DNA of 64,000 nucleotides from an uncultured Roseovarius sp. (GTDB lineage: Bacteria > Pseudomonadota > Alphaproteobacteria > Rhodobacterales > Rhodobacteraceae): the NCBI GenBank assembly GCA_951812895.1, contig OX638333.1:2956001-3020000 (forward strand). The letters are read 5' to 3'. Made by a program: the position numbers and the translations under genes. Of the stretch, positions 1 through 64,000 are shown one piece after another. The notes under the pieces were generated by a model that did no database searches, was not told the DNA's origin, and saw only the letters and a list, made by a program, of their open reading frames with translations. Positions within the stretch are counted from its first letter, which is position 1. Every line of letters begins with the position of its first letter.

Positions 1-3000
1 AGAAAACGACCATAGGGAGCGAGTACGTCGAGGCCCTTTTCGATATTGCGACCGGGCAAGGAATTCAAAACCACATCAACGCCCTGGCCGTCAGTGGCTT
101 GCATAATCTCGTCCGCATAATCTAGGCTACGTGAATTCATCACATGTTTGATGCCCAATTCGCGAAGATAGGCGCGTTTCTTGTCGCTGCCGGCGGTTGC
201 AAAAATCTCCGCCCCTGCTTTTTTTGCGAACTGGATTGCAGCCAATCCAACGCCACCTGTGGCGACGTGAATTAACACTTTGTCGCCCGGGCCAATTCGG
301 CCAACAACGTTTAGGGCATAATGCGCCGTAGCAAAGGCAGACGGTATGGTCGATGCGTCAGCAGCACTTAGGTGATCCGGGATTTCGATTAGCGCTTCTG
401 CAGGCATTGTGAGGTAACGCTGCAGGCAACGGCGTCCCATTCCCATGACTTTGGTGCCCAATTTCCAACCTTTGGCATTTATACCGGCCGCGACGATAGT
501 ACCGCCGAATTCAAGCCCCAAATTCTCCCAGGCTGGGGCACTTTCAGCCTCTGTCGGCAGCAATCCAGTCACCGCCATGATGTCACGGAAGTTCAAACCC
601 ACAGCTCCGATTTCGATACGAACTTCATTGGGTCCCACTTCGGCAGTTGGGCATTCGAATGCATCAATGTGATCAATTACACCCGGTGTTGGCATGGTAA
701 CGGTGAAATTCGTCTGCTTATCGTCCTTGGGTATCGAAAGAATACGTGGAGGCAGATCTTCGCGCGCGCGAATGCGCAGGCGTGCGGCATAAGTCTTGTC
801 TCCGCGTAACGCCAATTCAGTCTCATTCGTGCCATGGGTCAGGATCGTTGCGATTTGGTCTGTGTCACCTGCGAAGGTTTCAGTATCGACATCGATTTGA
901 GAGATGCGAATCTCGGGCAATTCTGACATCAAGCTGCGCGTTGTGGCCACAATCGGCGCCTGAGATAGGCCTGTAGCAGAGATGGGTAAATCCGGTGTAA
1001 CACGGGCATTTTTTGTTAGAATACAAACTCTTGGTACATGCGGTGCAGACCGTATGTCATCAAGTGCAATGCCAAAGTCGATTAAGTCTTGTACCTGACA
1101 ACGCACGGCTTCGAACATTTCTTCGGCAGAACAATCATCGTTCATGCTCGGGGCTGATGCGGGCCATGCAAACAGTATCCCCGCAATCGGGGTTTCTGAG
1201 TCCTGCGCTGATCCCTCACTCAAAATATCTGCCAGAGCATCGGTCAGATTCCCGCTCAGATCTTCGTGGCCTTTTACGACAAGATCTGTTCCGATTTTTG
1301 AAAGTGAAGCGCAAATTGCGTCCGTTTCTGGCCCGGGATCTGACAACACAAGCCAGCGACCTGTGTTTTCCGGCTCTTCTTCAAACGTCAGAGTGACATC
1401 TTCAAGTTCGATCACCTGATCAGGGAACAAATTGCGCCCTGCTGCCAGCATAACATCGACGTATCCTGCAGCAGGAAACAGAACTTCGCCGCCGAACTTA
1501 TGATCCTTTAGAAACTGAGGTGTGCGCTGATCGAATTCGTTCATCCAGACTGCGGCTGGGCCTTTTGATCGAGCGCCCAGAAGCGGGTGAACAACGTCTT
1601 CGAACAGGAAGCTCAGGGATTCTTCAGTTTCTTTCCAATAGCGTTCATTATCCCACTGATAATGCGGAAGCTCTAAGGCTCGGTCGGGCTCGCCATAAAG
1701 ACTTGTCCAATTCAGAGAAACGCCACAAGTATACAGATAGGCAGCGGCGCGTGCAAAGTGGTCAATATCGGGTTCTTTGTGATGTAGCGTGCTTAGCGTA
1801 TCAACCTGTGCACCTGACTCCATCGCGATGCTGCCGGTCAACGGCATTAAGGTGGCGTGCGGTCCAATTTCTACGAAACAGTTTCCGCCCATTGCAATCG
1901 CGCTTTCGACGGCTTGATGATACAAAACCGGTTGCCTCAGGTTGCGCCAGCAATATTCGAGATCAAGTTTGGTTTCGGGTTTGGCAGAAACTGTTGAAAC
2001 GAAGGGAATTCGCGGCTGTGCCCAGTCTACTTCGCCTACCTCATTGCGCAGCCACTCTTCGGCCTCTTCCAGCTGATAGCTGTGCCAGGCGCCGTCGATC
2101 TGCAGCAGCCTGATGAATGTATCCGGATAAGTAGCTTCGAATTCTTCAACAAAGGCATGCACGGCTTCGCGATCGCCACTGATTGTTGTGGCACCAGGTC
2201 CATTGCGTGCGGCGACTTCTATCAGGCCATCCATTGGTAGCATTGCTGCGACATCTTCGGGCGGGAGGCCGATTGCAGCCATTGCGCCCTTGGCCGAAAC
2301 ATGATCACGTATCGAGCCGCGTTTGGAAATGTAGCGTGCAGCGCTGTCCAGGGTGATGGCGCCGCAATCATAGCTGGCGGCCACTTCGCCCGCACTGTGG
2401 CCGAGGACCATATCCGGTTCAACACCCCTGGATTTCCAAAGCTCGCTGATTCCGGTTTGTACGGCAAAGAGGGCGGGTTGAGTGACCCAGGTTTCGTGCA
2501 CACGGCTGTCCGCCTCATCTTTCAGCATTTCATCCAGGATCGACCAGCCCGTCGATTTTTTGAATGTTGTGTCGAAATAATTGATCGCATCCATGAATAC
2601 CGGCTCTGCCGCCATCAGATCGCGGGTCATGTTCCAGGATTGGTTTCCCTGGCCGGAATAAGTGAAGACTATTTTTGGTTGCCGCTTAACTTGGCCAACA
2701 ACAACATGTTCCGGCAGCTCGGCATCGGCATCTTCTGAGGTCAGCGCAGTCAGCCCAGTACGGAGGTCTTCAAGTGAGCGGCACAGAATTACGGCGCGAA
2801 AGGCATATTCCCCGGGGCGCGCTGCTAGCCCTGCAGCAAGAGATTTAAGCGACGCATTGACAAGCGACCCACTTGGTTCAAGCTCTGCCAGCAAAGCATT
2901 TGCCATCCCGGTCAAAGCGCCTTGTGTCGCGGCAGAGAGCGGAACAAGGACAGGTTTTTCCAGTGCGCCGGTGTCTTTACTGCGGGAGCTTCTCTCGATT

Positions 3001-4343
3001 GCCATGGCACTTGGCATAGCTGCGGGTTCCGGCGGCGAAGAGACGAGAGCGGATCCGTTTGTTCCACCGAATCCAAATGAGTTTATGATGGCCATTCTCG
3101 GGCCACCCGTTTCAGGAAATGGGGTAACTTCTGTCGGAACCTCCAGATTGAGCGCGTCCATTGGGATAGCTGGATTGGGCTCATTGAATTCAGTGTTAGG
3201 AGGGATCTCGCCGTACTTCACCACCAAAGCTGCTTTTATTAACCCGGCAAGACCCGCGGCTGATTCCAAATGGCCGATATTGGCCTTGATCGAGCCGAGG
3301 TAAAGTTTTCGGTCGGTAATGTAGCGACCGATTGCTTGACCAATTGAGCCTGCCTCGATCGGGTCGCCCACGGGTGTACCTGTGCCGTGCGCTTCTGCAT
3401 ATCCTACGTCTGAAGGCCGGTGCCCGGATTGTTCAAAAAGCTTCGCGATAACATCTATTTGCGCTGCAGGATTGGGCGCGGTCATTGTGCCGGTTTGACC
3501 GTCCTGATTGACAGCCGTCGCTTCGATCACAGCGTGAATTCGGTCACCATCGCGCTGTGCATCAGAAAGCAGTTTGAGCATGACAACGCCCACGCCTTCG
3601 CCCCGCACATATCCGTCAGCGGCTTTGTCAAAACTGGAGAGTACACCGGATGGGGACATCATTCCGGCTTTGGAAAATGCGGAAAAGGCGGCGGGATGGG
3701 CAACGATATTTACACCTGCGGCAAAGGCCATATCGCAGGTGCCATTGCGCAGATTGCGCACAGCCTGATCAAGTGCGACCAGCGAAGATGAGCAAGCGGT
3801 ATCGACCGCAAAACTAGGGCCGGTCAGATTGAGCCTATGTGAAATCCGGTTGGCCACAATCGACATCGCAAAACCGGTTCCGGCGTAATGTTCTTCTACG
3901 GTCCAGCACAATTCCTGAAGGGTTTTGTAATCAGACTGCGAAACGCCGACAAAGACCCCGGTACGTTTCTGGGTGATCTCCTCGAGCGTAGACCCGGCGT
4001 CTTCCAGCGCTTCATATACCGCACAAAGCATCAACCGCTGTTGTGGATCCATCGATGCGGCCTCGCGTGGGGCGAGGCCAAAAAAACGCGGATCGAATTG
4101 GTCAATTCCGGGAACGATCCCCGCCCATTTGGTATAGGCCTTGGCAAGTGCTTCCGGGTCCGGATCAAAAAACTTCTCAGTATTCCACCGGTCAGGAGGA
4201 ATTTCCGAAATACCTGAACGTTTCTCGCAAAGCATTTTCCAAAGGCTTTTGCGATCAAAAGCAGGGCCGGGCAGGCGAAAGGCCATGCCAATGATAGCAA
4301 TTTTTTCCTGTGGCTCAGATCTGAGCGGCGGGTTGGCGTTCAT
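1..4343 (-). CDS. Type I polyketide synthase (KS-AT-DH-ER...), 3' end beyond the window
   Basis: The frame is open from an ATG at 4343 to the left edge (about 1447 codons), so the C-terminus is missing. Domains in order: ketosynthase with the active-site DTACSSS loop (Cys184), GTGTPVGDP and the KANIGHLES His motif; acyltransferase with GHSAGE (Ser650) and an unusual GAWHS at the place of the specificity motif; dehydratase with HxxxGxxxxP (His948); enoylreductase with an NADPH loop (ATGGVGLAA, about residue 1350). KR and ACP are expected past the edge. This order is that of highly reducing, often iterative type I PKSs, which build a reduced acyl chain. The gene lies 231 bp downstream of the glycosyltransferase, on the same strand, so a shared operon making a glycosylated polyketide or lipid is inferred. 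An AGGGA ribosome-binding-like motif lies about 13 nt upstream. Product unknown. Confidence 0.93.
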   Translation of the reverse strand, partial: MNANPPLRSEPQEKIAIIGMAFRLPGPAFDRKSLWKMLCEKRSGISEIPPDRWNTEKFFDPDPEALAKAYTKWAGIVPGIDQFDPRFFGLAPREAASMDPQQRLMLCAVYEALEDAGSTLEEITQKRTGVFVGVSQSDYKTLQELCWTVEEHYAGTGFAMSIVANRISHRLNLTGPSFAVDTACSSSLVALDQAVRNLRNGTCDMAFAAGVNIVAHPAAFSAFSKAGMMSPSGVLSSFDKAADGYVRGEGVGVVMLKLLSDAQRDGDRIHAVIEATAVNQDGQTGTMTAPNPAAQIDVIAKLFEQSGHRPSDVGYAEAHGTGTPVGDPIEAGSIGQAIGRYITDRKLYLGSIKANIGHLESAAGLAGLIKAALVVKYGEIPPNTEFNEPNPAIPMDALNLEVPTEVTPFPETGGPRMAIINSFGFGGTNGSALVSSPPEPAAMPSAMAIERSSRSKDTGALEKPVLVPLSAATQGALTGMANALLAELEPSGSLVNASLKSLAAGLAARPGEYAFRAVILCRSLEDLRTGLTALTSEDADAELPEHVVVGQVKRQPKIVFTYSGQGNQSWNMTRDLMAAEPVFMDAINYFDTTFKKSTGWSILDEMLKDEADSRVHETWVTQPALFAVQTGISELWKSRGVEPDMVLGHSAGEVAASYDCGAITLDSAARYISKRGSIRDHVSAKGAMAAIGLPPEDVAAMLPMDGLIEVAARNGPGATTISGDREAVHAFVEEFEATYPDTFIRLLQIDGAWHSYQLEEAEEWLRNEVGEVDWAQPRIPFVSTVSAKPETKLDLEYCWRNLRQPVLYHQAVESAIAMGGNCFVEIGPHATLMPLTGSIAMESGAQVDTLSTLHHKEPDIDHFARAAAYLYTCGVSLNWTSLYGEPDRALELPHYQWDNERYWKETEESLSFLFEDVVHPLLGARSKGPAAVWMNEFDQRTPQFLKDHKFGGEVLFPAAGYVDVMLAAGRNLFPDQVIELEDVTLTFEEEPENTGRWLVLSDPGPETDAICASLSKIGTDLVVKGHEDLSGNLTDALADILSEGSAQDSETPIAGILFAWPASAPSMNDDCSAEEMFEAVRCQVQDLIDFGIALDDIRSAPHVPRVCILTKNARVTPDLPISATGLSQAPIVATTRSLMSELPEIRISQIDVDTETFAGDTDQIATILTHGTNETELALRGDKTYAARLRIRAREDLPPRILSIPKDDKQTNFTVTMPTPGVIDHIDAFECPTAEVGPNEVRIEIGAVGLNFRDIMAVTGLLPTEAESAPAWENLGLEFGGTIVAAGINAKGWKLGTKVMGMGRRCLQRYLTMPAEALIEIPDHLSAADASTIPSAFATAHYALNVVGRIGPGDKVLIHVATGGVGLAAIQFAKKAGAEIFATAGSDKKRAYLRELGIKHVMNSRSLDYADEIMQATDGQGVDVVLNSLPGRNIEKGLDVLAPYGRF

Positions 4344-4574
4344 GGCAGCAGTCCATCCCTAAAAACCAAATTTTTAACCTATGACATTACTGTTTCTCGT
4401 AATGTTTATAGAGAAATCTACCTTGCCCAAACGCGGACCGCAAAGGGAATCCATGTGTCCGCATCTAAAATAAGGGGCAACTTCAGCTGGTTGTGTGCAC
4501 TTATCCGCACCCCGTGGAAAAAATAGTCATTTCACAACAGTCTAAAAATAGTTGGTGTTTCGAAGCCAAAATTG

Positions 4575-5519
4575 TCAAGAATCGGCAAGCTGCTTCAGTC
4601 TTGAAAAATCATTGGCTTCTTCAGTTGTCAGCTCAAAATCGGTCAGGTTGGGGACCGACAGGCTTTTGCGAGCAAAGCTAACACGGAGATCAGAGGGTAT
4701 TCGTTGAGTTCCGAAAAGAATATAGAAGAAGGTATTGAAACGATGCTTGCGGCCCATCCGGGTGATTTCGGACGAATATCCCAGTTTGCTTTCCGCGAAT
4801 CCAATCGCGCGTTCAAATGCATCGAATATCCCAAAATGTTCTTCTGATGTTGTGCTCAGGATCGAGTCGGGATGCAGACGGTAATTCATCAATGTTTGTT
4901 TCGTACAGCGAATTGAGCTGGCAAGAATTAGGCATTGATAATGCCAAGAAATATCTTCGTATATGAGCGAACTGAATCGAAAATTATGATCTAATAAAAA
5001 ATCGCGTTTGTGCAGTTTCGACCAATGCGTTGGCAGCAGACGCAACAATGGGCAAATTTCTGCATCCGTCTCAGGGTGCTCATTGGCCAAACCAATTTCG
5101 GAAAAATAGGGATGCCTGTCAGGGAGGTGTTGAATCTGCCCGGTTGCATCCAAATAAAATTGTGTCCCGGCAATACAAATGTCTGGTGCATCAATTGAAA
5201 CTAATCGATGTAGTTCCCGTGTTGCACCTGATTCCAGCCAATCGTCGCCATCCAAAAATGCAATATAATCGCCAGTGGCAAGGTCCAGGCCTTTGTTTTT
5301 GCTGCCACTACGCCCTTGGTTTTCGTCAAAACCAAAGTAAACCCTGTTATCTGACGTGCTTGCCCAGGTCTCAAGATAATCCTGCGAGCCATCTGTCGAT
5401 GCATCATCAATAACGATTATCTGGTCATATTCAGGTTGTTGGCTTGTTGCTGAGGAAAGAGATTTTTTGAGCAACTCCAACTGATTACAAGATGAAACGA
5501 TAAGCGAGATTGTCGTCAT
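4575..5519 (-). CDS. Family 2 glycosyltransferase
   Basis: About 314 residues. The N-terminus has the GT-A fold signature: ISLIVSSCNQ strand, then VIDDASTDGS and, about residue 85, the FLDGDDW metal-binding DXD-type motif. This family transfers a sugar from a nucleotide-sugar donor to an acceptor, normally at the cytoplasmic side of the membrane; no membrane helix is obvious here. I chose the ATG at 5519 because it overlaps the stop of the upstream condensation-type gene in an ATGA (5516-5519), indicating translational coupling; an earlier in-frame start at 5558 lies deep inside that gene. The position between an acyltransferase-like gene and a PKS suggests that it glycosylates the polyketide or lipid product. 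Acceptor and sugar cannot be read from the sequence. Confidence 0.88.
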   Translation of the reverse strand: MTTISLIVSSCNQLELLKKSLSSATSQQPEYDQIIVIDDASTDGSQDYLETWASTSDNRVYFGFDENQGRSGSKNKGLDLATGDYIAFLDGDDWLESGATRELHRLVSIDAPDICIAGTQFYLDATGQIQHLPDRHPYFSEIGLANEHPETDAEICPLLRLLPTHWSKLHKRDFLLDHNFRFSSLIYEDISWHYQCLILASSIRCTKQTLMNYRLHPDSILSTTSEEHFGIFDAFERAIGFAESKLGYSSEITRMGRKHRFNTFFYILFGTQRIPSDLRVSFARKSLSVPNLTDFELTTEEANDFSRLKQLADS

Positions 5520-6907
5520 TCTGGACCGCCCCGTCTGAAAATCCGATCTTCCAACCAATCGTCATCCGAAGTCAGCCCCAAATTTCTGCGAATGCCGCGT
5601 GAAATGTTTAGGATATCTTCTTCTGCATATCCCTCGGCATTACCGATGAGAGATGCAGTCCACACATCGCCTCTGACCTTAAGAGAAAAATCGAGTTCAA
5701 AATCGGTTTGAACTGTGTCGTCCACGTCCAGGAATTCAACCTCAAAAAAACCCACCTTTAGTTTTGAGGACAGGGCATTTGAAAATGCTTTGGCGAATGG
5801 CGAACTTTTCATTCGGGCGGGAGATTGAGGAACATGCACAAAAAACTGCTTTAGTGTACGGCCAGATTCTTCAAGGGCATCATGGATTTTTTGACCCGGA
5901 CGAAATGCTTTGGTGGGCAGATGTTCAATGCCGCCCTGGATGAGCTTGGCCACATATCTTGCTTTTTCATCCAGCGAGAAATTTGGTTGATACTCGTACT
6001 TCAAGGTAAGGAGTTGCATTTCCGCACCGACGAATGCCGAGAGCGCAGTGTCATTTCTGCCGACGACGTTGCAGATCATACATTCATCGACATTGGCGAT
6101 CTGGCAGAGCGCATCGCCAAAAGCTGCGTAGAGGTAATTGAAGGTGGTCAGCCGCGTTGATGAGGCGTGAGCAGTTACCGTCTTCATCTCGTCATCAAGC
6201 AGTATGTCTCGAATTCCAATCGTTGGCCCAATGTTGCCTGGATGAAGGGGGGCGAGACCTTTGGCAGATCTTCCTATATTGGGCTTGGAGCCCAAAGGGA
6301 GCATTTGTTTGTTCCAGAAAGCAGTGTTTTTATCTTCGTTAAGGTTTCGGTCTCTGAGGCGTGACTGAACAAACTTGAGGTGCGACGCAGGATCTTTAAG
6401 TACCGGAAGGTTGATGATGAATTTGAGAAACTCTTCAATAATCAGAACAATACTGTAAGCGTCACAAATTGCATGCTGCACCCGCGTCAGCATGACATCA
6501 CCTGATTTCCCAAAGCGAAGAAGGCGCATTTCGAACAAGGCATCGGAAAAAATAGACAATGGTTTTGAAGCGCGCTCCTGGACGGCCTGAACCAAGTCTT
6601 CCCGGCTCATCTCGCCCAAATCTTCGACGATCAAGCCTATCGGGTGCTTAGGCTGAATTTCAGCTTTGTAATCATTGCCATTTTTTACAATCCTCAGGCG
6701 CAAGGAGTCGTGTCGCTGTGTCAATTTGTCGAAAGCCCTTCGCATTCTGCGCTCATCCGCCTTTGGTTTGACGAGGAATGCCCATCGCAGAATGTTGTAG
6801 TCTTGCAGTGCATTTGATGTGTTTGGATTTGCAAGCTCTTCTATCAAGTGATTTTGGTAGGGCGAAAGCGGGAGTAGCTGAATCTTGTCACCTGAACGTT
6901 GTGACAT
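5516..6907 (-). CDS. Stand-alone condensation-domain (acyltransferase) protein
   Basis: About 463 residues with the CoA-dependent acyltransferase/NRPS condensation fold: LSPYQ near the N-terminus (residues 14-18), RHDSLR (65-70), and the catalytic HHxxxDG motif in variant form QHAICDA (His145 and Asp149 kept, first His changed to Gln, Gly to Ala). No adenylation or carrier domain is attached, so it resembles free-standing C-domain acyltransferases (PapA-like) that move an acyl or polyketide chain onto an alcohol or amine. The start at ATG 6907 is preferred because GGGGAG lies 9 nt upstream; a GTG at 6937 is the alternative and would embed that site. It is the first gene of the acyltransferase-glycosyltransferase-PKS run. 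Its partner chain is most simply the product of the PKS, which is inference. Confidence 0.82.
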   Translation of the reverse strand: MSQRSGDKIQLLPLSPYQNHLIEELANPNTSNALQDYNILRWAFLVKPKADERRMRRAFDKLTQRHDSLRLRIVKNGNDYKAEIQPKHPIGLIVEDLGEMSREDLVQAVQERASKPLSIFSDALFEMRLLRFGKSGDVMLTRVQHAICDAYSIVLIIEEFLKFIINLPVLKDPASHLKFVQSRLRDRNLNEDKNTAFWNKQMLPLGSKPNIGRSAKGLAPLHPGNIGPTIGIRDILLDDEMKTVTAHASSTRLTTFNYLYAAFGDALCQIANVDECMICNVVGRNDTALSAFVGAEMQLLTLKYEYQPNFSLDEKARYVAKLIQGGIEHLPTKAFRPGQKIHDALEESGRTLKQFFVHVPQSPARMKSSPFAKAFSNALSSKLKVGFFEVEFLDVDDTVQTDFELDFSLKVRGDVWTASLIGNAEGYAEEDILNISRGIRRNLGLTSDDDWLEDRIFRRGGPE

Positions 6908-6990
6908 GCGCTTTCGTCTCCCCAGCTCGGCAACCACCTGTTGCCTTCGACTACAAATACAAGATTTGAAGTTAGATCTCTAAATGAATC

Positions 6991-7014
6991 AGCCCGGAAA
7001 ATTGTTTCCGGGCT
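6991..7014 (-). terminator. Candidate terminator hairpin after the broken beta-barrel gene
   Basis: Perfect 10-bp stem AGCCCGGAAA / TTTCCGGGCT with a 4-nt ATTG loop, 28 bp downstream of the 7043 stop codon. On the minus strand the following tract (GATTCATTTAG) is only moderately T-rich, so it could equally be a processing hairpin or act on transcripts from the other side. Confidence 0.6.
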
Positions 7015-7042
7015 GTATTGTATTGCTCTTCAAAAAACCGAA

Positions 7043-7932
7043 TCAGAAGTTACCGATTGCTGAAAGCAGATCGTGTGACCCATCGATGATATGATATGCA
7101 TCGCTGTTAAGCGGCCGCGCGTGATCTTTTTTGCCGCCCAGTGGGATGCTGACACCAAAGCGAATTTCTTCGAAATCAACGCTTGGCAGCGGAACCCCTG
7201 ACAACGACATGTCAGAGTTGGCATACTCAACGCTGTATGTGACTGGCAATGCACTGCCGGGAATGTCCGAAGTGTATGAAAGGCCGATACTAGGTGTTGT
7301 CCGCTTAAGTCTAAAGCCGAACTCATCCGCCCATTGATGCGACAGACCGCTAAAAACTGTGAAGTTTTCAGAGATGTCGTAAAAGAAAGCAGCTCCAACC
7401 GAATATGCCTCAACCTGTGGAGTCAAGCCGGTGTCGAAAGACTGACGCAGGAAATAAATGCAGTTACCGGATCAACGTCTGCCTGGCTGATGAAGGCTTC
7501 CACCTCCCAATTATCGCCACCATAGCCGACGCCAACGCCATAAGTGTCTGTCTGCGGTTCAAATCCACCCAAAAGTATAGAGGGAGAAATATTGACATTC
7601 GAATACTCGTAAAAGCCTAGCAGAACAACACCATTGGGCAAAGTGTAGCGTGGCTCAATTGCGAAGGCGCCCACTTGTGCTTCACCAGGTGTGTTGTCAA
7701 GCTCAAGCCCGCGCAGGTCCAAATCAAGATCAAACTCAAAATTATCAGATGGACGAATTGTCGAGGCAAATTGAAGCGAAACGGCATCTACGTCTGCGTT
7801 TAGCCCGGCAACGCCCAATTCCCCAAAGCTGTAACCAAGTGTTACGGTTGCATCGATGGCAGGTTCAGCCACCGCCATCGAAGTTGCGGAAAGCACTGCG
7901 CCAGCGGCAGCGCCGATCAAAAACGTCTTCAT
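7043..7932 (-). pseudogene. Outer-membrane beta-barrel (porin-like) protein, frameshifted
   Basis: The 5' part (7932-7423) starts at an ATG with a clear signal peptide (MKTFLIGAAAGAVLSATSMAVA) and amphipathic beta-strand repeats rich in Gly, Asp and aromatic residues. It stops at 7423 after a non-homologous-looking tail (from about CVSLSTPA). The barrel pattern continues in the neighbouring frame from about 7440 (RQSFDTGLTPQVEAYSVGAAFF) to the stop at 7043. Moving between these frames needs the loss of one base (or gain of two) around 7430-7470. I see no canonical slippery heptamer, so a real mutation or a sequencing error is likelier than programmed frameshifting. Restored length is about 296 residues, fitting a small porin or OmpA-like barrel. 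The ORF's 3' half has no start of its own with a ribosome-binding site. Confidence 0.75.
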
Positions 7933-8455
7933 AATATTGTTCCTTCACCCCAGGCCCATGAAGGCCAGGTGACTCTACGTCACCAAAATTGTGATTCGGT
8001 GCTAAAGCTTGGCTGCCGTATCTGCAATTGTAATCCGTAGAGTTGCTAAACACCGTGTACTTTTTGTTGCGCCTGAGACACGCATAAATTTCGATATACA
8101 CCCTCAAAAAAGCCGTCCGCAGCCACCATTGAGCGGGAAACTGAATGGAGAAGATATCTCTAAATCTGCGTCTGAAGTCATGGTTTCGTCAGGTGCAAAG
8201 TTGGCGGCCATGGTGCGATCTGATGCGTTAGTGAATGCTCGTGTCCGATCAGGGTAGTGCAAAGATTCGCCTGTTTTGTTGCCGAAACCGGCAGGGGCTA
8301 TGTTAGGGAGAAGTGTAAATTATTGCTATTCAAGTAGAATTCAGAGCTTCCAAAAATCTGAAATCAGTACTTGAGCGCACGCGCCATTGTCTAGAGCATA
8401 CAAATACCGCGCCTGACGGGCGCTCCGACTTTGGTAAGTAAAACGGGAGAATACT
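7933..8455. other. Intergenic region between divergent genes, no gene seen
   Basis: 523 bp between the minus-strand barrel gene and dctP. Short open frames here (for example 8009-8257) lack ribosome-binding sites and family character. It should hold the two divergent promoters. The only local site I can place is GGGAG at 8446-8450, upstream of the dctP start. Confidence 0.6.
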
Positions 8456-9457
8456 ATGAAACACTTGTCCACCGCCGCGACGATGCTGACGCTGTTCCTT
8501 TCAGCCTCAGTTGCCCTAGCCAATTGTGATGATGGTGAGGTCGTCGTGAAATTCAGCCACGTCACCAATACCGATAAACACCCCAAGGGGATTGCTGCTT
8601 CACTGTTAGAGGCGCGCATCAATGAAGAGATGGATGGCAAGATGTGCATGGAGGTCTACCCGAACTCCACGCTCTATAATGACAACAAGGTGCTGGAGGC
8701 ATTGTTGCAGGGTGACGTTCAGCTTGCTGCGCCAAGTCTTTCTAAATTTGAGAAGTTCACCAAGCAGTTCCGCATTTTCGATCTGCCGTTCATGTTCAAC
8801 GATATCCACGCGGTCGAGGCGTTTCAGGCCTCGGACAGTGGGCAGGCCCTGTTGGACAGCATGCAGCGCCGCGGGCTTCAGGGTTTGGCCTATTGGCATA
8901 ATGGTATGAAGCAGATGTCAGCCAATGTGCCGCTCATTGATCCGTCTGATGCCGATGGTCTTAAATTCCGGGTTCAAAGCTCTGATGTGCTGGTAGCACA
9001 GATGGAAGCGATTGGCGGAAACCCGCAAAAGATGGCTTTCTCTGAGGTTTATGGCGGATTGCAGCAAGGGACCGTGGATGGTCAGGAAAACACCTGGTCA
9101 AACATATATGGCAAGAAGTTCTTTGAGGTTCAGGACGGTGTGACTGAGACCAATCACGGTATTATCGACTATCTGGTCGTTGCCAATGTTGACTGGCTCG
9201 ATAGTCTGGACGCGGACGTGCGAGATCAGTTTTTGACTATTTTGTCGGAAGTGACCGAAACACGGAACTCTGAATCAACCAAGGTTAACGACGAGGCCAA
9301 GCAGGCCATCATCGATGCCGGTGGTGTTGTGCGCCAGCTGACCGCAGAGCAACGTGCCAAATGGGTTGAAGTCATGAAACCTGTTTGGGAACAGTTCAAG
9401 GACGACGTGGGTCAGGAAAATATTGACGCGGCACAGGCAATCAACGCCAGCCTTTGA
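8456..9457 (+). CDS. dctP: TRAP transporter solute-binding protein, DctP type
   Basis: 333 residues, the usual DctP length, with a Sec signal peptide (hydrophobic TMLTLFLSASVALA then the mature protein). Family marks are VVKFSHVTNTDKHPKG near the N-terminus, the LKFRVQSS segment carrying the conserved ligand-carboxylate Arg, and GGLQQGTVDGQENTW. In TRAP systems this periplasmic protein captures an organic acid and delivers it to the QM membrane pair. It is first in a dctP-dctQ-dctM run with GGGAG upstream of the ATG. A carboxylate-bearing ligand is expected; whether it is a C4-dicarboxylate, a keto acid or a substrate of the neighbouring FAD oxidoreductase cannot be told from sequence. Confidence 0.93.
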   Translation: MKHLSTAATMLTLFLSASVALANCDDGEVVVKFSHVTNTDKHPKGIAASLLEARINEEMDGKMCMEVYPNSTLYNDNKVLEALLQGDVQLAAPSLSKFEKFTKQFRIFDLPFMFNDIHAVEAFQASDSGQALLDSMQRRGLQGLAYWHNGMKQMSANVPLIDPSDADGLKFRVQSSDVLVAQMEAIGGNPQKMAFSEVYGGLQQGTVDGQENTWSNIYGKKFFEVQDGVTETNHGIIDYLVVANVDWLDSLDADVRDQFLTILSEVTETRNSESTKVNDEAKQAIIDAGGVVRQLTAEQRAKWVEVMKPVWEQFKDDVGQENIDAAQAINASL

Positions 9458-9528
9458 TCAAACGAGAGTACTATTTGGGCGGGCCAGTGCTGGCCCGTCT
9501 GCTATAAGGGATTTGGCTGGAGGGGCTG

Positions 9529-10185
9529 ATGACAACCCGCCGAAGTCTGTCAGACGGGATTGAAGAGACGGTAATTGCTGTTCTTCTTGGCCTTATGACA
9601 GTGTTGACATTCGCCAATGTGATCGCAAGGTTTGTTTTTAACTCCAATATCTTGTGGGCTTTAGAGCTGACTGTTTTCATGTTTGGCTGGCTGGTTCTTT
9701 TGGGGGCTTCTTATGCGGTCAAGAAACACAGTCATTTGGGGGTGGATGCTATCATCAATATGGTTTCGCCGCCCGTGCGCCGCCTATTGGGCTTGATCTC
9801 AGTCGCGTGTTGTTTGGTGTTTTCGCTGCTGTTGTTGAAAGGATCCTATGACTATTGGGCGGTTTTTGCAGACCTTCCGCCGACATCCGGCCGTTGGTTT
9901 CCCACCGGTTTTGACAACAGCGCCCGTAGTCAGAGTTTTTACGAGGTTCAGGATGTACCGATGATCGGTGTATTGAGGATTTTGGAAGGCCTGATCAACT
10001 ATGGCGATAGCTATGAGAAATTACCCAAAGTGGTACCTTATCTGGTGTTGCCTTTGTCGATGCTGTTGCTGGTCATTCGCTTTACCCAAGCTGCAATAAA
10101 AATCTGGCGGGGCGAGAGTGACAGGTTGGTGGCGAGCCATGAAGTAGAGGACGATCTGGAAGACCTCAGGTCAGGGCAGAGCTGA
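9529..10185 (+). CDS. dctQ: TRAP transporter small membrane subunit, DctQ type
   Basis: 218 residues with four hydrophobic segments (about residues 15-35, 45-65, 85-105 and 165-185), matching the four-helix DctQ subunit that supports the large DctM transporter. The stretch between helices 3 and 4 is longer than in minimal DctQ proteins and contains a hydrophilic region with Pro-Thr-Ser and Tyr residues (about 110-150). It follows dctP by 71 bp and its stop TGA overlaps the ATG of dctM by one base, so coupled synthesis of the two membrane subunits is likely. Confidence 0.9.
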   Translation: MTTRRSLSDGIEETVIAVLLGLMTVLTFANVIARFVFNSNILWALELTVFMFGWLVLLGASYAVKKHSHLGVDAIINMVSPPVRRLLGLISVACCLVFSLLLLKGSYDYWAVFADLPPTSGRWFPTGFDNSARSQSFYEVQDVPMIGVLRILEGLINYGDSYEKLPKVVPYLVLPLSMLLLVIRFTQAAIKIWRGESDRLVASHEVEDDLEDLRSGQS

Positions 10186-11603
10186 TGGAAGTGTTGCTGC
10201 TATTTGTGATGGTCATCGGATTGCTGATGATCGGCGTGCCGATCGCAGTTTCTCTGGGCCTATCTTCCACGTTGTTTTTGCTGATTTTTTCGGAAAGTTC
10301 TCTGGCTTCAATTGCTCAGACATTATTCGAAGCATTTGAAGGGCATTACACTCTGCTGGCAATCCCGTTTTTCATCCTTGCATCGACCTTCATGTCAACG
10401 GGTGGCGTGGCACAACGGATCATTCGGTTTTCCATTGCTTGCGTTGGGCATTTTCAGGGCGGGCTGGCCATCGCGGGCGTGTTTGCCTGTATGATGTTTG
10501 CGGCACTTTCAGGTTCGTCTCCTGCCACAGTTGTTGCGATTGGGACAATCGTGATCGCCGCAATGCGCCAAGCGGGATATACCAAGGAATTTGCCGCAGG
10601 CGTGATCTGTAACGCCGGTACGCTGGGCATCCTTATACCTCCGTCCATCGTCATGGTCGTTTATGCAGCTGCGGTTGAGGTTTCTGTGGGCCGTATGTTC
10701 CTTGCGGGAGTCATTCCCGGTATTCTTGCTGGTCTGATGCTGATGATTGCGATTTACGTCATCGCCCGGATCAAAAAGATGCCAGCCGGAGAGTGGGCAG
10801 GCTGGGCAGAGGTCGGCGCAGCCTTTCGGGATGCGTTTTGGGGGTTGTTCCTGATTGTGATCATCATGGTTGGGATTTATGGCTATCCATGGATTTCTGC
10901 CGATAAGGGTATTTATCTCGAAGGCGCGATTTTCACGCCCACAGAAGCGGCGGCTGTAGCATCAGTCTATGCCTTTCTGGTCGCAACCTTTGTTTACCGC
11001 GATATGGGGCCGCTGGCAGAACGTGAGGGTCGCCCGCGCAGCAGCGTGTTGAAAAAGCCGCTTTCACTGGTCACTGTTTGGATCCACGCCGATACAAAAC
11101 AGGCCTTGTTTGACGCTGGGAAGTTAACGGTCACGCTCATGTTTGTCATCGCCAATGCCTTGATATTGAAGCATGTTCTGACAGATGAGCAGATCCCACA
11201 ACAGATCGCAGGTGCAATGTTGAGTGCCGGTTTTGGTCCGGTGGTTTTTCTGATTGTGGTAAACGTGATTCTGCTGATTGGTGGTCAGTTTATGGAACCA
11301 TCTGGCCTTCTGGTCATCGTAGCGCCACTGGTCTTTCCCATCGCGATTGAACTGGGTGTGGATCCGATACATCTGGGCATCATCATGGTGGTGAATATGG
11401 AGATCGGGATGATCACGCCACCGGTTGGTCTGAACCTCTTTGTCACGTCTGGTGTGGCCGGAATGCCAATGATGTCCGTGGTGCGGGCGTCGTTGCCGTT
11501 TCTTGCGGTGCTGTTCGTTTTTCTGATCATGGTGACATATATTCCGTGGCTTTCCACATACTTGCCCAACACGTTCATGGGGCCTGAGATTATTACGAAA
11601 TGA
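10185..11603 (+). CDS. dctM: TRAP transporter large permease, DctM type
   Basis: 472 residues, very hydrophobic, about 12 predicted membrane segments. Family marks: GVPIAVSLGLSS at the N-terminus, SGSSPATVVAIGTI (about residue 108), GTLGILIPPSIVMVVY, the ESAA-like TPTEAAAVASVYAF, and MITPPVGLNLFV near the end. It catalyses Na+-coupled uptake of the ligand presented by DctP. An insertion of about 40 charged residues lies between helices (about residues 270-310, rich in Arg and Glu). Start overlaps the dctQ stop. Highest confidence of the three TRAP subunits. Confidence 0.95.
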   Translation: MEVLLLFVMVIGLLMIGVPIAVSLGLSSTLFLLIFSESSLASIAQTLFEAFEGHYTLLAIPFFILASTFMSTGGVAQRIIRFSIACVGHFQGGLAIAGVFACMMFAALSGSSPATVVAIGTIVIAAMRQAGYTKEFAAGVICNAGTLGILIPPSIVMVVYAAAVEVSVGRMFLAGVIPGILAGLMLMIAIYVIARIKKMPAGEWAGWAEVGAAFRDAFWGLFLIVIIMVGIYGYPWISADKGIYLEGAIFTPTEAAAVASVYAFLVATFVYRDMGPLAEREGRPRSSVLKKPLSLVTVWIHADTKQALFDAGKLTVTLMFVIANALILKHVLTDEQIPQQIAGAMLSAGFGPVVFLIVVNVILLIGGQFMEPSGLLVIVAPLVFPIAIELGVDPIHLGIIMVVNMEIGMITPPVGLNLFVTSGVAGMPMMSVVRASLPFLAVLFVFLIMVTYIPWLSTYLPNTFMGPEIITK

Positions 11604-11692
11604 TTGAGCGTTGCCATCTGGATGAGCTGTATGTCGTTGCAGTATAACAGAATTATTATGTTGGAAGCGGTAGCTGTTTCCTTCAATCTCTG

Positions 11693-11706
11693 ACCCGATA
11701 TCGGGT
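11693..11706. promoter_or_regulatory. 14-bp perfect palindrome in the dctM/oxidoreductase gap
   Basis: ACCCGATATCGGGT is fully symmetric and sits just upstream of the GGGAGG ribosome-binding site of the oxidoreductase. It could be a repressor operator or a small hairpin that tunes translation. No T-run follows, so it is not a terminator. Confidence 0.4.
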
Positions 11707-11719
11707 GGGAGGATTTGCA

Positions 11720-13027
11720 ATGATCAACTGGACCGGCGAGGCGGAGATGGGGCGCCCCTATTGGTGGGAGGCGTTGGAAGAGTCCGTTGAAGATGACCCT
11801 CTGAAAGATCAATGCGACATTCTGGTGATCGGTGCGGGCTATAGCGGGCTGTCGGCGGCGATTGCGGCGCATGATTGTGGGGCGAAGGTTGCAGTGGTGG
11901 ATGCCGGTGTACCGGGAGAGGCGGCGTCTACGCGCAATGGAGGCATGTTTGGTGCGCATCCGCGTTTGGGGTGGGAGGATCTGGCGGGGCGATTCTCACC
12001 CGAAATTGCGGATGCAGTTTTTGCCGAGGCTAAACCTGCCCTGAACTGGGCCAAACAGCTAATTGCGCAGGAAAGTATTGATTGTGACCTGCAGGTGACC
12101 GGCCGCATACAGCTGGCCTGGACAAGAAAACAGTTTGAGGCGCAGAAACATCTGACCGGTCATGTGGCGCGAAGCGGCGTCGATGTGCATGTGGTTGAAC
12201 GTGGCGACCTTGGGCAAGAAGTTGGAACAAATCGGTATTTCGGCGGCGTTGTATTTCCCGATCATTGCGCGATTCATCCGGCGAAGTATCATCGCGGTCT
12301 GCTGAACGCTGTTCGCAAGCGCGGTATCCCAGTGACCGGTAATGCCCGGGTGAATGGCCTTGAACGGGTTGGTGGCGGGTTCGTGGCGAATACGGCGCAG
12401 GGTAAAGTACGAGCTGGCAAGGTTATCTTGTGCACCAATGGCTACACGTCCAAACCGTTCAATTGGTATGCGAGGCGGGTGTTTCCGTTGCCGTCGTTTT
12501 TGATTGCGACCGAGGAATTGCCTGCCAATCTGATTGGCCATCTGGCGCCGGGGCGGCGGATGATGGTCGAAACCCGGGCGCGGCACAGCTATTTCAGGGT
12601 TTCCCCTGACGGCAAGCGTATCCTGTTTGGTGGGCGTGCTGCGATGCGGGATATCCCACTTGCAGAAGCCGCAAAACGCCAGCATGAGACGATGTGCAGC
12701 GTTTGGCCCGAGATGAAAGATGTCCGGCTTAGCCATGTCTGGACCGGAAATACTGGGTTTGCTTTCAATCACTTGCCCAATGTGGGCGAAGATCGGGGTC
12801 TGCATCATGCGATGGGGTTTTCCGGATCGGGAACCGTCATGGCACCTTATCTGGGGGCCAAAGCGGCCTACATGGCGGTAGGGGATAAACGGGCGGAGAC
12901 GGCTTATGCGGATACCCGGCTGAAGACGCATTTCCTGCATCCCGGCGGCAAGCCGCATTTCTTGAAAGCTGCAAATTTCTGGTACCGGAACTGGGTTGAC
13001 CGGCTTGAAAACCTACGAGCGCGGTAG
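11720..13027 (+). CDS. FAD-dependent DAO-family amine/amino-acid oxidoreductase
   Basis: 435 residues. The N-terminal Rossmann motif VIGAGYSGLSAAIAAHDCGAKVAVVDAG binds FAD (about residues 37-65), followed by the STRNGGMFGAH loop typical of glycine oxidase, PuuB and sarcosine-oxidase-like proteins; GFSGSGTVMAP near the C-terminus completes the FAD site. The N-terminal WEALEES resembles PuuB-like gamma-glutamylputrescine oxidoreductases, which oxidise an amine to an aldehyde or imine. The start at 11720 is preferred because GGGAGG lies 5 nt upstream; a GTG at 11705 would place that site inside the gene. It follows the TRAP genes on the same strand, so it may act on the imported compound. Substrate not determinable. 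Confidence 0.85.
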   Translation: MINWTGEAEMGRPYWWEALEESVEDDPLKDQCDILVIGAGYSGLSAAIAAHDCGAKVAVVDAGVPGEAASTRNGGMFGAHPRLGWEDLAGRFSPEIADAVFAEAKPALNWAKQLIAQESIDCDLQVTGRIQLAWTRKQFEAQKHLTGHVARSGVDVHVVERGDLGQEVGTNRYFGGVVFPDHCAIHPAKYHRGLLNAVRKRGIPVTGNARVNGLERVGGGFVANTAQGKVRAGKVILCTNGYTSKPFNWYARRVFPLPSFLIATEELPANLIGHLAPGRRMMVETRARHSYFRVSPDGKRILFGGRAAMRDIPLAEAAKRQHETMCSVWPEMKDVRLSHVWTGNTGFAFNHLPNVGEDRGLHHAMGFSGSGTVMAPYLGAKAAYMAVGDKRAETAYADTRLKTHFLHPGGKPHFLKAANFWYRNWVDRLENLRAR

Positions 13028-13075
13028 GGTTTGACTTTGTACACATTGTTCAGTTTGCACACACTCGACGAAAAA

Positions 13076-13095
13076 CGCCGGCCCTAAGGCCGGCG
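13076..13095 (-). terminator. Rho-independent terminator of the amt operon
   Basis: Eight-bp GC stem CGCCGGCC / GGCCGGCG with a 4-nt loop, followed on the minus strand by TTTTT. It lies 28 bp beyond the stop at 13124 and between convergent genes; it may also stop read-through from the plus-strand oxidoreductase. Confidence 0.85.
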
Positions 13096-13123
13096 CTAAA
13101 GTGGTCAGATGTCAGAGGCGCGC

Positions 13124-13354
13124 TTATTCCTGCGCCTCTTGGTCGAACACCCTTTTTAATCGTTCGGGCGAGCGTGCGGCGGCCTCATCAGCCTCCATCT
13201 CGCGCCGTTCGATACCAGCTTGCATAAAGTGGAAGCCAAGCCAGAACAGAACGCAGACGATAAAGAGAATGAACTCTGATCCCACCATCGGGTAGATCGG
13301 CCCGATCTGTGACAGGTCAGCGCCAGCCCATGTTTCGATTTGAGTCGTAGACAT
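13124..13354 (-). CDS. Small single-helix membrane protein next to Amt
   Basis: 76 residues with one strong hydrophobic segment (about 24-46, SEFILFIVCVLFWLGFHFMQAG) followed by a charged, Glu/Arg-rich cytoplasmic-looking tail. It is not a GlnK homologue: there is no T-loop or PII character. It starts 12 bp after the stop of the Amt gene, on the same strand, and the pair is followed by a strong terminator, so it is co-transcribed with amt and could be an accessory subunit. I do not recognise a named family. The ATG is supported by GGAGAG upstream. Confidence 0.8.
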   Translation of the reverse strand: MSTTQIETWAGADLSQIGPIYPMVGSEFILFIVCVLFWLGFHFMQAGIERREMEADEAAARSPERLKRVFDQEAQE

Positions 13355-13366
13355 GTTTGCTCTCCT

Positions 13367-14806
13367 TTATGTCAGCAGACCAAGGCGCTTGGCCTCGGCG
13401 ATGTCAGCTTCGGAAATTGCGATAGCATCCATTTCCTCGGCGATTTCTTCGCTCATATCCAGACCAACGAGTTCGACCGCTGGTGGCACCCGAAGCATGC
13501 CCATACTCATCAGGATCTTGGAAACGATCCATGCAGGGATGAAGCCCAGCACAACGAACATGATGATGGCACCGAGGAACTGACCAATCGGATTGATCGT
13601 AGCAACTTCGGCGTGGTACGCGGCTGTAGCAGGGTGGCCCCAAAGCATGAAGCCACAGATGATCAGACCGATGAAACCGGCATAACCATGTACCGCGATG
13701 GCACCAACCGGATCGTCGATCTTGAACCGGCGTTCAACCCAGAAGTGCAGCTTGTAGGCACAAAACGCGCCGACCGCACCGATGAGCATGGCCTGATAGG
13801 GGTGGTAGAGGTCATTGCCCGCTGATGCGGTAATAACGCCTGCCAGACCGGCCGAGTATGTCCAGAACGCTTCGCCTTTGGAGACGATGTAGCCCATGAT
13901 CAGACCGCCCGACAGTGACATCAGGAAGTTGAACACGATGGCCGACAATGTTGTTGGCGTCAGATAGATCGTGGTTGCCGTGAAGTTCACGACACCTTCG
14001 GCACCGCCAAGCGATCCGTGATCAATGATCGGCACGTTACAGGCCACATAGAAGCCCCAGAAGCCGCAATAGATCAGGAACAGACCGATTGTGACCAGCC
14101 ACTTGTTATGCGGGTTGATGTTGCGTGGTGTGCCGTCGGGGGCAAATTTGCCGATCCGGGGCCCAAGCACGCAGACCACACCTAGGGCAAAGCCGCCCGC
14201 AATGGCGTGGATCACACCAGATGCATACGCATCGTGGTAGCCGAGCTGTGTGACCATCCATCCGTCTGGGTGCCAGCCCCAGGCCGCGTCGATGATCCAT
14301 GTGAACGACCCGATGACAACAGCCAGAATCCAGAAGGCTGATGGACGGATACGTTCAATTGTGGCGCCCGAAACGATCGAGGCCGCTGTCCATGAGAACA
14401 GCAGGAAGGCCGCCCAGAACACGCCGTTGATGCGCGCCCAGAAGCTGTTGCCCAGTTCAACACCATACCCCATCACAGGGTCCTGGCTCGCGATGCCGGG
14501 TCCACCAAGGTGGGTACCCATCAGTTCTCCCCATGGAACTGCGTTATCGCTTTGGGTTATGCCGCCGGTTATGCCGGGGCCATTTGGAAAGGCAAAGTAG
14601 ATCCACCAGCCAAAGAAGAAGAAAGTTACGGTCACCAGCGGTATGAGCATGGTGTTCTTCATCAAAGTGTGGACGTGGTTTTTGTGGCGGGTTGCACCCA
14701 CCTCGTACATGCAGAACCCGACGTGAATCAGGAACATGAGCGGTACGGTGACCCAGTAGTAGAATTCGGTGAAAATCACCGTTAACGCACCGATATCGGT
14801 ATCCAT
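13367..14806 (-). CDS. amt: Ammonium transporter (Amt/MEP family)
   Basis: 479 residues, about 11 membrane helices. The twin-histidine pore residues are visible in SGVIHAIAGGFALG and AVHGYAGFIGLIICG, and the general Amt pattern of Gly-rich helices is kept (GFWGFYVACNVPII, MSLSGGLIMGYIVSKGEAFWTYSAGLAGVITAS). It conducts NH3/NH4+ across the inner membrane. It is longer than E. coli AmtB (about 400 residues); a long C-terminal acidic tail with AIAISEADIAEAKRLGLL is present. No glnK lies next to it, contrary to the classic glnK-amtB pair; instead a one-helix protein follows. The N-terminal helix lacks a cleavable signal peptide (starts MDTDIGALTVIFTEFYY). Confidence 0.9.
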   Translation of the reverse strand: MDTDIGALTVIFTEFYYWVTVPLMFLIHVGFCMYEVGATRHKNHVHTLMKNTMLIPLVTVTFFFFGWWIYFAFPNGPGITGGITQSDNAVPWGELMGTHLGGPGIASQDPVMGYGVELGNSFWARINGVFWAAFLLFSWTAASIVSGATIERIRPSAFWILAVVIGSFTWIIDAAWGWHPDGWMVTQLGYHDAYASGVIHAIAGGFALGVVCVLGPRIGKFAPDGTPRNINPHNKWLVTIGLFLIYCGFWGFYVACNVPIIDHGSLGGAEGVVNFTATTIYLTPTTLSAIVFNFLMSLSGGLIMGYIVSKGEAFWTYSAGLAGVITASAGNDLYHPYQAMLIGAVGAFCAYKLHFWVERRFKIDDPVGAIAVHGYAGFIGLIICGFMLWGHPATAAYHAEVATINPIGQFLGAIIMFVVLGFIPAWIVSKILMSMGMLRVPPAVELVGLDMSEEIAEEMDAIAISEADIAEAKRLGLLT

Positions 14807-14871
14807 TCAAGTGTCCTCCCGTTTGGACATTTGTTATTTTTCAGGGATCGTCTTTTTTGTCCCCCTCGTTA

Positions 14872-14895
14872 CATTGGACCATTTTTGGTCCAATG
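14872..14895. promoter_or_regulatory. Candidate operator upstream of amt
   Basis: Perfect inverted repeat CATTGGACCA / TGGTCCAATG with a 4-nt T loop, centred about 77 bp upstream of the amt ATG. TGGTCCAA half-sites recall GntR-family operators; the sequence does not match the NtrC consensus (TGCAC-N5-GTGCA). It may instead form an RNA hairpin in the leader. Confidence 0.5.
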
Positions 14896-15059
14896 ATGGC
14901 TGGAACTTACACCAAAACTAATCCAAATTCGAGTTTTTCCTTTGGCAAAATGCCAGAAAACGCAATCTGAACAGTTGATTTTCGCCCCGTCCATTTCCCT
15001 ATGGTAAAAAAATATTCCTACAATGCAAGTTATTTGTGCCGTAAAATGTTAACGCTAAA

Positions 15060-15089
15060 CGGGCGCATCGAAGGATATAGATGCGCCCG
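15060..15089 (-). terminator. Terminator after the aminotransferase operon
   Basis: Ten-bp stem CGGGCGCATC / GATGCGCCCG with a 10-nt loop, 35 bp past the 15125 stop on the minus strand, followed by TTTAGC. The T-run is short, so strength is uncertain. Confidence 0.65.
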
Positions 15090-15124
15090 CTAAGATTTGT
15101 ATCATGGAATCAAGCTTTTACCTG

Positions 15125-16402
15125 TCACGCAACTATTGCCTTAGCTGCTGCATGATAGGCGGCTTCAGTTTGGGCAAAGTCCTCTTCTGTGAGGGCCAAT
15201 GAGGGGTATGTCTTGCCCGGAGCTTTGAAAATGCCGCGCAGACGCAGGTCCGCGTTGAAGCGACTGGCGCGCTCGGTGTCAGACAGAAGCACATTTCGGT
15301 AGTCGCGAATCTCTGCGTCTGAGAAGACAATTTCGAACAGGGTGCGATCGCCGACAACACGGTGGTCAATCCCATGTTCCTTGAGCGCGGCAGAGGCGGC
15401 ATCCATCAGGCGCTGTCCATTCGCACGCAGTTTGTCGAACTGGCCTTCGCGGCGCAAAATCTCCATGGTCTTGAGACCCGCCACAGCCGCAACCGGGTTG
15501 CCGGAAAGCGTACCAAGCTGCATCAGCCATCTGTCAGACCCAACCGATGCCTTGTCAAAATGAGCCATGATATCTGCGCGGCCTGCGGTTGCCGCCAGAG
15601 GGAAACCGCCGCCAATGATTTTGCCGAGCGTGCACAGATCAGGTGAGACGCCATACAACTCTTGTGCGCCGCCATAAGAAAAGCGGAACCCGGTGACAAC
15701 CTCATCAAAGATCAGGACAATTCCGTATTTGGTGCATTCATCGCGCAAAAGCTGCAGAAAGCCCGGCTCTGGTGGAATGATCCTTTGTAACGGTTCGACG
15801 ATAAGGCCCGCGATCTGGTCGCCGTATTCGGCGAGCAGAGAGCGGATGTAATCAAAATCGTTGAACGGCGCGATCAGCATTTCGTCGGCAACGGATTGCG
15901 GGATGCCAGCACTGTCGGGTACGGCCATCGGGAAATTGACCATCTTTGAAGGGGCCAGCGACATCTGCGCCTCTGCCGACATGCCATGATAGCCGCCTTC
16001 GAATTTCACGATCTTATCGCGCCCGGTATAGGCGCGGGCTGCGCGGATGGCGTACATATCGGCCTCGCCGCCGGAACTGACATAGCGCAGTTGTTCGGCG
16101 CAGGGGACGGCGCGAATGATTTCTTCAGCCAGTTCGATGGCGGCGGCGTTGTTGGCGAAAAAGGTCTGACCCTTGGGCAATTGCTCAAAAATCACTTCGA
16201 GCACTTCCGGATGGCCGTGGCCAAGCAGCATCGGGCCGGAACCGATCAGATAGTCGATATATTCATTGCCGTCTTCGTCCCAGACGCGGCTGCCTTTGCC
16301 TTCGCGGATAAAGATCGAGGGGTCAAAATTACCCAATCCACCGCCGGGAAGTGTTTCGCGGGCGCGGTCGATCCAGTCTTGTTGGGTGTGGGTTTTGAGC
16401 AT
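15125..16402 (-). CDS. Class III PLP aminotransferase (glutamate-1-semialdehyde aminomutase-like)
   Basis: 425 residues. Signature pieces of class III aminotransferases: YIDYLIGSGPMLLGHGHP, YVSSGGEADMYAIRAARAYTG (phosphate and substrate contact), EGGYHG, IFDEVVTGFR with Asp233 holding the PLP pyridine, and LGKIIGGGFP with Lys261 as the Schiff-base lysine. The overall form is closest to the HemL/GSA-aminomutase branch, but the position as last gene of an osmolyte-catabolic operon argues for a catabolic transaminase or aminomutase rather than haem synthesis. It starts 11 bp after the stop of the first enolase-superfamily gene and is followed by a hairpin. Substrate is inferred only as an amino acid or amine released by the upstream steps. 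Confidence 0.88.
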   Translation of the reverse strand: MLKTHTQQDWIDRARETLPGGGLGNFDPSIFIREGKGSRVWDEDGNEYIDYLIGSGPMLLGHGHPEVLEVIFEQLPKGQTFFANNAAAIELAEEIIRAVPCAEQLRYVSSGGEADMYAIRAARAYTGRDKIVKFEGGYHGMSAEAQMSLAPSKMVNFPMAVPDSAGIPQSVADEMLIAPFNDFDYIRSLLAEYGDQIAGLIVEPLQRIIPPEPGFLQLLRDECTKYGIVLIFDEVVTGFRFSYGGAQELYGVSPDLCTLGKIIGGGFPLAATAGRADIMAHFDKASVGSDRWLMQLGTLSGNPVAAVAGLKTMEILRREGQFDKLRANGQRLMDAASAALKEHGIDHRVVGDRTLFEIVFSDAEIRDYRNVLLSDTERASRFNADLRLRGIFKAPGKTYPSLALTEEDFAQTEAAYHAAAKAIVA

Positions 16403-16413
16403 GGGAGTCTCCG

Positions 16414-17517
16414 TCAGTCGAGAACGATGTCAGGTGCGCCGATACCATCGGCGTCGGGGGTGATGCCGAGGCCGGGCCCTTCGGGTGGGGCGATGCGGCC
16501 GTGATGGCGGGTGGGGGTGTCAGGGGCGAGGCGAGGCCCGACATAATGGTTAAGATCGCAGGTGTTCATCAACACGCGGGGTGGCGTGGCGGCGGCCAGG
16601 TGCAGGACGGCGGCGGTGGTTATGTCGCTGCCCCAGGTGTCTTCGATACACATCTGTGTGCCCAGTATCAGGCACAGATCACGGGCTGCGCGCATGGCGG
16701 AGAGACCACCAAATTTAGATAGCTTGAGCGCGGCAGCATCCATGCACCCGCTGGCATGGCCGTCGAGCAAGGAGGCGATATCATGGGCGGTTTCATCGAG
16801 CTTCATCGGCAGTCCGGTGGCTTGCCTGACATGGGCGCATTCGGCGGTGGTGGCGCAGGGTTGTTCCAGCATAACATCGAGATGGGCAACAGCGCGTCCG
16901 GTGCGCGTGGCACTTAGAGCATCAGATCCGCAGTTCCAGTCGCCATAGACAAGTGGGCCGTTGCCGACGGCTTCGCGCACTTTGGCCAAACGCTCGGCAT
17001 CGGTCTGCCAATCCGCATCTGCGCCAAGTTTGACCTGAAACTGACGCATGCCCTGATCAAAGGCGTCGCGGGCCATACGCGCCATTTCGTCAGGTGCGAT
17101 GCAGGTGATCGAATGGTAAAGCGGCATGTCCTGTGTGGTCCGTCCGCCGAGGAGGGCATAGAGCGGCAAATTGGCGGCCTTGCCGGTCAGATCCCAAAGT
17201 GCCGTATCGATGAGGGATTTGGCATAGTCATGGCCCTGAAGATGTTTGTTGAGCTGCTCGATCAGCGCCTCTGGCCCGACGGGATTGGCACCAAGCAGGA
17301 CGGGTGCCAGTTCGGTGAGGGCAGGGGCAGTGCCGCCTGCATAGGCCGGCAGGTAATGCGGGATCGGGCAGACCTCTCCCCAGCCCGAATGGGCGCTGTC
17401 GGTGTCGATGCGCAGGATCACGGTTGTGGTTTGATCGCATGTTTTTCCATCTGCCATATAATAGGTTTCATGGGCAGTGAGCGGGACGTGCCAGAGGGAG
17501 AGGCGAGTGATTTTCAT
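16414..17517 (-). CDS. Enolase-superfamily protein, A type, hydroxyproline-betaine epimerase-like
   Basis: 367 residues, MLE subgroup of the enolase superfamily. Metal ligands Asp193 (GDWN), Glu218 (LEQPC) and Asp241 (KLDET); acid/base lysines Lys163 (QVKLG) and Lys265 (LKLSKFGG). As I recall, the same two lysine numbers are described for 4-hydroxyproline betaine 2-epimerase HpbD, and related proteins are cis-3-hydroxyproline dehydratases. Both act by abstracting the alpha-proton of an amino-acid carboxylate stabilised by Mg2+. A paralogue of the gene at 19102-20214: both have Gln two residues before the first catalytic Lys and start MKITR. A 70-bp intergenic repeat separates it from the upstream enolase gene. 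Substrate specificity is inference. Confidence 0.85.
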   Translation of the reverse strand: MKITRLSLWHVPLTAHETYYMADGKTCDQTTTVILRIDTDSAHSGWGEVCPIPHYLPAYAGGTAPALTELAPVLLGANPVGPEALIEQLNKHLQGHDYAKSLIDTALWDLTGKAANLPLYALLGGRTTQDMPLYHSITCIAPDEMARMARDAFDQGMRQFQVKLGADADWQTDAERLAKVREAVGNGPLVYGDWNCGSDALSATRTGRAVAHLDVMLEQPCATTAECAHVRQATGLPMKLDETAHDIASLLDGHASGCMDAAALKLSKFGGLSAMRAARDLCLILGTQMCIEDTWGSDITTAAVLHLAAATPPRVLMNTCDLNHYVGPRLAPDTPTRHHGRIAPPEGPGLGITPDADGIGAPDIVLD

Positions 17518-17551
17518 GGGTGGGTAATTAACCTGTTAGGCGTGACTGGGA

Positions 17552-17621
17552 GCAGGGGGCTGTCTGCCCCCTCTGCGGCTGCGCCGCATTCACCCCCGAG
17601 GATATTTTGTGCAAAAAGAAA
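17552..17621. repeat. Intergenic repeat, copy 1
   Basis: Matches the copy at 20258-20324 over about 65-70 bp with few differences: a GC-rich hairpin pair (AGGGGGC / GCCCCCT and GCGGC-TGC-GCCGC), then CACCCCC, AGGAT, a T-rich run and GCAA-AAGAA. It lies between an upstream B-type and a downstream A-type enolase gene. Similar C-rich AGGATATTT elements are common between genes of Rhodobacteraceae, so it may be a REP-like unit. Confidence 0.8.
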
Positions 17622-17631
17622 GGGCATTGGG

Positions 17632-18741
17632 TCAGCCTTCGTAGATTGCGGTGGGTGCGCCAAGCGCCGCAGGGTCCGGGGTGACGCCGAGGCCCGGGGA
17701 GGAGGGAGGCGCGGCAAAGCCCGAGACATTGCGCGCGCCCTGTCCCGGGACGGGGTCGGTGGCAAGGTGATAGTGGCAGAGCCAGCTGGCGAGGCGGTTG
17801 GCATCAGGTGTGGAGGCGGCAAGGTGAATAGCGACGGTATCGGCGAGAGCCGAGCCGCCGACGTCTTCGATATGCATCTGCCAGCCGACGGAGACGCCGA
17901 AATCGCGAATCTGGCGTGATTTTGTCAGCCCACCCAAACGATTGGGTTTGACCTTGACCCCTTCGCAGGCGTTGCGTTTCCAGGCCTCCAGGTGATCCTG
18001 AAGCGAGTGCATACATTCATCCAGCAGGATTGGATTGGCGACGCGTGCGGCGACATGGGCGCATTGATCCAGTGTTTCGCAGGGTTGTTCAACCCAGTCG
18101 CGGGCGCCGACCGAATTCAGCACCTCGATCGCAGTGGCCGGTTGCCAAGCGCGGTTGACATCAAAGGTGACGCGGTGGCCGGCGGGCAGGGCAGCAGAAA
18201 TTGCTTCGATCCGGGCAATGTCAGCCGCGATATCGGTGCCACCCACCTTGGCCGAATGTACGGTGTAGCCTTTGGCCGCAGCCTGTTCGATCAGGATGAT
18301 CATTTCGTCGGGCGTACCGGTAGAAATGGAGGAGTTCACTGCAACCGGGGTGGCGTCAGAACCGCCAAGCAGTTGCCAGAGGGGCAGGCCGGAGACCTGA
18401 CCGAGAATATCCCAGCAGGCGATGTCGATGGCGGATTTCACGTAAAGATGCCCTGGGAGCTGAATGTCCATTACCCGGTTGATGTGATCCAAGCTGCGCG
18501 GGTCCTGTCCGATCAATGCGGGTGCGAGGGTTTCGATGCCGGCCCGGATGCCCGGCCCGTGAGCAGGCAGGTAGGTATGGCCCCAGGGGCAACCTTCGCC
18601 CCACCCGCAGACACCTTCGTCTGTGTCGATGCGGACGAAAGTGCTGTCGAGCCGTTCGAATTTCAGCCGCCCGCCGGAGAGCCAGTAGGGTGCGTTAAGG
18701 GGCAGGTCGAGCTGCCAGACAGTGATGCGGGTGATCTTCAC
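17632..18741 (-). CDS. Enolase-superfamily protein, B type
   Basis: 369 residues from a GTG at 18741. The reading frame stays open to 18807, but starting at 18741 aligns the N-terminus (VKITRITVWQ) with its paralogues. Metal ligands Asp194 (TFDVNR), Glu218 (VEQPC) and Asp241 (LLDEC); lysines Lys165 (HSAKVGG) and Lys263/Lys265 (GVKVKPNRLGG). It shares with the gene at 20332-21456 the N-terminal LSGGR loop and the HSxK form of the first lysine motif, so the two form a B subfamily distinct from the A-type pair. MLE-type racemase, epimerase or dehydratase chemistry on a carboxylate is expected. It follows the small cupin gene by 79 bp. Confidence 0.85.
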   Translation of the reverse strand: MKITRITVWQLDLPLNAPYWLSGGRLKFERLDSTFVRIDTDEGVCGWGEGCPWGHTYLPAHGPGIRAGIETLAPALIGQDPRSLDHINRVMDIQLPGHLYVKSAIDIACWDILGQVSGLPLWQLLGGSDATPVAVNSSISTGTPDEMIILIEQAAAKGYTVHSAKVGGTDIAADIARIEAISAALPAGHRVTFDVNRAWQPATAIEVLNSVGARDWVEQPCETLDQCAHVAARVANPILLDECMHSLQDHLEAWKRNACEGVKVKPNRLGGLTKSRQIRDFGVSVGWQMHIEDVGGSALADTVAIHLAASTPDANRLASWLCHYHLATDPVPGQGARNVSGFAAPPSSPGLGVTPDPAALGAPTAIYEG

Positions 18742-18820
18742 GCGGAGGTCCCCCGTTGCAGGCGTATCTTCGGTAGGGAAGCCGCAACATGAGTATTTGA
18801 AGAACACTGAAAGCGGGGGA

Positions 18821-19105
18821 TCATTTCAGCTCTACCTCTACAAAGGACATGGGCTCTGAACCCGCGTTGATGACATTGTGAGAAACACCGGCTTCCCGGC
18901 GGTAAGCGGTACCCGCTGGGATCGTGACTTCGCGCGTGTCGCCGCCGGGCTCTTCGAGGCGCATGTGGCAATCGGTCAGGGTGGTGATGACATAGTCAAA
19001 TTCATGCACATGCCAGCCGGTGTCCTGTCCGGGTTGGAAGTCAAAACGGGTGACCCGGGTGCGTTCGTCATCGATTAGCTGGGTTGCGGCGCAATTTGTG
19101 CTCAT
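18821..19105 (-). CDS. Small single-domain cupin
   Basis: 94 residues, one cupin barrel: GQDTGWHVHEFDYVITTLTDC gives the first motif (HVHEFDY) and AGVSHNVIN the second His. No signal peptide. Unlike the DddQ-like proteins it lacks the N-terminal helical region and the HxHxxEExY motif. Its ATG overlaps the stop of the A-type enolase gene upstream (ATGA, 19102-19105), so it is translationally coupled. Such tiny cupins often bind a metal and a small acid and may act as isomerases or as binding/regulatory proteins; the exact role is unknown. Confidence 0.82.
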   Translation of the reverse strand: MSTNCAATQLIDDERTRVTRFDFQPGQDTGWHVHEFDYVITTLTDCHMRLEEPGGDTREVTIPAGTAYRREAGVSHNVINAGSEPMSFVEVELK

Positions 19106-20214
19106 AATGGGTCTCCGTAGAGTGCGACAGGTGTGCCGAGGCTATCGAAATCCGGCACAACACCAAGCCCTGGTGTGTCGGTGGCATAGAGTTTTCCGGA
19201 ACTGGTCTTAGGACCGCCAATTCCGGTTGAGCGGGTGTTGTAATTCATGAGGTCAGTGGAATTGATCAGGAATTCCTCGGGCGTTGAGGCCGCGAAATGG
19301 GCGACTGCAGCGCTGGTAATTTCGCCGCCCCAGGTGTCCTCAGACACAACGGGAATGCGATTTTCGATCAGGTAATCGCGAACGCGACGTGCTTTGGACA
19401 ACCCGCCAAGATTGGAGATTTTGAGACAGCACATTTCTGCGCCATGATCTGCGACGATGCGCTGTGCAGCGTGGGTGCCGGTGACGCATTCATCGAGTTT
19501 CATTGGTTGAGTGGCCACGCGGCGAACCTGCTGGCATTCTTCGTAGGTTTTGCAGGGCTGTTCGAGGATGAAGTCGAGATCTTTGGTTGCGCGCGCCACC
19601 CGAATGGCGTTGTCGACGCGCCAGCCCTGATTTGCGTCGGCCATTGCCTTTTCACCGGCTTGGAGCAGCGGTACGGTTTCACGGATGCGGTCGATATCGG
19701 CGGCCCAGTCGGCCCCGACCTTGATCTGGAACTGGCGATAGCCCGCGGTGCGGTGGCGGTCGAGTTCGGCGATGGTTTCGGGAACCGAGCGTTGCGGGGC
19801 CACACGGTACATTGGCGCGCCATCGGTGAGTTTGCCACCCATGAGCATCCACACTGGTTGATCCGTTGCTTTGCCGAGAATGTCCCAGAAGGCGGCATCG
19901 AAGGGCGCCTTGGCGTAGCCATGTCCCTGGACAAGGTGATCCATCAGGCGTTCCACCCGAGCGACCTGGCGCGGGTCTTCACCGAGCAGATGGGGGGCAA
20001 TGAGGCGAGCCAGCGCATCGACGCCTTCGGAATGAGCGACCATGTAGTTTTCGCCGCAGGGGGTGAATTCGCCACAGCCCTGAAGGCCCGCGTCTGTGTC
20101 TATAACAACGACAGAGGCGCGGGCCACGGCAATCGCGTTACCGGCGCCCCAGCTATAGCTGCCGTCAACATAAGGAAGGTCGGTTTTGTAGAGGCGGATG
20201 CGGGTGATTTTCAT
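19102..20214 (-). CDS. Enolase-superfamily protein, A type (second copy)
   Basis: 370 residues. Mg2+ ligands Asp193 (ADANQG), Glu218 (LEQPC), Asp241 (KLDEC); lysines Lys165 (QIKVG) and Lys265 (LKISNLGG). Overall arrangement equals that of cis-3-hydroxy-L-proline dehydratases and hydroxyproline betaine epimerases of the MLE subgroup. It has the same MKITRI start and Gln-x-Lys motif as the gene at 16414-17517, but the capping-domain residues that select the substrate differ (YSWGAGNAIAV here, YYMADGKTCDQ there), so the two probably take different substrates. It is separated from the upstream B-type gene by an intergenic repeat and overlaps the small cupin gene. Confidence 0.85.
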   Translation of the reverse strand: MKITRIRLYKTDLPYVDGSYSWGAGNAIAVARASVVVIDTDAGLQGCGEFTPCGENYMVAHSEGVDALARLIAPHLLGEDPRQVARVERLMDHLVQGHGYAKAPFDAAFWDILGKATDQPVWMLMGGKLTDGAPMYRVAPQRSVPETIAELDRHRTAGYRQFQIKVGADWAADIDRIRETVPLLQAGEKAMADANQGWRVDNAIRVARATKDLDFILEQPCKTYEECQQVRRVATQPMKLDECVTGTHAAQRIVADHGAEMCCLKISNLGGLSKARRVRDYLIENRIPVVSEDTWGGEITSAAVAHFAASTPEEFLINSTDLMNYNTRSTGIGGPKTSSGKLYATDTPGLGVVPDFDSLGTPVALYGDPL

Positions 20215-20257
20215 GGACTGGTCCCGGGCGTTTGCGCCGCCATTGGCGTCGCCGGAG

Positions 20258-20324
20258 GCAGGGGGCGTTGCCCCCTCTGCGGCTGTGCCGCATTCACCCC
20301 CAGGATTTTTTTGGCAAGAAGAAA
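20258..20324. repeat. Intergenic repeat, copy 2
   Basis: Second copy of the element at 17552-17621, in the same orientation and in the equivalent place, between a B-type stop (20332) and an A-type start (20214). It differs by a few substitutions and small indels, mainly in the first hairpin loop and the T-rich stretch. Confidence 0.8.
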
Positions 20325-20331
20325 CATTTGG

Positions 20332-21456
20332 TCAGTTCCTGTAGGTGGCGACTGGATCGCGCAAAAGGCTTCTGTCCGGCTGGATGCCGAGGCCGGGCTG
20401 GGTGGGGGCAGCGGCGCCGCCATTGATGATGGGGGCATCGAGCGAAGCGGTTGAAAGGGTGACCATGGCGCGGGGGTCAAGTGCGCAACGCAGCAGGTTC
20501 CGGTGGGTGGATTGGGCGATGTGCAGGATTGCGGCGAAGGAAATTTCAGAGCCGACCGTGTCTTGAATGGACATGACCATGCCGGCCGAGGCGGCAAGTG
20601 TTCGCTGGCGGATCATCGGGGTGATGCCGCCCTGTTTGGAAACTTTCAGGCCGACGCCGTCGCAGGTGTCCTGTGCGATGGCGTGGATCAGATCGGCCTC
20701 TGACCGGATGAGTTCATCGAGCAGGATCGGGACAGAGCAGTGCGCGCGGAGAGATTGAGTCTCGCGCCATGTGGCACAGGGTGCTTCGAGGACGAAGTCG
20801 AGGCCCTCCGGCAGTAGGGCCAGCATGCGCAGGGCGTGTTCCGGGGTCAGGCCATTGTTGGCATCGGCCAGAAACCATTCGCCGGGCTGACGATCGGTGA
20901 GGCAGGCGCGAATGCGCTCGGCATCAAGCTGTGGTCCGCCTTCGGCTTCCGTGGCGCCGATCTTGATGGAATGGCCGGTGAACCCTTCTGAGCGGTGCGC
21001 CGCGACTTTGGCGCGCATTGCGTCGGGCGTGTCGCCGCCGATGGAGGAGATGACCGGGACCGGTTCTGTGATGCGACCGCCGAGCATATCGCAGAGCGGC
21101 AGGCCCGTGGACTTTGCCGCGATGTCCCAGCAGGCGACATCGAGTGCGCAGCGCGCATCGCGGTGGCCGCGCAGGGTATTGCGCATGGTGTCCCACAGGC
21201 GGTCGTGATGACGCGGGTCGAGGCCGATCAGGACGGGCGCGAGCAGGTCTATTCCGGCACGTGTGCCCCCTGGGTGTGCTGCGATGTAAGTGGAGCCAAA
21301 GGGTGTGCTTTCGCCCCAGCCTTCGGTTCCACAGTCGGTGATCACGCGGGCGATAGTGGCGTCATAGCTGGTATACTCCCGCCCGCCTGACAGCCGGTAA
21401 ACCCCGCCGCGCACGGGCAGATCAACCTGGTAAATCTCGATCCGGGCTATTTTCAT
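20332..21456 (-). CDS. Enolase-superfamily protein, B type (second copy)
   Basis: 374 residues. Ligands Asp198 (ADANNG), Glu224 (LEAPC) and Asp247 (LLDEL), lysines Lys165 (HSIKIGA) and Lys271 (GLKVSKQGG). A small insertion (EAEGGPQL, about residue 170) shifts the numbering after the first lysine relative to its paralogues. It shares LSGGR and HSxK with the gene at 17632-18741. The usual EQP of the second ligand loop is EAP here. Its ATG overlaps the stop of the DddQ-like gene upstream (ATGA, 21453-21456). Same fold and chemistry as the other three; substrate unknown. Confidence 0.85.
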   Translation of the reverse strand: MKIARIEIYQVDLPVRGGVYRLSGGREYTSYDATIARVITDCGTEGWGESTPFGSTYIAAHPGGTRAGIDLLAPVLIGLDPRHHDRLWDTMRNTLRGHRDARCALDVACWDIAAKSTGLPLCDMLGGRITEPVPVISSIGGDTPDAMRAKVAAHRSEGFTGHSIKIGATEAEGGPQLDAERIRACLTDRQPGEWFLADANNGLTPEHALRMLALLPEGLDFVLEAPCATWRETQSLRAHCSVPILLDELIRSEADLIHAIAQDTCDGVGLKVSKQGGITPMIRQRTLAASAGMVMSIQDTVGSEISFAAILHIAQSTHRNLLRCALDPRAMVTLSTASLDAPIINGGAAAPTQPGLGIQPDRSLLRDPVATYRN

Positions 21457-22046
21457 GCCGTCATCCTTGGATCAGCGGCCAAACCGTCGCCGCGCCAGAG
21501 CACAAAGACCAGAAGCGGCTTATCCGAGGTGGAAAGGGCGTGCGGCTGTTCTGATGGGTGAAACCGGGTTCCGCCGGGGCCGAGGGTAAGAGTTTCGGCG
21601 CCATCAAGACGGAATTCGCCCGCGCCGGAGACAATGGTATAAAGCTCTTCTGGTTCATGTTGGTGGCGGCCGTAGTCGAGCCCTGGACCCCAGTAACCGA
21701 CGGTCATGCGGATCTGTTGGGAGTGGAAATGCCCGGTGGGTCCGGCAAGTTCGAACCAGCCAAAGCGTTTGAGAAAGTCGCAACCGACCTCGTCTTCGGT
21801 GTATGTGAGACGCCACTCTGCGAAAGGAGCTGTGGCCAGAAGGGCATCGCGCAGAGAACGGCTTGTGTCGTTGGCTGTGCCGGGGTCTTTGGTGAGGTGG
21901 GCAATCACACTTTGCGGGACCGGTGGGCGACCGGCCCAAGTTAAATCATCGGGCCAGTCGGCAAACTCTTGCATTGCCGGAAGCGCCATATACCATTCGT
22001 GGGCAGCGGCGAGTAACTTATCAAAGGTAGCCCGTGCTGTGGTCAC
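21453..22046 (-). CDS. dddQ: DddQ-like cupin (DMSP-lyase-like family), copy 1
   Basis: 197 residues: a helical N-terminal region followed by one cupin barrel. The metal/catalytic motif HxHxxEExY is present as RHQHEPEELY (His128, His130, Glu134, Tyr136), with the later His at FHPSEQPHA (His169) and the family ending VLWRGDGL. In DddQ the Tyr of this motif is the base that splits DMSP into DMS and acrylate. Family members can show weak DMSP activity and their native substrate is disputed. Starts with GTG that overlaps the stop of copy 2 (GTGA). The most diverged of the three copies (Arg in place of the first His of the HHH cluster). Confidence 0.82.
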   Translation of the reverse strand: MTTARATFDKLLAAAHEWYMALPAMQEFADWPDDLTWAGRPPVPQSVIAHLTKDPGTANDTSRSLRDALLATAPFAEWRLTYTEDEVGCDFLKRFGWFELAGPTGHFHSQQIRMTVGYWGPGLDYGRHQHEPEELYTIVSGAGEFRLDGAETLTLGPGGTRFHPSEQPHALSTSDKPLLVFVLWRGDGLAADPRMTA

Positions 22047-22636
22047 AGCAGAACCTCCGGTGCGGTCAGGACGGGTTTGGTGGTCAAGTCACCGCGCCAT
22101 AGAACATAAGTCATGATCGGTTGGTCATGGGTTGTCAGTGCGTGGGGAATGTTTGAGCGGTGGTAAATTGTATTGCCAGAGCTCAACATTCTGGGCTCTT
22201 CACCTGAAATGGCGAACTCGCCCTGGCCCGCAACCACAAGGTAAAGCTCTTCTGCAGGATGATGATGCCAGGGGTAATGCAGGCCTGCGGGAAAATAGAG
22301 AACGAAGCCACGCATCTGATCGGTGGCAAAAGGGGCGTCGCGACCGAGAATTTCGTAGCAGGCAAAGCTGTCCTCAAAATCCTGTCCCAATGGCCCGCCT
22401 TTGTAGGTTTCGCGCCATTGTGCGAGCGGGCCCGCATCGATGAGGGCCTCGCGAAATCCGGCAAGGTGATCAGCGCAGGGTGACCTGTCATTGAGCATGA
22501 GGTCGGCAGCCTTTGACTTGTAAGGTGTGATTGGGTTTTCGGCCAGCGGGGTGGGAAACGGGCAAAACTTTTGCAGCGTGGGCAACTTGTGCACCGCCTG
22601 TGTTTCTCTCAAAAGATTTGTCCAGCGTTGGTCCAT
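22043..22636 (-). CDS. dddQ: DddQ-like cupin, copy 2
   Basis: 197 residues with the same layout as its neighbours. Motif WHHHPAEELY (His124, His126, Glu130, Tyr132) and second-half His165 in NIPHALTT, ending VLWRGDLTT. The whole set of DddQ metal and base residues is present, so lyase chemistry on DMSP or a related onium carboxylate is plausible; activity must be measured. AGGGG lies 9 nt upstream of the ATG, so this gene has its own good initiation site after a 100-bp gap from copy 3. Its stop overlaps the GTG of copy 1. Confidence 0.85.
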   Translation of the reverse strand: MDQRWTNLLRETQAVHKLPTLQKFCPFPTPLAENPITPYKSKAADLMLNDRSPCADHLAGFREALIDAGPLAQWRETYKGGPLGQDFEDSFACYEILGRDAPFATDQMRGFVLYFPAGLHYPWHHHPAEELYLVVAGQGEFAISGEEPRMLSSGNTIYHRSNIPHALTTHDQPIMTYVLWRGDLTTKPVLTAPEVLL

Positions 22637-22736
22637 TAGATGGCCCCTGAATTTTGCGGAAATGATGCTGTGAAAACATTGTTGCCCGCGCTATGGGTTG
22701 GCTCCCTATTCTGGCCCATATTTACGGGATTGGTCT

Positions 22737-23336
22737 TCATCGGAAATCCTTAGCTTGGCTCAGAACCGGAAGGTGATCAAAGCCATTGCGCCATGTGATG
22801 TAGCACAGGACCGGGCTGTCACCGGTTTCCATGGCATGGGGTTGGTTCCTGTCATGCTGTATGGTTTGGCCGGCGCTCAGTGTGACATCGGGTTTGCCGT
22901 GCCGGAAAAACCGCGCACTGCCGGCGACGACAAGATAAGCCTCTTCTGCTATGTGATGATGCCAAGTGTAGTGCAGATTGGCCGGCATATAGAGGATCCA
23001 TGCACCCATTGTGGGGCTGTGAAATCCACCGCCATCCCCGATCAGGCACAGGAACCCGAAACGATCCAGGAAATCCTGGCCAATTCCGGTATCCTTATAA
23101 AGCACCTGCCATTGCGCCAGTGGTGTGGCGGTGATCAGGGCGTGACGAAAGCCATCATTGGGCGAACCCGTCAGTTCTTGATCAGCCTGGAATAGATCAG
23201 CCGCCGGAGTGTGATGCGGTGTCACCTCCTGGGGTGTCAGATCGGTGGGGAATGTGCAAAACGCGCTCATCGCGGCATTGCCGGTGTGCAGATTGCGCGC
23301 TTCGGCGAGCAGGTTATTCCAGGCAGTTCGGCTCAA
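22737..23336 (-). CDS. dddQ: DddQ-like cupin, copy 3
   Basis: 199 residues. Motif WHHHIAEEAY (His126, His128, Glu132, Tyr134) and His167 in NQPHAMET; C-terminus YITWRNGFDHLP deviates from the usual LWRGD ending. It starts with TTG that overlaps the TGA stop of the MDR oxidoreductase gene upstream (TTGA at 23333-23336), an arrangement pointing to coupled but weak initiation. Together with copies 1 and 2 it makes a tandem triplet, whereas the roseobacter clusters I recall carry one or two. The pairwise differences inside the barrel suggest separate substrates rather than simple gene dosage. Confidence 0.83.
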   Translation of the reverse strand: MSRTAWNNLLAEARNLHTGNAAMSAFCTFPTDLTPQEVTPHHTPAADLFQADQELTGSPNDGFRHALITATPLAQWQVLYKDTGIGQDFLDRFGFLCLIGDGGGFHSPTMGAWILYMPANLHYTWHHHIAEEAYLVVAGSARFFRHGKPDVTLSAGQTIQHDRNQPHAMETGDSPVLCYITWRNGFDHLPVLSQAKDFR

Positions 23337-24418
23337 GGTATGACCACGATGTTGCCGGTGTGGCTTTTGTCAATAAAGGCCTGTTGCGCCTCTCGCAGTT
23401 CGGAGAGGGGGTATGTGGCGGCCAGCACTGGTTTGAGGTCGCCGTTTTCGATATATTTGACCAGATTGCCGAGTACGTGCTGCGGCAGGACTGTGGAACC
23501 GGTGAATGTCAGATCGCGCAGGTAAAATGTGCGCAGGTCGAATTCGACGATCGGTCCGGCGATTGCGCCCGCGCATGTATAGCGGCCACCGCGTTCAAGA
23601 ACATCAATCAGATTGGGCCAGTTGTTGCCGCCGACGACATCGGCAACCACAGTGATTTTTTCATCCCGCAAAACCGTGCTGAGGTTTTCCGGAGCCCGGG
23701 GAAGGATGACATCAGGGCCACATTGGGCGACCTCTGCGTGTTTTGATTCCGAGGCCATGGCTATCACCCGCGCGCCGCGGCGTTTGGCCAGTTGGATCAG
23801 GGCGCCGCCAACGCCACCCGATGCACCGGGGACAAGGACTGTGTCGCCGCCATGAACTCCGGCGCGTTCCAACATGCCCTCTGCCGTCGAGTAGCTGCAC
23901 TGGAATGTGGCCAGTTCGGCATCCGACAGATCACTCTCCACCACGGCCACATCGCGGCGATCCGCCATGGTGTACTCGGCGTATCCGCCATCTTTTTCGC
24001 TGCCGAAATAGCCGGTTTTGTCCTTGTTGTCGGGATCATCCCAATCCCGCATCCAGCCATCAACCATCACCCGATTGCCGATCAGGCCTGCATCGGCATT
24101 CGCGCCGACGGCGACCACCCGGCCCACCGCATCGCCGCCTTGAATGCGCGGGAAGGTCAGCGGGCGACCGCCCCAGGTGGGGTCTTCTTCGTTCACATCC
24201 TCATAAGCGCTGCCAGTGGTGGCATCGTCCACTGCCTTGGAGTACCAGCCCGAGCGGGTGTTCACATCGGTGTTGTTCAGTCCGCAAGCACCGACCTTGA
24301 TCACCACATCATCCGGCCCCGGCGTGGGCGTGGGCCAATCCTCGTGCCAGTGATACATGTCCAGATCACCATGTCCGGTCAGGACCATCGCTTTCATTGT
24401 CTTGGGCAGGTTGGTCAT
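23333..24418 (-). CDS. Medium-chain (MDR) NADPH-dependent alcohol dehydrogenase/quinone-reductase-like protein
   Basis: 361 residues. N-terminal GroES-like part with CGLNNTDVNTRSGWYS; nucleotide-binding loop GASGGVGGALIQLAKRRGARVIAM (about residues 198-222). The structural-zinc Cys cluster of classical alcohol dehydrogenases is absent, so it belongs to the zinc-less side of the superfamily. Reaction is a hydride transfer to or from a small carbonyl, alcohol or enoyl substrate. It lies 6 bp after the DMGDH-like gene and overlaps dddQ copy 3. A role like the acryloyl-CoA reductase AcuI in acrylate detoxification is possible, but the sequence is longer and not clearly AcuI. Confidence 0.85.
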   Translation of the reverse strand: MTNLPKTMKAMVLTGHGDLDMYHWHEDWPTPTPGPDDVVIKVGACGLNNTDVNTRSGWYSKAVDDATTGSAYEDVNEEDPTWGGRPLTFPRIQGGDAVGRVVAVGANADAGLIGNRVMVDGWMRDWDDPDNKDKTGYFGSEKDGGYAEYTMADRRDVAVVESDLSDAELATFQCSYSTAEGMLERAGVHGGDTVLVPGASGGVGGALIQLAKRRGARVIAMASESKHAEVAQCGPDVILPRAPENLSTVLRDEKITVVADVVGGNNWPNLIDVLERGGRYTCAGAIAGPIVEFDLRTFYLRDLTFTGSTVLPQHVLGNLVKYIENGDLKPVLAATYPLSELREAQQAFIDKSHTGNIVVIP

Positions 24419-24424
24419 CAGGGT

Positions 24425-26902
24425 TCACTCCGCGGGTTCTGTTATGGCATCGGTTCTTGGCAGGGTACCCGCCGGATCATAAGCCGGTACGCCAAGGATA
24501 CGGCCCTTGCGCGGCTGGCCTGCGATTACGACTTCAATTTCCTGCCCCGGAACGTTTGCATGAGGTTTGATATAAGCAAAGGCCAGAATTTTGCCCACTG
24601 TATGCCCGTAGGCGACAGAGGCTGTAGAGCCAACGACTGCGCCATTCAAAAGCACCGCTTCGCCGCCGTGGCCATCTTCTATGCCGTCGGGTTCAATTTC
24701 GAGATAGGCGCAGATCCAGGGCATTGTACCATCTTCGGCCTGTTTGGCACTGATACGGGTCGCATCGGCGCCAAGATAGTCTTTGTCCAGCCGGGCGAAC
24801 CGCATAACATCGGCCTCTGGCAGGGTAACCTCGTTGGTGAGCTCGCCCGCGCCTTTGAACATTTTTTCCATACGCAGAGCGTTCATGGCAAAGCTGCCGT
24901 AGTCGGTAATGCCGTGCCGTTCCCCGGCGGCCCAGAGGGCATCGTAAACGGCCAGTGTGCTGTCGCGGGGAATGTGAAATTCCCATCCCAGTTCACCCGC
25001 GTAAGACATCCGGAAGGCCCAGACCGGTTGCCCGGCGACTTCGATTTCCTGTGCTGTGAGCCAGCGGAACCCTGCATTGGACAGGTCAGCATCGGTGCAT
25101 TGGCTGAGCACGTCGCGCGCTTTTGGTCCGTTGAGAGTGAGGGCGGCCCAGTCGTTGGAGCGCAGGACAACATCGACGTTTTCGGTGTTTCGTTGGTGGT
25201 TCAGGTGATCCAGCAGGCGCTGTTCGAAGAAGGCGGCGCAGACGAGGTAATAGCGTCCTTCCCCCAGTTTCACGACCGTGGTTTCAAGCTCGATCCGTCC
25301 GCGGCGATTTAGGATGTGGGTGAGGGTGATGCCGCCCGTTTTTTGCGGCAGCTTGTTGGCGACCAGCCGGTCCAGCAACTTTTCCGCATCAGGACCGGCG
25401 ACCTCTACCTTTGTGAAGGCAGAGATATCCATAATTCCAACGGCCTCGCGCACGGCCTTGCACTCAATCCCAACCATGCTGTGCACGGTGTTGCGGCGAA
25501 AGCTGTAGTGATCGTGCTGTTCAACTCCGTCTCGGGCAAACCAACGCGGGCGTTCGTGGCCGAAAACCTCTTCGTAAACCGCACCTTTTTCCTTGAGACG
25601 GTCGTAGAGCGGTGAGGGTTTTATCGGGCGCCCGGCGAGGCGGTTGAAGTGAGGGAAAGGTATTTCATGGCGAAGGCAGTAATCTTCTTTTGCTTTAACG
25701 ACTTGCCACTCTTTATCCGCGTAGTTTCCAAACCGGCGCGGGTCGTATTCGCGCATCGAAATATCAGCTGCGCCATGCACCATCCAGCGGGCCAATTCGC
25801 GGGTCAGGCCCGGGCCCCAGCCGATGCCGATCTGAGTGCCGCAGCAGCACCAGTAATTACGTACGCCGGGCGCCGGGCCAATCAGCGGGTTGCCGTCGGG
25901 TGGGTGTGAAATGGCCCCGTGGACTTCGCGCGCGATGCCAAGGTCAGCAAAGATGGGCATGCGGTTCAGGGATTCTTCGAGCCAGGGCATGATCCGGTCG
26001 TAATCTGCGTCGAACAACCAGTTTTCGTAATCCCATGGGCATTCATCAAGCCAGACCGCATTTGGATTTGCCTTTTCATAGATCCCGATCAGGCCGCGCT
26101 TTTGTTCCATGCGGATATAACCGGAAACCTTTTTGTCATCACGGATTACCGGAAGTTCGCTTTCCAGATCTTTGAATTCAGGGACATTATCGGTGACAAA
26201 ATAGTGGTGCGTCATCGACGTCATCGGCAATTGCAACCCGGACCATTCACCCATCTGCCGGGCATAGGTGCCGCCTGCATTGACCACATGCTCGCAAGTG
26301 ATTGTGCCTTGTTCCGTCTCCACCTGCCATTCGCCATTGTCCATCTGAGTGATGTTTGTGGCCTGGCATTTGCGAATTATACGCGCGCCCAATTGGCGGG
26401 CACCGGCGGCCATGGCCATGGTCACGTTGGTGGGGTCGACGTGGCCGTCATCTGGCGTATGCAGCGCGCCAAGCACGCCGTCGAGGTTATAGAATGGATG
26501 CAATTCTGCAATTTTTTCAGCGCCTACCAGCTCGATATTGAACCCCAATGAGCGCCCAACGGACAGGGTATGGCGGAGCCAGTCCATCTCGTCCGCCGTA
26601 TAGGCCAGCCGGAAAGAGCCGCAGCCATGCCAGGTGACCGCCTGACCGGTTTCGGCCTCGAGCCCGCCGGAATAAAGGCCGATGTTGTAGTCCACACATT
26701 TGCCCAGACCAAAAGAACTGGTGGAATGGGTGATCTGTCCCGCGGCATGCCAGGTGGATCCGCTGGTCAGCTCTGCCTTTTCCAGCAGAACCACATCAGG
26801 TCCCCAGCCTTCATGCGCGAGGTGGTAGGCAAGGCCGACCCCCATCACGCCACCGCCAACAATGACCACGCGGGCGTGGCTGGGGAAAGTTTTTTCGGAC
26901 AT
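24425..26902 (-). CDS. Dimethylglycine/sarcosine dehydrogenase-like FAD and folate demethylase
   Basis: 825 residues: N-terminal DAO domain with VGGGVMGVGLAYHL, then SGSTWHAAG whose His corresponds to the covalently flavinylated His of dimethylglycine dehydrogenase; a middle FAO_M region; C-terminal GcvT-type tetrahydrofolate domain (about 430-760, KVEVAGPDAEKLLDRL, GELGWEFHIP, NALRMEKMFKGAGEL) and a GcvT C-terminal barrel. Such enzymes strip N-methyl groups oxidatively and pass the one-carbon unit to tetrahydrofolate. It is not DmdA, which lacks the FAD half. First gene of the minus-strand operon, reading away from rpiR. Probable role: later demethylation after the Rieske step on a betaine. 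Confidence 0.88.
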   Translation of the reverse strand: MSEKTFPSHARVVIVGGGVMGVGLAYHLAHEGWGPDVVLLEKAELTSGSTWHAAGQITHSTSSFGLGKCVDYNIGLYSGGLEAETGQAVTWHGCGSFRLAYTADEMDWLRHTLSVGRSLGFNIELVGAEKIAELHPFYNLDGVLGALHTPDDGHVDPTNVTMAMAAGARQLGARIIRKCQATNITQMDNGEWQVETEQGTITCEHVVNAGGTYARQMGEWSGLQLPMTSMTHHYFVTDNVPEFKDLESELPVIRDDKKVSGYIRMEQKRGLIGIYEKANPNAVWLDECPWDYENWLFDADYDRIMPWLEESLNRMPIFADLGIAREVHGAISHPPDGNPLIGPAPGVRNYWCCCGTQIGIGWGPGLTRELARWMVHGAADISMREYDPRRFGNYADKEWQVVKAKEDYCLRHEIPFPHFNRLAGRPIKPSPLYDRLKEKGAVYEEVFGHERPRWFARDGVEQHDHYSFRRNTVHSMVGIECKAVREAVGIMDISAFTKVEVAGPDAEKLLDRLVANKLPQKTGGITLTHILNRRGRIELETTVVKLGEGRYYLVCAAFFEQRLLDHLNHQRNTENVDVVLRSNDWAALTLNGPKARDVLSQCTDADLSNAGFRWLTAQEIEVAGQPVWAFRMSYAGELGWEFHIPRDSTLAVYDALWAAGERHGITDYGSFAMNALRMEKMFKGAGELTNEVTLPEADVMRFARLDKDYLGADATRISAKQAEDGTMPWICAYLEIEPDGIEDGHGGEAVLLNGAVVGSTASVAYGHTVGKILAFAYIKPHANVPGQEIEVVIAGQPRKGRILGVPAYDPAGTLPRTDAITEPAE

Positions 26903-26996
26903 GTCGATTTTTCCTCGTGAGAGAGTCGCGAATTTGCTCGACAGCGTATTCGAACAATTGTACCATCGTCAATCATGAATGATACAAATGTACAAT
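26903..26996. promoter_or_regulatory. Divergent promoter region with a TTGTAC inverted repeat
   Basis: The 72-bp gap between the two divergent operons holds an ATTGTAC half-site (26957-26963) matched by GTACAAT (26990-26996), which lies inside the first codons of rpiR; TTGTACCAT (26958-26966) also pairs with ATGATACAA (26979-26987) with one mismatch. This is the natural place for RpiR autoregulation and control of both operons. Confidence 0.55.
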
Positions 26997-27862
26997 CAAC
27001 AGTTTTGGAGCGCCTGACGGACGAGTGGGAGGCGCTGACCCCAGAGGCACAAAAGGCGGCGCGCTATGTGCTTGAGAACCCGCAGGATGTGGGGATTTCT
27101 TCGGTGCGCGAAATCGCCGTGGCGGCCAAAGTAAAGCCCAACACATTCGTGAGAATGGCCCGGCAGGTGGGGTTCGAGGGTTACGATGATTTTCGAGAGC
27201 CGTTTCGCGAGGCGATCCGGCGTGGCACGGTCAGTTTTCCCGACCGGGCCCGGTGGTTGCAGGAGATCAGCAAATCCGGTGATCTGGGTGGGCTTTATGC
27301 CGATCTGCTGGGGGCCGCGATTCGGAATATCGAAGATACGTTTGCGGGAATAAGTGCGAACCAGTTGAAATCGGCTGCCGAAGCGGTTTGGAATTCGCGT
27401 TATGTGTATACTCTTGGCGTGGGTGTGAACAATTCAAACGCCAGCAACTTTACCTATCTGGCCAGCACCGGCATGACGCAGTTTCATGCCATTCCGCGCC
27501 CCGGTTCGACCGCGACCGATGATCTGGCGTGGGCTGACAAACGCGATGTGCTGATTGCAATGACCTGCAGCCCGTTCCGGACCGAGGTAATCGAGGCCGT
27601 GCGCATTGCGCGCGAACAAGGTGTGACGGTTGTTAGCATTTCGGACAGCCCGGCCAGCCCGATCATTCTGCAGGCACATCACGGGTTTGTTGTGGCGGCA
27701 GATACGCCCCAGTTCTTTCCGTCATCGGTGGCAACAATTGCCTTGCTCGAAACTCTGTTAAGCTTTGTCATCGCGGTGGCGAGCGATGAGATTGTGGAGC
27801 GTGTCGCCACATTTCATAAACGTCGTCATCAACTGGGAATTTATCAGGAGGAGCCGGAATGA
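26975..27862 (+). CDS. RpiR-family transcriptional regulator (HTH + SIS)
   Basis: 295 residues. N-terminal HTH_6 domain (about 10-85) with the recognition-helix segment VREIAVAAKVKPNTFVRMARQVGF; C-terminal SIS domain (about 135-275) with YTLGVGVNNSNASNFTYL and ISDSPASPI, a sugar-phosphate-like fold that senses a small effector. RpiR proteins mostly repress or activate adjacent catabolic genes. The position between two divergent operons, with inverted TTGTAC repeats at its start, supports local control. The stop overlaps the ATG of the Rieske gene (ATGA, 27859-27862), so regulator and oxygenase are translated together. GGAGGAG precedes that junction. Confidence 0.9.
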   Translation: MNDTNVQSTVLERLTDEWEALTPEAQKAARYVLENPQDVGISSVREIAVAAKVKPNTFVRMARQVGFEGYDDFREPFREAIRRGTVSFPDRARWLQEISKSGDLGGLYADLLGAAIRNIEDTFAGISANQLKSAAEAVWNSRYVYTLGVGVNNSNASNFTYLASTGMTQFHAIPRPGSTATDDLAWADKRDVLIAMTCSPFRTEVIEAVRIAREQGVTVVSISDSPASPIILQAHHGFVVAADTPQFFPSSVATIALLETLLSFVIAVASDEIVERVATFHKRRHQLGIYQEEPE

Positions 27863-28950
27863 ACGCACCATTGGTTCATTCACTTGAGGCGCGGTATTAC
27901 ACCGACCCGGAGATTTTTGCGCAGGAAATGAGCGGCCTGCTGGCCCGGACATGGCAATTGGCCGGCCATGTCAGCCAGGTGCGCGAAACGGGCGACTATT
28001 TTGCCTTTGAAATTGCGGGGGAAAGCCTGTTTTGCATCCGGGGGCGGGATGGCGAAATTCGGGCATTTTATAACGTGTGTCAGCACAGGGCGCATCAGCT
28101 GGTGCAGGGCACGGGCAATACACGGGTGGTGGTTTGCCCTTATCACGCCTGGACCTATGAGCTGACCGGCCAGTTACGGGCAGGGCCGAACATCAAATCC
28201 GTGCCGGGATTTGACCGCGATAAAATTTGCCTGACAGAGGTGCGATGCGAGGATTTCAATGGGTTTATCTTCGTCAATCTGGACCCGGATACCGTGCCGA
28301 TGGATGAATGGTTTCCCGGCGTGCGCGATGAAATTCGCGCCTATGTGCCAAATATAGATGCGTTGGCGCCGTTGGAATGGGTGGAAATCCGTGAAAACTG
28401 TAACTGGAAGGTTTCTGTCGAGAACTACTCTGAATGCTATCACTGTCCGATCAACCACCAGACTTTCGCAGAAGGGGTGGTCAAGCCCGAGACCTATGAC
28501 ATTCAGCCCGATGCAGGTGGGGGCTATGTGCTGCGCCATACGACCGAATGTCAGGCGCTGGATCAGATGAGCTATCCGATTGATATGTCGGTGCCGCATG
28601 CGGGCGATTATCAGAGCTGGTTTTTATGGCCGATGGTCAGTTTTCAGTGTTATCCGGGCAATGTGCTGAACACCTATCACTGGCGCGCCCATGATGTGGA
28701 TCACTGTACTGTTTGGCGGGGCTGGTACACCGAAGGGGGTGTCGAAAGCGAGGTGGTCCGTGCGTTGGCGGTGCAGGATCGCGAGACCACGGTAGAGGAA
28801 GATATTCATTTGGTTGAGAGCGTGTACCGTGGTTTGAAATCAAAGGGTTACAAGCCTGGCCCGCTGGTGTTGGACCCCAAATGCGGGGTGAATTCGGAGC
28901 ATTCTATAGAACGGTTGCAGCAATGGATGCGGGAGGCTGTGGATGGGTAG
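27859..28950 (+). CDS. Rieske non-haem iron oxygenase, betaine/carnitine demethylase-like
   Basis: 363 residues. Rieske cluster ligands Cys74-x-His76 and Cys93-x-x-His96; mononuclear iron His195 and His200 in SECYHCPINH. The residue bridging the two centres is Glu192 rather than the common Asp, a trait I recall from carnitine oxygenase CntA and proline betaine demethylase Stc2, which act on quaternary amines. A third iron ligand should be an acidic residue in the EEDIHLVESV helix. It hydroxylates an N-methyl group that leaves as formaldehyde, or cleaves a C-N bond. A reductase partner is needed and no FNR-type reductase is visible nearby. Substrate expected: a betaine. Confidence 0.88.
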   Translation: MNAPLVHSLEARYYTDPEIFAQEMSGLLARTWQLAGHVSQVRETGDYFAFEIAGESLFCIRGRDGEIRAFYNVCQHRAHQLVQGTGNTRVVVCPYHAWTYELTGQLRAGPNIKSVPGFDRDKICLTEVRCEDFNGFIFVNLDPDTVPMDEWFPGVRDEIRAYVPNIDALAPLEWVEIRENCNWKVSVENYSECYHCPINHQTFAEGVVKPETYDIQPDAGGGYVLRHTTECQALDQMSYPIDMSVPHAGDYQSWFLWPMVSFQCYPGNVLNTYHWRAHDVDHCTVWRGWYTEGGVESEVVRALAVQDRETTVEEDIHLVESVYRGLKSKGYKPGPLVLDPKCGVNSEHSIERLQQWMREAVDG

Positions 28951-29024
28951 ACCGGGGTTTGCCCCGGCTGCGGCGGATGCAGGGGTGAGCTCCGGTTTAA
29001 ATCTTGACGAGAGGGCAATTGTTC

Positions 29025-29450
29025 GTGGCTGAGCTGACTGGCAGATGTTTTTGTGGCGCAACGCGATGGCAATCCGAAGGAGAGATGCTTTGGTCGTCCC
29101 TGTGCCATTGCGAAGATTGTCGTCGCGCGGCGTCTTCGGATTATGTGAGCTGGTTTGGAGTGGAGAAGTCCAATACACGCTGGGAGGGGCCGCGCAGAAC
29201 CTACGTATCCTCGCCCGGTGTGACGCGCAGTTTTTGCGGCGAGTGCGGCGCACCGATGTCTTTTGAGACAGAGGTTTTTCCGGAAGAAACCCATCTTTAT
29301 GCCGCGACTTTGGATGGTCCGTCGCTCTATGAGCCAACGGCGCATATTTTCTGGTCCGAGCGTCTGCCATGGGTGCAGGTTTGTGACGACCTGCCAAAAC
29401 ATGAAAAGGGTCTGCAGGCGGCGGCGAAGGCGGGAGAAAAGCTGTTATGA
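29025..29450 (+). CDS. Gfa-like (glutathione-dependent formaldehyde-activating family) zinc protein
   Basis: About 141 residues. Zinc ligands of the Gfa/CENP-V fold are visible as CFCGATRW, CHCEDCRR and CGECGAPMSF. I prefer GTG 29025 because GAGAGGG lies 9 nt upstream; a TTG at 29004 opens the same frame. Members bind zinc and some link glutathione to formaldehyde. Since the neighbouring Rieske and DMGDH-like enzymes should release formaldehyde during demethylation, a detoxifying or carrier role fits, but most family members have no proven activity. Confidence 0.82.
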   Translation: MAELTGRCFCGATRWQSEGEMLWSSLCHCEDCRRAASSDYVSWFGVEKSNTRWEGPRRTYVSSPGVTRSFCGECGAPMSFETEVFPEETHLYAATLDGPSLYEPTAHIFWSERLPWVQVCDDLPKHEKGLQAAAKAGEKLL

Positions 29451-29479
29451 TCGACCATTTCAAGATACGGACTGCCTAA

Positions 29480-30118
29480 GTGGTGCCCCGGGTTGAAGTC
29501 TACTACTCGCTGCAGAGTGACTATTGTTACTTTCTGCTTGATCGGCTGATTGGGTTGGCCGGGCAAGGGGTTGAGGTGGACATTCGTCCGGTTCTTGGCG
29601 GTCTTATCCGTATCCCGGAGCGATACCGCGATCGCGATGCGCTGGAGCAGTCCTATTTCCAAACAGATACACAGCGCGAGGCAGCGTTTTTGGCGCTGCC
29701 GTATGCCTATCCGGATCCATCTCCGATCCGGATGAAACGCGGATCGCTGTGGGTTGCTGAGGCTGAGCAGCCACTGAATGAGTATATCAACAGATTATAT
29801 GCCGGCGCGGCGCGGGCTGGCCGGGCATTGCCTTTTCTGGATCATGTTGGACGGATGCTGTGGGATGGCTCTACGCCCGGTTGGGACAAAGAGATGCATC
29901 TAGAGCGCGCGATGGCGCGGGCCGGGCTGGAAATAGCGGCGGTGTTGGCTGAGACGCCGTGGGAGGTGGCGAAGGCGTTGCTGAATGCCAATGCGGCGGC
30001 GATGCTGGAGGCTGGGCATTGGGGTGTGCCCTTGATGGTTTATGAGGAGGAGCCGTTTTACGGGCAGGATCGGTTCGATCAGCTGGTTTGGCGGATGAAA
30101 GAACGGGGAGATTTATAA
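29480..30118 (+). CDS. DsbA-fold 2-hydroxychromene-2-carboxylate isomerase-like protein
   Basis: 212 residues, thioredoxin-like fold of the DsbA/HCCA isomerase group. The N-terminal VEVYYSLQSDYCYFLLDRL takes the place of the SPYSYL glutathione-binding loop, and a helical insert follows. No CxxC pair is present, so it is not a disulfide oxidoreductase. Related kappa-class GSTs use glutathione to catalyse isomerisation. Starts at GTG 29480, a second GTG follows at 29483. Its stop shares a base with the next ATG (TAATG), so the two are translated as a pair. Function in this operon unknown. Confidence 0.75.
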   Translation: MVPRVEVYYSLQSDYCYFLLDRLIGLAGQGVEVDIRPVLGGLIRIPERYRDRDALEQSYFQTDTQREAAFLALPYAYPDPSPIRMKRGSLWVAEAEQPLNEYINRLYAGAARAGRALPFLDHVGRMLWDGSTPGWDKEMHLERAMARAGLEIAAVLAETPWEVAKALLNANAAAMLEAGHWGVPLMVYEEEPFYGQDRFDQLVWRMKERGDL

Positions 30119-30942
30119 TGTTGATGCCGGATGAGTGGAGACCAGAGCACAAGCTGTTCCCCTATCAGGTGGGCTTTACCTGCCCCCCGTTTGATTATGA
30201 TGCGGCGCCCTCTGACTTTCTACGTATGGCACCGGACAGCGTGGGTGTGCATGGCTGGATGCTGCATGTGCCGAATTATGTGCATGGGCTGGACCAGAGA
30301 AAGCAAAACTTCGGGATGCTTGAGGATTTCGTGCATTGCATGGCGCGCAACGGGGTTGATGTCGCGGGGCAGGTGGGCAGCAACTGGGTTCATGCGAGCG
30401 GTCTGGGCGTCGAGGGAATTCGCCAGCATTGTGAGGATCTGAGCGACAAGTATGGTGTGCAGTTCCATATGGCCGGATATGCCATGGTCGAGGCGTTGCG
30501 CGAGATGAATGTGGAGAAGGTGGCGCTTAACGCGGCCTATCACTGGCCGGAATGGTGGCAGGGGACAGCGGGCTTCCTGAAAGAGGCCGGGTTTGACGTG
30601 CTTTACGCCGGAAATTTTCATGATCAGGGCTGGTTTGAAAGCCAGGAGGCTGTGAATGAGTGCCGTTGGGTGTTTGAGGGTGATCTGGCGGTGAAATCTT
30701 TCGAATATGTGGCTGAACAAGCGCCGGAGGCTGATGCCTATCTGATCAACGGGATGTGCAATTTCCGCAGCGGACCGAACGGCCTGCCGCAACGCCCGCT
30801 GCATCTGACGCGGGAAATCGAGGCGCGTTTGGGCAAACCGCTGATCGCGCATGACACGGCACTTTACTGGCGCATTTTCAAATCACTGGGCCTTGCCCCG
30901 GTTTCACCTCAGGGAAAATTGTTGGGGTCTCTGCATGCATAA
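30118..30942 (+). CDS. Asp/Glu racemase-superfamily protein (maleate isomerase/arylmalonate decarboxylase-like)
   Basis: 274 residues. Two-domain racemase-like pattern: an N-terminal half with VDVAGQVGSNW and a second half with INGMCNFRSG, matching the CTN catalytic-Cys loop of maleate isomerase. The first Cys position is Ser-Asn here (GSNW), so only one of the usual two Cys is present; arylmalonate decarboxylases also use a single Cys of this half. Likely chemistry is isomerisation or decarboxylation of a small di-acid. Start ATG 30118 overlaps the previous stop (TAATG); its own stop lies inside the next gene. No similar protein named from memory. Confidence 0.7.
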   Translation: MLMPDEWRPEHKLFPYQVGFTCPPFDYDAAPSDFLRMAPDSVGVHGWMLHVPNYVHGLDQRKQNFGMLEDFVHCMARNGVDVAGQVGSNWVHASGLGVEGIRQHCEDLSDKYGVQFHMAGYAMVEALREMNVEKVALNAAYHWPEWWQGTAGFLKEAGFDVLYAGNFHDQGWFESQEAVNECRWVFEGDLAVKSFEYVAEQAPEADAYLINGMCNFRSGPNGLPQRPLHLTREIEARLGKPLIAHDTALYWRIFKSLGLAPVSPQGKLLGSLHA

Positions 30943-31675
30943 AATCGTAGCTCTCTGGGCCGTTCCACGGTCTACGTCAACAGCGTTTGAATGGATGATG
31001 CGCCAGCGTGGCGATCTGGATTGTTTACATGAACCTTTTGGTGAGGCCTGGTATCAGGGGGATGCGCCGCTGTGGTTTTTTTACGAACCCGGAGGTGTCC
31101 GAACCCCGGGCCTGACCATGGAGCGTGTCTGGGAAGATATCCAGGCTCGTGCCGCGAAAGGGCCCGTATTTCTTAAGGATTTTCCCCATTATATCAATCA
31201 CTTCTCCACACCAGAGTTTCTGGCACATTTCACCCATGCGTTTTTGATCCGCGATCCGATCAAGACCATTACGTCGGTCTATAACAAGTGGCCCGATTTT
31301 CACGAGGGCGAGGTTGGATTCCCAGAGCAACGCGCGTTGTTCGAACTGATTTGGGCCATCAACGGGGCTCCGCCGCCGGTGATCGACAGTGATGATTTGC
31401 TGGAGAATCCACACGATATGACCCGTGCCTTTTGTGACGCCGTGGACATTCCATTCATTCCCGAGGCGTTGAGTTGGGAACCCGGAGGTGATCCGTCTGA
31501 ACATAGCTGGTGGGATGGCGGATCGTTTCATGCCAACCTGGCCAAATCCACTGGCCTTGTGCCGCAAAAACGCAAATATGTGGAACTGGATGACACACCG
31601 TCCAGAGTGCAGCAGGTTTATCGCCGGATGAAGCCGCATTATGATCGGCTTTATGCGCATCGAATTCAACTCTGA
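30935..31675 (+). CDS. Sulfotransferase-like P-loop protein
   Basis: 246 residues. N-terminal ALWAVPRSTSTAFEWMMRQ resembles the 5'-phosphosulfate loop of PAPS sulfotransferases, and FLIRDPIKTITSVYNKW corresponds to the 3'-phosphate-binding segment. ATG 30935 overlaps the previous stop by 8 bp. The enzyme should transfer sulfate from PAPS, or belong to a related kinase-like branch; its acceptor is unclear in a betaine-catabolic setting. It is the third sulfotransferase-fold gene in the window but is much different from the pair at 38359-40052. Confidence 0.75.
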   Translation: MHKIVALWAVPRSTSTAFEWMMRQRGDLDCLHEPFGEAWYQGDAPLWFFYEPGGVRTPGLTMERVWEDIQARAAKGPVFLKDFPHYINHFSTPEFLAHFTHAFLIRDPIKTITSVYNKWPDFHEGEVGFPEQRALFELIWAINGAPPPVIDSDDLLENPHDMTRAFCDAVDIPFIPEALSWEPGGDPSEHSWWDGGSFHANLAKSTGLVPQKRKYVELDDTPSRVQQVYRRMKPHYDRLYAHRIQL

Positions 31676-31684
31676 AGAGGCATC

Positions 31685-33136
31685 ATGACGCGGGTTAAGC
31701 CGTATTGGCAGAACTATATTGATGGCGCATGGGTCGATGGTGGTGCGGGTCGGGTAGAAGTGATCAATCCCGGTTCAGGCGACGTTCTGGCGGAACATGC
31801 GCTGGCTGATGAGACGGATGTTGACCGTGCAGTGCACGCCGCGAAACGGGTGCATGAAAGTGGTGCTTTGCCCGCGATGCGTCCGGTGGAGCGGGGCCGA
31901 ATGGTGCAGGCGATGGGGCGCTATCTGCTTGATCACATTGATGAAGTCGCACGAATTCTTACGCTGGAGCAGGGCAAGCCACTGTGGGAGGCCCAACATG
32001 AGATTGCCGGGGCAGCAAGGTATTTTGAGTATTATGGCAATCAGGCTGAAACGTTGGAAGGACGGTCAATCCCGCTTGGCTCCGGCTACTTCGATTTCAC
32101 TCATTATGAGCCCTATGGAGTTTCTGCCCAGATCATCCCGTGGAATTTTCCGGTGGAGATGACGGCGCGGTCATTGTCGGCAGGTTTGGCGACCGGGAAC
32201 GCCTGTGTGGTTAAAACGCCAGAGCTGACACCGCTGTCGAGCTGGGTCTTTGCGGATGCGGCAGAGGCAGTCGGTTTGCCCAAAGGTGCGGTTAATGTTT
32301 TGTGCGGTTGGGGCCATCAAGCAGGTGCAGTTCTAAGTGCGCATAAAGATGTCAATCAGATCGTGTTCACCGGTTCCGTAAAAACCGGTATCGCCATAGC
32401 AACCGCCGCTGCACAGAATGTTGTGCCTTGTGTGCTGGAGTTGGGCGGTAAATCGGCGGCGATTGTGTATGACGATGTTGATCTGGATGCGTTCGAGATA
32501 GATATCAGGCAGGGGATATTTAAAAATGCCGGGCAGGTGTGTTCGGCAATGAGTCGTGTACTGGTGCATCAAAACCGCCATGACGATGTGGTGGACCGCG
32601 CGGTAAAGATCGCAAAATCACTGTCGGTGGGTCCGGGGAGTGAACGGGTAGAAGCGGGTCTGAACATGGGGCCTATGGTCAGCATGGCACAGCGCGATAG
32701 GGCCGTGGCGATGGTGGCAGAGGCTGAACGGCAGGGCGCAAATATTGCGACAGGCGGGCGACGTATGAATATTCCCGGTGCGTTTCTTGAACCAACAGTT
32801 CTAACAGATGTGTCGCCTGAGATGACGATCGCTCAGGAGGAGGTTTTCGGTCCTGTTCTGTCGATCATTCCATTCCAAGATGAATCGCAGGCCATCGAAA
32901 TTGCAAACGGCACAGAATATGGGCTGGTTGGGGGTGTTTTTACTCGTGATCTGGACCGTGCGACTCGGGCGGCTCAACGAATTCGAGCTGGGCAAATATT
33001 TGTAAATCAATGGTTTGCCGGTGGTGTTGAGACGCCGTTTGGCGGTTATGGAAAGTCCGGGTATGGCCGGGAAAAAGGCCGAGAAGCATTACTGAATTAT
33101 GTGCAAACCAAAAATGTCGCAATCAGCATCAAGTAA
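31685..33136 (+). CDS. NAD(P)-dependent aldehyde dehydrogenase (betaine-aldehyde dehydrogenase-like)
   Basis: 483 residues, full-length ALDH. Catalytic Cys in NAGQVCSAMSR, general-base Glu in LELGGKSA, NAD loop FTGSVKTG, and PWNFPVEM. It oxidises an aldehyde to the acid. The sequence is closest in character to betaine-aldehyde and semialdehyde dehydrogenases. It starts 9 bp after the sulfotransferase-like gene with GAAGAGG upstream, so it belongs to the same operon. Likely substrate: an aldehyde made by the demethylation or transamination steps; identity not readable. Confidence 0.92.
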   Translation: MTRVKPYWQNYIDGAWVDGGAGRVEVINPGSGDVLAEHALADETDVDRAVHAAKRVHESGALPAMRPVERGRMVQAMGRYLLDHIDEVARILTLEQGKPLWEAQHEIAGAARYFEYYGNQAETLEGRSIPLGSGYFDFTHYEPYGVSAQIIPWNFPVEMTARSLSAGLATGNACVVKTPELTPLSSWVFADAAEAVGLPKGAVNVLCGWGHQAGAVLSAHKDVNQIVFTGSVKTGIAIATAAAQNVVPCVLELGGKSAAIVYDDVDLDAFEIDIRQGIFKNAGQVCSAMSRVLVHQNRHDDVVDRAVKIAKSLSVGPGSERVEAGLNMGPMVSMAQRDRAVAMVAEAERQGANIATGGRRMNIPGAFLEPTVLTDVSPEMTIAQEEVFGPVLSIIPFQDESQAIEIANGTEYGLVGGVFTRDLDRATRAAQRIRAGQIFVNQWFAGGVETPFGGYGKSGYGREKGREALLNYVQTKNVAISIK

Positions 33137-33147
33137 GGGGTCCGCTC

Positions 33148-34368
33148 ATGTCACGACACCCGGAAACCATTCGTGAAGTAGTCGAACATGGGCTTTGTAT
33201 CGGCTGTGGTCTGTGTGAAGCGATTGGGCCTGGGCGCTGGAAAATGGCAATGACGGATGAAGGTCGTCTGCGCCCTGCACCAATTGCATCCGAAGATCCA
33301 GCGGCGGATGCAGAGATTTTGTCTGCTTGCCCCGGAGCGGTGACTGAGGCCGTTGCCGAGGGCGCCCATTCTGACCAGATCTGGGGCAGCTACACTCACA
33401 TGAGCGAAGCTTGGGCTGGTGATACCGACACGCGGTTTCGGGCGGCAACCGGTGGGGTGCTGAGCGCACTTGGGGTGCATCTCTTGAAGACGGAACAGGC
33501 GAAATTTGTGCTGCATTGTGCGGCTGACCCAGAGCATCCGGTGCGATCACGCTGGTTTATGAGCGAAACACCCAAGGAAGTGGTTGCGCGGGCGCAATCG
33601 CGATACGGCCCGTCGGATACATTGGCGGGGCTTGAGATTGCGTTGGGACGAGGTGAGCCTTTTGCCATCATTGCCAAACCGTGTGACGCAGGCGCGATAC
33701 GGGCAAGGACCAAGGACGATCCGCGGATAGATCAATTGGTTGTGGCGGTTCTGGTTATGGTGTGTGGCGGAGCGTCTGATTTAGGTAAATCATGGAACTT
33801 ACTAAGGGAATTCGGCGTTTCAGAAGAAGAAGTGAGCGTATTCCGCTATCGTGGATTTGGCAATCCTGGCCTGACACGGGTAGAGACAGAAGATGGAAAG
33901 GCCTTCGAAAAGACCTATCTGGACCTTTGGGCGGACGAATCCGGATGGCGGATTCAAAGCCGGTGCAAAATCTGCCCCGATGCGATTGGGGAAGCCGCTG
34001 ACATCGCCGCGTTAGACATTTGGCCGGGTGGGGCACCTGCTGGTGAAGATGCGGGGTTCAACGGGATCATAACACGCAATGATCGAGGGCAGGCCCTGAT
34101 GCAGAGTGCGTTTGGTGCTGGTGATCTGGTTCTTGGACAACGACATTCTCCGCGTGATTACGATGATTTTCAGCCCCATCAGGTTTCGAAAAAACGAGCC
34201 GTTGCTGCGCGATTGCGTGGGCTAAGTGCCGCGGGGTATCCGGTTTTTCGACATTGTGGTTTGCGATTGGATGAGTTGGATGCGAAATCCGACAAAGATG
34301 AGCAGGGGGCTCAAGATCGCGCCGAGTCTGGCCGTTTTGCAGAGCAAATGCCAAAGGCCAAATTCTAA
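33148..34368 (+). CDS. FrhB/FdhB-like iron-sulfur flavoprotein (coenzyme F420 hydrogenase beta-subunit family)
   Basis: 406 residues. The N-terminus carries a ferredoxin-like CIGCGLCEAIG motif, then FRAATGGVLSALGVHLL typical of FrhB_FdhB_N, and later RCKICPDAIGEAADIAALDIWPGG of the C-terminal domain. Relatives reduce or oxidise flavin or deazaflavin cofactors, or act as chlorophyllide or other pigment reductases. It lies 11 bp after the aldehyde dehydrogenase gene, so it may be a redox partner of this operon. Whether it feeds electrons to the Rieske enzyme is only a guess. Confidence 0.78.
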   Translation: MSRHPETIREVVEHGLCIGCGLCEAIGPGRWKMAMTDEGRLRPAPIASEDPAADAEILSACPGAVTEAVAEGAHSDQIWGSYTHMSEAWAGDTDTRFRAATGGVLSALGVHLLKTEQAKFVLHCAADPEHPVRSRWFMSETPKEVVARAQSRYGPSDTLAGLEIALGRGEPFAIIAKPCDAGAIRARTKDDPRIDQLVVAVLVMVCGGASDLGKSWNLLREFGVSEEEVSVFRYRGFGNPGLTRVETEDGKAFEKTYLDLWADESGWRIQSRCKICPDAIGEAADIAALDIWPGGAPAGEDAGFNGIITRNDRGQALMQSAFGAGDLVLGQRHSPRDYDDFQPHQVSKKRAVAARLRGLSAAGYPVFRHCGLRLDELDAKSDKDEQGAQDRAESGRFAEQMPKAKF

Positions 34369-34486
34369 GAAACCGGGATCAGACAAAAGTAAGTTGAAGA
34401 AAAAACATTTGCGTTAGTTGGGTCTGGTCGTGTTGAATTCTCTGATTAGCAAAAAATAAGCGATAGCGAACAGGGAGAGTAACGAC

Positions 34487-35317
34487 ATGACCAATGGGTT
34501 GTCAGAAGACACAAGAGAAAAATCGAAGAAGATTTCCAATAAGAAATACAACGCTGCACTGGCTGAAATGCAGGTTGAACTGGTCAAGGTCCAGGAATGG
34601 GTGAAGCAGGAAGGTGTAAGGGTTGCGCTGGTGTTTGAGGGCCGCGATGCGGCGGGCAAAGGTGGCACAATCAAACGGCTAACCCAGTCGTTAAGTCCGC
34701 GCGTTGCGAGAATTGTTGCGTTACCGGCACCAACAGAGCGCGAGCAAACTCAATGGTATTTTCAACGCTACGTCACCCATTTGCCCGCTGCGGGCGAGAT
34801 CGTGATTTTTGACCGCTCGTGGTACAACCGTGCCGGTGTAGAGCGGGTGATGGGGTTCTGTACTGATGAGGAATACGAAGAATTCTTTACCTCAGTAGTC
34901 GAACTGGAACGGATGCTGGTCCGGTCAGGCATTATTCTTATCAAATACTGGTTCTCTGTCAGCGACGTGGAACAGGAAAGAAGATTCAGCTCTCGCCTGA
35001 CCGATCCGCTGAAACGATGGAAACTGTCGCCGATGGATTTGGAATCGCGCAATCGTTGGGTGGATTATTCAAAAGCCAAAGATGAAATGATGGCGCGGAC
35101 CGATATACCAGAGGCACGCTGGCATGTGGTCAATGCAGATGTGAAGAAACACGCGCGGCTTAACTGTATTTCACATTTCCTGAGCCAGATTCCCTATACG
35201 GATGTAACACCGGATGATATCGAATTTGGCGAAAGGCCCGAACATCCCGATTATGTGCGGCCACCTTTCACGACACAGAATATCATTCCTGAACCTTATA
35301 CGCCGAAGCCGAAATAG
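34487..35317 (+). CDS. ppk2: Polyphosphate kinase 2 (PPK2 family)
   Basis: 276 residues, the standard class I PPK2 length. Walker A FEGRDAAGKGGTIKRL (about 45-60), Walker B/lid IFDRSWYNRAGVERVMGFC (about 108-126), and the lid-end segment RWKLSPMDLESRNRW (about 178-195). It makes nucleoside triphosphate from diphosphate and polyphosphate, or the reverse. GGGAGAG lies upstream of the ATG. It follows the previous gene by 118 bp on the same strand, so membership of the preceding operon is possible but not shown. Confidence 0.92.
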   Translation: MTNGLSEDTREKSKKISNKKYNAALAEMQVELVKVQEWVKQEGVRVALVFEGRDAAGKGGTIKRLTQSLSPRVARIVALPAPTEREQTQWYFQRYVTHLPAAGEIVIFDRSWYNRAGVERVMGFCTDEEYEEFFTSVVELERMLVRSGIILIKYWFSVSDVEQERRFSSRLTDPLKRWKLSPMDLESRNRWVDYSKAKDEMMARTDIPEARWHVVNADVKKHARLNCISHFLSQIPYTDVTPDDIEFGERPEHPDYVRPPFTTQNIIPEPYTPKPK

Positions 35318-35355
35318 ACCGTAGGCGAATATCTTCAATCAATTAGAGGGCTTAG

Positions 35356-35745
35356 ATGGCAGATTTGTTTAACGAGGACCTTTTCCTCAAAGGGCTGGAA
35401 CAACGCAAAGGGACGCTTGGCGCTGAATATGTCGAGAAGAACCTTGCGGCCGCGGATGAGTTTACGCGGCCGTTCCAGGAGGCGATGACCGCCTGGTGCT
35501 GGGGATTTGGTTGGGGGGACGAAGTGATCGAGCCGAAAACACGCTCGATGATGAACCTCGCTATGCTTGGCGCGCTTGGTAAGATGCATGAATGGGAAAT
35601 TCATTGCCGTGGTGCGCTGACTAACGGTGTCACCAAGGAAGAAATCCGTGCCATTGTGCATGTCGTCGCTATCTACTGTGGCGTGCCTCAGGGAATTGAG
35701 TGCTTTCGATCGGCTCGCAAAGTTCTGGAGGAGGAGGGGCTCTGA
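35356..35745 (+). CDS. Carboxymuconolactone decarboxylase-family protein
   Basis: 129 residues. Helical CMD fold with EEVIEPKTRSMMNLAMLGALGKMHEWEIHCRGALTNGVTKEEI typical of PcaC-like proteins. The CxxC pair of the AhpD branch is absent and the His in HCRGAL is kept, as in the decarboxylase branch. It could decarboxylate a lactone or keto acid in this catabolic locus, or serve as a simple redox protein. The ATG has GAGGG upstream, 39 bp after the PPK2 stop. Confidence 0.88.
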   Translation: MADLFNEDLFLKGLEQRKGTLGAEYVEKNLAAADEFTRPFQEAMTAWCWGFGWGDEVIEPKTRSMMNLAMLGALGKMHEWEIHCRGALTNGVTKEEIRAIVHVVAIYCGVPQGIECFRSARKVLEEEGL

Positions 35746-35805
35746 CAACCTACAGTGTCAAGCAGATGTGGTGTTTGCACATCCGGATCACCCTAGGGTG
35801 ATGAT

Positions 35806-36639
35806 GTGACCACGCCCTGTATCATCTGTGTGGCCATTACCGGCTCTGTCCCGACAAAGGCGGATAATCCGGCGGTTCCCATCACCGTGCCAGAACAGGT
35901 GGAGTCAACTCACGAAGCCTTTGAAGCTGGCGCATCGATCGCCCATTGTCACGTGCGACTGGATGATGGAACGCCCTGTTCTGACCCAGAGCGTTTTGAA
36001 CGCCTTGGCGAAGGAATACGTAAACATTGCCCCGGTATGATCGTGCAGTTTTCGACCGGTGGGCGTTCTGGCGCCGGGCAGGCACGGGGTGGGATGCTGT
36101 CCTTGCGGCCCGATATGGCGTCGTTGTCGGTGGGATCAAACAATTTTCCGACCCGGGTTTACGAGAACCCGCCCGATCTGGTGGCATGGCTGGCGTCTGA
36201 AATGATTGAGTATGAGATTGTACCCGAGATCGAGGCATTTGATCTGAGCCATATTCTTCATGCGATCAGAATGCATCGGGCGGGACAGTTGTATGGTCCA
36301 CTTTATGTGCAATTTGTTCTGGGGGTTAAGAATGCGATGCCGGCAGATAAAGAGGTGTTCGATTTCTATGTGAAGATGGTGCGGAATCGTGCGCCTGAAG
36401 CTCTATGGTGTGCGGCCGGGATTGGGGCCAATCAGATTGTTGTAAATGAATGGGCAATCGCCGCCGGTGGGCATACGCGCACCGGGCTTGAAGACAACAT
36501 TCGGCTAGATCGCGATACGCTGGCCCCCTCAAACGCTGCATTGGTGCGACGTTGCGCTGAGCTTTGTAAAAAGTATGAAAGACCGGTGGCCAGCCCAGCA
36601 GAGGCGCGGGCATTGTTAGGACTGCGACCCGTTGTCTGA
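35806..36639 (+). CDS. BKACE (DUF849) beta-keto acid cleavage enzyme
   Basis: 277 residues. Family marks: zinc ligands in IAHCHVR, STGGRSG, and the ending GGHTRTGLEDNIRL with the Glu that completes the metal site. BKACE enzymes cleave beta-keto acids with acetyl-CoA; known substrates include dehydrocarnitine and 3-keto-5-aminohexanoate. That matches the carnitine/betaine theme of the cluster and would return carbon to central metabolism. Start is GTG 35806, at a 60-bp gap from the CMD gene; the next codons MTTPCIICVAITG are family-like. Confidence 0.9.
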   Translation: MTTPCIICVAITGSVPTKADNPAVPITVPEQVESTHEAFEAGASIAHCHVRLDDGTPCSDPERFERLGEGIRKHCPGMIVQFSTGGRSGAGQARGGMLSLRPDMASLSVGSNNFPTRVYENPPDLVAWLASEMIEYEIVPEIEAFDLSHILHAIRMHRAGQLYGPLYVQFVLGVKNAMPADKEVFDFYVKMVRNRAPEALWCAAGIGANQIVVNEWAIAAGGHTRTGLEDNIRLDRDTLAPSNAALVRRCAELCKKYERPVASPAEARALLGLRPVV

Positions 36640-37117
36640 ACATATTCATTAGATTGGCTTGCCTGCGTAATTTACTGCCTCTTTCGATTGTTGTCGGCTT
36701 GTATGGCGAAGATCCGTTTGTGAATGCCACGAATTGGGCGAAACGCATTTGACGGCGATTCCCCCGCTGCCAGGCAGCCAATCAAGTAGCTGGCGATTCC
36801 CATGTTTGCGGTGAGAATCAGGGCAAATTCCGGGCAAGAGGTTCCGCCGAAATGAAAAATTGGGAGTCGAAGTGGGCGTTTGCTGGTTTCAAAGGAATTT
36901 CATAAAAATAAGGGGGTTTCGCGCTGAGGCAGCAGCTTGCGCGCGGGATGGGCTGACAGAGTGTGTGATTTATACGACACAACCATGGCAACAACATCCT
37001 CTGGCCGGGGGCCTGCGTTGACACTTGGGGGGTGTTTGGACCATTCTATCATGCAAGCCGTGTCATGTACTGGTGCGGCGGAACAGTAAACATTCCTGCT
37101 TATTAGGAGGGACAACC
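36640..37117. other. 478-bp intergenic region before the porin gene
   Basis: No convincing gene on either strand. It must contain the porin promoter; a strong AGGAGG ribosome-binding site stands at 37105-37110. I see no hairpin terminator directly after the BKACE stop. Confidence 0.6.
37105..37112 (+). promoter_or_regulatory. Ribosome-binding site that fixes a TTG start
   Basis: AGGAGGGA sits 5 nt before TTG 37118, which opens the porin signal peptide. This near-perfect Shine-Dalgarno sequence is the reason for choosing TTG over the in-frame upstream start at 37025, whose residues do not resemble a porin. Confidence 0.7.
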
Positions 37118-38257
37118 TTGAAAAAGCAACTTCTCTGCACCAGCGCCATCGTACTTGGCTGCGCAGTTGCTGCACCAGCATCAGCCCAAGATTGGGATGT
37201 AAGCTGGGGCGGCTTCATGAGCCAACACGCTGCATTTGGTGATATCGGCGGCTCCGCAGTCGCGGCCGGCGTTTCTCTCGAAGGTGACGGTTTTGACCTT
37301 CACTCGTCCTCGGAAATCATCTTCTCGCCCAGCATCACGCTGGACAATGGTCTGACCTTCGGTGTCAACATCCAGTTCGAAGGTGAAAACCCGAACGCAG
37401 CTACTCGTGTTGATGAATCATACATGAGCATCAGCGGCGACTCGTTTGGTACTCTGGACATTGGTTCGGAAAACTCGGCTGGTTACAAACTGTCGCTTGG
37501 CGCACCTGGTGTGACTTCGATGTGGATCAACTCGCCGTCGATCTCGACATTCATCCCGCTTTCGGGTGTTTTGCCGTTCGCATTCCGTCAAGCCGCAATC
37601 TCGTCCTACACTGAGGTTGGAGGTAACAACGACGTTCAGCGTATCAGCTACTACACTCCAAGCTTCAATGGCCTGACAATCGGTGTTTCATACGCGCCGA
37701 CTGGTGCTCTGAACGTTGCAAACAGCTTTGATGTAAACACCAATAAAGTTCTGTCAGACATCTTCGACATTGGTGTGAACTACAGCCAGTCCTTTGGTAC
37801 AACTGACGTTGGTTTGTCGGCACGCTACGGTACAGGCGATGCGCCTGTCGGTACACTTTCGGACCCTGATACTTGGGCTGTCGCGTTCAACATCGGCTTC
37901 AATGGCTTCACCGTTGGTGGTAGCTATGCTGAAAACGACAACGGTGGCGTTGCCGGCGTTGGCGATCAGGAAGGCTGGAGCTTTGGTGTGACTTATGACG
38001 CAGCTGGCCCATGGGCATTTGAAGCGCTGACCTACCAAGGTGAATATACTAGTACTGGTGATGCTGGTGATGCTGGTGATGCTGGTGGTAACGAAGACTA
38101 CGAAGCCTATCGCATCGGCGCAAGCCGTGACTTGGGACCAGGTGTTGATTGGGATATCTACGCTATCTATGCAGAAGGTCGTGACAACGACATTGCTGAT
38201 GGCGCAGGCACCATCGACGGTACCATCATTGGTACAGGTATCAACCTGAGCTTCTAA
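37118..38257 (+). CDS. Gram-negative porin (outer-membrane beta-barrel)
   Basis: 379 residues. Signal peptide KKQLLCTSAIVLGCAVAAPASA, then a 16-stranded-type porin pattern rich in Gly, Asn, Asp and aromatic residues, ending in Phe (GTGINLSF), the BAM recognition signal. Beta-strand fragments RYGTGDAPVGTLSDPDTWAV and ATYDAAGPW-like loops agree with Rhodobacter porins. It is a general diffusion channel in the outer membrane. The upstream frame to 37025 is open but starts before the strong ribosome-binding site. A tandem 9-bp repeat in frame adds GDAGDAGDAG in a late loop. A strong terminator follows. Confidence 0.92.
   Translation: MKKQLLCTSAIVLGCAVAAPASAQDWDVSWGGFMSQHAAFGDIGGSAVAAGVSLEGDGFDLHSSSEIIFSPSITLDNGLTFGVNIQFEGENPNAATRVDESYMSISGDSFGTLDIGSENSAGYKLSLGAPGVTSMWINSPSISTFIPLSGVLPFAFRQAAISSYTEVGGNNDVQRISYYTPSFNGLTIGVSYAPTGALNVANSFDVNTNKVLSDIFDIGVNYSQSFGTTDVGLSARYGTGDAPVGTLSDPDTWAVAFNIGFNGFTVGGSYAENDNGGVAGVGDQEGWSFGVTYDAAGPWAFEALTYQGEYTSTGDAGDAGDAGGNEDYEAYRIGASRDLGPGVDWDIYAIYAEGRDNDIADGAGTIDGTIIGTGINLSF
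38057..38083 (+). repeat. Three tandem 9-bp units inside the porin gene
   Basis: GGTGATGCT repeated three times, encoding Gly-Asp-Ala units in a surface-exposed-looking loop of the porin. Copy changes would keep frame and vary loop length. Confidence 0.9.
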
Positions 38258-38278
38258 GCAACTGGTTGTACTGAATTT

Positions 38279-38308
38279 GGCGGGGGGTCTTTATCCCCCG
38301 CCTTTTTT
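38279..38308 (+). terminator. Rho-independent terminator of the porin gene
   Basis: GGCGGGGG / CCCCCGCC, 8-bp stem with an 8-nt loop, followed by TTTTTT, 22 bp after the porin stop. Classic intrinsic terminator. Confidence 0.95.
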
Positions 38309-38358
38309 ATGTGGTATCGATTACCATCCAATTTGATTCCTAAACGGATTCTGCGGTC

Positions 38359-39189
38359 ATGAAGAAAAGCATCGTCTGGTTGGCGTCTTACCCAAAATCG
38401 GGAAACACGTGGGCACGGATTTTTCTGGCGAACTATCTTTCGAACGCTCAAAAACCAATGTCCATCAACCAAGTCAATAAGTTTGGAATGGGAGATTCCA
38501 TTACCAAAACTTACAACATGGTGGCTGGTCGTCAGATTGATTACAGCAACATCGGGATTGTTCTTTCCTTACGCGAAAAAGTTTTGCGTGGAATCGTCGG
38601 AAACAACGCTGATGTGAATCTGGTGAAGACCCACAATATTCGCGGGCTTGCCTATGGCGTTGACCTAATTCCCGAAAAATTCACACGATCAGCCGTTTAT
38701 ATCATTCGGAACCCCCTTGATGTGGTTCTGTCCTATTCCCGACACTATGCTTTGTCGCACGAGGAAACAGTCGAAGCGTTTTCTCGCAGTGACAATGGGA
38801 ATGCTGCAGATGCGTCAACAGTCTGGCAATTTCTGGGAAGTTGGACGGAGCACGTACAAAGCTGGACCGCAAAATCACCTTATTCGTCACTGCTGCTGCG
38901 ATATGAAGACTTTTTGGAAACGCCGACAGAGAGTTTTGGAAAACTGCTGGACCATCTTGGTGTGCCAATAGACGAAGACCGCCTAATGCGCGCGATCCGG
39001 TTTTCCAGTTTTGACGAAGTTTCCAAACAGGAAGCGGCTGGTGGGTTTGGTGAGCGGTCACCGAATGCCGAGAAATTCTTTGCAAAGGGCAAGAGTGGGC
39101 AATGGCAAACAGATCTTGACCCCACCCTCGTGGATCGGGTGAGCAAAGACCATCGCAACACAATGAAACGATACGGCTATTTGGAATGA
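38359..39189 (+). CDS. Sulfotransferase
   Basis: 276 residues. The N-terminal IVWLASYPKSGNTWARIFLANYL is the PAPS 5'-phosphosulfate loop; YIIRNPLDVVLSYSRHY is the 3'-phosphate loop, and the C-terminal FFAKGKSGQWQTDL matches the GxxGxWK-type region of cytosolic-like sulfotransferases. It transfers sulfonate to a hydroxyl of a carbohydrate, lipid or other small molecule. Its stop overlaps the start of the next sulfotransferase (ATGA at 39186-39189). The acceptor is not known; two closely paired enzymes suggest a two-position sulfation of one product. Confidence 0.88.
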   Translation: MKKSIVWLASYPKSGNTWARIFLANYLSNAQKPMSINQVNKFGMGDSITKTYNMVAGRQIDYSNIGIVLSLREKVLRGIVGNNADVNLVKTHNIRGLAYGVDLIPEKFTRSAVYIIRNPLDVVLSYSRHYALSHEETVEAFSRSDNGNAADASTVWQFLGSWTEHVQSWTAKSPYSSLLLRYEDFLETPTESFGKLLDHLGVPIDEDRLMRAIRFSSFDEVSKQEAAGGFGERSPNAEKFFAKGKSGQWQTDLDPTLVDRVSKDHRNTMKRYGYLE

Positions 39190-40052
39190 GTAACCTGCGC
39201 CGAATAATCTGGCTTTCATCTTATCCGAAATCTGGAAACACTTGGATGCGAAGCCTATTAGCGCATTATTTTATGCCCTCTGGTCAGGCTCCGGACATTA
39301 ACAACCTGCGCAAGTTCACTACTGCAGATGTTAGGCAAGACTTTTTTGATGCCGCCAACGGTGGGCCATTTTCAACTGATAGCGTCGAAGAATGGTTGCG
39401 CGTTCGCCAGGGCGCTTTGCGCATGATTGCAGGAACAAAACCCGGTACGCATTTCGTTAAGACCCATTGCCAGGCAGTTCATTATCTCGGCCATCATCTA
39501 ATTCCACCCGAAGTTACTGCGGGTGCGGTTTACATCATCCGCAACCCATTTGATCTGGCACCCTCTTTCGCACGGCATCAATCAGCAGATATTGATACTG
39601 CCATAGACCGGATGTGTAATCCGGACACCATGATGGGGACCAGTACTGGTATCCGCGACGCACTTGGCCGTTGGGATGATCACGTCAAAGCCTGGACTAC
39701 AGCGCCCGGATTGCCACGGAATGTGGTTCGGTATGAAGATATGCTGAAAAAACCGGCGCTGACGGTCAAATCTCTGCTCCAGTTTCTTAAGGTGAAACCA
39801 GACAGTGCCAAGCTCGCTCGTGCGGTCAAGGCAACAACGTTTGAGGCGATGAAAAAGCAGGAAGAAAAACACGGGTTTCGGGAAAAACCTGATGGGATGC
39901 AGAGCTTTTTCGCAAAAGGGCAGGCAGGTGTATGGCGCGATGACTTAAGTCCTGCACAGGTTGGTCGAATCCGGGAGGCGTTTCTTCCAACACTGGAAAC
40001 TTGGTATCCGGAAATGATGGCAGAGACCGAAGAGTTTGCGGGAACAGCCTGA
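39186..40052 (+). CDS. Sulfotransferase (second of a pair)
   Basis: 288 residues. IIWLSSYPKSGNTWMRSLLAHYF is the PAPS loop, YIIRNPFDLAPSFARHQS the 3'-phosphate loop, and FFAKGQAGVWRDDL the C-terminal region. Clear paralogue of the preceding gene, with a longer, divergent middle part (MIAGTKPGTHFVKTH here, GNNADVNLVKTH there). The ATGA overlap with its neighbour shows co-translation, so the two are probably a tandem duplication followed by divergence. No polysaccharide genes lie next to them, so the acceptor is open. Confidence 0.88.
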   Translation: MSNLRRIIWLSSYPKSGNTWMRSLLAHYFMPSGQAPDINNLRKFTTADVRQDFFDAANGGPFSTDSVEEWLRVRQGALRMIAGTKPGTHFVKTHCQAVHYLGHHLIPPEVTAGAVYIIRNPFDLAPSFARHQSADIDTAIDRMCNPDTMMGTSTGIRDALGRWDDHVKAWTTAPGLPRNVVRYEDMLKKPALTVKSLLQFLKVKPDSAKLARAVKATTFEAMKKQEEKHGFREKPDGMQSFFAKGQAGVWRDDLSPAQVGRIREAFLPTLETWYPEMMAETEEFAGTA

Positions 40053-40168
40053 TCGCTTTTCGTTAAATTTCACGGTGGCATGGTCTGCTGTTGCATTGAA
40101 CCTGGCCACGTAAACGCTATCTTTGATTTCTAAGATGGTTACAAGCGACGCATACGCCGGAGAGATTA

Positions 40169-40687
40169 ATGAAAAGCAGTTTTATATCAATGCTTTGTGC
40201 GGTGTTATTGGCATCCCCAGTTAGCGCGGCTCGTAAAGCCCAGTTTCAGGCACTGTTGACAAATGGCGCATCAGTTTCGGGCGGAACCTACAGTACCGGT
40301 GGTGGATTGACGGTTGCGGTCAGCTTGCTAGGGCATCAAGGCAAGACGCTCGTGTGCGGTGTTTGGGCGCTGAGCCCACAGCAGTCTGTGTTGAGCAAAC
40401 ATGGCGAGCGACGCGTGCTCGATTCTGGTTCGATCTTTGTTGATGGAAAAAGATTGGTTCATGGCTTTTTGTTTATGAACAAAGTGGAACCATCTGCAGA
40501 TTATACCGGCCAAGAGGCTGGCTGTGTTCTGACGAAACGACCCTGGGTGGAAGGTGACGAAGACACAAAAGCCAAGATACGTATTCCGCAGCAAGTCGTT
40601 CAGAACGAAGCGGGTGGTAATCCTGGCGAGCCTGGCGGGTTTATCGTGATTTTTAAGCAGACAGGGCCAGGTGCCAGCGTAAAATAG
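40169..40687 (+). CDS. Exported hypothetical protein
   Basis: 172 residues with a Sec signal peptide (MKSSFISMLCAVLLASPVSAA). The mature part has two Cys (TLVCGVW, EAGCVL) spaced to form one disulfide and a C-terminal Gly-rich, Pro-Gly segment. No known family recognised. It stands alone after the sulfotransferases, starting 116 bp downstream, with GGAGAG upstream of the ATG. Periplasmic location is expected. Confidence 0.75.
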   Translation: MKSSFISMLCAVLLASPVSAARKAQFQALLTNGASVSGGTYSTGGGLTVAVSLLGHQGKTLVCGVWALSPQQSVLSKHGERRVLDSGSIFVDGKRLVHGFLFMNKVEPSADYTGQEAGCVLTKRPWVEGDEDTKAKIRIPQQVVQNEAGGNPGEPGGFIVIFKQTGPGASVK

Positions 40688-40880
40688 GTCATTATTTTAG
40701 AGACTTAACCGGAAAAAATCACAATCAATCGAATAAGATCTGCGTGTGAGCCCCGTCTCATGCGTTTACTTTTTTGAGAGACCCTGCCGCGAGTTTCTCA
40801 CAGTTCTGCGCGTGGCGGTGACCGCAGTTTCACAGGTTAGAGACCGATCCTTTCATTCGTCCGATGAGTGCCCAGATCAT

Positions 40881-40910
40881 GGTCATGACCCGCAGATCAA
40901 ATTTCTGCGG
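40881..40910 (+). promoter_or_regulatory. Palindrome and hairpin before the 58-residue gene
   Basis: A perfect 10-bp palindrome GGTCATGACC (40881-40890) abuts a 7-bp hairpin CCGCAGA / TCTGCGG (40890-40910), ending 10 bp before the AAGGAGA ribosome-binding site. Likely leader structure or operator. Confidence 0.45.
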
Positions 40911-40933
40911 ACCCTAAACAAAGGAGAAATACC

Positions 40934-41110
40934 ATGCGTTTCATTACAGCAGTTGTACTTGCGGCTTTCACTGCAGCACCCGCGCTTGCCGAGGTAGACA
41001 TCTTTGATCGCAAAGAAGCTGGAATCTATCAGCTTATTGGTGTCGGCGATCGGTCTGAGAGCGAAAACCGCGCATATGATCCTGATAGCAGGGCAGCACA
41101 AGGACGGTGA
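40934..41110 (+). CDS. Small exported protein, 58 residues
   Basis: ATG at 40934 with AAGGAGA 6 nt upstream. A signal peptide (MRFITAVVLAAFTAAPALA) gives a mature peptide of about 39 residues, EVDIFDRKEAGIYQLIGVGDRSESENRAYDP...GR, highly charged and without Cys. No family recognised. It stands alone with a structured leader and a terminator about 49 bp below its stop, consistent with a separate transcription unit. Not a shadow of another gene: the opposite strand has no competing real gene here. Confidence 0.7.
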   Translation: MRFITAVVLAAFTAAPALAEVDIFDRKEAGIYQLIGVGDRSESENRAYDPDSRAAQGR

Positions 41111-41158
41111 TCATTCGGATGGCTTGAAAACCAACCCTATCATAAGCTGATATATTGA

Positions 41159-41194
41159 AGCGGCGTCTCTTGCATGAGGCGCCGCTTTTGCATT
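41159..41194 (+). terminator. Terminator of the small exported gene
   Basis: AGCGGCGTCTC / GAGGCGCCGCT stem (one T-G wobble) with a 6-nt loop, followed by TTTGCATTTT. It also separates the small gene from the dusA remnant. Confidence 0.85.
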
Positions 41195-41250
41195 TTCCCA
41201 ACGCAAAGCTACGCTGGACCATGTGTTGTGTTTCGGGATATCGAAGCGGC

Positions 41251-41355
41251 ATGCAATTGAACCCTCTTTCATCGCGATTGGACATCGCCCAAATCCGCAA
41301 AGCCGCTCGTTTGTCTGTGGCACCCATGATGGAGGGGAGGGGGTTTTTAAATTAA
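41251..41355 (+). pseudogene. Displaced 5' end of dusA
   Basis: A 34-codon frame from ATG 41251 ends IRKAARLSVAPMME and then runs into unrelated residues and a stop (TAA at 41353-41355). IRKAARLSVAPMM is the start of DusA; the intact gene at 42674 has ERSARLSVAPMMD in the same place, with different synonymous codons. The homology breaks right after ATGATGGA. This is the original 5' end, cut off by an insertion, with the intact gene given a new 5' end. Confidence 0.8.
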
Positions 41356-41547
41356 TCGAAATAAAACAAATACTTATACGGTTGGCGCTCGTCGAGTTGT
41401 TCCAAAAGTTGTTCTGTCGCTACTTTTGAGGAGCTTGAAGAAAAGAGCTTTCAATCTGAGTGGCTTGTTATCCACAGGTTTGTTCACGTTTTCTTTCTCC
41501 ATCTTGTTTAAAAAGAGGATCCAGCATATTTAGACCGCGAGGACAAC

Positions 41548-42123
41548 ATGACGTATAACCCGCGCAAAGCATCACAAACTGTAGCGTTTTTCGCTCTTAA
41601 AACCGCTCAAAGGCGTATCAACGTCTTGAAGGTGGTTAAACTTGTATACCTTGCCGACCGAGAAAACGTTGCTCGATATGGTTCCCCAATTTTAGATGAA
41701 CGTCGTGTGTCTATGCTCAACGGGCCAGTAAACTCGTTTACGTACAATCATATAAAAGGCGAGGTTTCCCCTGAGTATGACGGCGGATGGTCCGAGTTTG
41801 TGTCTGACCGATCAAATCATGATGTTGGCTTGGCTTCCAAAAACATATCCGTTGATGACTTGGACGAGTTAAGCGACGCAGAAGTTGCCACACTAGAGAT
41901 CGTCTGGGAAAGTTTTGGTGATTTGGACCAGTGGCAACTTGTGGATTTGACTCACGATGAAGCGAATGTTCCAGAGTGGGAAGATCCGAAAAAGACGGGT
42001 TATAATTCTAAGACTATTGAGTTTGAAAACATGTTGGCAGCAATTGGTATTCCATCTCACGAAGAGCATGCGGCTGAAATGGAAAGCGTTGGCAACGCCA
42101 CTAGGTTTCTTAAAGGTCTCTAA
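41548..42123 (+). CDS. Panacea/DUF4065 (SocA-like) antitoxin-type protein
   Basis: 191 residues. The N-terminal VAFFALKTAQRRINVLKVVKLVYLADRENVARYGSPI, then RRVSMLNGPVNSFTYNHIKGE, is the pattern of the Panacea domain (DUF4065, SocA of Caulobacter). In such systems it neutralises an adjacent toxin. GAGGAC lies before the ATG. The partner gene follows 2 bp after the stop. An upstream 190-bp non-coding region could hold promoter and autoregulatory site. Confidence 0.85.
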   Translation: MTYNPRKASQTVAFFALKTAQRRINVLKVVKLVYLADRENVARYGSPILDERRVSMLNGPVNSFTYNHIKGEVSPEYDGGWSEFVSDRSNHDVGLASKNISVDDLDELSDAEVATLEIVWESFGDLDQWQLVDLTHDEANVPEWEDPKKTGYNSKTIEFENMLAAIGIPSHEEHAAEMESVGNATRFLKGL

Positions 42124-42125
42124 AG

Positions 42126-42506
42126 TTGGTTTGCAAAGCTGGGACGCTCTTAGTGCCGTCCGGCACATATCATAATCCTGACCAACGGCACCTGCATATC
42201 GTGTGTACTGACCAGGACGATCAAGGCCGGGTCGTGCTCGTATCAGTAACGAGTTGGACAAATAATCTTTGCGACGACACTTGTATCCTCTTGGAACATG
42301 AACACCCGTGGCTCTGGAAGCCAAAGTCCTACGTCTACTACCGCAAAGCTGATTTCTTTGAGGTTGAAGCACTCTTGCGTGGACTTCAAAACGGCGACTT
42401 GGAAAAGCAAGACCCGTGCAACGCTCAAGTTTTTCTGCGTGTCCGAAATGGCCTTTGCAAGTCGCCTCATACCCCTCGCAAGATCAAGAGCGCGGTTGGC
42501 TGCTAG
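42126..42506 (+). CDS. Putative toxin partner of the Panacea antitoxin
   Basis: 126 residues from TTG 42126, two bases after the antitoxin stop, with AAAGG upstream. The sequence CKAGTLLVPSGTYHNPDQRHLHIVCTD and VLVSVTSW looks like a small beta-rich protein of an uncharacterised toxin class paired with Panacea domains; I cannot name a fold. The two-gene organisation, order antitoxin-toxin and tight spacing support the call. No catalytic motif can be named with confidence. Confidence 0.6.
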   Translation: MVCKAGTLLVPSGTYHNPDQRHLHIVCTDQDDQGRVVLVSVTSWTNNLCDDTCILLEHEHPWLWKPKSYVYYRKADFFEVEALLRGLQNGDLEKQDPCNAQVFLRVRNGLCKSPHTPRKIKSAVGC

Positions 42507-42530
42507 TTATGTAGAAGCCCTAGGTCTGTT

Positions 42531-42551
42531 CGTCCCATCTAGGATGGGACG
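42531..42551. terminator. Hairpin at the end of the toxin gene
   Basis: Perfect 9-bp stem CGTCCCATC / GATGGGACG with a 3-nt loop, 24 bp past the toxin stop. Without a T-run it may be a recombination or attachment feature or a weak terminator. Confidence 0.5.
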
Positions 42552-42577
42552 GACAAAGCGGAACAACTCGCAACATT

Positions 42578-42601
42578 TTGGGACAACTTTTGTTGTTCCA
42601 A
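42578..42601. repeat. Second hairpin near the right end of the insert
   Basis: TTGGGACAAC / GTTGTTCCAA with TTTT loop (10-bp stem with one wobble pair). Short GGACAA-type repeats recur here (42551, 42559, 42580). Could be an arm-type recombinase-binding site. Confidence 0.4.
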
Positions 42602-42673
42602 CTGTATATTGTGGCTCATTTTCGCTCATTTTGTATGATAGAAGGCGCGTTAAGGATCGCTGAGGCCCAATAA

Positions 42674-43684
42674 GTGTCTGTATATAAACAAAAAAATATT
42701 GAGAGAAGCGCGCGCCTGAGCGTTGCGCCGATGATGGATTGGACCGACCGGCATTGTCGGTTTTTGCATCGGCAATTATCATCGCGCGCACTGCTATACA
42801 CAGAGATGGTTACGGCCCCTGCATTAGTTCGCGGTGGTGCTCTGCATTTGTTGGAGCATTCCCCGGCTGAGGCTCCGGTTGCCCTGCAACTGGGTGGATC
42901 TGATCCGCGAGAGTTGGCTCAGGCGGCGAAGTTGGGCGAGCATGCAGGCTATGATGAGATCAACCTGAATGTTGGCTGCCCTTCTGACCGGGTTCAGTCT
43001 GGGACGTTCGGCGCAGTATTGATGAAAGACCCTGGGCTGGTGGCGGAGTGCTGTGCCGCAATGCGCGAAGTCGTGCAGGTTGAAGTGACCGTGAAATGCC
43101 GGATTGGTGTTGATGAGCAGGATCCGGAGATCGTGCTGCCCGAGTTCCTGGCGCGAATTGGTGCCGCGGGTGTTTCGCGCTTTACCATCCATGCGCGCAA
43201 GGCGTGGCTGCGAGGATTAAGCCCAAAGGAAAACCGCGACGTACCGCCGTTGGATTATGGTCTGGTACACAGGATGAAGGAAATGTTCCCTTCACTGCAT
43301 TTGTCGGTGAATGGTGGGGTCGAAACGCTGGCGCAGGCTGCGGAGTTTCTCGAAAATGGTCTTGATGGTGTGATGTTGGGCCGGGCGGCGTATCATCGGC
43401 CAGTTGATATTCTGGCATCTGCGGACAGAATTGTTTTTGGCTCAGATGCGCCTGACAAGACAGCGTTCGCCGCCGTACAAGCAATGCTGCCCTACATTGA
43501 AGCGCATTTGTCACAAGGCGGGCGTCTGCACCAGATTACGCGGCATATGTTGGGCCTTTTTGCCGGACAACCCGGCGCGCGGGCGTGGCGGCGAACCTTG
43601 TCTGAGGGGGCAAACCGTCGGGGCGCGGGTCCAGAGCTTGTCGAGGCGGCATTGATGCAGGTGGCGGGCGCGCCCGCCGAATAA
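42674..43684 (+). CDS. dusA: tRNA-dihydrouridine synthase A
   Basis: 336 residues, full DusA. RLSVAPMMDWTDRHCR (FMN loop), NLNVGCPSDRVQSGTFGAVLM with the catalytic Cys, TVKCRIGVDEQ, FTIHARKAWLRGLSPKENRDVPPLDY, and GRAAYHRP typical of DusA. It reduces uridine to dihydrouridine at positions 20 and 20a of tRNA, using FMN and NADPH. GTG start at 42674 gives MSVYKQKNIERSARLSVAP; this N-terminus differs from the 5' remnant upstream and is probably supplied by the inserted DNA. The rest of the gene is intact. Confidence 0.93.
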   Translation: MSVYKQKNIERSARLSVAPMMDWTDRHCRFLHRQLSSRALLYTEMVTAPALVRGGALHLLEHSPAEAPVALQLGGSDPRELAQAAKLGEHAGYDEINLNVGCPSDRVQSGTFGAVLMKDPGLVAECCAAMREVVQVEVTVKCRIGVDEQDPEIVLPEFLARIGAAGVSRFTIHARKAWLRGLSPKENRDVPPLDYGLVHRMKEMFPSLHLSVNGGVETLAQAAEFLENGLDGVMLGRAAYHRPVDILASADRIVFGSDAPDKTAFAAVQAMLPYIEAHLSQGGRLHQITRHMLGLFAGQPGARAWRRTLSEGANRRGAGPELVEAALMQVAGAPAE

Positions 43685-43749
43685 TCCGCCTACTGTTCCT
43701 TTGCTTTTTACCGGTGTAGGGATGGAGCGATAAAGAAGGTAGAGCTCGC

Positions 43750-44574
43750 ATGCCAGAAACCATGTTGTTGCTGCAAATGCTCATTGTGCTGCTGATCATT
43801 GGCGGTGTTGCCGGTGTTCTGGCGGGCCTGTTGGGCGTGGGCGGCGGTATTGTTCTGGTCCCCGCCTTTTTCTATGCATTTCAAAGCCTTGGCTATGGCG
43901 GTTCTCAAATAATGCAGATTTGTCTGGCGACGTCTTTGGCCACCATCGTGGTGACATCGATACGCTCTGTTCTGAGCCATCATCGTAAAAGAGCGGTTGA
44001 CTGGACGATCCTGAGAAGCTGGGCACCCGGCATTGTGGCAGGGGCGGTGTTGGGTGTTCTGGCCGCGGTGAGTTTGCGTTCATCGGTCTTGCAAGGCGTG
44101 TTTGGGTGTCTTGGCATCGTAATCGGCCTCTATCTGGGGTTTGGCCGGCAAGAATGGCGGCTTGGTCCGGAAATGCCCAAAGGCGGCACGCAGGCAATCC
44201 TGTCGCCAATCCTGGGGTTCTTATCGGTTCTGATGGGTATTGGTGGGGGGAGCTTTGGCGTTCCTTTGATGAGCCTTTATGGTGTGGCGATCCATCGGGC
44301 CGTGGCAACGGCTGCCGGGTTTGGACTGATCATTGCGGCTCCATCAGTCATCGGTTTTCTGTTTCTTGAAATAGCTCCGGAACACCGCCCGCCCTTTACA
44401 GTTGGTGCGGTTAATCTGGTGGCGTTTTTCGTAGTTATTGCGATGACATTGATCACCACTCCATGGGGCGTGAAACTGGCACATGCGATGGACCCCAAAC
44501 CGCTGAAACGGGCGTTTGCGGTCTTTCTGACTCTGGTTGCAATTAACATGCTGCGCAAGGTGGTCGGATGGTAA
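43750..44574 (+). CDS. TauE/SafE-family exporter
   Basis: 274 residues with about eight membrane segments. GVAGVLAGLLGVGGGIVLVPAFFYAFQ and the second half-repeat SVLMGIGGGSFGVPLMSLYG carry the two GxGGG motifs of the TauE/SafE family, which moves sulfite or organic anions. It starts 66 bp after dusA and overlaps the next gene by 7 bp, so it forms a two-gene unit with the PhyH-like oxygenase. Sulfite or sulfonate export is inferred from the family. Confidence 0.9.
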   Translation: MPETMLLLQMLIVLLIIGGVAGVLAGLLGVGGGIVLVPAFFYAFQSLGYGGSQIMQICLATSLATIVVTSIRSVLSHHRKRAVDWTILRSWAPGIVAGAVLGVLAAVSLRSSVLQGVFGCLGIVIGLYLGFGRQEWRLGPEMPKGGTQAILSPILGFLSVLMGIGGGSFGVPLMSLYGVAIHRAVATAAGFGLIIAAPSVIGFLFLEIAPEHRPPFTVGAVNLVAFFVVIAMTLITTPWGVKLAHAMDPKPLKRAFAVFLTLVAINMLRKVVGW

Positions 44575-45353
44575 ATTCCCTATTGGAAAAGGGCTGGGCC
44601 AGGTTTCCCTATGAACAGGCGGTGCAGGATTGGGCCAGTGCCGCGTTTGAAGTGGCGCGTGAGCTCGTGAAAGACCCGGAAGAGAGGCAGAAATGGCTGT
44701 ATTGCGAAGGCACATGGTTTGTAGGGGTTGATACGCTTCCGAATGATCCCGAGGGATCAATAGGGGCGCGCGCGCTGACTGGCGCAGCTTTTGAGGCTGC
44801 GAAAGAGATGTACGGAACGTTGCCTCTGCATCGTGGGCAGGTTTCTGTCATCTATCCCGGATATCCACGTCCGAGAGAGGGGGAAGGTGACGGGGCTTTT
44901 CGTTACAGATTGAACCGTGATGCGGCCCATGTGGATGGCTTGCTTGCTGTTGGTGAAAGTCGTCAGCGAATGCTGAAAGAACGCCACGCCTACATTCTCG
45001 GCCTGCCGTTGACGGATTGCAGTGCTGATGCCGCCCCTCTCAGCGTCTGGGAAGGCAGTCATCACATTATGCGCGATGCGTTCGAGGCTGCATTGGCGGA
45101 TGTGCCAGAGCATGAATGGGACAACGTTGACCTGACCGAGATATATCAGGCCACGCGGCGCAGGGTGTTCGACACATGCAAACGCCTTTTGTTGCCTGCA
45201 AAATCGGGAGAGGCTTACATCGTTCACCGTTTCGCTTTGCATGGTGTCGCCCCATGGTCAACGGAGGCAACAGGGCCTGAAGACGGCCGAATGATAGCCT
45301 ATTTTCGGCCGGAATTGCCATTAGGTGATGATCGCTGGCTCAGGTTGCCATAA
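44568..45353 (+). CDS. PhyH-like Fe(II)/2-oxoglutarate dioxygenase
   Basis: 261 residues. The non-haem iron facial triad reads HVDGLL (His and Asp) and VHRFALHGVAPW (distal His), with Arg in GRMIAYFRPE for 2-oxoglutarate binding. Such enzymes hydroxylate small organic acids, alkaloids or sulfonates. The overlap with the TauE-type exporter suggests linked function, for example release of sulfite from a sulfonate followed by its export, as in TauD/TauE logic. The substrate is not determinable. Confidence 0.78.
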   Translation: MVNSLLEKGWARFPYEQAVQDWASAAFEVARELVKDPEERQKWLYCEGTWFVGVDTLPNDPEGSIGARALTGAAFEAAKEMYGTLPLHRGQVSVIYPGYPRPREGEGDGAFRYRLNRDAAHVDGLLAVGESRQRMLKERHAYILGLPLTDCSADAAPLSVWEGSHHIMRDAFEAALADVPEHEWDNVDLTEIYQATRRRVFDTCKRLLLPAKSGEAYIVHRFALHGVAPWSTEATGPEDGRMIAYFRPELPLGDDRWLRLP

Positions 45354-45355
45354 GG

Positions 45356-46201
45356 ATGTCCACTGGAGTTTTCCTTGCGGTTCTTGGTGCGGCGTTGATG
45401 CATGCAACCTGGAACGCGATGATCAAACAATGCCGCGACAGGTTTGCGTCTATCTCGATCGCATCTTTTGGCATGGCACTGGCCGTTTCGCCGGGCTTGT
45501 TTTTCGTTGCGTTCCCCGCACCAAAGGTTTGGCTTCTGATTGTCGTTTCGGTGGCGCTACACGGACTGTACCGGCAATTTCTGATCCTGGCCTACGGAGC
45601 CGGAGATATGGCACAGACCTATCCATTGGCACGGGGTGTTGCCCCTTTGTTGACAATGATCGGCGGGATTTTCTTTTTGTCAGAAGCGCCGGGAACCGCA
45701 GCAGCAGCAGGGATTTTCCTTTTGCTTGCCGGAACAGTTGTAATGTCACTGCGTGGTGGCGCAATTCTCGGGAAAATCAACGGCCGCGCCGTTGGGTACG
45801 CGCTGATCACCTCGGTCTTTATCGCATCCTACACTTTAGTTGACGGGACCGGTGCGCGGCTGGTGGCAGAGGTCGGCACCTTTGTATGCTGGTCCATTTT
45901 TGTTGATGGTGTTTCTGCGCTTGTCTTGGGAATGGCTGTGCGCGGTTGGCGCATGGGCGGGGTGTCACGTGCCGAGATTGGTTCTGGTATGATGGCGGGC
46001 GGGCTGAGCGCATGGGGATACGCCATTGCATTATGGGCGATGACCATGGCACCGGTCGCGTCAGTGGCAATGCTGCGCGAGACATCTATTCTGTTTGCGA
46101 TGCTTATCTCGACCCTGTTTCTGGGGGAACAGATGACCCGTTGGCGATCGATGGCAGCATTGCTGATCGTGGCCGGCGTGGTTTCGCTCCGGCTCGGATA
46201 G
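45356..46201 (+). CDS. EamA/DMT-family permease
   Basis: 281 residues with ten predicted helices in two EamA halves: MHATWNAMIKQC (first, the usual loop after helix 1), GDMAQTYPLARGVAPL, and FLGEQMTRWRSMAALLIVAGV (last helix). Drug/metabolite transporter superfamily; substrates are diverse amino acids or metabolites. ATG lies 3 bp after the PhyH-like stop, so it is probably part of the TauE/PhyH unit. Confidence 0.9.
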   Translation: MSTGVFLAVLGAALMHATWNAMIKQCRDRFASISIASFGMALAVSPGLFFVAFPAPKVWLLIVVSVALHGLYRQFLILAYGAGDMAQTYPLARGVAPLLTMIGGIFFLSEAPGTAAAAGIFLLLAGTVVMSLRGGAILGKINGRAVGYALITSVFIASYTLVDGTGARLVAEVGTFVCWSIFVDGVSALVLGMAVRGWRMGGVSRAEIGSGMMAGGLSAWGYAIALWAMTMAPVASVAMLRETSILFAMLISTLFLGEQMTRWRSMAALLIVAGVVSLRLG

Positions 46202-46221
46202 TCAGATGTGAGTTGTTTCGA

Positions 46222-46461
46222 CTAAGAACGTGCCAGGCGCGCCGCACGTCCGCCGCGCCGTTTGCGCAACATGGGTGCGCGTGTGGGCAGCACTTCCATA
46301 ATCTCTTGGCGTTCTTCGGTTGTCATTTTAGACCAGCGAGAAATCTCGTCGGTTGTGCGCAAACATCCGGTGCAGATCCGTGCATCGGGATGAACGACAC
46401 AGACCCGCACGCAGGGGCTTTCGATTTCGTTCCGTTTCCAGACCGGTGTATTGTCGTTCAA
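46222..46461 (-). CDS. DUF1289 protein
   Basis: 79 residues. Cys-rich ESPCVRVCVVHPDARICTGCLRTTDEISRW is the full DUF1289 motif (four Cys likely bind iron or zinc), followed by a basic C-terminus. Starts at TTG 46461, which overlaps the ruvX stop (TTGA), so it is translated from the ruvX message. Function unknown in the family; the neighbours ruvX and ccmI are common for this protein in Rhodobacteraceae as I recall. Confidence 0.88.
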   Translation of the reverse strand: MNDNTPVWKRNEIESPCVRVCVVHPDARICTGCLRTTDEISRWSKMTTEERQEIMEVLPTRAPMLRKRRGGRAARLARS

Positions 46462-46934
46462 CTGCCTGCCCTCAAATGCTTAATTCGGTCCAGCGCTCCC
46501 TGTAGAATATAAGAGGCCGCAACGTTGTCGATAACCTCTGACCGACGTTTTCTGGTCAAATCAGCCTCCAGCAGTGCTCTTTCTGCCGCAACTGAGCTTA
46601 AACGCTCGTCCCAAAAGGTTATGGGCAGGTCGCTGAGGGGCAGGATATTTCGCGCAAACGCACGGGTCGACTGACAGCGCGCGCCTTCGGAGCCGTCCAT
46701 ATTGCGCGGTAAACCCAGTATGATACCGCCAACCTCCCGCTCTGCCGCAATTTCAAAAAGGCGCGCGGCGTCTATGCCGAATTTCTTGCGCTTTATCGTT
46801 TCCTGGGGCGTCGCCACAGACAACAACGCATCGGAAAGCGCGACACCGATGGTTTTGGTTCCTAAGTCCAGCCCAAGCAATGGGCGCATCGGGGGCAGGG
46901 TACCGGCAAAGTCAGAAATATCTTCAAAAATCAT
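46458..46934 (-). CDS. ruvX: RuvX/YqgF pre-16S rRNA nuclease (Holliday junction resolvase-like)
   Basis: 158 residues. LLGLDLGTKTIGVALSD with the first catalytic Asp, IILGLPRNMDGSEG, FWDERLSSVAAERAL with the Glu/Arg pair and IDNVAASYILQ with the last Asp are the RNase-H-like YqgF motifs. Processes the 5' end of 16S rRNA and is essential in many bacteria. ATG 46934 overlaps the ccmI stop (ATGA). Confidence 0.94.
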   Translation of the reverse strand: MIFEDISDFAGTLPPMRPLLGLDLGTKTIGVALSDALLSVATPQETIKRKKFGIDAARLFEIAAEREVGGIILGLPRNMDGSEGARCQSTRAFARNILPLSDLPITFWDERLSSVAAERALLEADLTRKRRSEVIDNVAASYILQGALDRIKHLRAGS

Positions 46935-48157
46935 TCGCCCGTACCCGCCTGTTCTGCGACTGAATCGAGCATGTCCAATGCCTCTGGATCATTTGCAAAC
47001 ACAACTTGCGCCTCCTGCCAGATGGCTTGGGCCCGTTCAGTGTCTCCCAACACGGTTAGCGCAAAAATCAAACGCACCCATTCTTGGGGGCTACCGCCCT
47101 CTGTTGCCAGCCGTACCGAAAGCTGCTCAACCATTCCCCGTACCATTGCGCCACGCTCTTCGGCGCTCAGATTTGCAGCCGCGGCAATATCCGCCTCTGT
47201 CGGGCCGGGTGGCGTTTCAAGCGGCGGAAGCGAATAGCTGACCCCGGCAAGCCAGGCGAGTTCTTCAATCTGGGCACGGATCGGTGTCACCCAAGGGGCC
47301 TCTGGACGGCTGTCCTGTAGCAATCGTTCCCACATCCGGAATGCGGCATCAGGTCGATCCACCTGCGCCAGATAGAGACCCAGGTAATAGCGTGCACGCG
47401 GCTCCTGCGGATCGCGCTCCAAAGTGGCGCGCAGCGCGGCCTCGGCCTCTTTCGAGACATAGCCTGACGCGGCCGAGATCATCAGATCGGCCAGATAGGC
47501 ATAATCCTGTGCCGTGGCCGCATCGCCCTTAACCTCTATGATCTGCGCCTGCGCCGTGTGCGCAGCCACCAAATTCCCGAGTGCGGCTTCGTTCCGGGCC
47601 AGCAATGCAAGACCTTCGAGGTCGTTGGGCCGGTCAGCTATAACTGTGCGAAGCTGATCCATCAACGCGAGATCACTATCAGAGACCTGAGCAGAGACAT
47701 CTGGAAGAGGCGATAACGCCTCAGCTTCGGCCTGCGTCAAACGCTCTGCACGTGCCTGATCAGATGCGGCTATGCGTGCCTTTAACGGCAGATCAGAATA
47801 ACCCGGCACGCCGATTTTGTTGTAAAGCAGGGCAGAACCGCCAGCGATCAATACACCTGCCACCGCTGCAACAATCCAACCCGCTTCGCGTGGTTGATCG
47901 CCACGTGTTCCACCTTCGCGCAGTTGGGCGTCAGCGGCCAGGATGCGGCGTGAAATCTCTGTACGCACCCGATCAGCATCGCCTTCGTTTATCACCCCAC
48001 GTGCCAGATCGCGATCGACCTCTTTCAGCTGATCACGATACACCCGCAGGTCATAGGCCGCGGGTGGTTCAGCCTGCGCATTTCCGCGCAATAGCGTGAC
48101 CCCAAGGATCACACCAACAACCAGCGCCAGCGCAATGATCAAAACCCAGAACAGCAT
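46931..48157 (-). CDS. ccmI: Cytochrome c biogenesis protein CcmI
   Basis: 408 residues. N-terminal two-helix segment (LFWVLIIALALVVGVILGVTL, then IVAAVAGVLIAGGSALLY at about 94-110) with the leucine-zipper-like loop YDLRVYRDQLKEVDRDLARG, and a C-terminal TPR region. CcmI presents apocytochrome c to the haem lyase CcmFH at the periplasmic face. Other ccm genes are not adjacent in the window, which is common in this group. Opens toward soxB divergently. Confidence 0.9.
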   Translation of the reverse strand: MLFWVLIIALALVVGVILGVTLLRGNAQAEPPAAYDLRVYRDQLKEVDRDLARGVINEGDADRVRTEISRRILAADAQLREGGTRGDQPREAGWIVAAVAGVLIAGGSALLYNKIGVPGYSDLPLKARIAASDQARAERLTQAEAEALSPLPDVSAQVSDSDLALMDQLRTVIADRPNDLEGLALLARNEAALGNLVAAHTAQAQIIEVKGDAATAQDYAYLADLMISAASGYVSKEAEAALRATLERDPQEPRARYYLGLYLAQVDRPDAAFRMWERLLQDSRPEAPWVTPIRAQIEELAWLAGVSYSLPPLETPPGPTEADIAAAANLSAEERGAMVRGMVEQLSVRLATEGGSPQEWVRLIFALTVLGDTERAQAIWQEAQVVFANDPEALDMLDSVAEQAGTGE

Positions 48158-48216
48158 TCTGCCTCCGAAACCTGTCTTTCCATGTAGCGGTCGGAGAGGC
48201 GGATAAAAAGAGGCAA

Positions 48217-48240
48217 GTGGTCACAACCACGCCAGTGGTT
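48217..48240. promoter_or_regulatory. Overlapping inverted repeats upstream of the sox operon
   Basis: GTGGTCACAACCAC (48217-48230) and AACCACGCCAGTGGTT (48225-48240) share their central AACCAC. They lie between ccmI and soxB, 112 bp before the soxB start, and are a candidate operator for a dimeric regulator. Confidence 0.5.
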
Positions 48241-48351
48241 GAGATCACGCATGATGTCGCGAATTGAATGGACTATGCCGCACGCAGAAAGTAACGAAAT
48301 GCATTGCTGCCGCAATACCTATTGTAGCCTCCAATGGATTCGAGATTCTGC

Positions 48352-49596
48352 ATGAAACGTTATTCCGCCTTTGCTGTCGCCCGCGAAGCCCTCGGCAACC
48401 ATATGGGCTGGGAACGGGCCTGGGCCTCTCCTGAGCCAAAGAAAAAATATGATGTGATCATCATCGGTGCCGGTGGTCATGGTCTGGCCACGGCTTACTA
48501 TCTTGGTAAGAACCACGGGATCACCAATGTTGCGATCCTTGAAAAGGGCTGGTTGGGTGGTGGCAACACCGGCCGGAATACCACCATCATCCGGTCGAAC
48601 TATCTTCAGGACCCTTCTGCTGCGATCTATGAAAAGGCCCGCAGCCTTTATGAAACGCTGAGCCAGGACCTGAACTACAACGTGATGTTCAGCCCCCGCG
48701 GCGTGATGATGCTGGCCCAAACCCAGCATGAGGTTCGGGGATATGAACGCACAGCCCATGCCAACGCACTGCAAGGCGTGAAAACTGAATTCATTACACC
48801 TGCTCGGGTCAAAGAACTGGTGCCGATCATCAACCTTGATGGACCACGCTATCCTGTACTGGGTGCGCTTTGGCAGGCACGGGGCGGCACAGCGCGTCAC
48901 GACGCCGTTGCTTGGGGATATGCGCGTGCGTGTTCGGCCATGGGTATGGATGTGATCCAGAAATGCGAAGTCACCGGCGTACGCACCGTAGATGGCAAGG
49001 TTCAGGGTGTAACCACGAACCGTGGTGACATCGATTGCGAAAAACTGGGTGTTGTCGTCGCCGGCCACTCGGGTCATGTCGCCGACATGGCCGGGTTCCG
49101 CCTGCCAATTGAATCCGTAACTCTGCAGGCGTTGGTGTCCGAACCGATCAAGCCCTGCATGGATGTCGTCGTGATGGCCAATACTGTGCATGGTTACATG
49201 AGCCAGTCAGACAAGGGCGAGATGGTGATCGGCGGTGGTACTGACGGGTCAAACAACTATACCCAACGCGGTTCGTTCCACCATATCGAAGAAACAGTGC
49301 GCGCTCTGGTCGAGACGTTTCCGATGGTGTCACGCCTGAAAATGCTGCGGCAATGGGGTGGGATCGTGGATATCACCGGCGATCGGTCTCCCATGCTGTC
49401 GAAGACACCGGTAGAGAATATGTTCATTAACTGTGGCTGGGGCACCGGCGGGTTCAAAGCGATCCCGGGCTCGGGCTGGGGTTTTGCAGAGCTGGTGGCA
49501 AAGGGCTATTCGCCACTGACTGAAGAGTTTGGAATCGATCGCTTCAAAGAAGGCCGGTTCATTGATGAAAGCGGCGCCGCTGGCGTTGCGCACTAA
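48352..49596 (+). CDS. soxB: Sarcosine oxidase beta subunit
   Basis: 414 residues. KKYDVIIIGAGGHGLATAYYLGKNHG is the FAD-binding motif, and ARHDAVAW contains His183, which aligns with the His that carries covalent FMN in Corynebacterium sarcosine oxidase. GGFKAIPGSGWGFAEL near the end closes the flavin site. In the heterotetramer beta holds FAD and FMN and oxidises sarcosine to glycine with formaldehyde captured by folate. ATG 48352 is preferred to an upstream ATG at 48334: the sequence MKRYSAFAVAREAL is the conserved start of this subunit. Start of soxBDAG. Confidence 0.96.
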   Translation: MKRYSAFAVAREALGNHMGWERAWASPEPKKKYDVIIIGAGGHGLATAYYLGKNHGITNVAILEKGWLGGGNTGRNTTIIRSNYLQDPSAAIYEKARSLYETLSQDLNYNVMFSPRGVMMLAQTQHEVRGYERTAHANALQGVKTEFITPARVKELVPIINLDGPRYPVLGALWQARGGTARHDAVAWGYARACSAMGMDVIQKCEVTGVRTVDGKVQGVTTNRGDIDCEKLGVVVAGHSGHVADMAGFRLPIESVTLQALVSEPIKPCMDVVVMANTVHGYMSQSDKGEMVIGGGTDGSNNYTQRGSFHHIEETVRALVETFPMVSRLKMLRQWGGIVDITGDRSPMLSKTPVENMFINCGWGTGGFKAIPGSGWGFAELVAKGYSPLTEEFGIDRFKEGRFIDESGAAGVAH

Positions 49597-49608
49597 GGAG
49601 GCTGAACA

Positions 49609-49938
49609 ATGTTGATCCTTGAATGCCCCTGCTGCGGCGTTGTGGGCGAAGAAACAGAATTCGCGGGCGGAGGCGAGGCGCATCTGAAGCGTTTTGGCCC
49701 AGGCTCGAGCGAAGAAAATTTTCACGATTATCTCTTTGCAAAAGAGAACCCCAAAGGCGTGCATTTCGAACGCTGGCGCCATGCCAATGGCTGTGGCAAG
49801 TGGTTCCACGCCGCGCGCAACACGGTGACGCTTGAGGTTTACGGCACCTATTCTGCCCAAACCTACGAGCCACCTCAGGAAATCAAAGACAAAGTCTCGG
49901 CCAAGGTGCCGGGCTGGAGCTGGAGAGAGTTCGCATGA
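49609..49938 (+). CDS. soxD: Sarcosine oxidase delta subunit
   Basis: 109 residues. MLILECPCCGVVGEETEF and RHANGCGKWFHAARNT hold the zinc-binding residues (Cys-x-Cys-Cys and His/Cys) typical of SoxD, and the protein ends WSWREFA. It caps the alpha subunit in the heterotetramer. 12 bp after soxB, with AAGGAGG before its ATG; stop overlaps soxA (ATGA). Confidence 0.95.
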   Translation: MLILECPCCGVVGEETEFAGGGEAHLKRFGPGSSEENFHDYLFAKENPKGVHFERWRHANGCGKWFHAARNTVTLEVYGTYSAQTYEPPQEIKDKVSAKVPGWSWREFA

Positions 49939-52900
49939 GCACACGTCTGGCATCGGGCGGCCGCCTTTTGAACAAAGGCCGCGCGCTCAATTTCACATTC
50001 AACGGCAAGCGTTTGAACGGGTTTGAGGGGGATACACTCGCCTCTGCCCTGTTGGCCAATGATCAGATGATGGTTGGTCGGTCGTTCAAATATCACCGTC
50101 CGCGTGGCGTTGTCGCCAGCGGCGCGGAAGAGCCCAATGCCTTGTTCAACATGGGTGAGGGTGAGACATTTGAGCCCAACCAGCGGGCCACCACAACCGA
50201 GCTGTTTGACGGGCTGACCTGTACGTCACAGAACCACTGGCCCAGCCTCGAATTCGACGTGGGCGCGATCAATAACAAGCTGTTCTCGCGGTTCCTGACC
50301 GCTGGTTTTTATTACAAGATGTTCATCCATCCGCGCCCGCTGTGGAAGCACGTGTATGAGCCGTTTATTCGTCAGTCTGCCGGTTTGGGCAAGGCGCCAA
50401 AAGATCGTGATGCTGACAAATACGAACATTTCTATGCGTTTACCGATGTTCTGGTAATCGGCGGTGGTGTTGCAGGGCTTCAGGCCGCTCGTGCTGCGGG
50501 TGCGTCGGGTGCCAAAGTGATGCTGATTGAACAGACAGCCCATTGGGGTGGTCGGGCGCCGGTTGATGGCGGCACCGTGGACGGTGCGCCTGTGGATAAG
50601 TTCGTGGACGAAATCGTTTCCGAATTGGAAACAATGCCGAATGTCACCATGCGCAACCGCATGATGGGTGCCGGTGTCTATGACCACGGCTATGTGCTTG
50701 GGTATGAACGGGTAAACGATCACCAGCCCGAAGTTGGTGGCATTCGTCATCGTTTGTGGCGGATTCGCGCAACTCAGATCGTGACGGCAACCGGCGCAAT
50801 CGAACGCCCGCTCAGCTTCGCCGGAAACGACCTGCCTGGTGTGATGTTGGCCGCCTCTATTCGCGATTATGCAGTGAACTTTGGCGTTTCTGCAGGGGAT
50901 CGCACTGTAGTTGTAACAAACAATGACGACGCCTATCGTACCGCGATCACCCTTAAAAACATGGGGCTGGATGTTCCTGTGATCCTTGACGCCCGTCCTG
51001 ATGGCGGCGGCGATCTTGCTTTGCAGGCTCGTGAGCTGGGGATCAGGGTTGAAAACGGCAAAGGCATCGCCAAGGTCAAAGGTGGCAAGCGTGTCGAGGG
51101 CGTCGCGATCTGTTCGCAGGCCGGCGAAGGCGCTGTGCTGGAAGAGATCGCTTGTGACGCTGTTGCAATGTCCGGCGGCTGGTCGCCCGTTGTGCATCTG
51201 TGGTCACATTGTGGTGGCAAGCTGATTTGGGACGAAGCACAGGCGCATTTCCGCCCGGATGTGGATAAAGCACCGACCGATGCGACCGGCGAAGCCTTTG
51301 TGATCGCTGCTGGCTCTGCAAATGGCACACTTGATCTGGCTGGAATTCTGACGGATGCCGACGCCGCAGGTAAGGCCGCGGCAAAGGCCACTGGACATAC
51401 TCCTAAACGCAAAGCAGCCCCGAAGGCAGAGGCCGAAGAGGCCAACGCGATGGAGGCCACATGGCTTATGCCACAAGGGGCGACAATCAAGCTGCGGATG
51501 AAAAGCTGGCTCGATTTCCAGAATGACGTCAAGGTCTCTGACATTCAGCTGGCCGCGCGCGAAGGGTTTGAATCGGTTGAGCATGCCAAACGTTATACCA
51601 CGCTCGGTATGGCTACGGATCAGGGGAAACTCAGCAACATCAACGGGCTGGCGATCCTTTCTGATGCACTAAATCAGCCCATTCCGCAGACCGGAACCAC
51701 CACGTTCCGCCCACCCTATACGCCGATCTCAATGGCATCTATTGCCGGTGAGGCGCGGGGTGAAATTTTCCAGCCGATTCGCAGAACTCCTATGCAGGAC
51801 TGGCACGAGGAAAACGGTGCATTCTTTGAACCCGTAGGTGCATGGCGCAGGGCGTATACGTATCAAAAGCCAGGGGAAAGCGTTGAAAACGCGGTCATTC
51901 GTGAGATTGACCAGACCCGTGACAAGCTCGGCCTTCTTGATGCATCGACCTTGGGCAAGATCATCGTCAAGGGTCCGGATGCGGGCAAGTTTCTGGATAT
52001 GCTCTACACCAACATGATGAGCACGCTGAAACCGGGGCGCTGTCGTTATGGCCTGATGTGCACGGAAAACGGTTTTCTGACCGATGACGGTGTTGTGGCG
52101 CGGATTGATGAGGAAACGTTCCTCTGCCACACAACAACCGGTGGTGCCGAAACAATTCACGGTCATATGGAAGAATGGCTGCAGACCGAATGGTGGGACT
52201 GGAAAGTTTACACCGCCAACGTGACCGAACAATACGGACAAATCGCGGTCGTCGGACCCAAGGCACGCATCGCATTGGAAAAGCTGACTGATGATGACAT
52301 CAGCGCAGAAGCGCTTGCTTTCATGGCATTCAAAGACATCACGCTGGCCGGTATTCCGGCGCGGGCCTACCGGATATCATTCTCGGGTGAGCTGTCTTAT
52401 GAAATCGCCGTTGCAGCAGGTCAGGCACGAGCGCTTTGGGATGCTTTGCTAGAGGCCGGAGCCGAATTCGGGATTACGCCTTATGGAACCGAGGCACTGC
52501 ACGTGATGCGGGCCGAGAAAGGCTTTATCATGATCGGTGATGAAACCGACGGTACGGTCATCCCTCAGGATCTGAACATGCAGTGGGCTATCTCTAAGAA
52601 AAAAGAAGATTTTCTTGGGAAACGCGCGCAGGAACGTACCTTTATGGCCGATCCAAATCGCTGGAAGTTGGTGGGGCTGGATACCCTGGACGGTTCTGTG
52701 CTGCCGGAGGGCGCATATGCCGTGGCCGAAGGCAACAACGCCAATGGACAGCGCAACACCCAAGGCCGGGTCACATCGACCTATTATTCGCCAACGCTGA
52801 AACGCGGGATCGCCATGGCGCTGGTCCATAACGGACCTGATCGAATGGGCGATGTCATTGATATTCCCAAGGTGGATGGCACTGTAATCAAAGCGAAAAT

Positions 52901-52949
52901 CGTTGATCCGATATTCTATGACAAGGATGGGGAGAAGCAGAATGTCTAA
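49935..52949 (+). CDS. soxA: Sarcosine oxidase alpha subunit
   Basis: 1004 residues: an N-terminal ferredoxin-like part (FTFNGKRLNGFEGDTLASALLAND), a NAD-binding Rossmann domain (VIGGGVAGLQAARAAGASGAK), and a C-terminal GcvT domain (about 610-990, TLGKIIVKGPDAGKFLDMLYTNMMSTLKPGRCRYGLM, then YEIAVAAGQARALWDALLEAGAEFG) that binds tetrahydrofolate. Transfers the sarcosine methyl as 5,10-methylene-THF. The stop is overlapped by soxG by 8 bp. Typical size and order for the alpha subunit of the heterotetramer. Confidence 0.96.
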   Translation: MSTRLASGGRLLNKGRALNFTFNGKRLNGFEGDTLASALLANDQMMVGRSFKYHRPRGVVASGAEEPNALFNMGEGETFEPNQRATTTELFDGLTCTSQNHWPSLEFDVGAINNKLFSRFLTAGFYYKMFIHPRPLWKHVYEPFIRQSAGLGKAPKDRDADKYEHFYAFTDVLVIGGGVAGLQAARAAGASGAKVMLIEQTAHWGGRAPVDGGTVDGAPVDKFVDEIVSELETMPNVTMRNRMMGAGVYDHGYVLGYERVNDHQPEVGGIRHRLWRIRATQIVTATGAIERPLSFAGNDLPGVMLAASIRDYAVNFGVSAGDRTVVVTNNDDAYRTAITLKNMGLDVPVILDARPDGGGDLALQARELGIRVENGKGIAKVKGGKRVEGVAICSQAGEGAVLEEIACDAVAMSGGWSPVVHLWSHCGGKLIWDEAQAHFRPDVDKAPTDATGEAFVIAAGSANGTLDLAGILTDADAAGKAAAKATGHTPKRKAAPKAEAEEANAMEATWLMPQGATIKLRMKSWLDFQNDVKVSDIQLAAREGFESVEHAKRYTTLGMATDQGKLSNINGLAILSDALNQPIPQTGTTTFRPPYTPISMASIAGEARGEIFQPIRRTPMQDWHEENGAFFEPVGAWRRAYTYQKPGESVENAVIREIDQTRDKLGLLDASTLGKIIVKGPDAGKFLDMLYTNMMSTLKPGRCRYGLMCTENGFLTDDGVVARIDEETFLCHTTTGGAETIHGHMEEWLQTEWWDWKVYTANVTEQYGQIAVVGPKARIALEKLTDDDISAEALAFMAFKDITLAGIPARAYRISFSGELSYEIAVAAGQARALWDALLEAGAEFGITPYGTEALHVMRAEKGFIMIGDETDGTVIPQDLNMQWAISKKKEDFLGKRAQERTFMADPNRWKLVGLDTLDGSVLPEGAYAVAEGNNANGQRNTQGRVTSTYYSPTLKRGIAMALVHNGPDRMGDVIDIPKVDGTVIKAKIVDPIFYDKDGEKQNV

Positions 52950-53511
52950 GGCAGTCAGCGCCCTTCAAGGGGCCTCTTATCAGGGGTACGTCACGGTCGA
53001 GGAACTGGGTCTGCGCGGTATGATCACATTGCGTGGTGATTTGGCGTCGGCAAAGCTGAAATCAGCGGTCAAAGTTGCGGCCGGCGTGGCTGTACCGAAG
53101 CAGCGCAAAGTTTCGCTGGACGGTGATGTTGGCGTGGCCTGGATGTCCCCCGATGAGCTGTTGGTCATGGTGCCCTATGAAGGTGTTGAGGGTGCAATAG
53201 CATCGATAGATAAGACTCTGAAAGGGCAGCATTATCTGGCGGTAAATGTGTCGGATGCGCGGGCTGTTTTTGAGCTGCGTGGCGATGCCGCCGCCGAGGT
53301 TATTGCAAAGCTGTGCCCGGTTGATATGGCACCGGGTCAGTTTGGCCCGGGTGATTTCCGCCGGTCCCGGATGGCACAGGTTCCGGCAGCGTTCTGGATG
53401 GTCGATGAAACCACCATCCGTATCGTCTGTTTCCGCTCTGTCGCCGACTATGTGTTCAAGCTGCTGAAAGATGCCGCAGAGCCGGGCGGAGAGGTTGGTC
53501 ACTTCGGTTAA
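52942..53511 (+). CDS. soxG: Sarcosine oxidase gamma subunit
   Basis: 189 residues. SALQGASYQGYVTVEELGLRGMITLRGDLASAKL and GPGDFRRSRMAQVPAAFWMVDE are the conserved SoxG pieces. The small subunit helps bind FMN and assemble the complex. ATG 52942 overlaps soxA's stop. The usual glyA, folD and purU companions do not follow in this window. Confidence 0.94.
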   Translation: MSKAVSALQGASYQGYVTVEELGLRGMITLRGDLASAKLKSAVKVAAGVAVPKQRKVSLDGDVGVAWMSPDELLVMVPYEGVEGAIASIDKTLKGQHYLAVNVSDARAVFELRGDAAAEVIAKLCPVDMAPGQFGPGDFRRSRMAQVPAAFWMVDETTIRIVCFRSVADYVFKLLKDAAEPGGEVGHFG

Positions 53512-53514
53512 GAA

Positions 53515-53592
53515 TTGTGCAATTTGCACAAATTGTACGTGTGATTTGTACAAGGAACCGAGGGGTGACCGGAATTCGTGTGCATGATGCAC
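53515..53592. promoter_or_regulatory. Cluster of three inverted repeats downstream of soxG
   Basis: TTGTGCAA-T-TTGCACAA (53515-53531), TTGTAC-N9-GTACAA (53533-53553) and GTGCAT-G-ATGCAC (53580-53592) are each perfect. The TTGTAC half-site recurs at the rpiR promoter and near 13036. Role uncertain: operators or small hairpins. Confidence 0.5.
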
Positions 53593-53633
53593 GCAAATCG
53601 GGGCTTTGCGGGTTGTTTTGGGGCTTATGGAGT

Positions 53634-53652
53634 GGTGGAGTGAAACCCCACC
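53634..53652. terminator. Candidate terminator between sox operon and the XRE gene
   Basis: GGTGGAGT-GAAA-CCCCACC: a 7-bp stem with one mismatch. It lies between convergent transcripts; similar GTGGAGTGAAACCCCACC elements are common at gene ends in this family, as far as I recall. Confidence 0.45.
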
Positions 53653-53676
53653 CTACGTCATGCCGTTAGCGCGGAT

Positions 53677-54354
53677 CTAAATGGACGCGCCCATCCATGC
53701 GAGTGCCCCCAGTATTCTGATGCTGTGTGGATCGTGTTCTTCTGGTGGGTTTTCACCGATGTCATAAGTCGCCAGTATTGTACCGGTTCGAAGCCTGCTG
53801 AGATTGGCGATAGAAATTTTCAAGTTCAACGAGAATGCAAACAGGCGGCCATCAAGACGGGTTCTGTCTGCGGAATTTATCAAAACCAATGCGTTGCCCG
53901 GAATGCTGGACATTTTCGGGTTTGCCACCTGCGCAAAGGAAAGATGATCGGGGACAAGGCCCTGATCATCCAGCCATGCCCTTGAGATCGCGACAGGGGC
54001 GGCGCCACGATGAGAGGCATCATCCAGATTGAACGGGATCGGCAGATACCCCATGCGAAGCGCCTCGGGATCGCCATCAATCGACATTTCAATAAATTCC
54101 TGAGCCGCTTCGGCAAAGCCGGTCTGGCGTGTCCCGGAGCCTGATTGGCCAGGGTGGGTAATGGTTAGCTCAAGGTTTAGGGCATCGAGCAGCGCGGATA
54201 CTTTTTCAATAGAAGGGGCAGAACCGCGGCGTATGTTTTGTACCGCTGAGGAGTCGTTGCGTCCGAATGCGCGTGCGCTGAGCTCTGCCTGGGACAGGTT
54301 CAGCTCTTTGCGCCGGGCCTCAATGATTTCGAAAATTTCACTGCGAGTAAACAT
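53677..54354 (-). CDS. XRE-type regulator with a degenerate S24-like C-terminus
   Basis: 225 residues. N-terminal HTH (about 5-70: RSEIFEIIEARRKELNLSQAELSARAFGRNDSSAVQNIRRGSAPSI). The C-terminal part (about 125-225) has the strand order of LexA/CI-like S24 peptidases, but the Ser loop (usually GDSM) reads NPKM and the Lys position lies in NLKISI, so self-cleavage is unlikely. ATG 54354 is preferred because the GGTGCATATTTACACC operator ends exactly at it; there is no Shine-Dalgarno, suggesting a leaderless message. Probably an autoregulated repressor responding to a ligand. Confidence 0.8.
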   Translation of the reverse strand: MFTRSEIFEIIEARRKELNLSQAELSARAFGRNDSSAVQNIRRGSAPSIEKVSALLDALNLELTITHPGQSGSGTRQTGFAEAAQEFIEMSIDGDPEALRMGYLPIPFNLDDASHRGAAPVAISRAWLDDQGLVPDHLSFAQVANPKMSSIPGNALVLINSADRTRLDGRLFAFSLNLKISIANLSRLRTGTILATYDIGENPPEEHDPHSIRILGALAWMGASI

Positions 54355-54370
54355 GGTGTAAATATGCACC
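54355..54370 (-). promoter_or_regulatory. Operator 1 of the XRE regulator
   Basis: GGTGTAAATATGCACC directly abuts the start codon (reading GGTGCATATTTACACC on the coding strand) and overlaps the likely -10 element CATATT. A second near-identical copy lies 80 bp away. Confidence 0.6.
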
Positions 54371-54434
54371 GAAAGCAAAAAACGCACAAGAAAACAATGC
54401 GATTCAGAATTGTGTATAAATACATTGACAAGTT

Positions 54435-54450
54435 GGTGTAAATATGCACT
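54435..54450. promoter_or_regulatory. Operator 2 of the XRE regulator
   Basis: GGTGTAAATATGCACT, 15 of 16 bases equal to operator 1, at an 80-bp interval, and just after TTGACA (54425-54430), so it may control a plus-strand promoter. Confidence 0.55.
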
Positions 54451-54908
54451 GATATCATTATGGAGTTGGAAACCAATCACAGGGTGGCTTGGACCCCTGA
54501 TAAATGCCCCGGGTGTGATCTGGTCTGGGTGTTGTTGCGCACAGGCAAAGTAAGCCAGCGCCTTCGGGCGAAGAGCACGCGCCCAGGGGTGCGGAAATCT
54601 GATCTGCGGAATGTAGGTTAATGACATTGACGAAATTCCCCCCGGACCGGGGGAACCTCCACCAAGAGATCGCACAATATCCGCAGGAGCTGCGGGTGGC
54701 ATTGGCGTTGCAGCTCATCCGCAGGATTGATGATCCACATTGCGCGCTTGGCCTGTCACGTCTATCGAACCTTGCGCAAAAACATCAGCATCTTATTTGG
54801 CGCGAGAGTTTTGTTCACAGGGCTAACAAGGACACGTCGTAGTGAAGGATGTTTCGACAGGTGCGATGAATGTTTGCTCTACTTGCTCCCCTGCGACAAA
54901 AAGAGTAA

Positions 54909-54928
54909 TCTAAACTGTATAGTTTAGA
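54909..54928. promoter_or_regulatory. TetR-type operator upstream of the RND pump
   Basis: Perfect inverted repeat TCTAAACT-GTAT-AGTTTAGA, 79 bp before the adaptor ATG. Symmetry and spacing are those of TetR-family efflux regulators, but no tetR-like gene lies next to it. Confidence 0.65.
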
Positions 54929-55006
54929 CGGTAGAGAGATTGCAATCGGCCCATTTGACCCCATTTGTGAAGGGTCCCGGACAGGTCCGCACCGAAAGAA
55001 GATATC

Positions 55007-56326
55007 ATGCGTTTGTTCCCTATACTGGCTGCGATTGCCGTCACGTTGATCATTTATTTGTTTGTGTTTGACCGCGAGAGTCTTTTCGCGGCGTTGTCGC
55101 CGCCTGCGGATACCGAAGAAACAACTGTTGAAGCTCCAGAAGCGACTGAGGATTCACTCATGGCCGCCGATTCAGTTGGGGTGATCGCGGTGCATTCGAC
55201 CGCCCGCGAAGTGGAAAGCGCCGTGGTCGTGCGCGGCCAGACCGAAGCCATCCGTCAGGTTGATCTGCGGTCTGAGACTACGAGCCTGGTGATATCAGAG
55301 CCACTGCGCAAGGGATCATTTGTGGAGCAGGGCCAATTGCTGTGCCGTTTGTCACCGGGCACGAGAGAGGCGTCACTGGCCGAAGCGATAGCGCGTTTGG
55401 CGGAGGCTGCCGCCCGCGTGCCAGAAGCCAAGGCCAAAATCCCCGAATCCGAAACACGGGTGGCCGAGGCGCAGGCTTTGGTGCAAGAGGCCAAGGCGCG
55501 GCTAAGTGAGGCGCAGATCAATTCCAATGCGGCCGTCAAGCTGAGCGAAGATGGATTTGCCTCAGAAACTCGCGTGGCCGCGACCGAGGCAACAGTCCGA
55601 GGGGCAGAGGCTGCAGTGGTGAGTGCCGAGGCCGGTTTGAAAGCATCCGCGTCAGGGCTTGAAACGGCTGCTGCTGGGATCGAGGCGGCGCTGGCCGGTG
55701 TTGAAAGCGCGCGTGCCTCTGTCGCCGCGGCAGAGAAAGAAATTGATCGTCTGACGATTACCGCGCCGTTTGCCGGGCTTTTGGAAAGCGACAGTGCGGA
55801 GCTGGGCAGTTTGCTGCAGTCTGGTGACCTGTGTGCCACTGTGATTCAGCTTGATCCGGTGCTGCTGGTCGGGTTTGTGCCCGAGACCGAGGTGGCACGG
55901 GTTCAGATGGGCGCGCTGGCCGGGGCTGAGCTCGCCTCGGGCGACCGGGTGCAGGGCAGGGTGAGCTTTATTTCCCGTTCTGCTGATCCCGATACCCGTA
56001 CTTTTCGTGTCGATATTGAGGTGCCCAATGCAGAGCTGACGCTGCGCGACGGGCAAACGGCCGAGATTGTGATCGCAGCGGCAGGCGCCAAAGCGCATCT
56101 TTTGCCGCAATCCGCGCTTACCCTCAATGACGAGGGCGGCCTGGGTGTGCGAATTGTCACTGAAGAAAGCGAGGCCTTGTTCGTCCCGGTTACGTTGCTG
56201 CGGGATACACCCACGGGGGTATGGCTTGCCGGATTGCCTGAGAGCGCTGATGTGATCGTGATTGGTCAGGAATTCGTCAGTGACGGCGTTCAGGTCGCGC
56301 CCAGCTTTCAGGAGATCGGGCAGTGA
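55007..56326 (+). CDS. RND efflux periplasmic adaptor (membrane fusion protein)
   Basis: 439 residues. N-terminal membrane anchor (FPILAAIAVTLIIYLFVF), then the HlyD-type hairpin: a long Ala/Glu-rich coiled coil (about 130-260) flanked by a lipoyl-like half (LRSETTSLVISEPLRKGSFVEQGQLLC) and the beta-barrel part (TITAPFAGLLESDSAELGSLLQ; FVPETEVARVQMG). It links the inner-membrane permease to an outer-membrane channel. Overlaps the permease gene by 4 bp (GTGA at 56323). No outer-membrane factor (TolC) follows in the window. The coiled coil is unusually long and low-complexity. Confidence 0.92.
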   Translation: MRLFPILAAIAVTLIIYLFVFDRESLFAALSPPADTEETTVEAPEATEDSLMAADSVGVIAVHSTAREVESAVVVRGQTEAIRQVDLRSETTSLVISEPLRKGSFVEQGQLLCRLSPGTREASLAEAIARLAEAAARVPEAKAKIPESETRVAEAQALVQEAKARLSEAQINSNAAVKLSEDGFASETRVAATEATVRGAEAAVVSAEAGLKASASGLETAAAGIEAALAGVESARASVAAAEKEIDRLTITAPFAGLLESDSAELGSLLQSGDLCATVIQLDPVLLVGFVPETEVARVQMGALAGAELASGDRVQGRVSFISRSADPDTRTFRVDIEVPNAELTLRDGQTAEIVIAAAGAKAHLLPQSALTLNDEGGLGVRIVTEESEALFVPVTLLRDTPTGVWLAGLPESADVIVIGQEFVSDGVQVAPSFQEIGQ

Positions 56327-59300
56327 CTGGCATTGTTGATTGGGCTGCCTCGCGTGCGCGCATGGTGGTGGCCTTTATCATTCTGTCACTCTTGGCAGGA
56401 TCACTGGCCTATGTCGGCCTGCCCAAAGAGGGTGAGCCAGACATTGAAATTCCGGCGCTGTTTGTGTCGGTCTCTTTCCCTGGTATTTCCGCGGAAGACA
56501 GTGAAAAGCTGCTGGTCAAAGTGATGGAAACAGAGCTGTCCGATCTGGACGGCTTGAAAAAGATGACCGGCACCGCGGCGGAAAACTATGCCGGTGTGGC
56601 GCTTGAATTCGAATTTGGCTGGAACAAAACCAAAATCCTGGCCGATGTGCGCGATGCGATGACCACCGCCGAGGCGGATTTCCCCGATGGCGCCGACAAA
56701 TACACCCTGACAGAGGTGAATTTCAGCGAATTTCCGATCATCATCGTGAACCTGTCAGGGGATGTGCCAGAGCGCACGATGTCACGGCTGGCCAAGAACC
56801 TGCAGGACAAGCTGGAAGGGCTGGAACCTGTGCTTGAGGCCGGAATCGCGGGCAATCGCGAGGAAATGGTCGAAGTGCTGATCGATCCGCTGCGTCTGGA
56901 GGCGTACAACGTCACCGCAGGTGAGTTGATCAGCATTGTTGAGAACAACAACCAGCTGATCGCCGCCGGAGAAGTGGAAAGTGCACAGGGTGCATTTTCG
57001 GTCAAGATCCCATCATCCTTTGATGACACCCGCGATATTTACGAACTGCCGATCAAGACGAATGGCGATCGCATCGTCACACTGGCGGATCTGGCGACGA
57101 TCAACCTGACCTTTGAAGACAGGGCCGGTACGGCGCGGTTCAACGGTGAGAACACGATTGCATTGCAGGTGGTCAAACGCAAAGGGTTCAACATCATCGA
57201 TACCGCAGCTCTTGTCCGCGAGACGGTGGCCGAGGCAGAAGCCGATTGGCCGCCTCAGCTGCGGGCTGCGGTTGAGGTGGGCACATCAAACGACCAGTCG
57301 CGCATCATCGCATCAATGGTGAGCCAGCTGGAGGGTTCGGTTCTGACCGCGATCGCGCTGGTGATGATCGTGACGCTGGCAGCATTGGGCATTCGCCCGG
57401 CACTTTTGGTTGGATTTGCGATCCCGACCTCGTTCCTGTTGTGCTTTGCTTTGTTGGCGCTGATGGGGATCGCTGTGTCGAACATTGTGATGTTCGGCCT
57501 GATCCTGGCGGTTGGCATGCTGGTGGATGGCGCGATCGTGGTGGTGGAGTACGCCGACAAGCGCATTGCCGAGGGCGAGGGCCCGATGCATGCCTATGTA
57601 GCGGCGGCTAAGCGGATGTTCTGGCCGGTGGTCAGCTCTACCGCGACGACGCTATGCGCGTTCCTGCCGATGCTGTTCTGGCCCGGTGTGCCGGGGCAGT
57701 TCATGCGGATGCTGCCGGTCACGTTGATCTTTGTTCTGAGTGCGTCTTTGTTGGTGGCGCTGGTCTATCTGCCTGTCATGGGCGGGGTGACAGGGCGGAT
57801 TGAACGCTGGTTCGACACCCGTATCCGCCAGATCGCACAGGGGTTCTGGTTGTGGCATATTCTGGTCTTCCCGATCGCAGGGCTGGCGGTTCTGCTTGCC
57901 GGAACGGCAGTGCCACCGCTGTTGGAACAGGTCAGCGCACAGTTTGGCGCGATGGACACCACCCGGATCATCGGATCCGTGGCACCATCACTGGCCACGG
58001 CCTTTGTGCTGATGCTGGGTGTGGTGGCGTTTGCCGCAGCTGGGGTTGCCGGGGTTGTGGCGGCTTTGTTGGGGGTTATGGCACTGTTCCGACGGGTTAA
58101 GTACGGCACACGCTGGGTTGGTTCTAAAATCCTGCCACGTCGGGATACCAAGGTGAAATCCGGTTATCGCCGTAGCCCGTTTGGCTGGTTTATCCATACG
58201 ATTGCCGCCAATCCGGTCGCACCGCTGGTGGCTTTCTGCGCGATCTTTGTGTTTGTCGGATCGGTGTTGTTCTACTTTATCAATAACAACAATGGCACTG
58301 AATTCTTTGTGGAATCTGAACCCGAGAATGCGATTGTTTACGTTCAGGCACGGGGCAATCTGTCGATTGACCAGAAAGATGCGTTGGTGCGTCAGGCGGA
58401 AAATGCGGTGCTGGAACACCCCAATGTTCTGACCGTGTTCGCCTTTGCCGGTGACGGGGGGCTGAACAACAACACCGGCGGGGTGCAGCCGCCGATTGAT
58501 ACCATTGGTCAGGTTCAGATTGAATTTGTGAAATGGGAGGATCGGCCAACCGTCAAAGAGACATGGTTTACCATTCCGTTGTTGGGTTTCGAGGTCAAAC
58601 GCGATGTGTCGGATCCGGCCTCGGACGGCAATCAGACCATGCAGGAACTGACAGATGTTCTGCAGCAAATTCCGGGGATCAGGACGGAAATTCTGGCGCT
58701 GGAACAGGGACCTGCCTCTGCCAAGCCGGTTCACCTGCGCCTGAAAAGTGACAATTGGGAAAGCCTGCTTGACTTTACCGCAGAGGCGCGGGCGCAGTTT
58801 GAGGCGACGCCGGGCCTGACCCTGATTGAAGACACGCTGCCGCTGCCGGGTATTGACTGGCAGATTGATGTCGACGTGGAAAAGGCCGGTCGCTATGGCG
58901 CCGATGTGGTCACGGTTGGCGCAATGGTTCAGCTGATTACGCGGGGCGTGTTGCTGGGCGATATGCGGGTACCCAGCAGCACCGAGGAAGTTGATATTCG
59001 CGCGCGCCTGCCCGAAGAAGACCGGGTTTTGTCCACTCTGGACACGCTCAAGGTGCGCACCGATGACGGGCTTATCCCGCTGTCAAACTTCATCAGCCGC
59101 AAACCAGTGGCAAAGCTGGCCCAGATTGACCGTATCGACCAGACCCGGTTTTTCGACGTCAAGGCCGCGGTGCAGGATGGTCTGACCCGCGTGATTGCCG
59201 ATGAAAATGGCGTGGAGAGCACCGCGCCAATGACGCCAAACGACCGGATCGAGCTGATCACCGAATGGTTGGAAAGTGGCGTTTTGCCTGCCGGTATCGA

Positions 59301-60153
59301 ATATGAATGGACCGGTGACGCCGAGGATCAGGAAGAATCCGGCGCGTTTCTGCAACAGGCCTTTCTGGGCGCGTTGGGATTGATGTTCATTATCCTGTTG
59401 GCCCAGTTCAACAGCGTCTATAATGCGGTTCTGGTCTTGCTTGCGGTAGTGTTGTCCACCACCGGTGTGCTGATCGGGATGCTGGTGCTGAACCAGCCGT
59501 TTTCGATCATCATGACCGGCACTGGGATCGTGGCGCTGGCCGGGATTGTGGTGAACAACAACATTGTTTTGATCGACACCTATCAGGATTACAGCCGTTA
59601 TATGCCCCGGATTGAGGCGATTACCCGCACCGCCGAGGCGCGGATCAGGCCGGTTTTGCTGACCACAATCACGACGATGGCGGGCCTTGCGCCGATGATG
59701 TTCGGTCTGAGCCTTGACTTCATTGGCGGTGGTTACACGGTCGACAGCCCGACGGCTCTGTGGTGGAAACAGCTGGCCGCGGCGGTCGTGTTCGGTCTGG
59801 GGATTGCAACGGTTCTGACCCTGATCTTTACCCCTTCTATGCTGGCGCTGCGGATTTGGGCGGGGACTTATGTGTTGTGGATCGCGCGCCTGATGGCCAA
59901 GCTTTCAATGGGCCGCACCAGTCGTGCGGCACGTGACTGGGCGCTTGCGCGGGCGGCACGGCGCACCAAGGCACCTGAGATCATCTGGGATCTGGAGCCG
60001 ATGTATGCGCCACCCACTCCGGAACCGGTGGAAGAAGCACCGGAGCCGGAGGACCTACAGCTGGTGCCAACACACGCAGAGATCGATGCTGAACCTACGG
60101 ATGATGATCCGGATGGCGGGGGCGATGGTAAACCGCTGCGCGCCGCAGAGTAA
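56323..60153 (+). CDS. RND efflux permease (AcrB/MexB-like, enlarged)
   Basis: 1276 residues, about 230 longer than typical. Two 6-helix halves: VGLPKEGEPDIEIP, AVGMLVDGAIVVVEYADKR (TM4; one of the two Asp of the proton relay replaced by Gly, LVDG), and GTGIVALAGIVVNNNIVLID (TM10). Residues about 486-625 hold two additional hydrophobic segments between the halves, and the protein ends in an acidic, Pro-rich tail. It pumps drugs, bile acids or other hydrophobic compounds out using proton motive force. Starts with GTG 56323 inside the adaptor stop. Confidence 0.9.
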   Translation: MTGIVDWAASRARMVVAFIILSLLAGSLAYVGLPKEGEPDIEIPALFVSVSFPGISAEDSEKLLVKVMETELSDLDGLKKMTGTAAENYAGVALEFEFGWNKTKILADVRDAMTTAEADFPDGADKYTLTEVNFSEFPIIIVNLSGDVPERTMSRLAKNLQDKLEGLEPVLEAGIAGNREEMVEVLIDPLRLEAYNVTAGELISIVENNNQLIAAGEVESAQGAFSVKIPSSFDDTRDIYELPIKTNGDRIVTLADLATINLTFEDRAGTARFNGENTIALQVVKRKGFNIIDTAALVRETVAEAEADWPPQLRAAVEVGTSNDQSRIIASMVSQLEGSVLTAIALVMIVTLAALGIRPALLVGFAIPTSFLLCFALLALMGIAVSNIVMFGLILAVGMLVDGAIVVVEYADKRIAEGEGPMHAYVAAAKRMFWPVVSSTATTLCAFLPMLFWPGVPGQFMRMLPVTLIFVLSASLLVALVYLPVMGGVTGRIERWFDTRIRQIAQGFWLWHILVFPIAGLAVLLAGTAVPPLLEQVSAQFGAMDTTRIIGSVAPSLATAFVLMLGVVAFAAAGVAGVVAALLGVMALFRRVKYGTRWVGSKILPRRDTKVKSGYRRSPFGWFIHTIAANPVAPLVAFCAIFVFVGSVLFYFINNNNGTEFFVESEPENAIVYVQARGNLSIDQKDALVRQAENAVLEHPNVLTVFAFAGDGGLNNNTGGVQPPIDTIGQVQIEFVKWEDRPTVKETWFTIPLLGFEVKRDVSDPASDGNQTMQELTDVLQQIPGIRTEILALEQGPASAKPVHLRLKSDNWESLLDFTAEARAQFEATPGLTLIEDTLPLPGIDWQIDVDVEKAGRYGADVVTVGAMVQLITRGVLLGDMRVPSSTEEVDIRARLPEEDRVLSTLDTLKVRTDDGLIPLSNFISRKPVAKLAQIDRIDQTRFFDVKAAVQDGLTRVIADENGVESTAPMTPNDRIELITEWLESGVLPAGIEYEWTGDAEDQEESGAFLQQAFLGALGLMFIILLAQFNSVYNAVLVLLAVVLSTTGVLIGMLVLNQPFSIIMTGTGIVALAGIVVNNNIVLIDTYQDYSRYMPRIEAITRTAEARIRPVLLTTITTMAGLAPMMFGLSLDFIGGGYTVDSPTALWWKQLAAAVVFGLGIATVLTLIFTPSMLALRIWAGTYVLWIARLMAKLSMGRTSRAARDWALARAARRTKAPEIIWDLEPMYAPPTPEPVEEAPEPEDLQLVPTHAEIDAEPTDDDPDGGGDGKPLRAAE

Positions 60154-60229
60154 CGGGCCCCGTTCAAGCCAATGTGAATTGAGTGTGATTAGCGTTCGGT
60201 TACGCTGACCCTGTCGCGATGGAGGGGTC

Positions 60230-60736
60230 ATGAAAAAGCAACGGAAATCTGCCAGGCAAAAGACCAAGTCTAAAGCTGCTGCATCGGGCACGCCGGCGCA
60301 TGACCGCGGTCGCCGCGAAATGCTCCGGATGCTGCGCAATGGCGCGATTGGGATCGCAACCATCGGCGTTGCAGGTGTTTTTTCGGTGCGTGCGGTACGG
60401 GCAACAATGGCCGAACAAGACCTTAGCCAGGTGGGGCAGGGACGCCCCAGCATCGTTCAAATTCATGATCCGAACTGCTCTGTTTGCGCGGCTTTACAGC
60501 GAGAGACCCGCAAAGCGCTGAAGCATTTTGATGATGAAGCGCTGGATTTCTTTGTCGCCAATATCCAGTCAGATGACGGTGCCCGGTTTGCTGCGAAATA
60601 CGGCGTGCCTCATGTCACTTTGCTGTTGTTTGATAGTCAAGGCAATCTGGTGAATACCCTGCGTGGCCCGCAGGAGCGTGACGAGTTGCGAGATGTGTTC
60701 GAAGGATTCTTACGGGAACATTCGCAGGGAGTTTAA
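60230..60736 (+). CDS. Membrane-anchored thioredoxin-like protein
   Basis: 168 residues. Lys-rich N-terminus, one hydrophobic helix (about 37-55), then a thioredoxin fold with the CSVC redox pair (Cys83, Cys86; IHDPNCSVC) and GVPHVTLLLFD with the cis-Pro. A TlpA/DsbE-type role in periplasmic thiol handling is likely. It is 76 bp behind the RND permease; common transcription is possible but not proven. No partner named. Confidence 0.85.
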   Translation: MKKQRKSARQKTKSKAAASGTPAHDRGRREMLRMLRNGAIGIATIGVAGVFSVRAVRATMAEQDLSQVGQGRPSIVQIHDPNCSVCAALQRETRKALKHFDDEALDFFVANIQSDDGARFAAKYGVPHVTLLLFDSQGNLVNTLRGPQERDELRDVFEGFLREHSQGV

Positions 60737-60834
60737 GAAAAGTGGATTGGGATGTCAGCGGTGCTGTCATGTAGTGCTGCGTGCTTCGCCCTTGATTCCG
60801 TCTGGAAACTCTTTGAAGTATCGCAACAAATCTT

Positions 60835-62646
60835 TCACGCGGCCCGGTCGGATTGTTGTCTGTCCCACAGGCTGGCATAGCGCCCGCCTTTGGCCAAAAG
60901 CTCTGAATGTGTGCCTTCTTCGGCAATCCGGCCCTCTTCCAGCACCACGATCCGATCCGCATCGGCGATCGTCGACAGACGGTGCGCGATGGTGATCACG
61001 GTGCGCCCCTGACCGGCGCGCGCCAACGCCCCCTGAATGCCCTGTTCGGTCTCGCTGTCCAATGCGCTGGTCGCTTCGTCCAGTAGCAGGATGGGCGGGT
61101 TTTTCAACAACGTACGGGCAATCCCCACGCGCTGTTTCTCACCGCCTGAGAGTTTCAACCCGCGTTCGCCAACGGTTGTTTCATACCCATCCGGCAGGTT
61201 CATAATGAACTCATGGATCTGTGCGGCTTTTGCAGCGTTTTGGATATCATCAATGCTGGCGCCTTCACGACCATAGGCGATGTTGTAGCCGATCGTATCG
61301 TTGAACAGCACAGTGTCCTGCGGCACCACACCGATAGAGGCATGCAGGCTGTTCTGGGTGATGTCCCGCAGATCCTGCCCGTCAATTCGCAGGGCTCCGG
61401 CGTTTACGTCATAAAAACGAAACAGCAACCGTCCGATGGTGGACTTGCCAGAGCCTGAAGGGCCGACCACGGCCACGGTTTGGCCCGCCGGAACAGTCAG
61501 GCTGACACCTTTCAGGATTGGCCGCTCGGCCTCGTAGCCGAAAGATACATCATCCAGCTCAACGGTGCCTCCGTTCACCTGCAACGGCTTGGCATCCGGT
61601 TTGTCGGTGACATCCGGGTTTTGTTCCAGCAGTCCGAACATTTCGCCCATATCGACCAGCGACTGACGGATTTCGCGGTATACCGTACCAAGAAAGTTCA
61701 ATGGCATGGTGATCTGGATCATATAGGCGTTGACCATGACGAAGTCGCCCACAGTCAGCGCACCACTTTGGACACCCAGTGCTGCCATGATCATCACTGC
61801 TACAAGCCCGCCGGTGATCAGAACCGATTGACCAAAATTGAGGAAGGCCAGCGAATACGACGTTTGCAGCGCGGCTTGTTCATAGCCTGCCATCGCTTCG
61901 TCGTACCGATCAGCCTCGCGCTGTTCAGCACCGAAATACTTAACGGTTTCAAAATTGAGCAGGCTGTCGATGGCCTTTTGATTGGCATCGGTGTCCTGGT
62001 CATTCATCTGCTTGCGCAGCTTAACCCGCCATTCGGTGACCTTGAAGGTAAAGGTGACATAGGCGGCGATCACGCCAACCACGACTGCCAGATACCAGAT
62101 ATCAAACAGTGTCCACAGCACGATCCCGATCAGCAACAGCTCAAGGATCAGTGGCCCGATAGAGAACAGAAGGAAGCGAAGCAGGAATTCGACACCTTTG
62201 ACACCACGTTCGATTATCCGGCTCAAACCGCCTGTCTTGCGGGTGATGTGATACCGCATGGACATGGAATGTATATGGGTAAAGGTTTCGCGCGCCAGCT
62301 GGCGCAAGGCCCGTTGTGCTACGCGCGCGAAAATCACATCGCGCAGCTGTTGAAAACCAACATTCATCAGACGCGCAAGTCCATATGCCACGGTCAGGCC
62401 AACCGCCCCGGCACCCAGCATCCAAGCCGCATCGCGGCCATCGCCCGCCAACGCATCAACGGCGCCTTTGTAAAACAGCGGTGTACCCACGGCGATCAGT
62501 TTTGCCAGAAACAGCGCGATGATCGCAAGGATGACACGTTGTTTGACCCACAGCTGCCCGCGCGGCCACAGATAGGGCGCGACCCGGCGGATGGTGCGCC
62601 AGCCGTTTTGGGGCATTTCCGTTGTGGTCAGTTGTCTTCGGCGCAT
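60835..62646 (-). CDS. Atm1-type ABC exporter (heavy-metal/glutathione transporter)
   Basis: 603 residues: a six-helix membrane domain (about 40-330) followed by an ATPase with VVGPSGSGKSTIGRLLFRF (Walker A), LSGGEKQRVGIARTLL (ABC signature) and ILLLDEATSALD (Walker B). The size and TMD pattern (THIHSMSMRYHITRKTGGLSRIIERG, FGAEQREADRYDEAM) fit bacterial Atm1/HMT1 exporters that move glutathione-metal or persulfide conjugates. Functions as a homodimer. Convergent with the thioredoxin-like gene (98-bp gap). Confidence 0.92.
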   Translation of the reverse strand: MRRRQLTTTEMPQNGWRTIRRVAPYLWPRGQLWVKQRVILAIIALFLAKLIAVGTPLFYKGAVDALAGDGRDAAWMLGAGAVGLTVAYGLARLMNVGFQQLRDVIFARVAQRALRQLARETFTHIHSMSMRYHITRKTGGLSRIIERGVKGVEFLLRFLLFSIGPLILELLLIGIVLWTLFDIWYLAVVVGVIAAYVTFTFKVTEWRVKLRKQMNDQDTDANQKAIDSLLNFETVKYFGAEQREADRYDEAMAGYEQAALQTSYSLAFLNFGQSVLITGGLVAVMIMAALGVQSGALTVGDFVMVNAYMIQITMPLNFLGTVYREIRQSLVDMGEMFGLLEQNPDVTDKPDAKPLQVNGGTVELDDVSFGYEAERPILKGVSLTVPAGQTVAVVGPSGSGKSTIGRLLFRFYDVNAGALRIDGQDLRDITQNSLHASIGVVPQDTVLFNDTIGYNIAYGREGASIDDIQNAAKAAQIHEFIMNLPDGYETTVGERGLKLSGGEKQRVGIARTLLKNPPILLLDEATSALDSETEQGIQGALARAGQGRTVITIAHRLSTIADADRIVVLEEGRIAEEGTHSELLAKGGRYASLWDRQQSDRAA

Positions 62647-62736
62647 CCGGGGGTCTTTGCTAATGTTACCTGCGCACAGAGATAGGGTGCACGACTGGCA
62701 AAGACCAGAGCGGTTGAACGGGCAATACCTGCGACT

Positions 62737-64000
62737 CTATTGTGGAATACTGAACACCTGACCGGGATAGATCAGGTCTGGATTGCGGATCCGGTCTCGA
62801 TTGGCCTCGAATATGCGCACGTAAAGCGGGCCTTCGCCGTAGTTTTCGCGCGAAATGGCCCAAAGCGAATTGCCGGGCTGCACGGTGACAGCGCGCACTT
62901 TGCCGGGTTGATCCTCCTGCGACTGCAGGATCTCTTCATCTTCGCGCTTGAACGGGGTTTCAACGCGGGACGTGACATTGCCCTCGGTGTCGACCTCGTC
63001 AATGCGCAGGGTGTAGACGCCTGTGTCGACCTCTGGCAATTCAGATGTCCAGCTGCCACCGGGTTCGATGCGTGAGCTGGTGATCGGGGCATTGTCCAGA
63101 TAGACCCGGACAAATGCTTCGCCACGGCCACGACCGGAAAGCTGAACCTCGCCTTCGTCTGAATAGGTAATTGCATCAAGTGCCACCACCGACATCACAT
63201 CCGGTGCGGCATCGGATGTTGCGGGTTGAAGCACACGGACACCTGTTTCATTAGACAAAAGCACAACTTGTGAACTGGTCGTTTCTTCGACTTCGGCGAA
63301 TGTTTCAGGCTCAGAAACCGCTTCGGGAGCGGCAATGGCTTCGGGTTCTGCAGCCGTTTCGGGTTCAACGATGGCTTCAATCTCTGTCGTGTCTGGTTCC
63401 AGAGAAGCAACTTCGAGATCAGCAATTTCTGGTTCCGCGGATTCGGTTTCCACCACCTCAGGCTCAGCTATTTCGGTGATTGCTTCTTCAACAACAGTCT
63501 CGTCCAGTGCGGCGATTACGGTTTCGGTTTCAACCGGTTCTTCTTCAGCGACCGTTGCGACGACCGGGGCAATAATGATCTCGTCCTTGGACACCACACT
63601 TTTGCCGGAGTCGGGTGATGTCATCTTGAGCGACAGAACACGTGGCTGGTCACTTTGCTTTACATCCAGAAACTGGGCAAATTCACCGTTTGCTTCGGGC
63701 TGGAACGTGGCCAGCACCATCGTGTCGATCAGGATAGAGGTGTCCCAGCCCGGAGTGGCCTTGCCCGACACCAGCATTTGTCCGTTTGGTTCCAGACGAA
63801 AAGTGCTGATTGAGGGCGGTTCCGGCAGCACGGTTTGTGCCGTTTCGGGTTCCGGGCTGGTCTCAACTTCGGCTACCTCGGGCGTTTCCGGTTGTTCAGG
63901 TGACTGAGAGATATCCGGTGTGGTTTCAACCACTTCTGGCGTGGTTTCCGGTGCGACCTGTACCACAGGTTCCGGTTCTGGTGCATCCGGTGTGAAAACC
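62737..64000 (-). CDS. LysM-domain protein with a long acidic linker (5' end beyond the window)
   Basis: The frame is open to the right edge (421 codons seen). C-terminus: LysM domain VTVQPGNSLWAISRENYGEGPLYVRIFEANRDRIRNPDLIYPGQVFSIP (last about 50 residues), which binds peptidoglycan. Before it: an Ig-like or CarboxypepD-like segment (about 260-350) and a very acidic Glu/Pro/Thr/Val-rich linker (about 1-60 and 145-245). Typical of periplasmic proteins that hold a cell-wall-bound function in Rhodobacteraceae. The start is not in the window. Confidence 0.88.
   Translation of the reverse strand, partial: VFTPDAPEPEPVVQVAPETTPEVVETTPDISQSPEQPETPEVAEVETSPEPETAQTVLPEPPSISTFRLEPNGQMLVSGKATPGWDTSILIDTMVLATFQPEANGEFAQFLDVKQSDQPRVLSLKMTSPDSGKSVVSKDEIIIAPVVATVAEEEPVETETVIAALDETVVEEAITEIAEPEVVETESAEPEIADLEVASLEPDTTEIEAIVEPETAAEPEAIAAPEAVSEPETFAEVEETTSSQVVLLSNETGVRVLQPATSDAAPDVMSVVALDAITYSDEGEVQLSGRGRGEAFVRVYLDNAPITSSRIEPGGSWTSELPEVDTGVYTLRIDEVDTEGNVTSRVETPFKREDEEILQSQEDQPGKVRAVTVQPGNSLWAISRENYGEGPLYVRIFEANRDRIRNPDLIYPGQVFSIPQ

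Follow-up and report, generated by a model that had tools for sequence, protein, structure and literature searches.

In marine metagenomes dddQ is counted as a DMS-producing gene, despite a DMSP Km of about 22 mM for DddQ of R. lacuscaerulensis (excerpts of PMC5395565). What is the function of a locus in which three such cupins stand among four enolase-superfamily genes and putative N-demethylases? The locus, found at 15125..36639 of the window (the whole analysed stretch of 64,000 nucleotides), is a conserved, modular, divergent pair of operons. It appears to be an exceptionally complete form of a conserved group of genes which apparently demethylates nitrogen-containing osmolytes for breakdown.

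Organization of the divergent operons

The minus-strand operon comprises 11 genes: a core class-III, GSAM-like aminotransferase (AT3, 15125..16402; Aminotran_3, PF00202), four enolase-superfamily enzymes with MR_MLE matches (ENO1, core, 16414..17517; ENO2, 17632..18741; ENO3, 19102..20214; ENO4, 20332..21456), a small single-domain cupin of 94 aa (SCUP, 18821..19105; Cupin_2), three DddQ-family cupins (CUP1, 21453..22046; CUP2, 22043..22636; CUP3, 22737..23336; DMSP_lyase, PF16867), a zinc-binding dehydrogenase/quinone-reductase-like protein (MDR, 23333..24418; ADH_zinc_N) and a core DMGDH-like FAD/folate N-demethylase (24425..26902; DAO, FAO_M, GCV_T and GCV_T_C). On the plus strand follow a core MurR/RpiR-type regulator with SIS domain (RPIR, 26975..27862), a core Rieske oxygenase alpha subunit (RIESKE, 27859..28950), a glutathione-dependent formaldehyde-activating family protein (GFA, 29004..29450), an HCCA isomerase/DsbA-like protein (HCCA, 29480..30118; DSBA/HCCA), an AMDase-like protein of arylmalonate-decarboxylase/maleate-isomerase fold (RACE, 30118..30942; Amdase), a sulfotransferase-fold protein (SULF, 30935..31675; Sulfotransfer_5), a betaine-aldehyde-dehydrogenase-like enzyme (ALDH, 31685..33136; Aldedh; 424.8 bits, cut-off 668.6) and an FrhB/FdhB-like protein (FRHB, 33148..34368; FrhB). 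Four-base overlaps join genes on both strands (ATGA at 19102, 21453 and 27859, GTGA at 22043, TTGA at 23333), and likely start codons lie at 18741 for ENO2 (GTG), 30118 for RACE and 30935 for SULF. The initial annotation, which had described 11 packed minus-strand genes with ATGA or GTGA overlaps divergent from an rpiR-Rieske operon, proved right, and the families it named were recovered by Pfam or, for BKACE, by NCBIfam. The eleventh gene is SCUP, which brings the cupins to four; the ORF list started at 100 aa and therefore lacked it.

A predicted divergent promoter/operator element (26929..26984, plus strand) spans the rpiR start codon and consists of a TCGACA-like box plus the imperfect palindrome TGTACCAT-N12-ATGATACA. 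It was present in 43 of 46 intergenic regions of homologous loci and gave a single match across its own genome. RpiR presumably binds this element and would regulate the whole locus as one unit through the shared operator.

Conservation and nested layers

A close DMGDH orthologue was found in 50 of 295 genomes of the family, and the divergent arrangement was found again across dozens of genera. The usual core consists of aminotransferase, ENO1 and the DMGDH-like enzyme facing RpiR and Rieske. Using a cutoff of at least 50% identity, AT3 was found in 40 of 52 DMGDH loci, a set that includes loci truncated at the end of a contig. Around this core the remaining genes form nested layers: among the 40 AT3-bearing loci ENO1 occurred in 38, ENO2 in 30, MDR in 30, cupins in 18, always together with ENO2 (18/18, p 8e-4), and ENO3 in 13, of which 12 carried cupins (p 3.5e-5). 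On the plus side, 37 homologous loci yielded RPIR in 36, RIESKE in 36, CMD in 24, ALDH in 14, GFA in 12, RACE in 9, HCCA in 3 and FRHB in 1, with further FRHB copies in L006, L052/L171 and L173. SCUP orthologues (68-71% identity) were found in L120, L122 and L173.

Across the 295 genomes cupin and DMGDH presence went together (odds ratio 10.7, p 9e-11; both occurred in 25 genomes), and every one of the 17 genomes with an AMDase-like gene carried DMGDH (p 6e-15); both values assume independent genomes. Neither the hypergeometric nor the Fisher tests, those on the layers included, correct for relatedness: on the DMGDH tree each layer changes 6-8 times, and only 3-4 well-supported independent pairs are available, too few for significance. 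In genome G194 (L173) a re-ordered set, RACE-SULF-MDR-enolases-cupin-SCUP-ENO2-ENO1-AT3, lies on one strand, which ties both halves of the locus together. The claim that the genes form one system was borne out by a conserved operon pair. The locus had further been thought larger than known clusters; none of the other loci read has as many large cupins, but in enolases it is exceeded by the G194 version, which has six enolase matches. As to linkage of these families in homologous clusters, which had been named as decisive, the core is linked elsewhere, whereas 34 of 57 DddQ-like matches have no close DMGDH nearby, and 23 of these come from genomes that lack one.

The DddQ-family cupins

Searching PF16867 (cut-off 27 bits), the three large cupins scored 79, 67 and 55.5 bits. 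All three retain Tyr120, His123, His125, Glu129, Tyr131 and His163, the six residues defined as essential for DddQ (excerpts of PMC4437653). Among 63 cupin sequences without a solved structure, five of these were kept in 63/63 and H125 in 62/63. In the cupin tree 4B29, 61% identical to CUP1, is its nearest neighbor by path, and the solved DddQ structures 4LA2 and 5CU1 fall among cupins of such loci, with often modest branch support. Family score, the six residues and grouping with characterised DddQ place CUP1-3 in the DddQ family.

A Roseovarius parallel drawn in the initial annotation is real in outline: in R. nubinhibens dddQ1 and dddQ2 are direct neighbors and an MDR gene lies next to them, and in the dddQ clusters of both Roseovarius nubinhibens ISM and Ruegeria pomeroyi DSS-3 the cupins adjoin MDR028, as here (excerpts of PMC3338564). 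The MDR of the window is probably the counterpart of MDR028. The window differs from these clusters in its three large cupins, its additional small cupin and its four enolases, and the excerpts from the dddQ-cluster literature make no mention of the Rieske/DMGDH-like/aminotransferase/RpiR frame or of a cupin-free core. The DddQ "DMSP lyases" appear to be an add-on layer of a nitrogen-betaine pathway. If so, the job of DddQ could be read differently: the position of solved DddQ structures within the cupins of this conserved, probably nitrogen-betaine-degrading locus suggests a testable alternative native role with named partner enzymes, for which cupin-free core loci provide a natural control.

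Enolases and N-demethylases

ENO1-4 carry both MR/MLE domains (PF02746 and PF13378), and their acidic ligands and two lysines align, which we take to be the metal/lysine framework of the superfamily. ENO2, ENO3 and ENO4 match the solved structures 2QDD (79% identity), 2RDX (85%) and 2PCE (637 bits, orthologue), presumably all R. nubinhibens proteins; these crystallised enolases, which bear generic or putative names only, gain a pathway context. For ENO1 the nearest solved structure was 4MGG (40%).

The enolases had been annotated as HpbD-type, acting on hydroxyproline betaine. The window shares the enolase superfamily and proposed betaine catabolism with a locus for 4-hydroxyproline betaine 2-epimerase, but ENO1-4 are only 31-35% identical to HpbD (4H2H), and orthology to 4H2H/4E8G was rejected, with a closer gene elsewhere in the genome (L068; 50% to 4H2H, 59.5% to 4E8G). 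The neighbors of that gene (MTTB, FMN oxidoreductase, DAO, DHDPS and ALDH genes) would, in our judgment, suit a hydroxyproline-betaine-type pathway. The residue aligned with HpbD W320, which we assume to be functional, is Trp in ENO2 alone of the four. The cis-3-hydroxyproline dehydratase model NF043002 was the best NCBIfam model for all four, and they are 36-44% identical to 4MGG, a cis-3-hydroxy-L-proline dehydratase; nevertheless, at 323, 312.5, 402 and 300 bits they stay below its cut-off of 500, so this assignment was also rejected, while a C3LHypD gene at L067 passes (515 bits). The L067 gene has ABC transporters and a Rieske enzyme for neighbors, a context that is not diagnostic.

The nearest solved relatives of RIESKE are the alpha subunits of carnitine monooxygenase (CntA, 6y8j, 194 bits) and then 3vca, presumably a stachydrine demethylase; the similarity is, however, moderate, and no reductase was recognised among the locus genes. 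The DMGDH-like enzyme combines DAO with folate-binding GCV_T domains. Demethylation of betaines by these two enzymes, as initially proposed, agrees with their domains and solved relatives, which mark the usual core as N-demethylation chemistry. Assignments of RIESKE as glycine betaine monooxygenase GbcA (NF058607, 154 bits, cut-off 670), AT3 as HemL (TIGR00713, 364 bits, cut-off 527) and MDR as AcuI (NF051456, 41.5 bits, cut-off 440) were rejected.

Proposed pathway and alternative explanations

We consider it somewhat better than an even call that this is a modular, RpiR-regulated locus for the breakdown of N-methylated carboxylate zwitterions (betaines), with branches formed by enolases and cupins. 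This reading is favored because the N-demethylase core occurs in nearly all loci, because the nearest solved relatives of the Rieske enzyme act on quaternary ammonium compounds, because cupin and RACE co-occur with the core across the 295 genomes, because of the nested layering, the re-ordered set of G194, the recurrent promoter element and the retained DddQ residues, and because a sarcosine oxidase pair (soxB, soxA) is encoded in the same window. It is also favored by DddK, a cupin DMSP lyase that can combine amines with acrylate to N-substituted beta-amino acids (excerpts of PMC12582016), which puts C-N beta-chemistry within reach of the cupin fold. Against it stand the DddQ-like matches outside the core locus, the small number of independent pairs behind the layer statistics, the loss of most DMS release in dddQ mutants of R. 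pomeroyi (see below), and uptake: no transporter was conserved beside the core within 20-kb stretches of homologous loci. A TRAP transporter (DctP-Q-M, 8456..11603, plus strand) is a possible uptake system, and a TRAP orthologue adjoins RACE-SULF in one genome (L179). As proposed, the Rieske enzyme would remove one methyl from the quaternary nitrogen as formaldehyde, which GFA, where present, may take up, and the DMGDH-like enzyme would transfer a further methyl to folate. ENO1 might then act at the alpha-carbon of the carboxylate by epimerisation or beta-elimination, the aminotransferase would take off the amino group, and in loci that have ALDH this enzyme could oxidise the semialdehyde formed. 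For alternative or stereo-variant substrates, the accessory layers (first ENO2 plus MDR, next the DddQ cupins, last ENO3, ENO4 and SCUP) could provide direct alpha-proton-abstraction/beta-elimination routes and an enoyl-type reductase. Later steps on a dicarboxylate-like product might fall to RACE-SULF and CMD.

A further-reaching and rather doubtful idea is that the DddQ family is at its root one of C-N beta-lyases, an accessory layer for degradation of N-methyl beta-amino acids (beta-ammonio-carboxylates), and that they cleave DMSP/DMSOP only as a side activity, owing to chemical analogy. A candidate substrate is an alpha-substituted beta-trimethylammonio-propionate, for instance the headgroup found in the DGTA betaine lipids of algae. 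Such a compound shares its geometry with DMSP; the enolases could act on its chiral alpha-carbon, Rieske and DMGDH on its methyls and the aminotransferase on its beta-amino group. It would yield a substituted malonate on which the AMDase-like RACE could act, and SULF could activate its hydroxymethyl group for elimination, as the curacin sulfotransferase 4GBM does in biosynthesis.

Alternatively, and in our view unlikely though deserving weight, the locus serves DMSP/DMSOP cleavage, with the cupins as genuine lyases, MDR and others handling acrylate, and the N-demethylases serving other onium osmolytes. DddQ converts DMSP to DMS and acrylate, dddQ is DMSP-induced, and dddQ mutants released 97% less DMS in R. 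pomeroyi and 20% less in R. nubinhibens (excerpts of PMC5395565); the R. pomeroyi result favors a genuine function of its cupin in DMSP cleavage. Most DddQ were also more active in vivo on DMSOP than on DMSP, with DddQ more efficient on DMSOP in vitro (excerpts of PMC10686828). However, besides the Km given above, R. pomeroyi dddP and dddQ rose only 1-4 fold with DMSP (excerpts of PMC4437653), MDR028 of R. nubinhibens failed to correct acrylate sensitivity (excerpts of PMC3338564), and the MDR of the window scores far below the cut-offs for AcuI and acryloyl-CoA reductase (111 bits versus 500). Moreover, 22 of 40 core loci lack cupins, and a DmdA is encoded elsewhere in the genome (571 bits, cut-off 410).

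A carnitine/gamma-butyrobetaine-type pathway, in which a CntA-like Rieske enzyme releases trimethylamine and ALDH oxidises the semialdehyde, draws on CntA as best solved relative and the BADH-like ALDH, but the similarity to CntA is moderate, and this reading leaves the core enolases and the DMGDH-like demethylase unexplained, relies on an ALDH found in a minority of loci, and is improbable. Still less credit is due to a pathway for hydroxyproline betaine or proline betaine that would use HpbD-type epimerases together with C3LHyp dehydratases: NF043002 and 4MGG speak for it, yet the sub-cut-off scores and the better genes at L068 and L067 do not, and no DHDPS-like deaminase was seen among the locus genes scanned. 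That unrelated catabolic genes simply piled up between two operons in a hot spot is least probable. The accessory layers do vary by genome, PPK2 and BKACE are local, and many DddQ-like cupins lie elsewhere; gene order is, however, largely fixed, the promoter element is common to the loci, G194 keeps the set in re-arranged form, and RACE accompanies the core even far apart (G073, G082, G200) or on another contig (G139, G176, G201).

RACE, SULF and local additions

RACE passed PF17645 narrowly (27.4 bits, cut-off 25.9) and scored 23.4 against NF052327 (cut-off 225). It shares the fold of arylmalonate decarboxylase/maleate isomerase at 18-21% identity to the former. The Cys of its MCNFR motif, which we assume corresponds to the catalytic Cys of arylmalonate decarboxylase, was found in 12 of 14 RACE sequences (Ser in L175, Pro in L165) and is thus not invariant. 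SULF lies directly 3' of RACE in the loci read. Its best fold match, a weak one, was 4GBM, presumably the curacin sulfotransferase that activates a hydroxyl for elimination in biosynthesis; SULF is not explained by the catabolic betaine reading and counts against it.

CMD, a PcaC-like carboxymuconolactone decarboxylase family protein (35356..35745, plus strand) absent from the initial annotation, often ends the plus-strand unit. BKACE (35806..36639, plus strand), proposed earlier to cleave dehydrocarnitine, instead passes the 3-oxoadipate model NF053568 (484 bits, cut-off 350). PPK2 (Pfam PPK2) and BKACE are local additions: within flanks of about 7 kb, the window was the only one of 37 homologous loci to show them; likewise, among 31 loci with at least 1 kb beyond CMD, BKACE came next only in the window. 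The BKACE-CMD pair was also found in a Roseovarius MAG (L006).

Conservation of the locus across genomes

The locus is real, conserved and modular. Of the 295 genomes of the family, 50 (50 of 294 genera) carry a close orthologue of the dimethylglycine-dehydrogenase-like gene DMGDH at a cutoff of E <= 1e-250, a lower bound since only three candidates were scored per genome. Stretches of up to 20 kb were examined around 48 of the 52 DMGDH matches, omitting the window's own match, those in genomes G099 and G236, and the second one in G194. Three named loci were added, from Pacificoceanicola onchidii (L007), Shimia gijangensis (L009) and a Hyphomicrobiales MAG (L011), out of a contig scan yielding 10 loci. 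Thirty-seven loci, the window among them, extend 7 kb or more to the side of the regulator and oxygenase genes RPIR and RIESKE, and in 36 of them this pair flanks DMGDH. Among these 37, the carboxymuconolactone-decarboxylase-like gene CMD was present in 24, ALDH in 14, GFA in 12, the RACE and SULF genes in 9 and HCCA in 3; for distant genes these are minimum figures, since most flanks stop at about 7 kb. FRHB was found once, as were PPK2 and BKACE. The last two were rejected as members of the conserved unit, BKACE following CMD solely in the window itself (1 of the 31 loci whose sequence continues for 1 kb or more past CMD). No transporter was a conserved neighbour in three or more of the 20-kb stretches; the only cases were L179, with its TRAP link, and L078, where DctM matched weakly.

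The profile of the three large cupins (E <= 1e-25) matched 57 times, in 46 of the 295 genomes; 23 of these matches were within 15 kb of DMGDH and spread over 17 genomes. The other 34 were divided between genomes with DMGDH (11) and without a close DMGDH (23), where contig ends may hide links. Presence of cupin and DMGDH was associated (both in 25 genomes, p 9e-11). RACE occurred in 17 of 295 genomes, all of which carried DMGDH (p 6e-15), and in 4 of 385 genomes of a class-wide sample. It was clearly distant from DMGDH in G073, G082 and G200 and on a separate contig in G139, G176 and G201. SULF directly followed RACE in every RACE-bearing locus read; in L179 the pair adjoins TRAP transporter genes whose orthologues in the window lie at 8456-11603 (73/52/82% identity). 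In stretches without a close DMGDH, where contig ends may hide more, MDR-CUP3 beside CMD (L078, genome G141), MDR-CUP3-ENO2-ENO1-AT3 (L182, G160) and MDR-CUP2-ENO3-ENO1 (L188, G139) were observed as partial versions of the locus.

Nested layers of the minus-strand operon

All gene families named in the initial annotation were recovered by Pfam and NCBIfam scans of the window, which is part of a 4.54 Mb single-contig host genome (G000:C1:2956001-3020000). The four-base gene overlaps were confirmed by direct reading of the sequence. A small cupin gene (SCUP, 18821-19105, minus strand), too short for the list of ORFs of at least 100 aa, was added, giving 11 minus-strand genes and four cupins in total. 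Start sites are probably at 18741 for ENO2, 30118 for RACE and 30935 for SULF.

Layers were counted in 40 loci, window included, with an orthologue of the aminotransferase AT3 at 50% identity or more. AT3, ENO1 and DMGDH stood alone in 7 loci. ENO1 was present in 38, ENO2 and the dehydrogenase-like MDR in 30 each, and cupins in 18, of which all 18 had ENO2 and 17 had MDR; 12 of the 13 loci with ENO3 had cupins. Hypergeometric p-values, ignoring relatedness, were 8e-4 for cupin with ENO2, 0.011 for cupin with MDR and 3.5e-5 for ENO3 with cupin. Independent-pair sign tests, for which presence or absence was coded in 37 of the 40 loci (without L149, L159 and L164; 31 in the tree), were not significant with 3-4 well-supported pairs only. 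Each layer needed 6-8 changes on the DMGDH tree, hence the layers come and go.

The impression that the window locus looks larger than its relatives held in part. Four enolases with three large cupins were unique to it among the 40 loci. Outside this set, however, G194 (L173, about 9165-19998) carries six enolase-superfamily matches, one DddQ-like cupin and the small cupin; these lie between RACE-SULF-MDR and AT3, all on one strand, and DMGDH-HCCA-FRHB-ALDH diverge from its RPIR-RIESKE. The window thus holds a large version, not the enolase-richest one.

A shared element between DMGDH and rpiR

The gap of 72 bp between DMGDH and rpiR, together with the first rpiR codons, contains an element that recurs in 43 of 46 loci. 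It consists of a TCGACA-like box followed by TGTACCAT-N12-ATGATACA, an imperfect inverted repeat that extends over the rpiR start codon. Since the right arm lies in coding sequence, its conservation is in part due to something else, which does not apply to the non-coding left arm and upstream box. Searching the genome with one 19-base pattern, up to 3 mismatches being allowed, gave no second site. A weight matrix likewise turned up no good additional site in the window or in 9 other loci; its best candidate was weak (-7.8 versus a maximum of 93.7) and lies a short distance upstream of the L171 RACE genes.

Enzyme families and proposed pathway

CUP1-3 retain all six residues reported as essential for DddQ in PMC4437653. 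In a tree of 66 cupins built by a quick method, with often modest support and counts given as totals without a core/other split because some core loci had entered under two ids, the solved DddQ structures 4B29, 4LA2 and 5CU1 fell among cupins of such loci, 4B29 being nearest to CUP1 (61% identity). The DddQ-defining proteins therefore seem to be members of the cupin set of this locus, which agrees with the dddQ-MDR028 linkage described in PMC3338564. A role of MDR as acrylate detoxifier was rejected on NCBIfam model scores and the same paper. A fourth PF16867 protein above cutoff (85.8 bits) is encoded elsewhere in the host genome (G000:C1:2532829-2533242; L001, L066); it had no match to CUP1-3 among the tblastn matches listed and is possibly another cupin lyase type.

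ENO1-4 share 33-38% pairwise identity. Solved relatives are 2QDD for ENO2 (79%), 2RDX for ENO3 (85%) and 2PCE for ENO4 (637 bits), while ENO1 has no close one (4MGG, 40%). The initial annotation had termed these enolases HpbD-type, a label that finds no support here: none is an HpbD orthologue or reaches the C3LHypD cutoff. An assignment to hydroxyproline betaine was rejected, as closer HpbD-type and C3LHypD-type genes lie elsewhere in the genome, the former with neighbours suiting a hydroxyproline-betaine-type pathway and the latter adjoining a Rieske enzyme and ABC transporters. A pair of equal-scoring enolase-superfamily matches separated by 43 kb (G000:C1:1783826-1784920 and 1827030-1828124) perhaps reflects recent duplication of a larger stretch.

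RACE has a predicted arylmalonate decarboxylase/maleate isomerase-like fold (pLDDT 88.9; 4ix1 as top match, arylmalonate decarboxylase next). As no more than 12 of 14 sequences retain the candidate catalytic Cys, both an ordinary racemase and a strictly Cys-dependent arylmalonate decarboxylase were rejected. SULF has a low-confidence predicted sulfotransferase fold (pLDDT 72.8) with 4GBM as best structural match (E 4.7e-6, TM 0.46) and tyrosylprotein sulfotransferases close behind. Two tandem Sulfotransfer_1 proteins (38359-40052, plus strand) are encoded after a porin, downstream of BKACE.

The window locus is an enlarged variant of known dddQ neighbourhoods, with betaines as putative substrate class, and its core is a putative betaine-demethylation set. 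In the best case, demethylation by RIESKE would come first, followed by DMGDH-like demethylation; ENO1 would provide alpha-carbon chemistry and AT3 transamination. To this the cupins would plausibly add C-N beta-elimination, by analogy, because PMC12582016 reports the addition of amines to acrylate by DddK, which is also a cupin DMSP lyase; that paper mentions neither DddQ nor trimethylamine. The genetics of dddQ oppose such a role: PMC5395565 reports that the gene contributes to DMS release, which fell by 97% in R. pomeroyi and by 20% in R. nubinhibens dddQ mutants. Titles and abstract openings, with few subscription journals covered and hence as weak evidence of absence, revealed no locus joining these families. 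About 12 kb from the locus, sarcosine oxidase genes soxB and soxA (48334-52949, plus strand; both above NCBIfam cutoffs) could finish N-demethylation of secondary amines. TRAP transporter genes, with DctP at 8456-9457, and then a gene for a DAO-type FAD oxidoreductase (8456-13027 in all, plus strand) lie upstream of the ammonium transporter preceding the operon, and in L006 a DAO of 67% identity shares a 20-kb stretch with CUP1/CUP2 and AMT.
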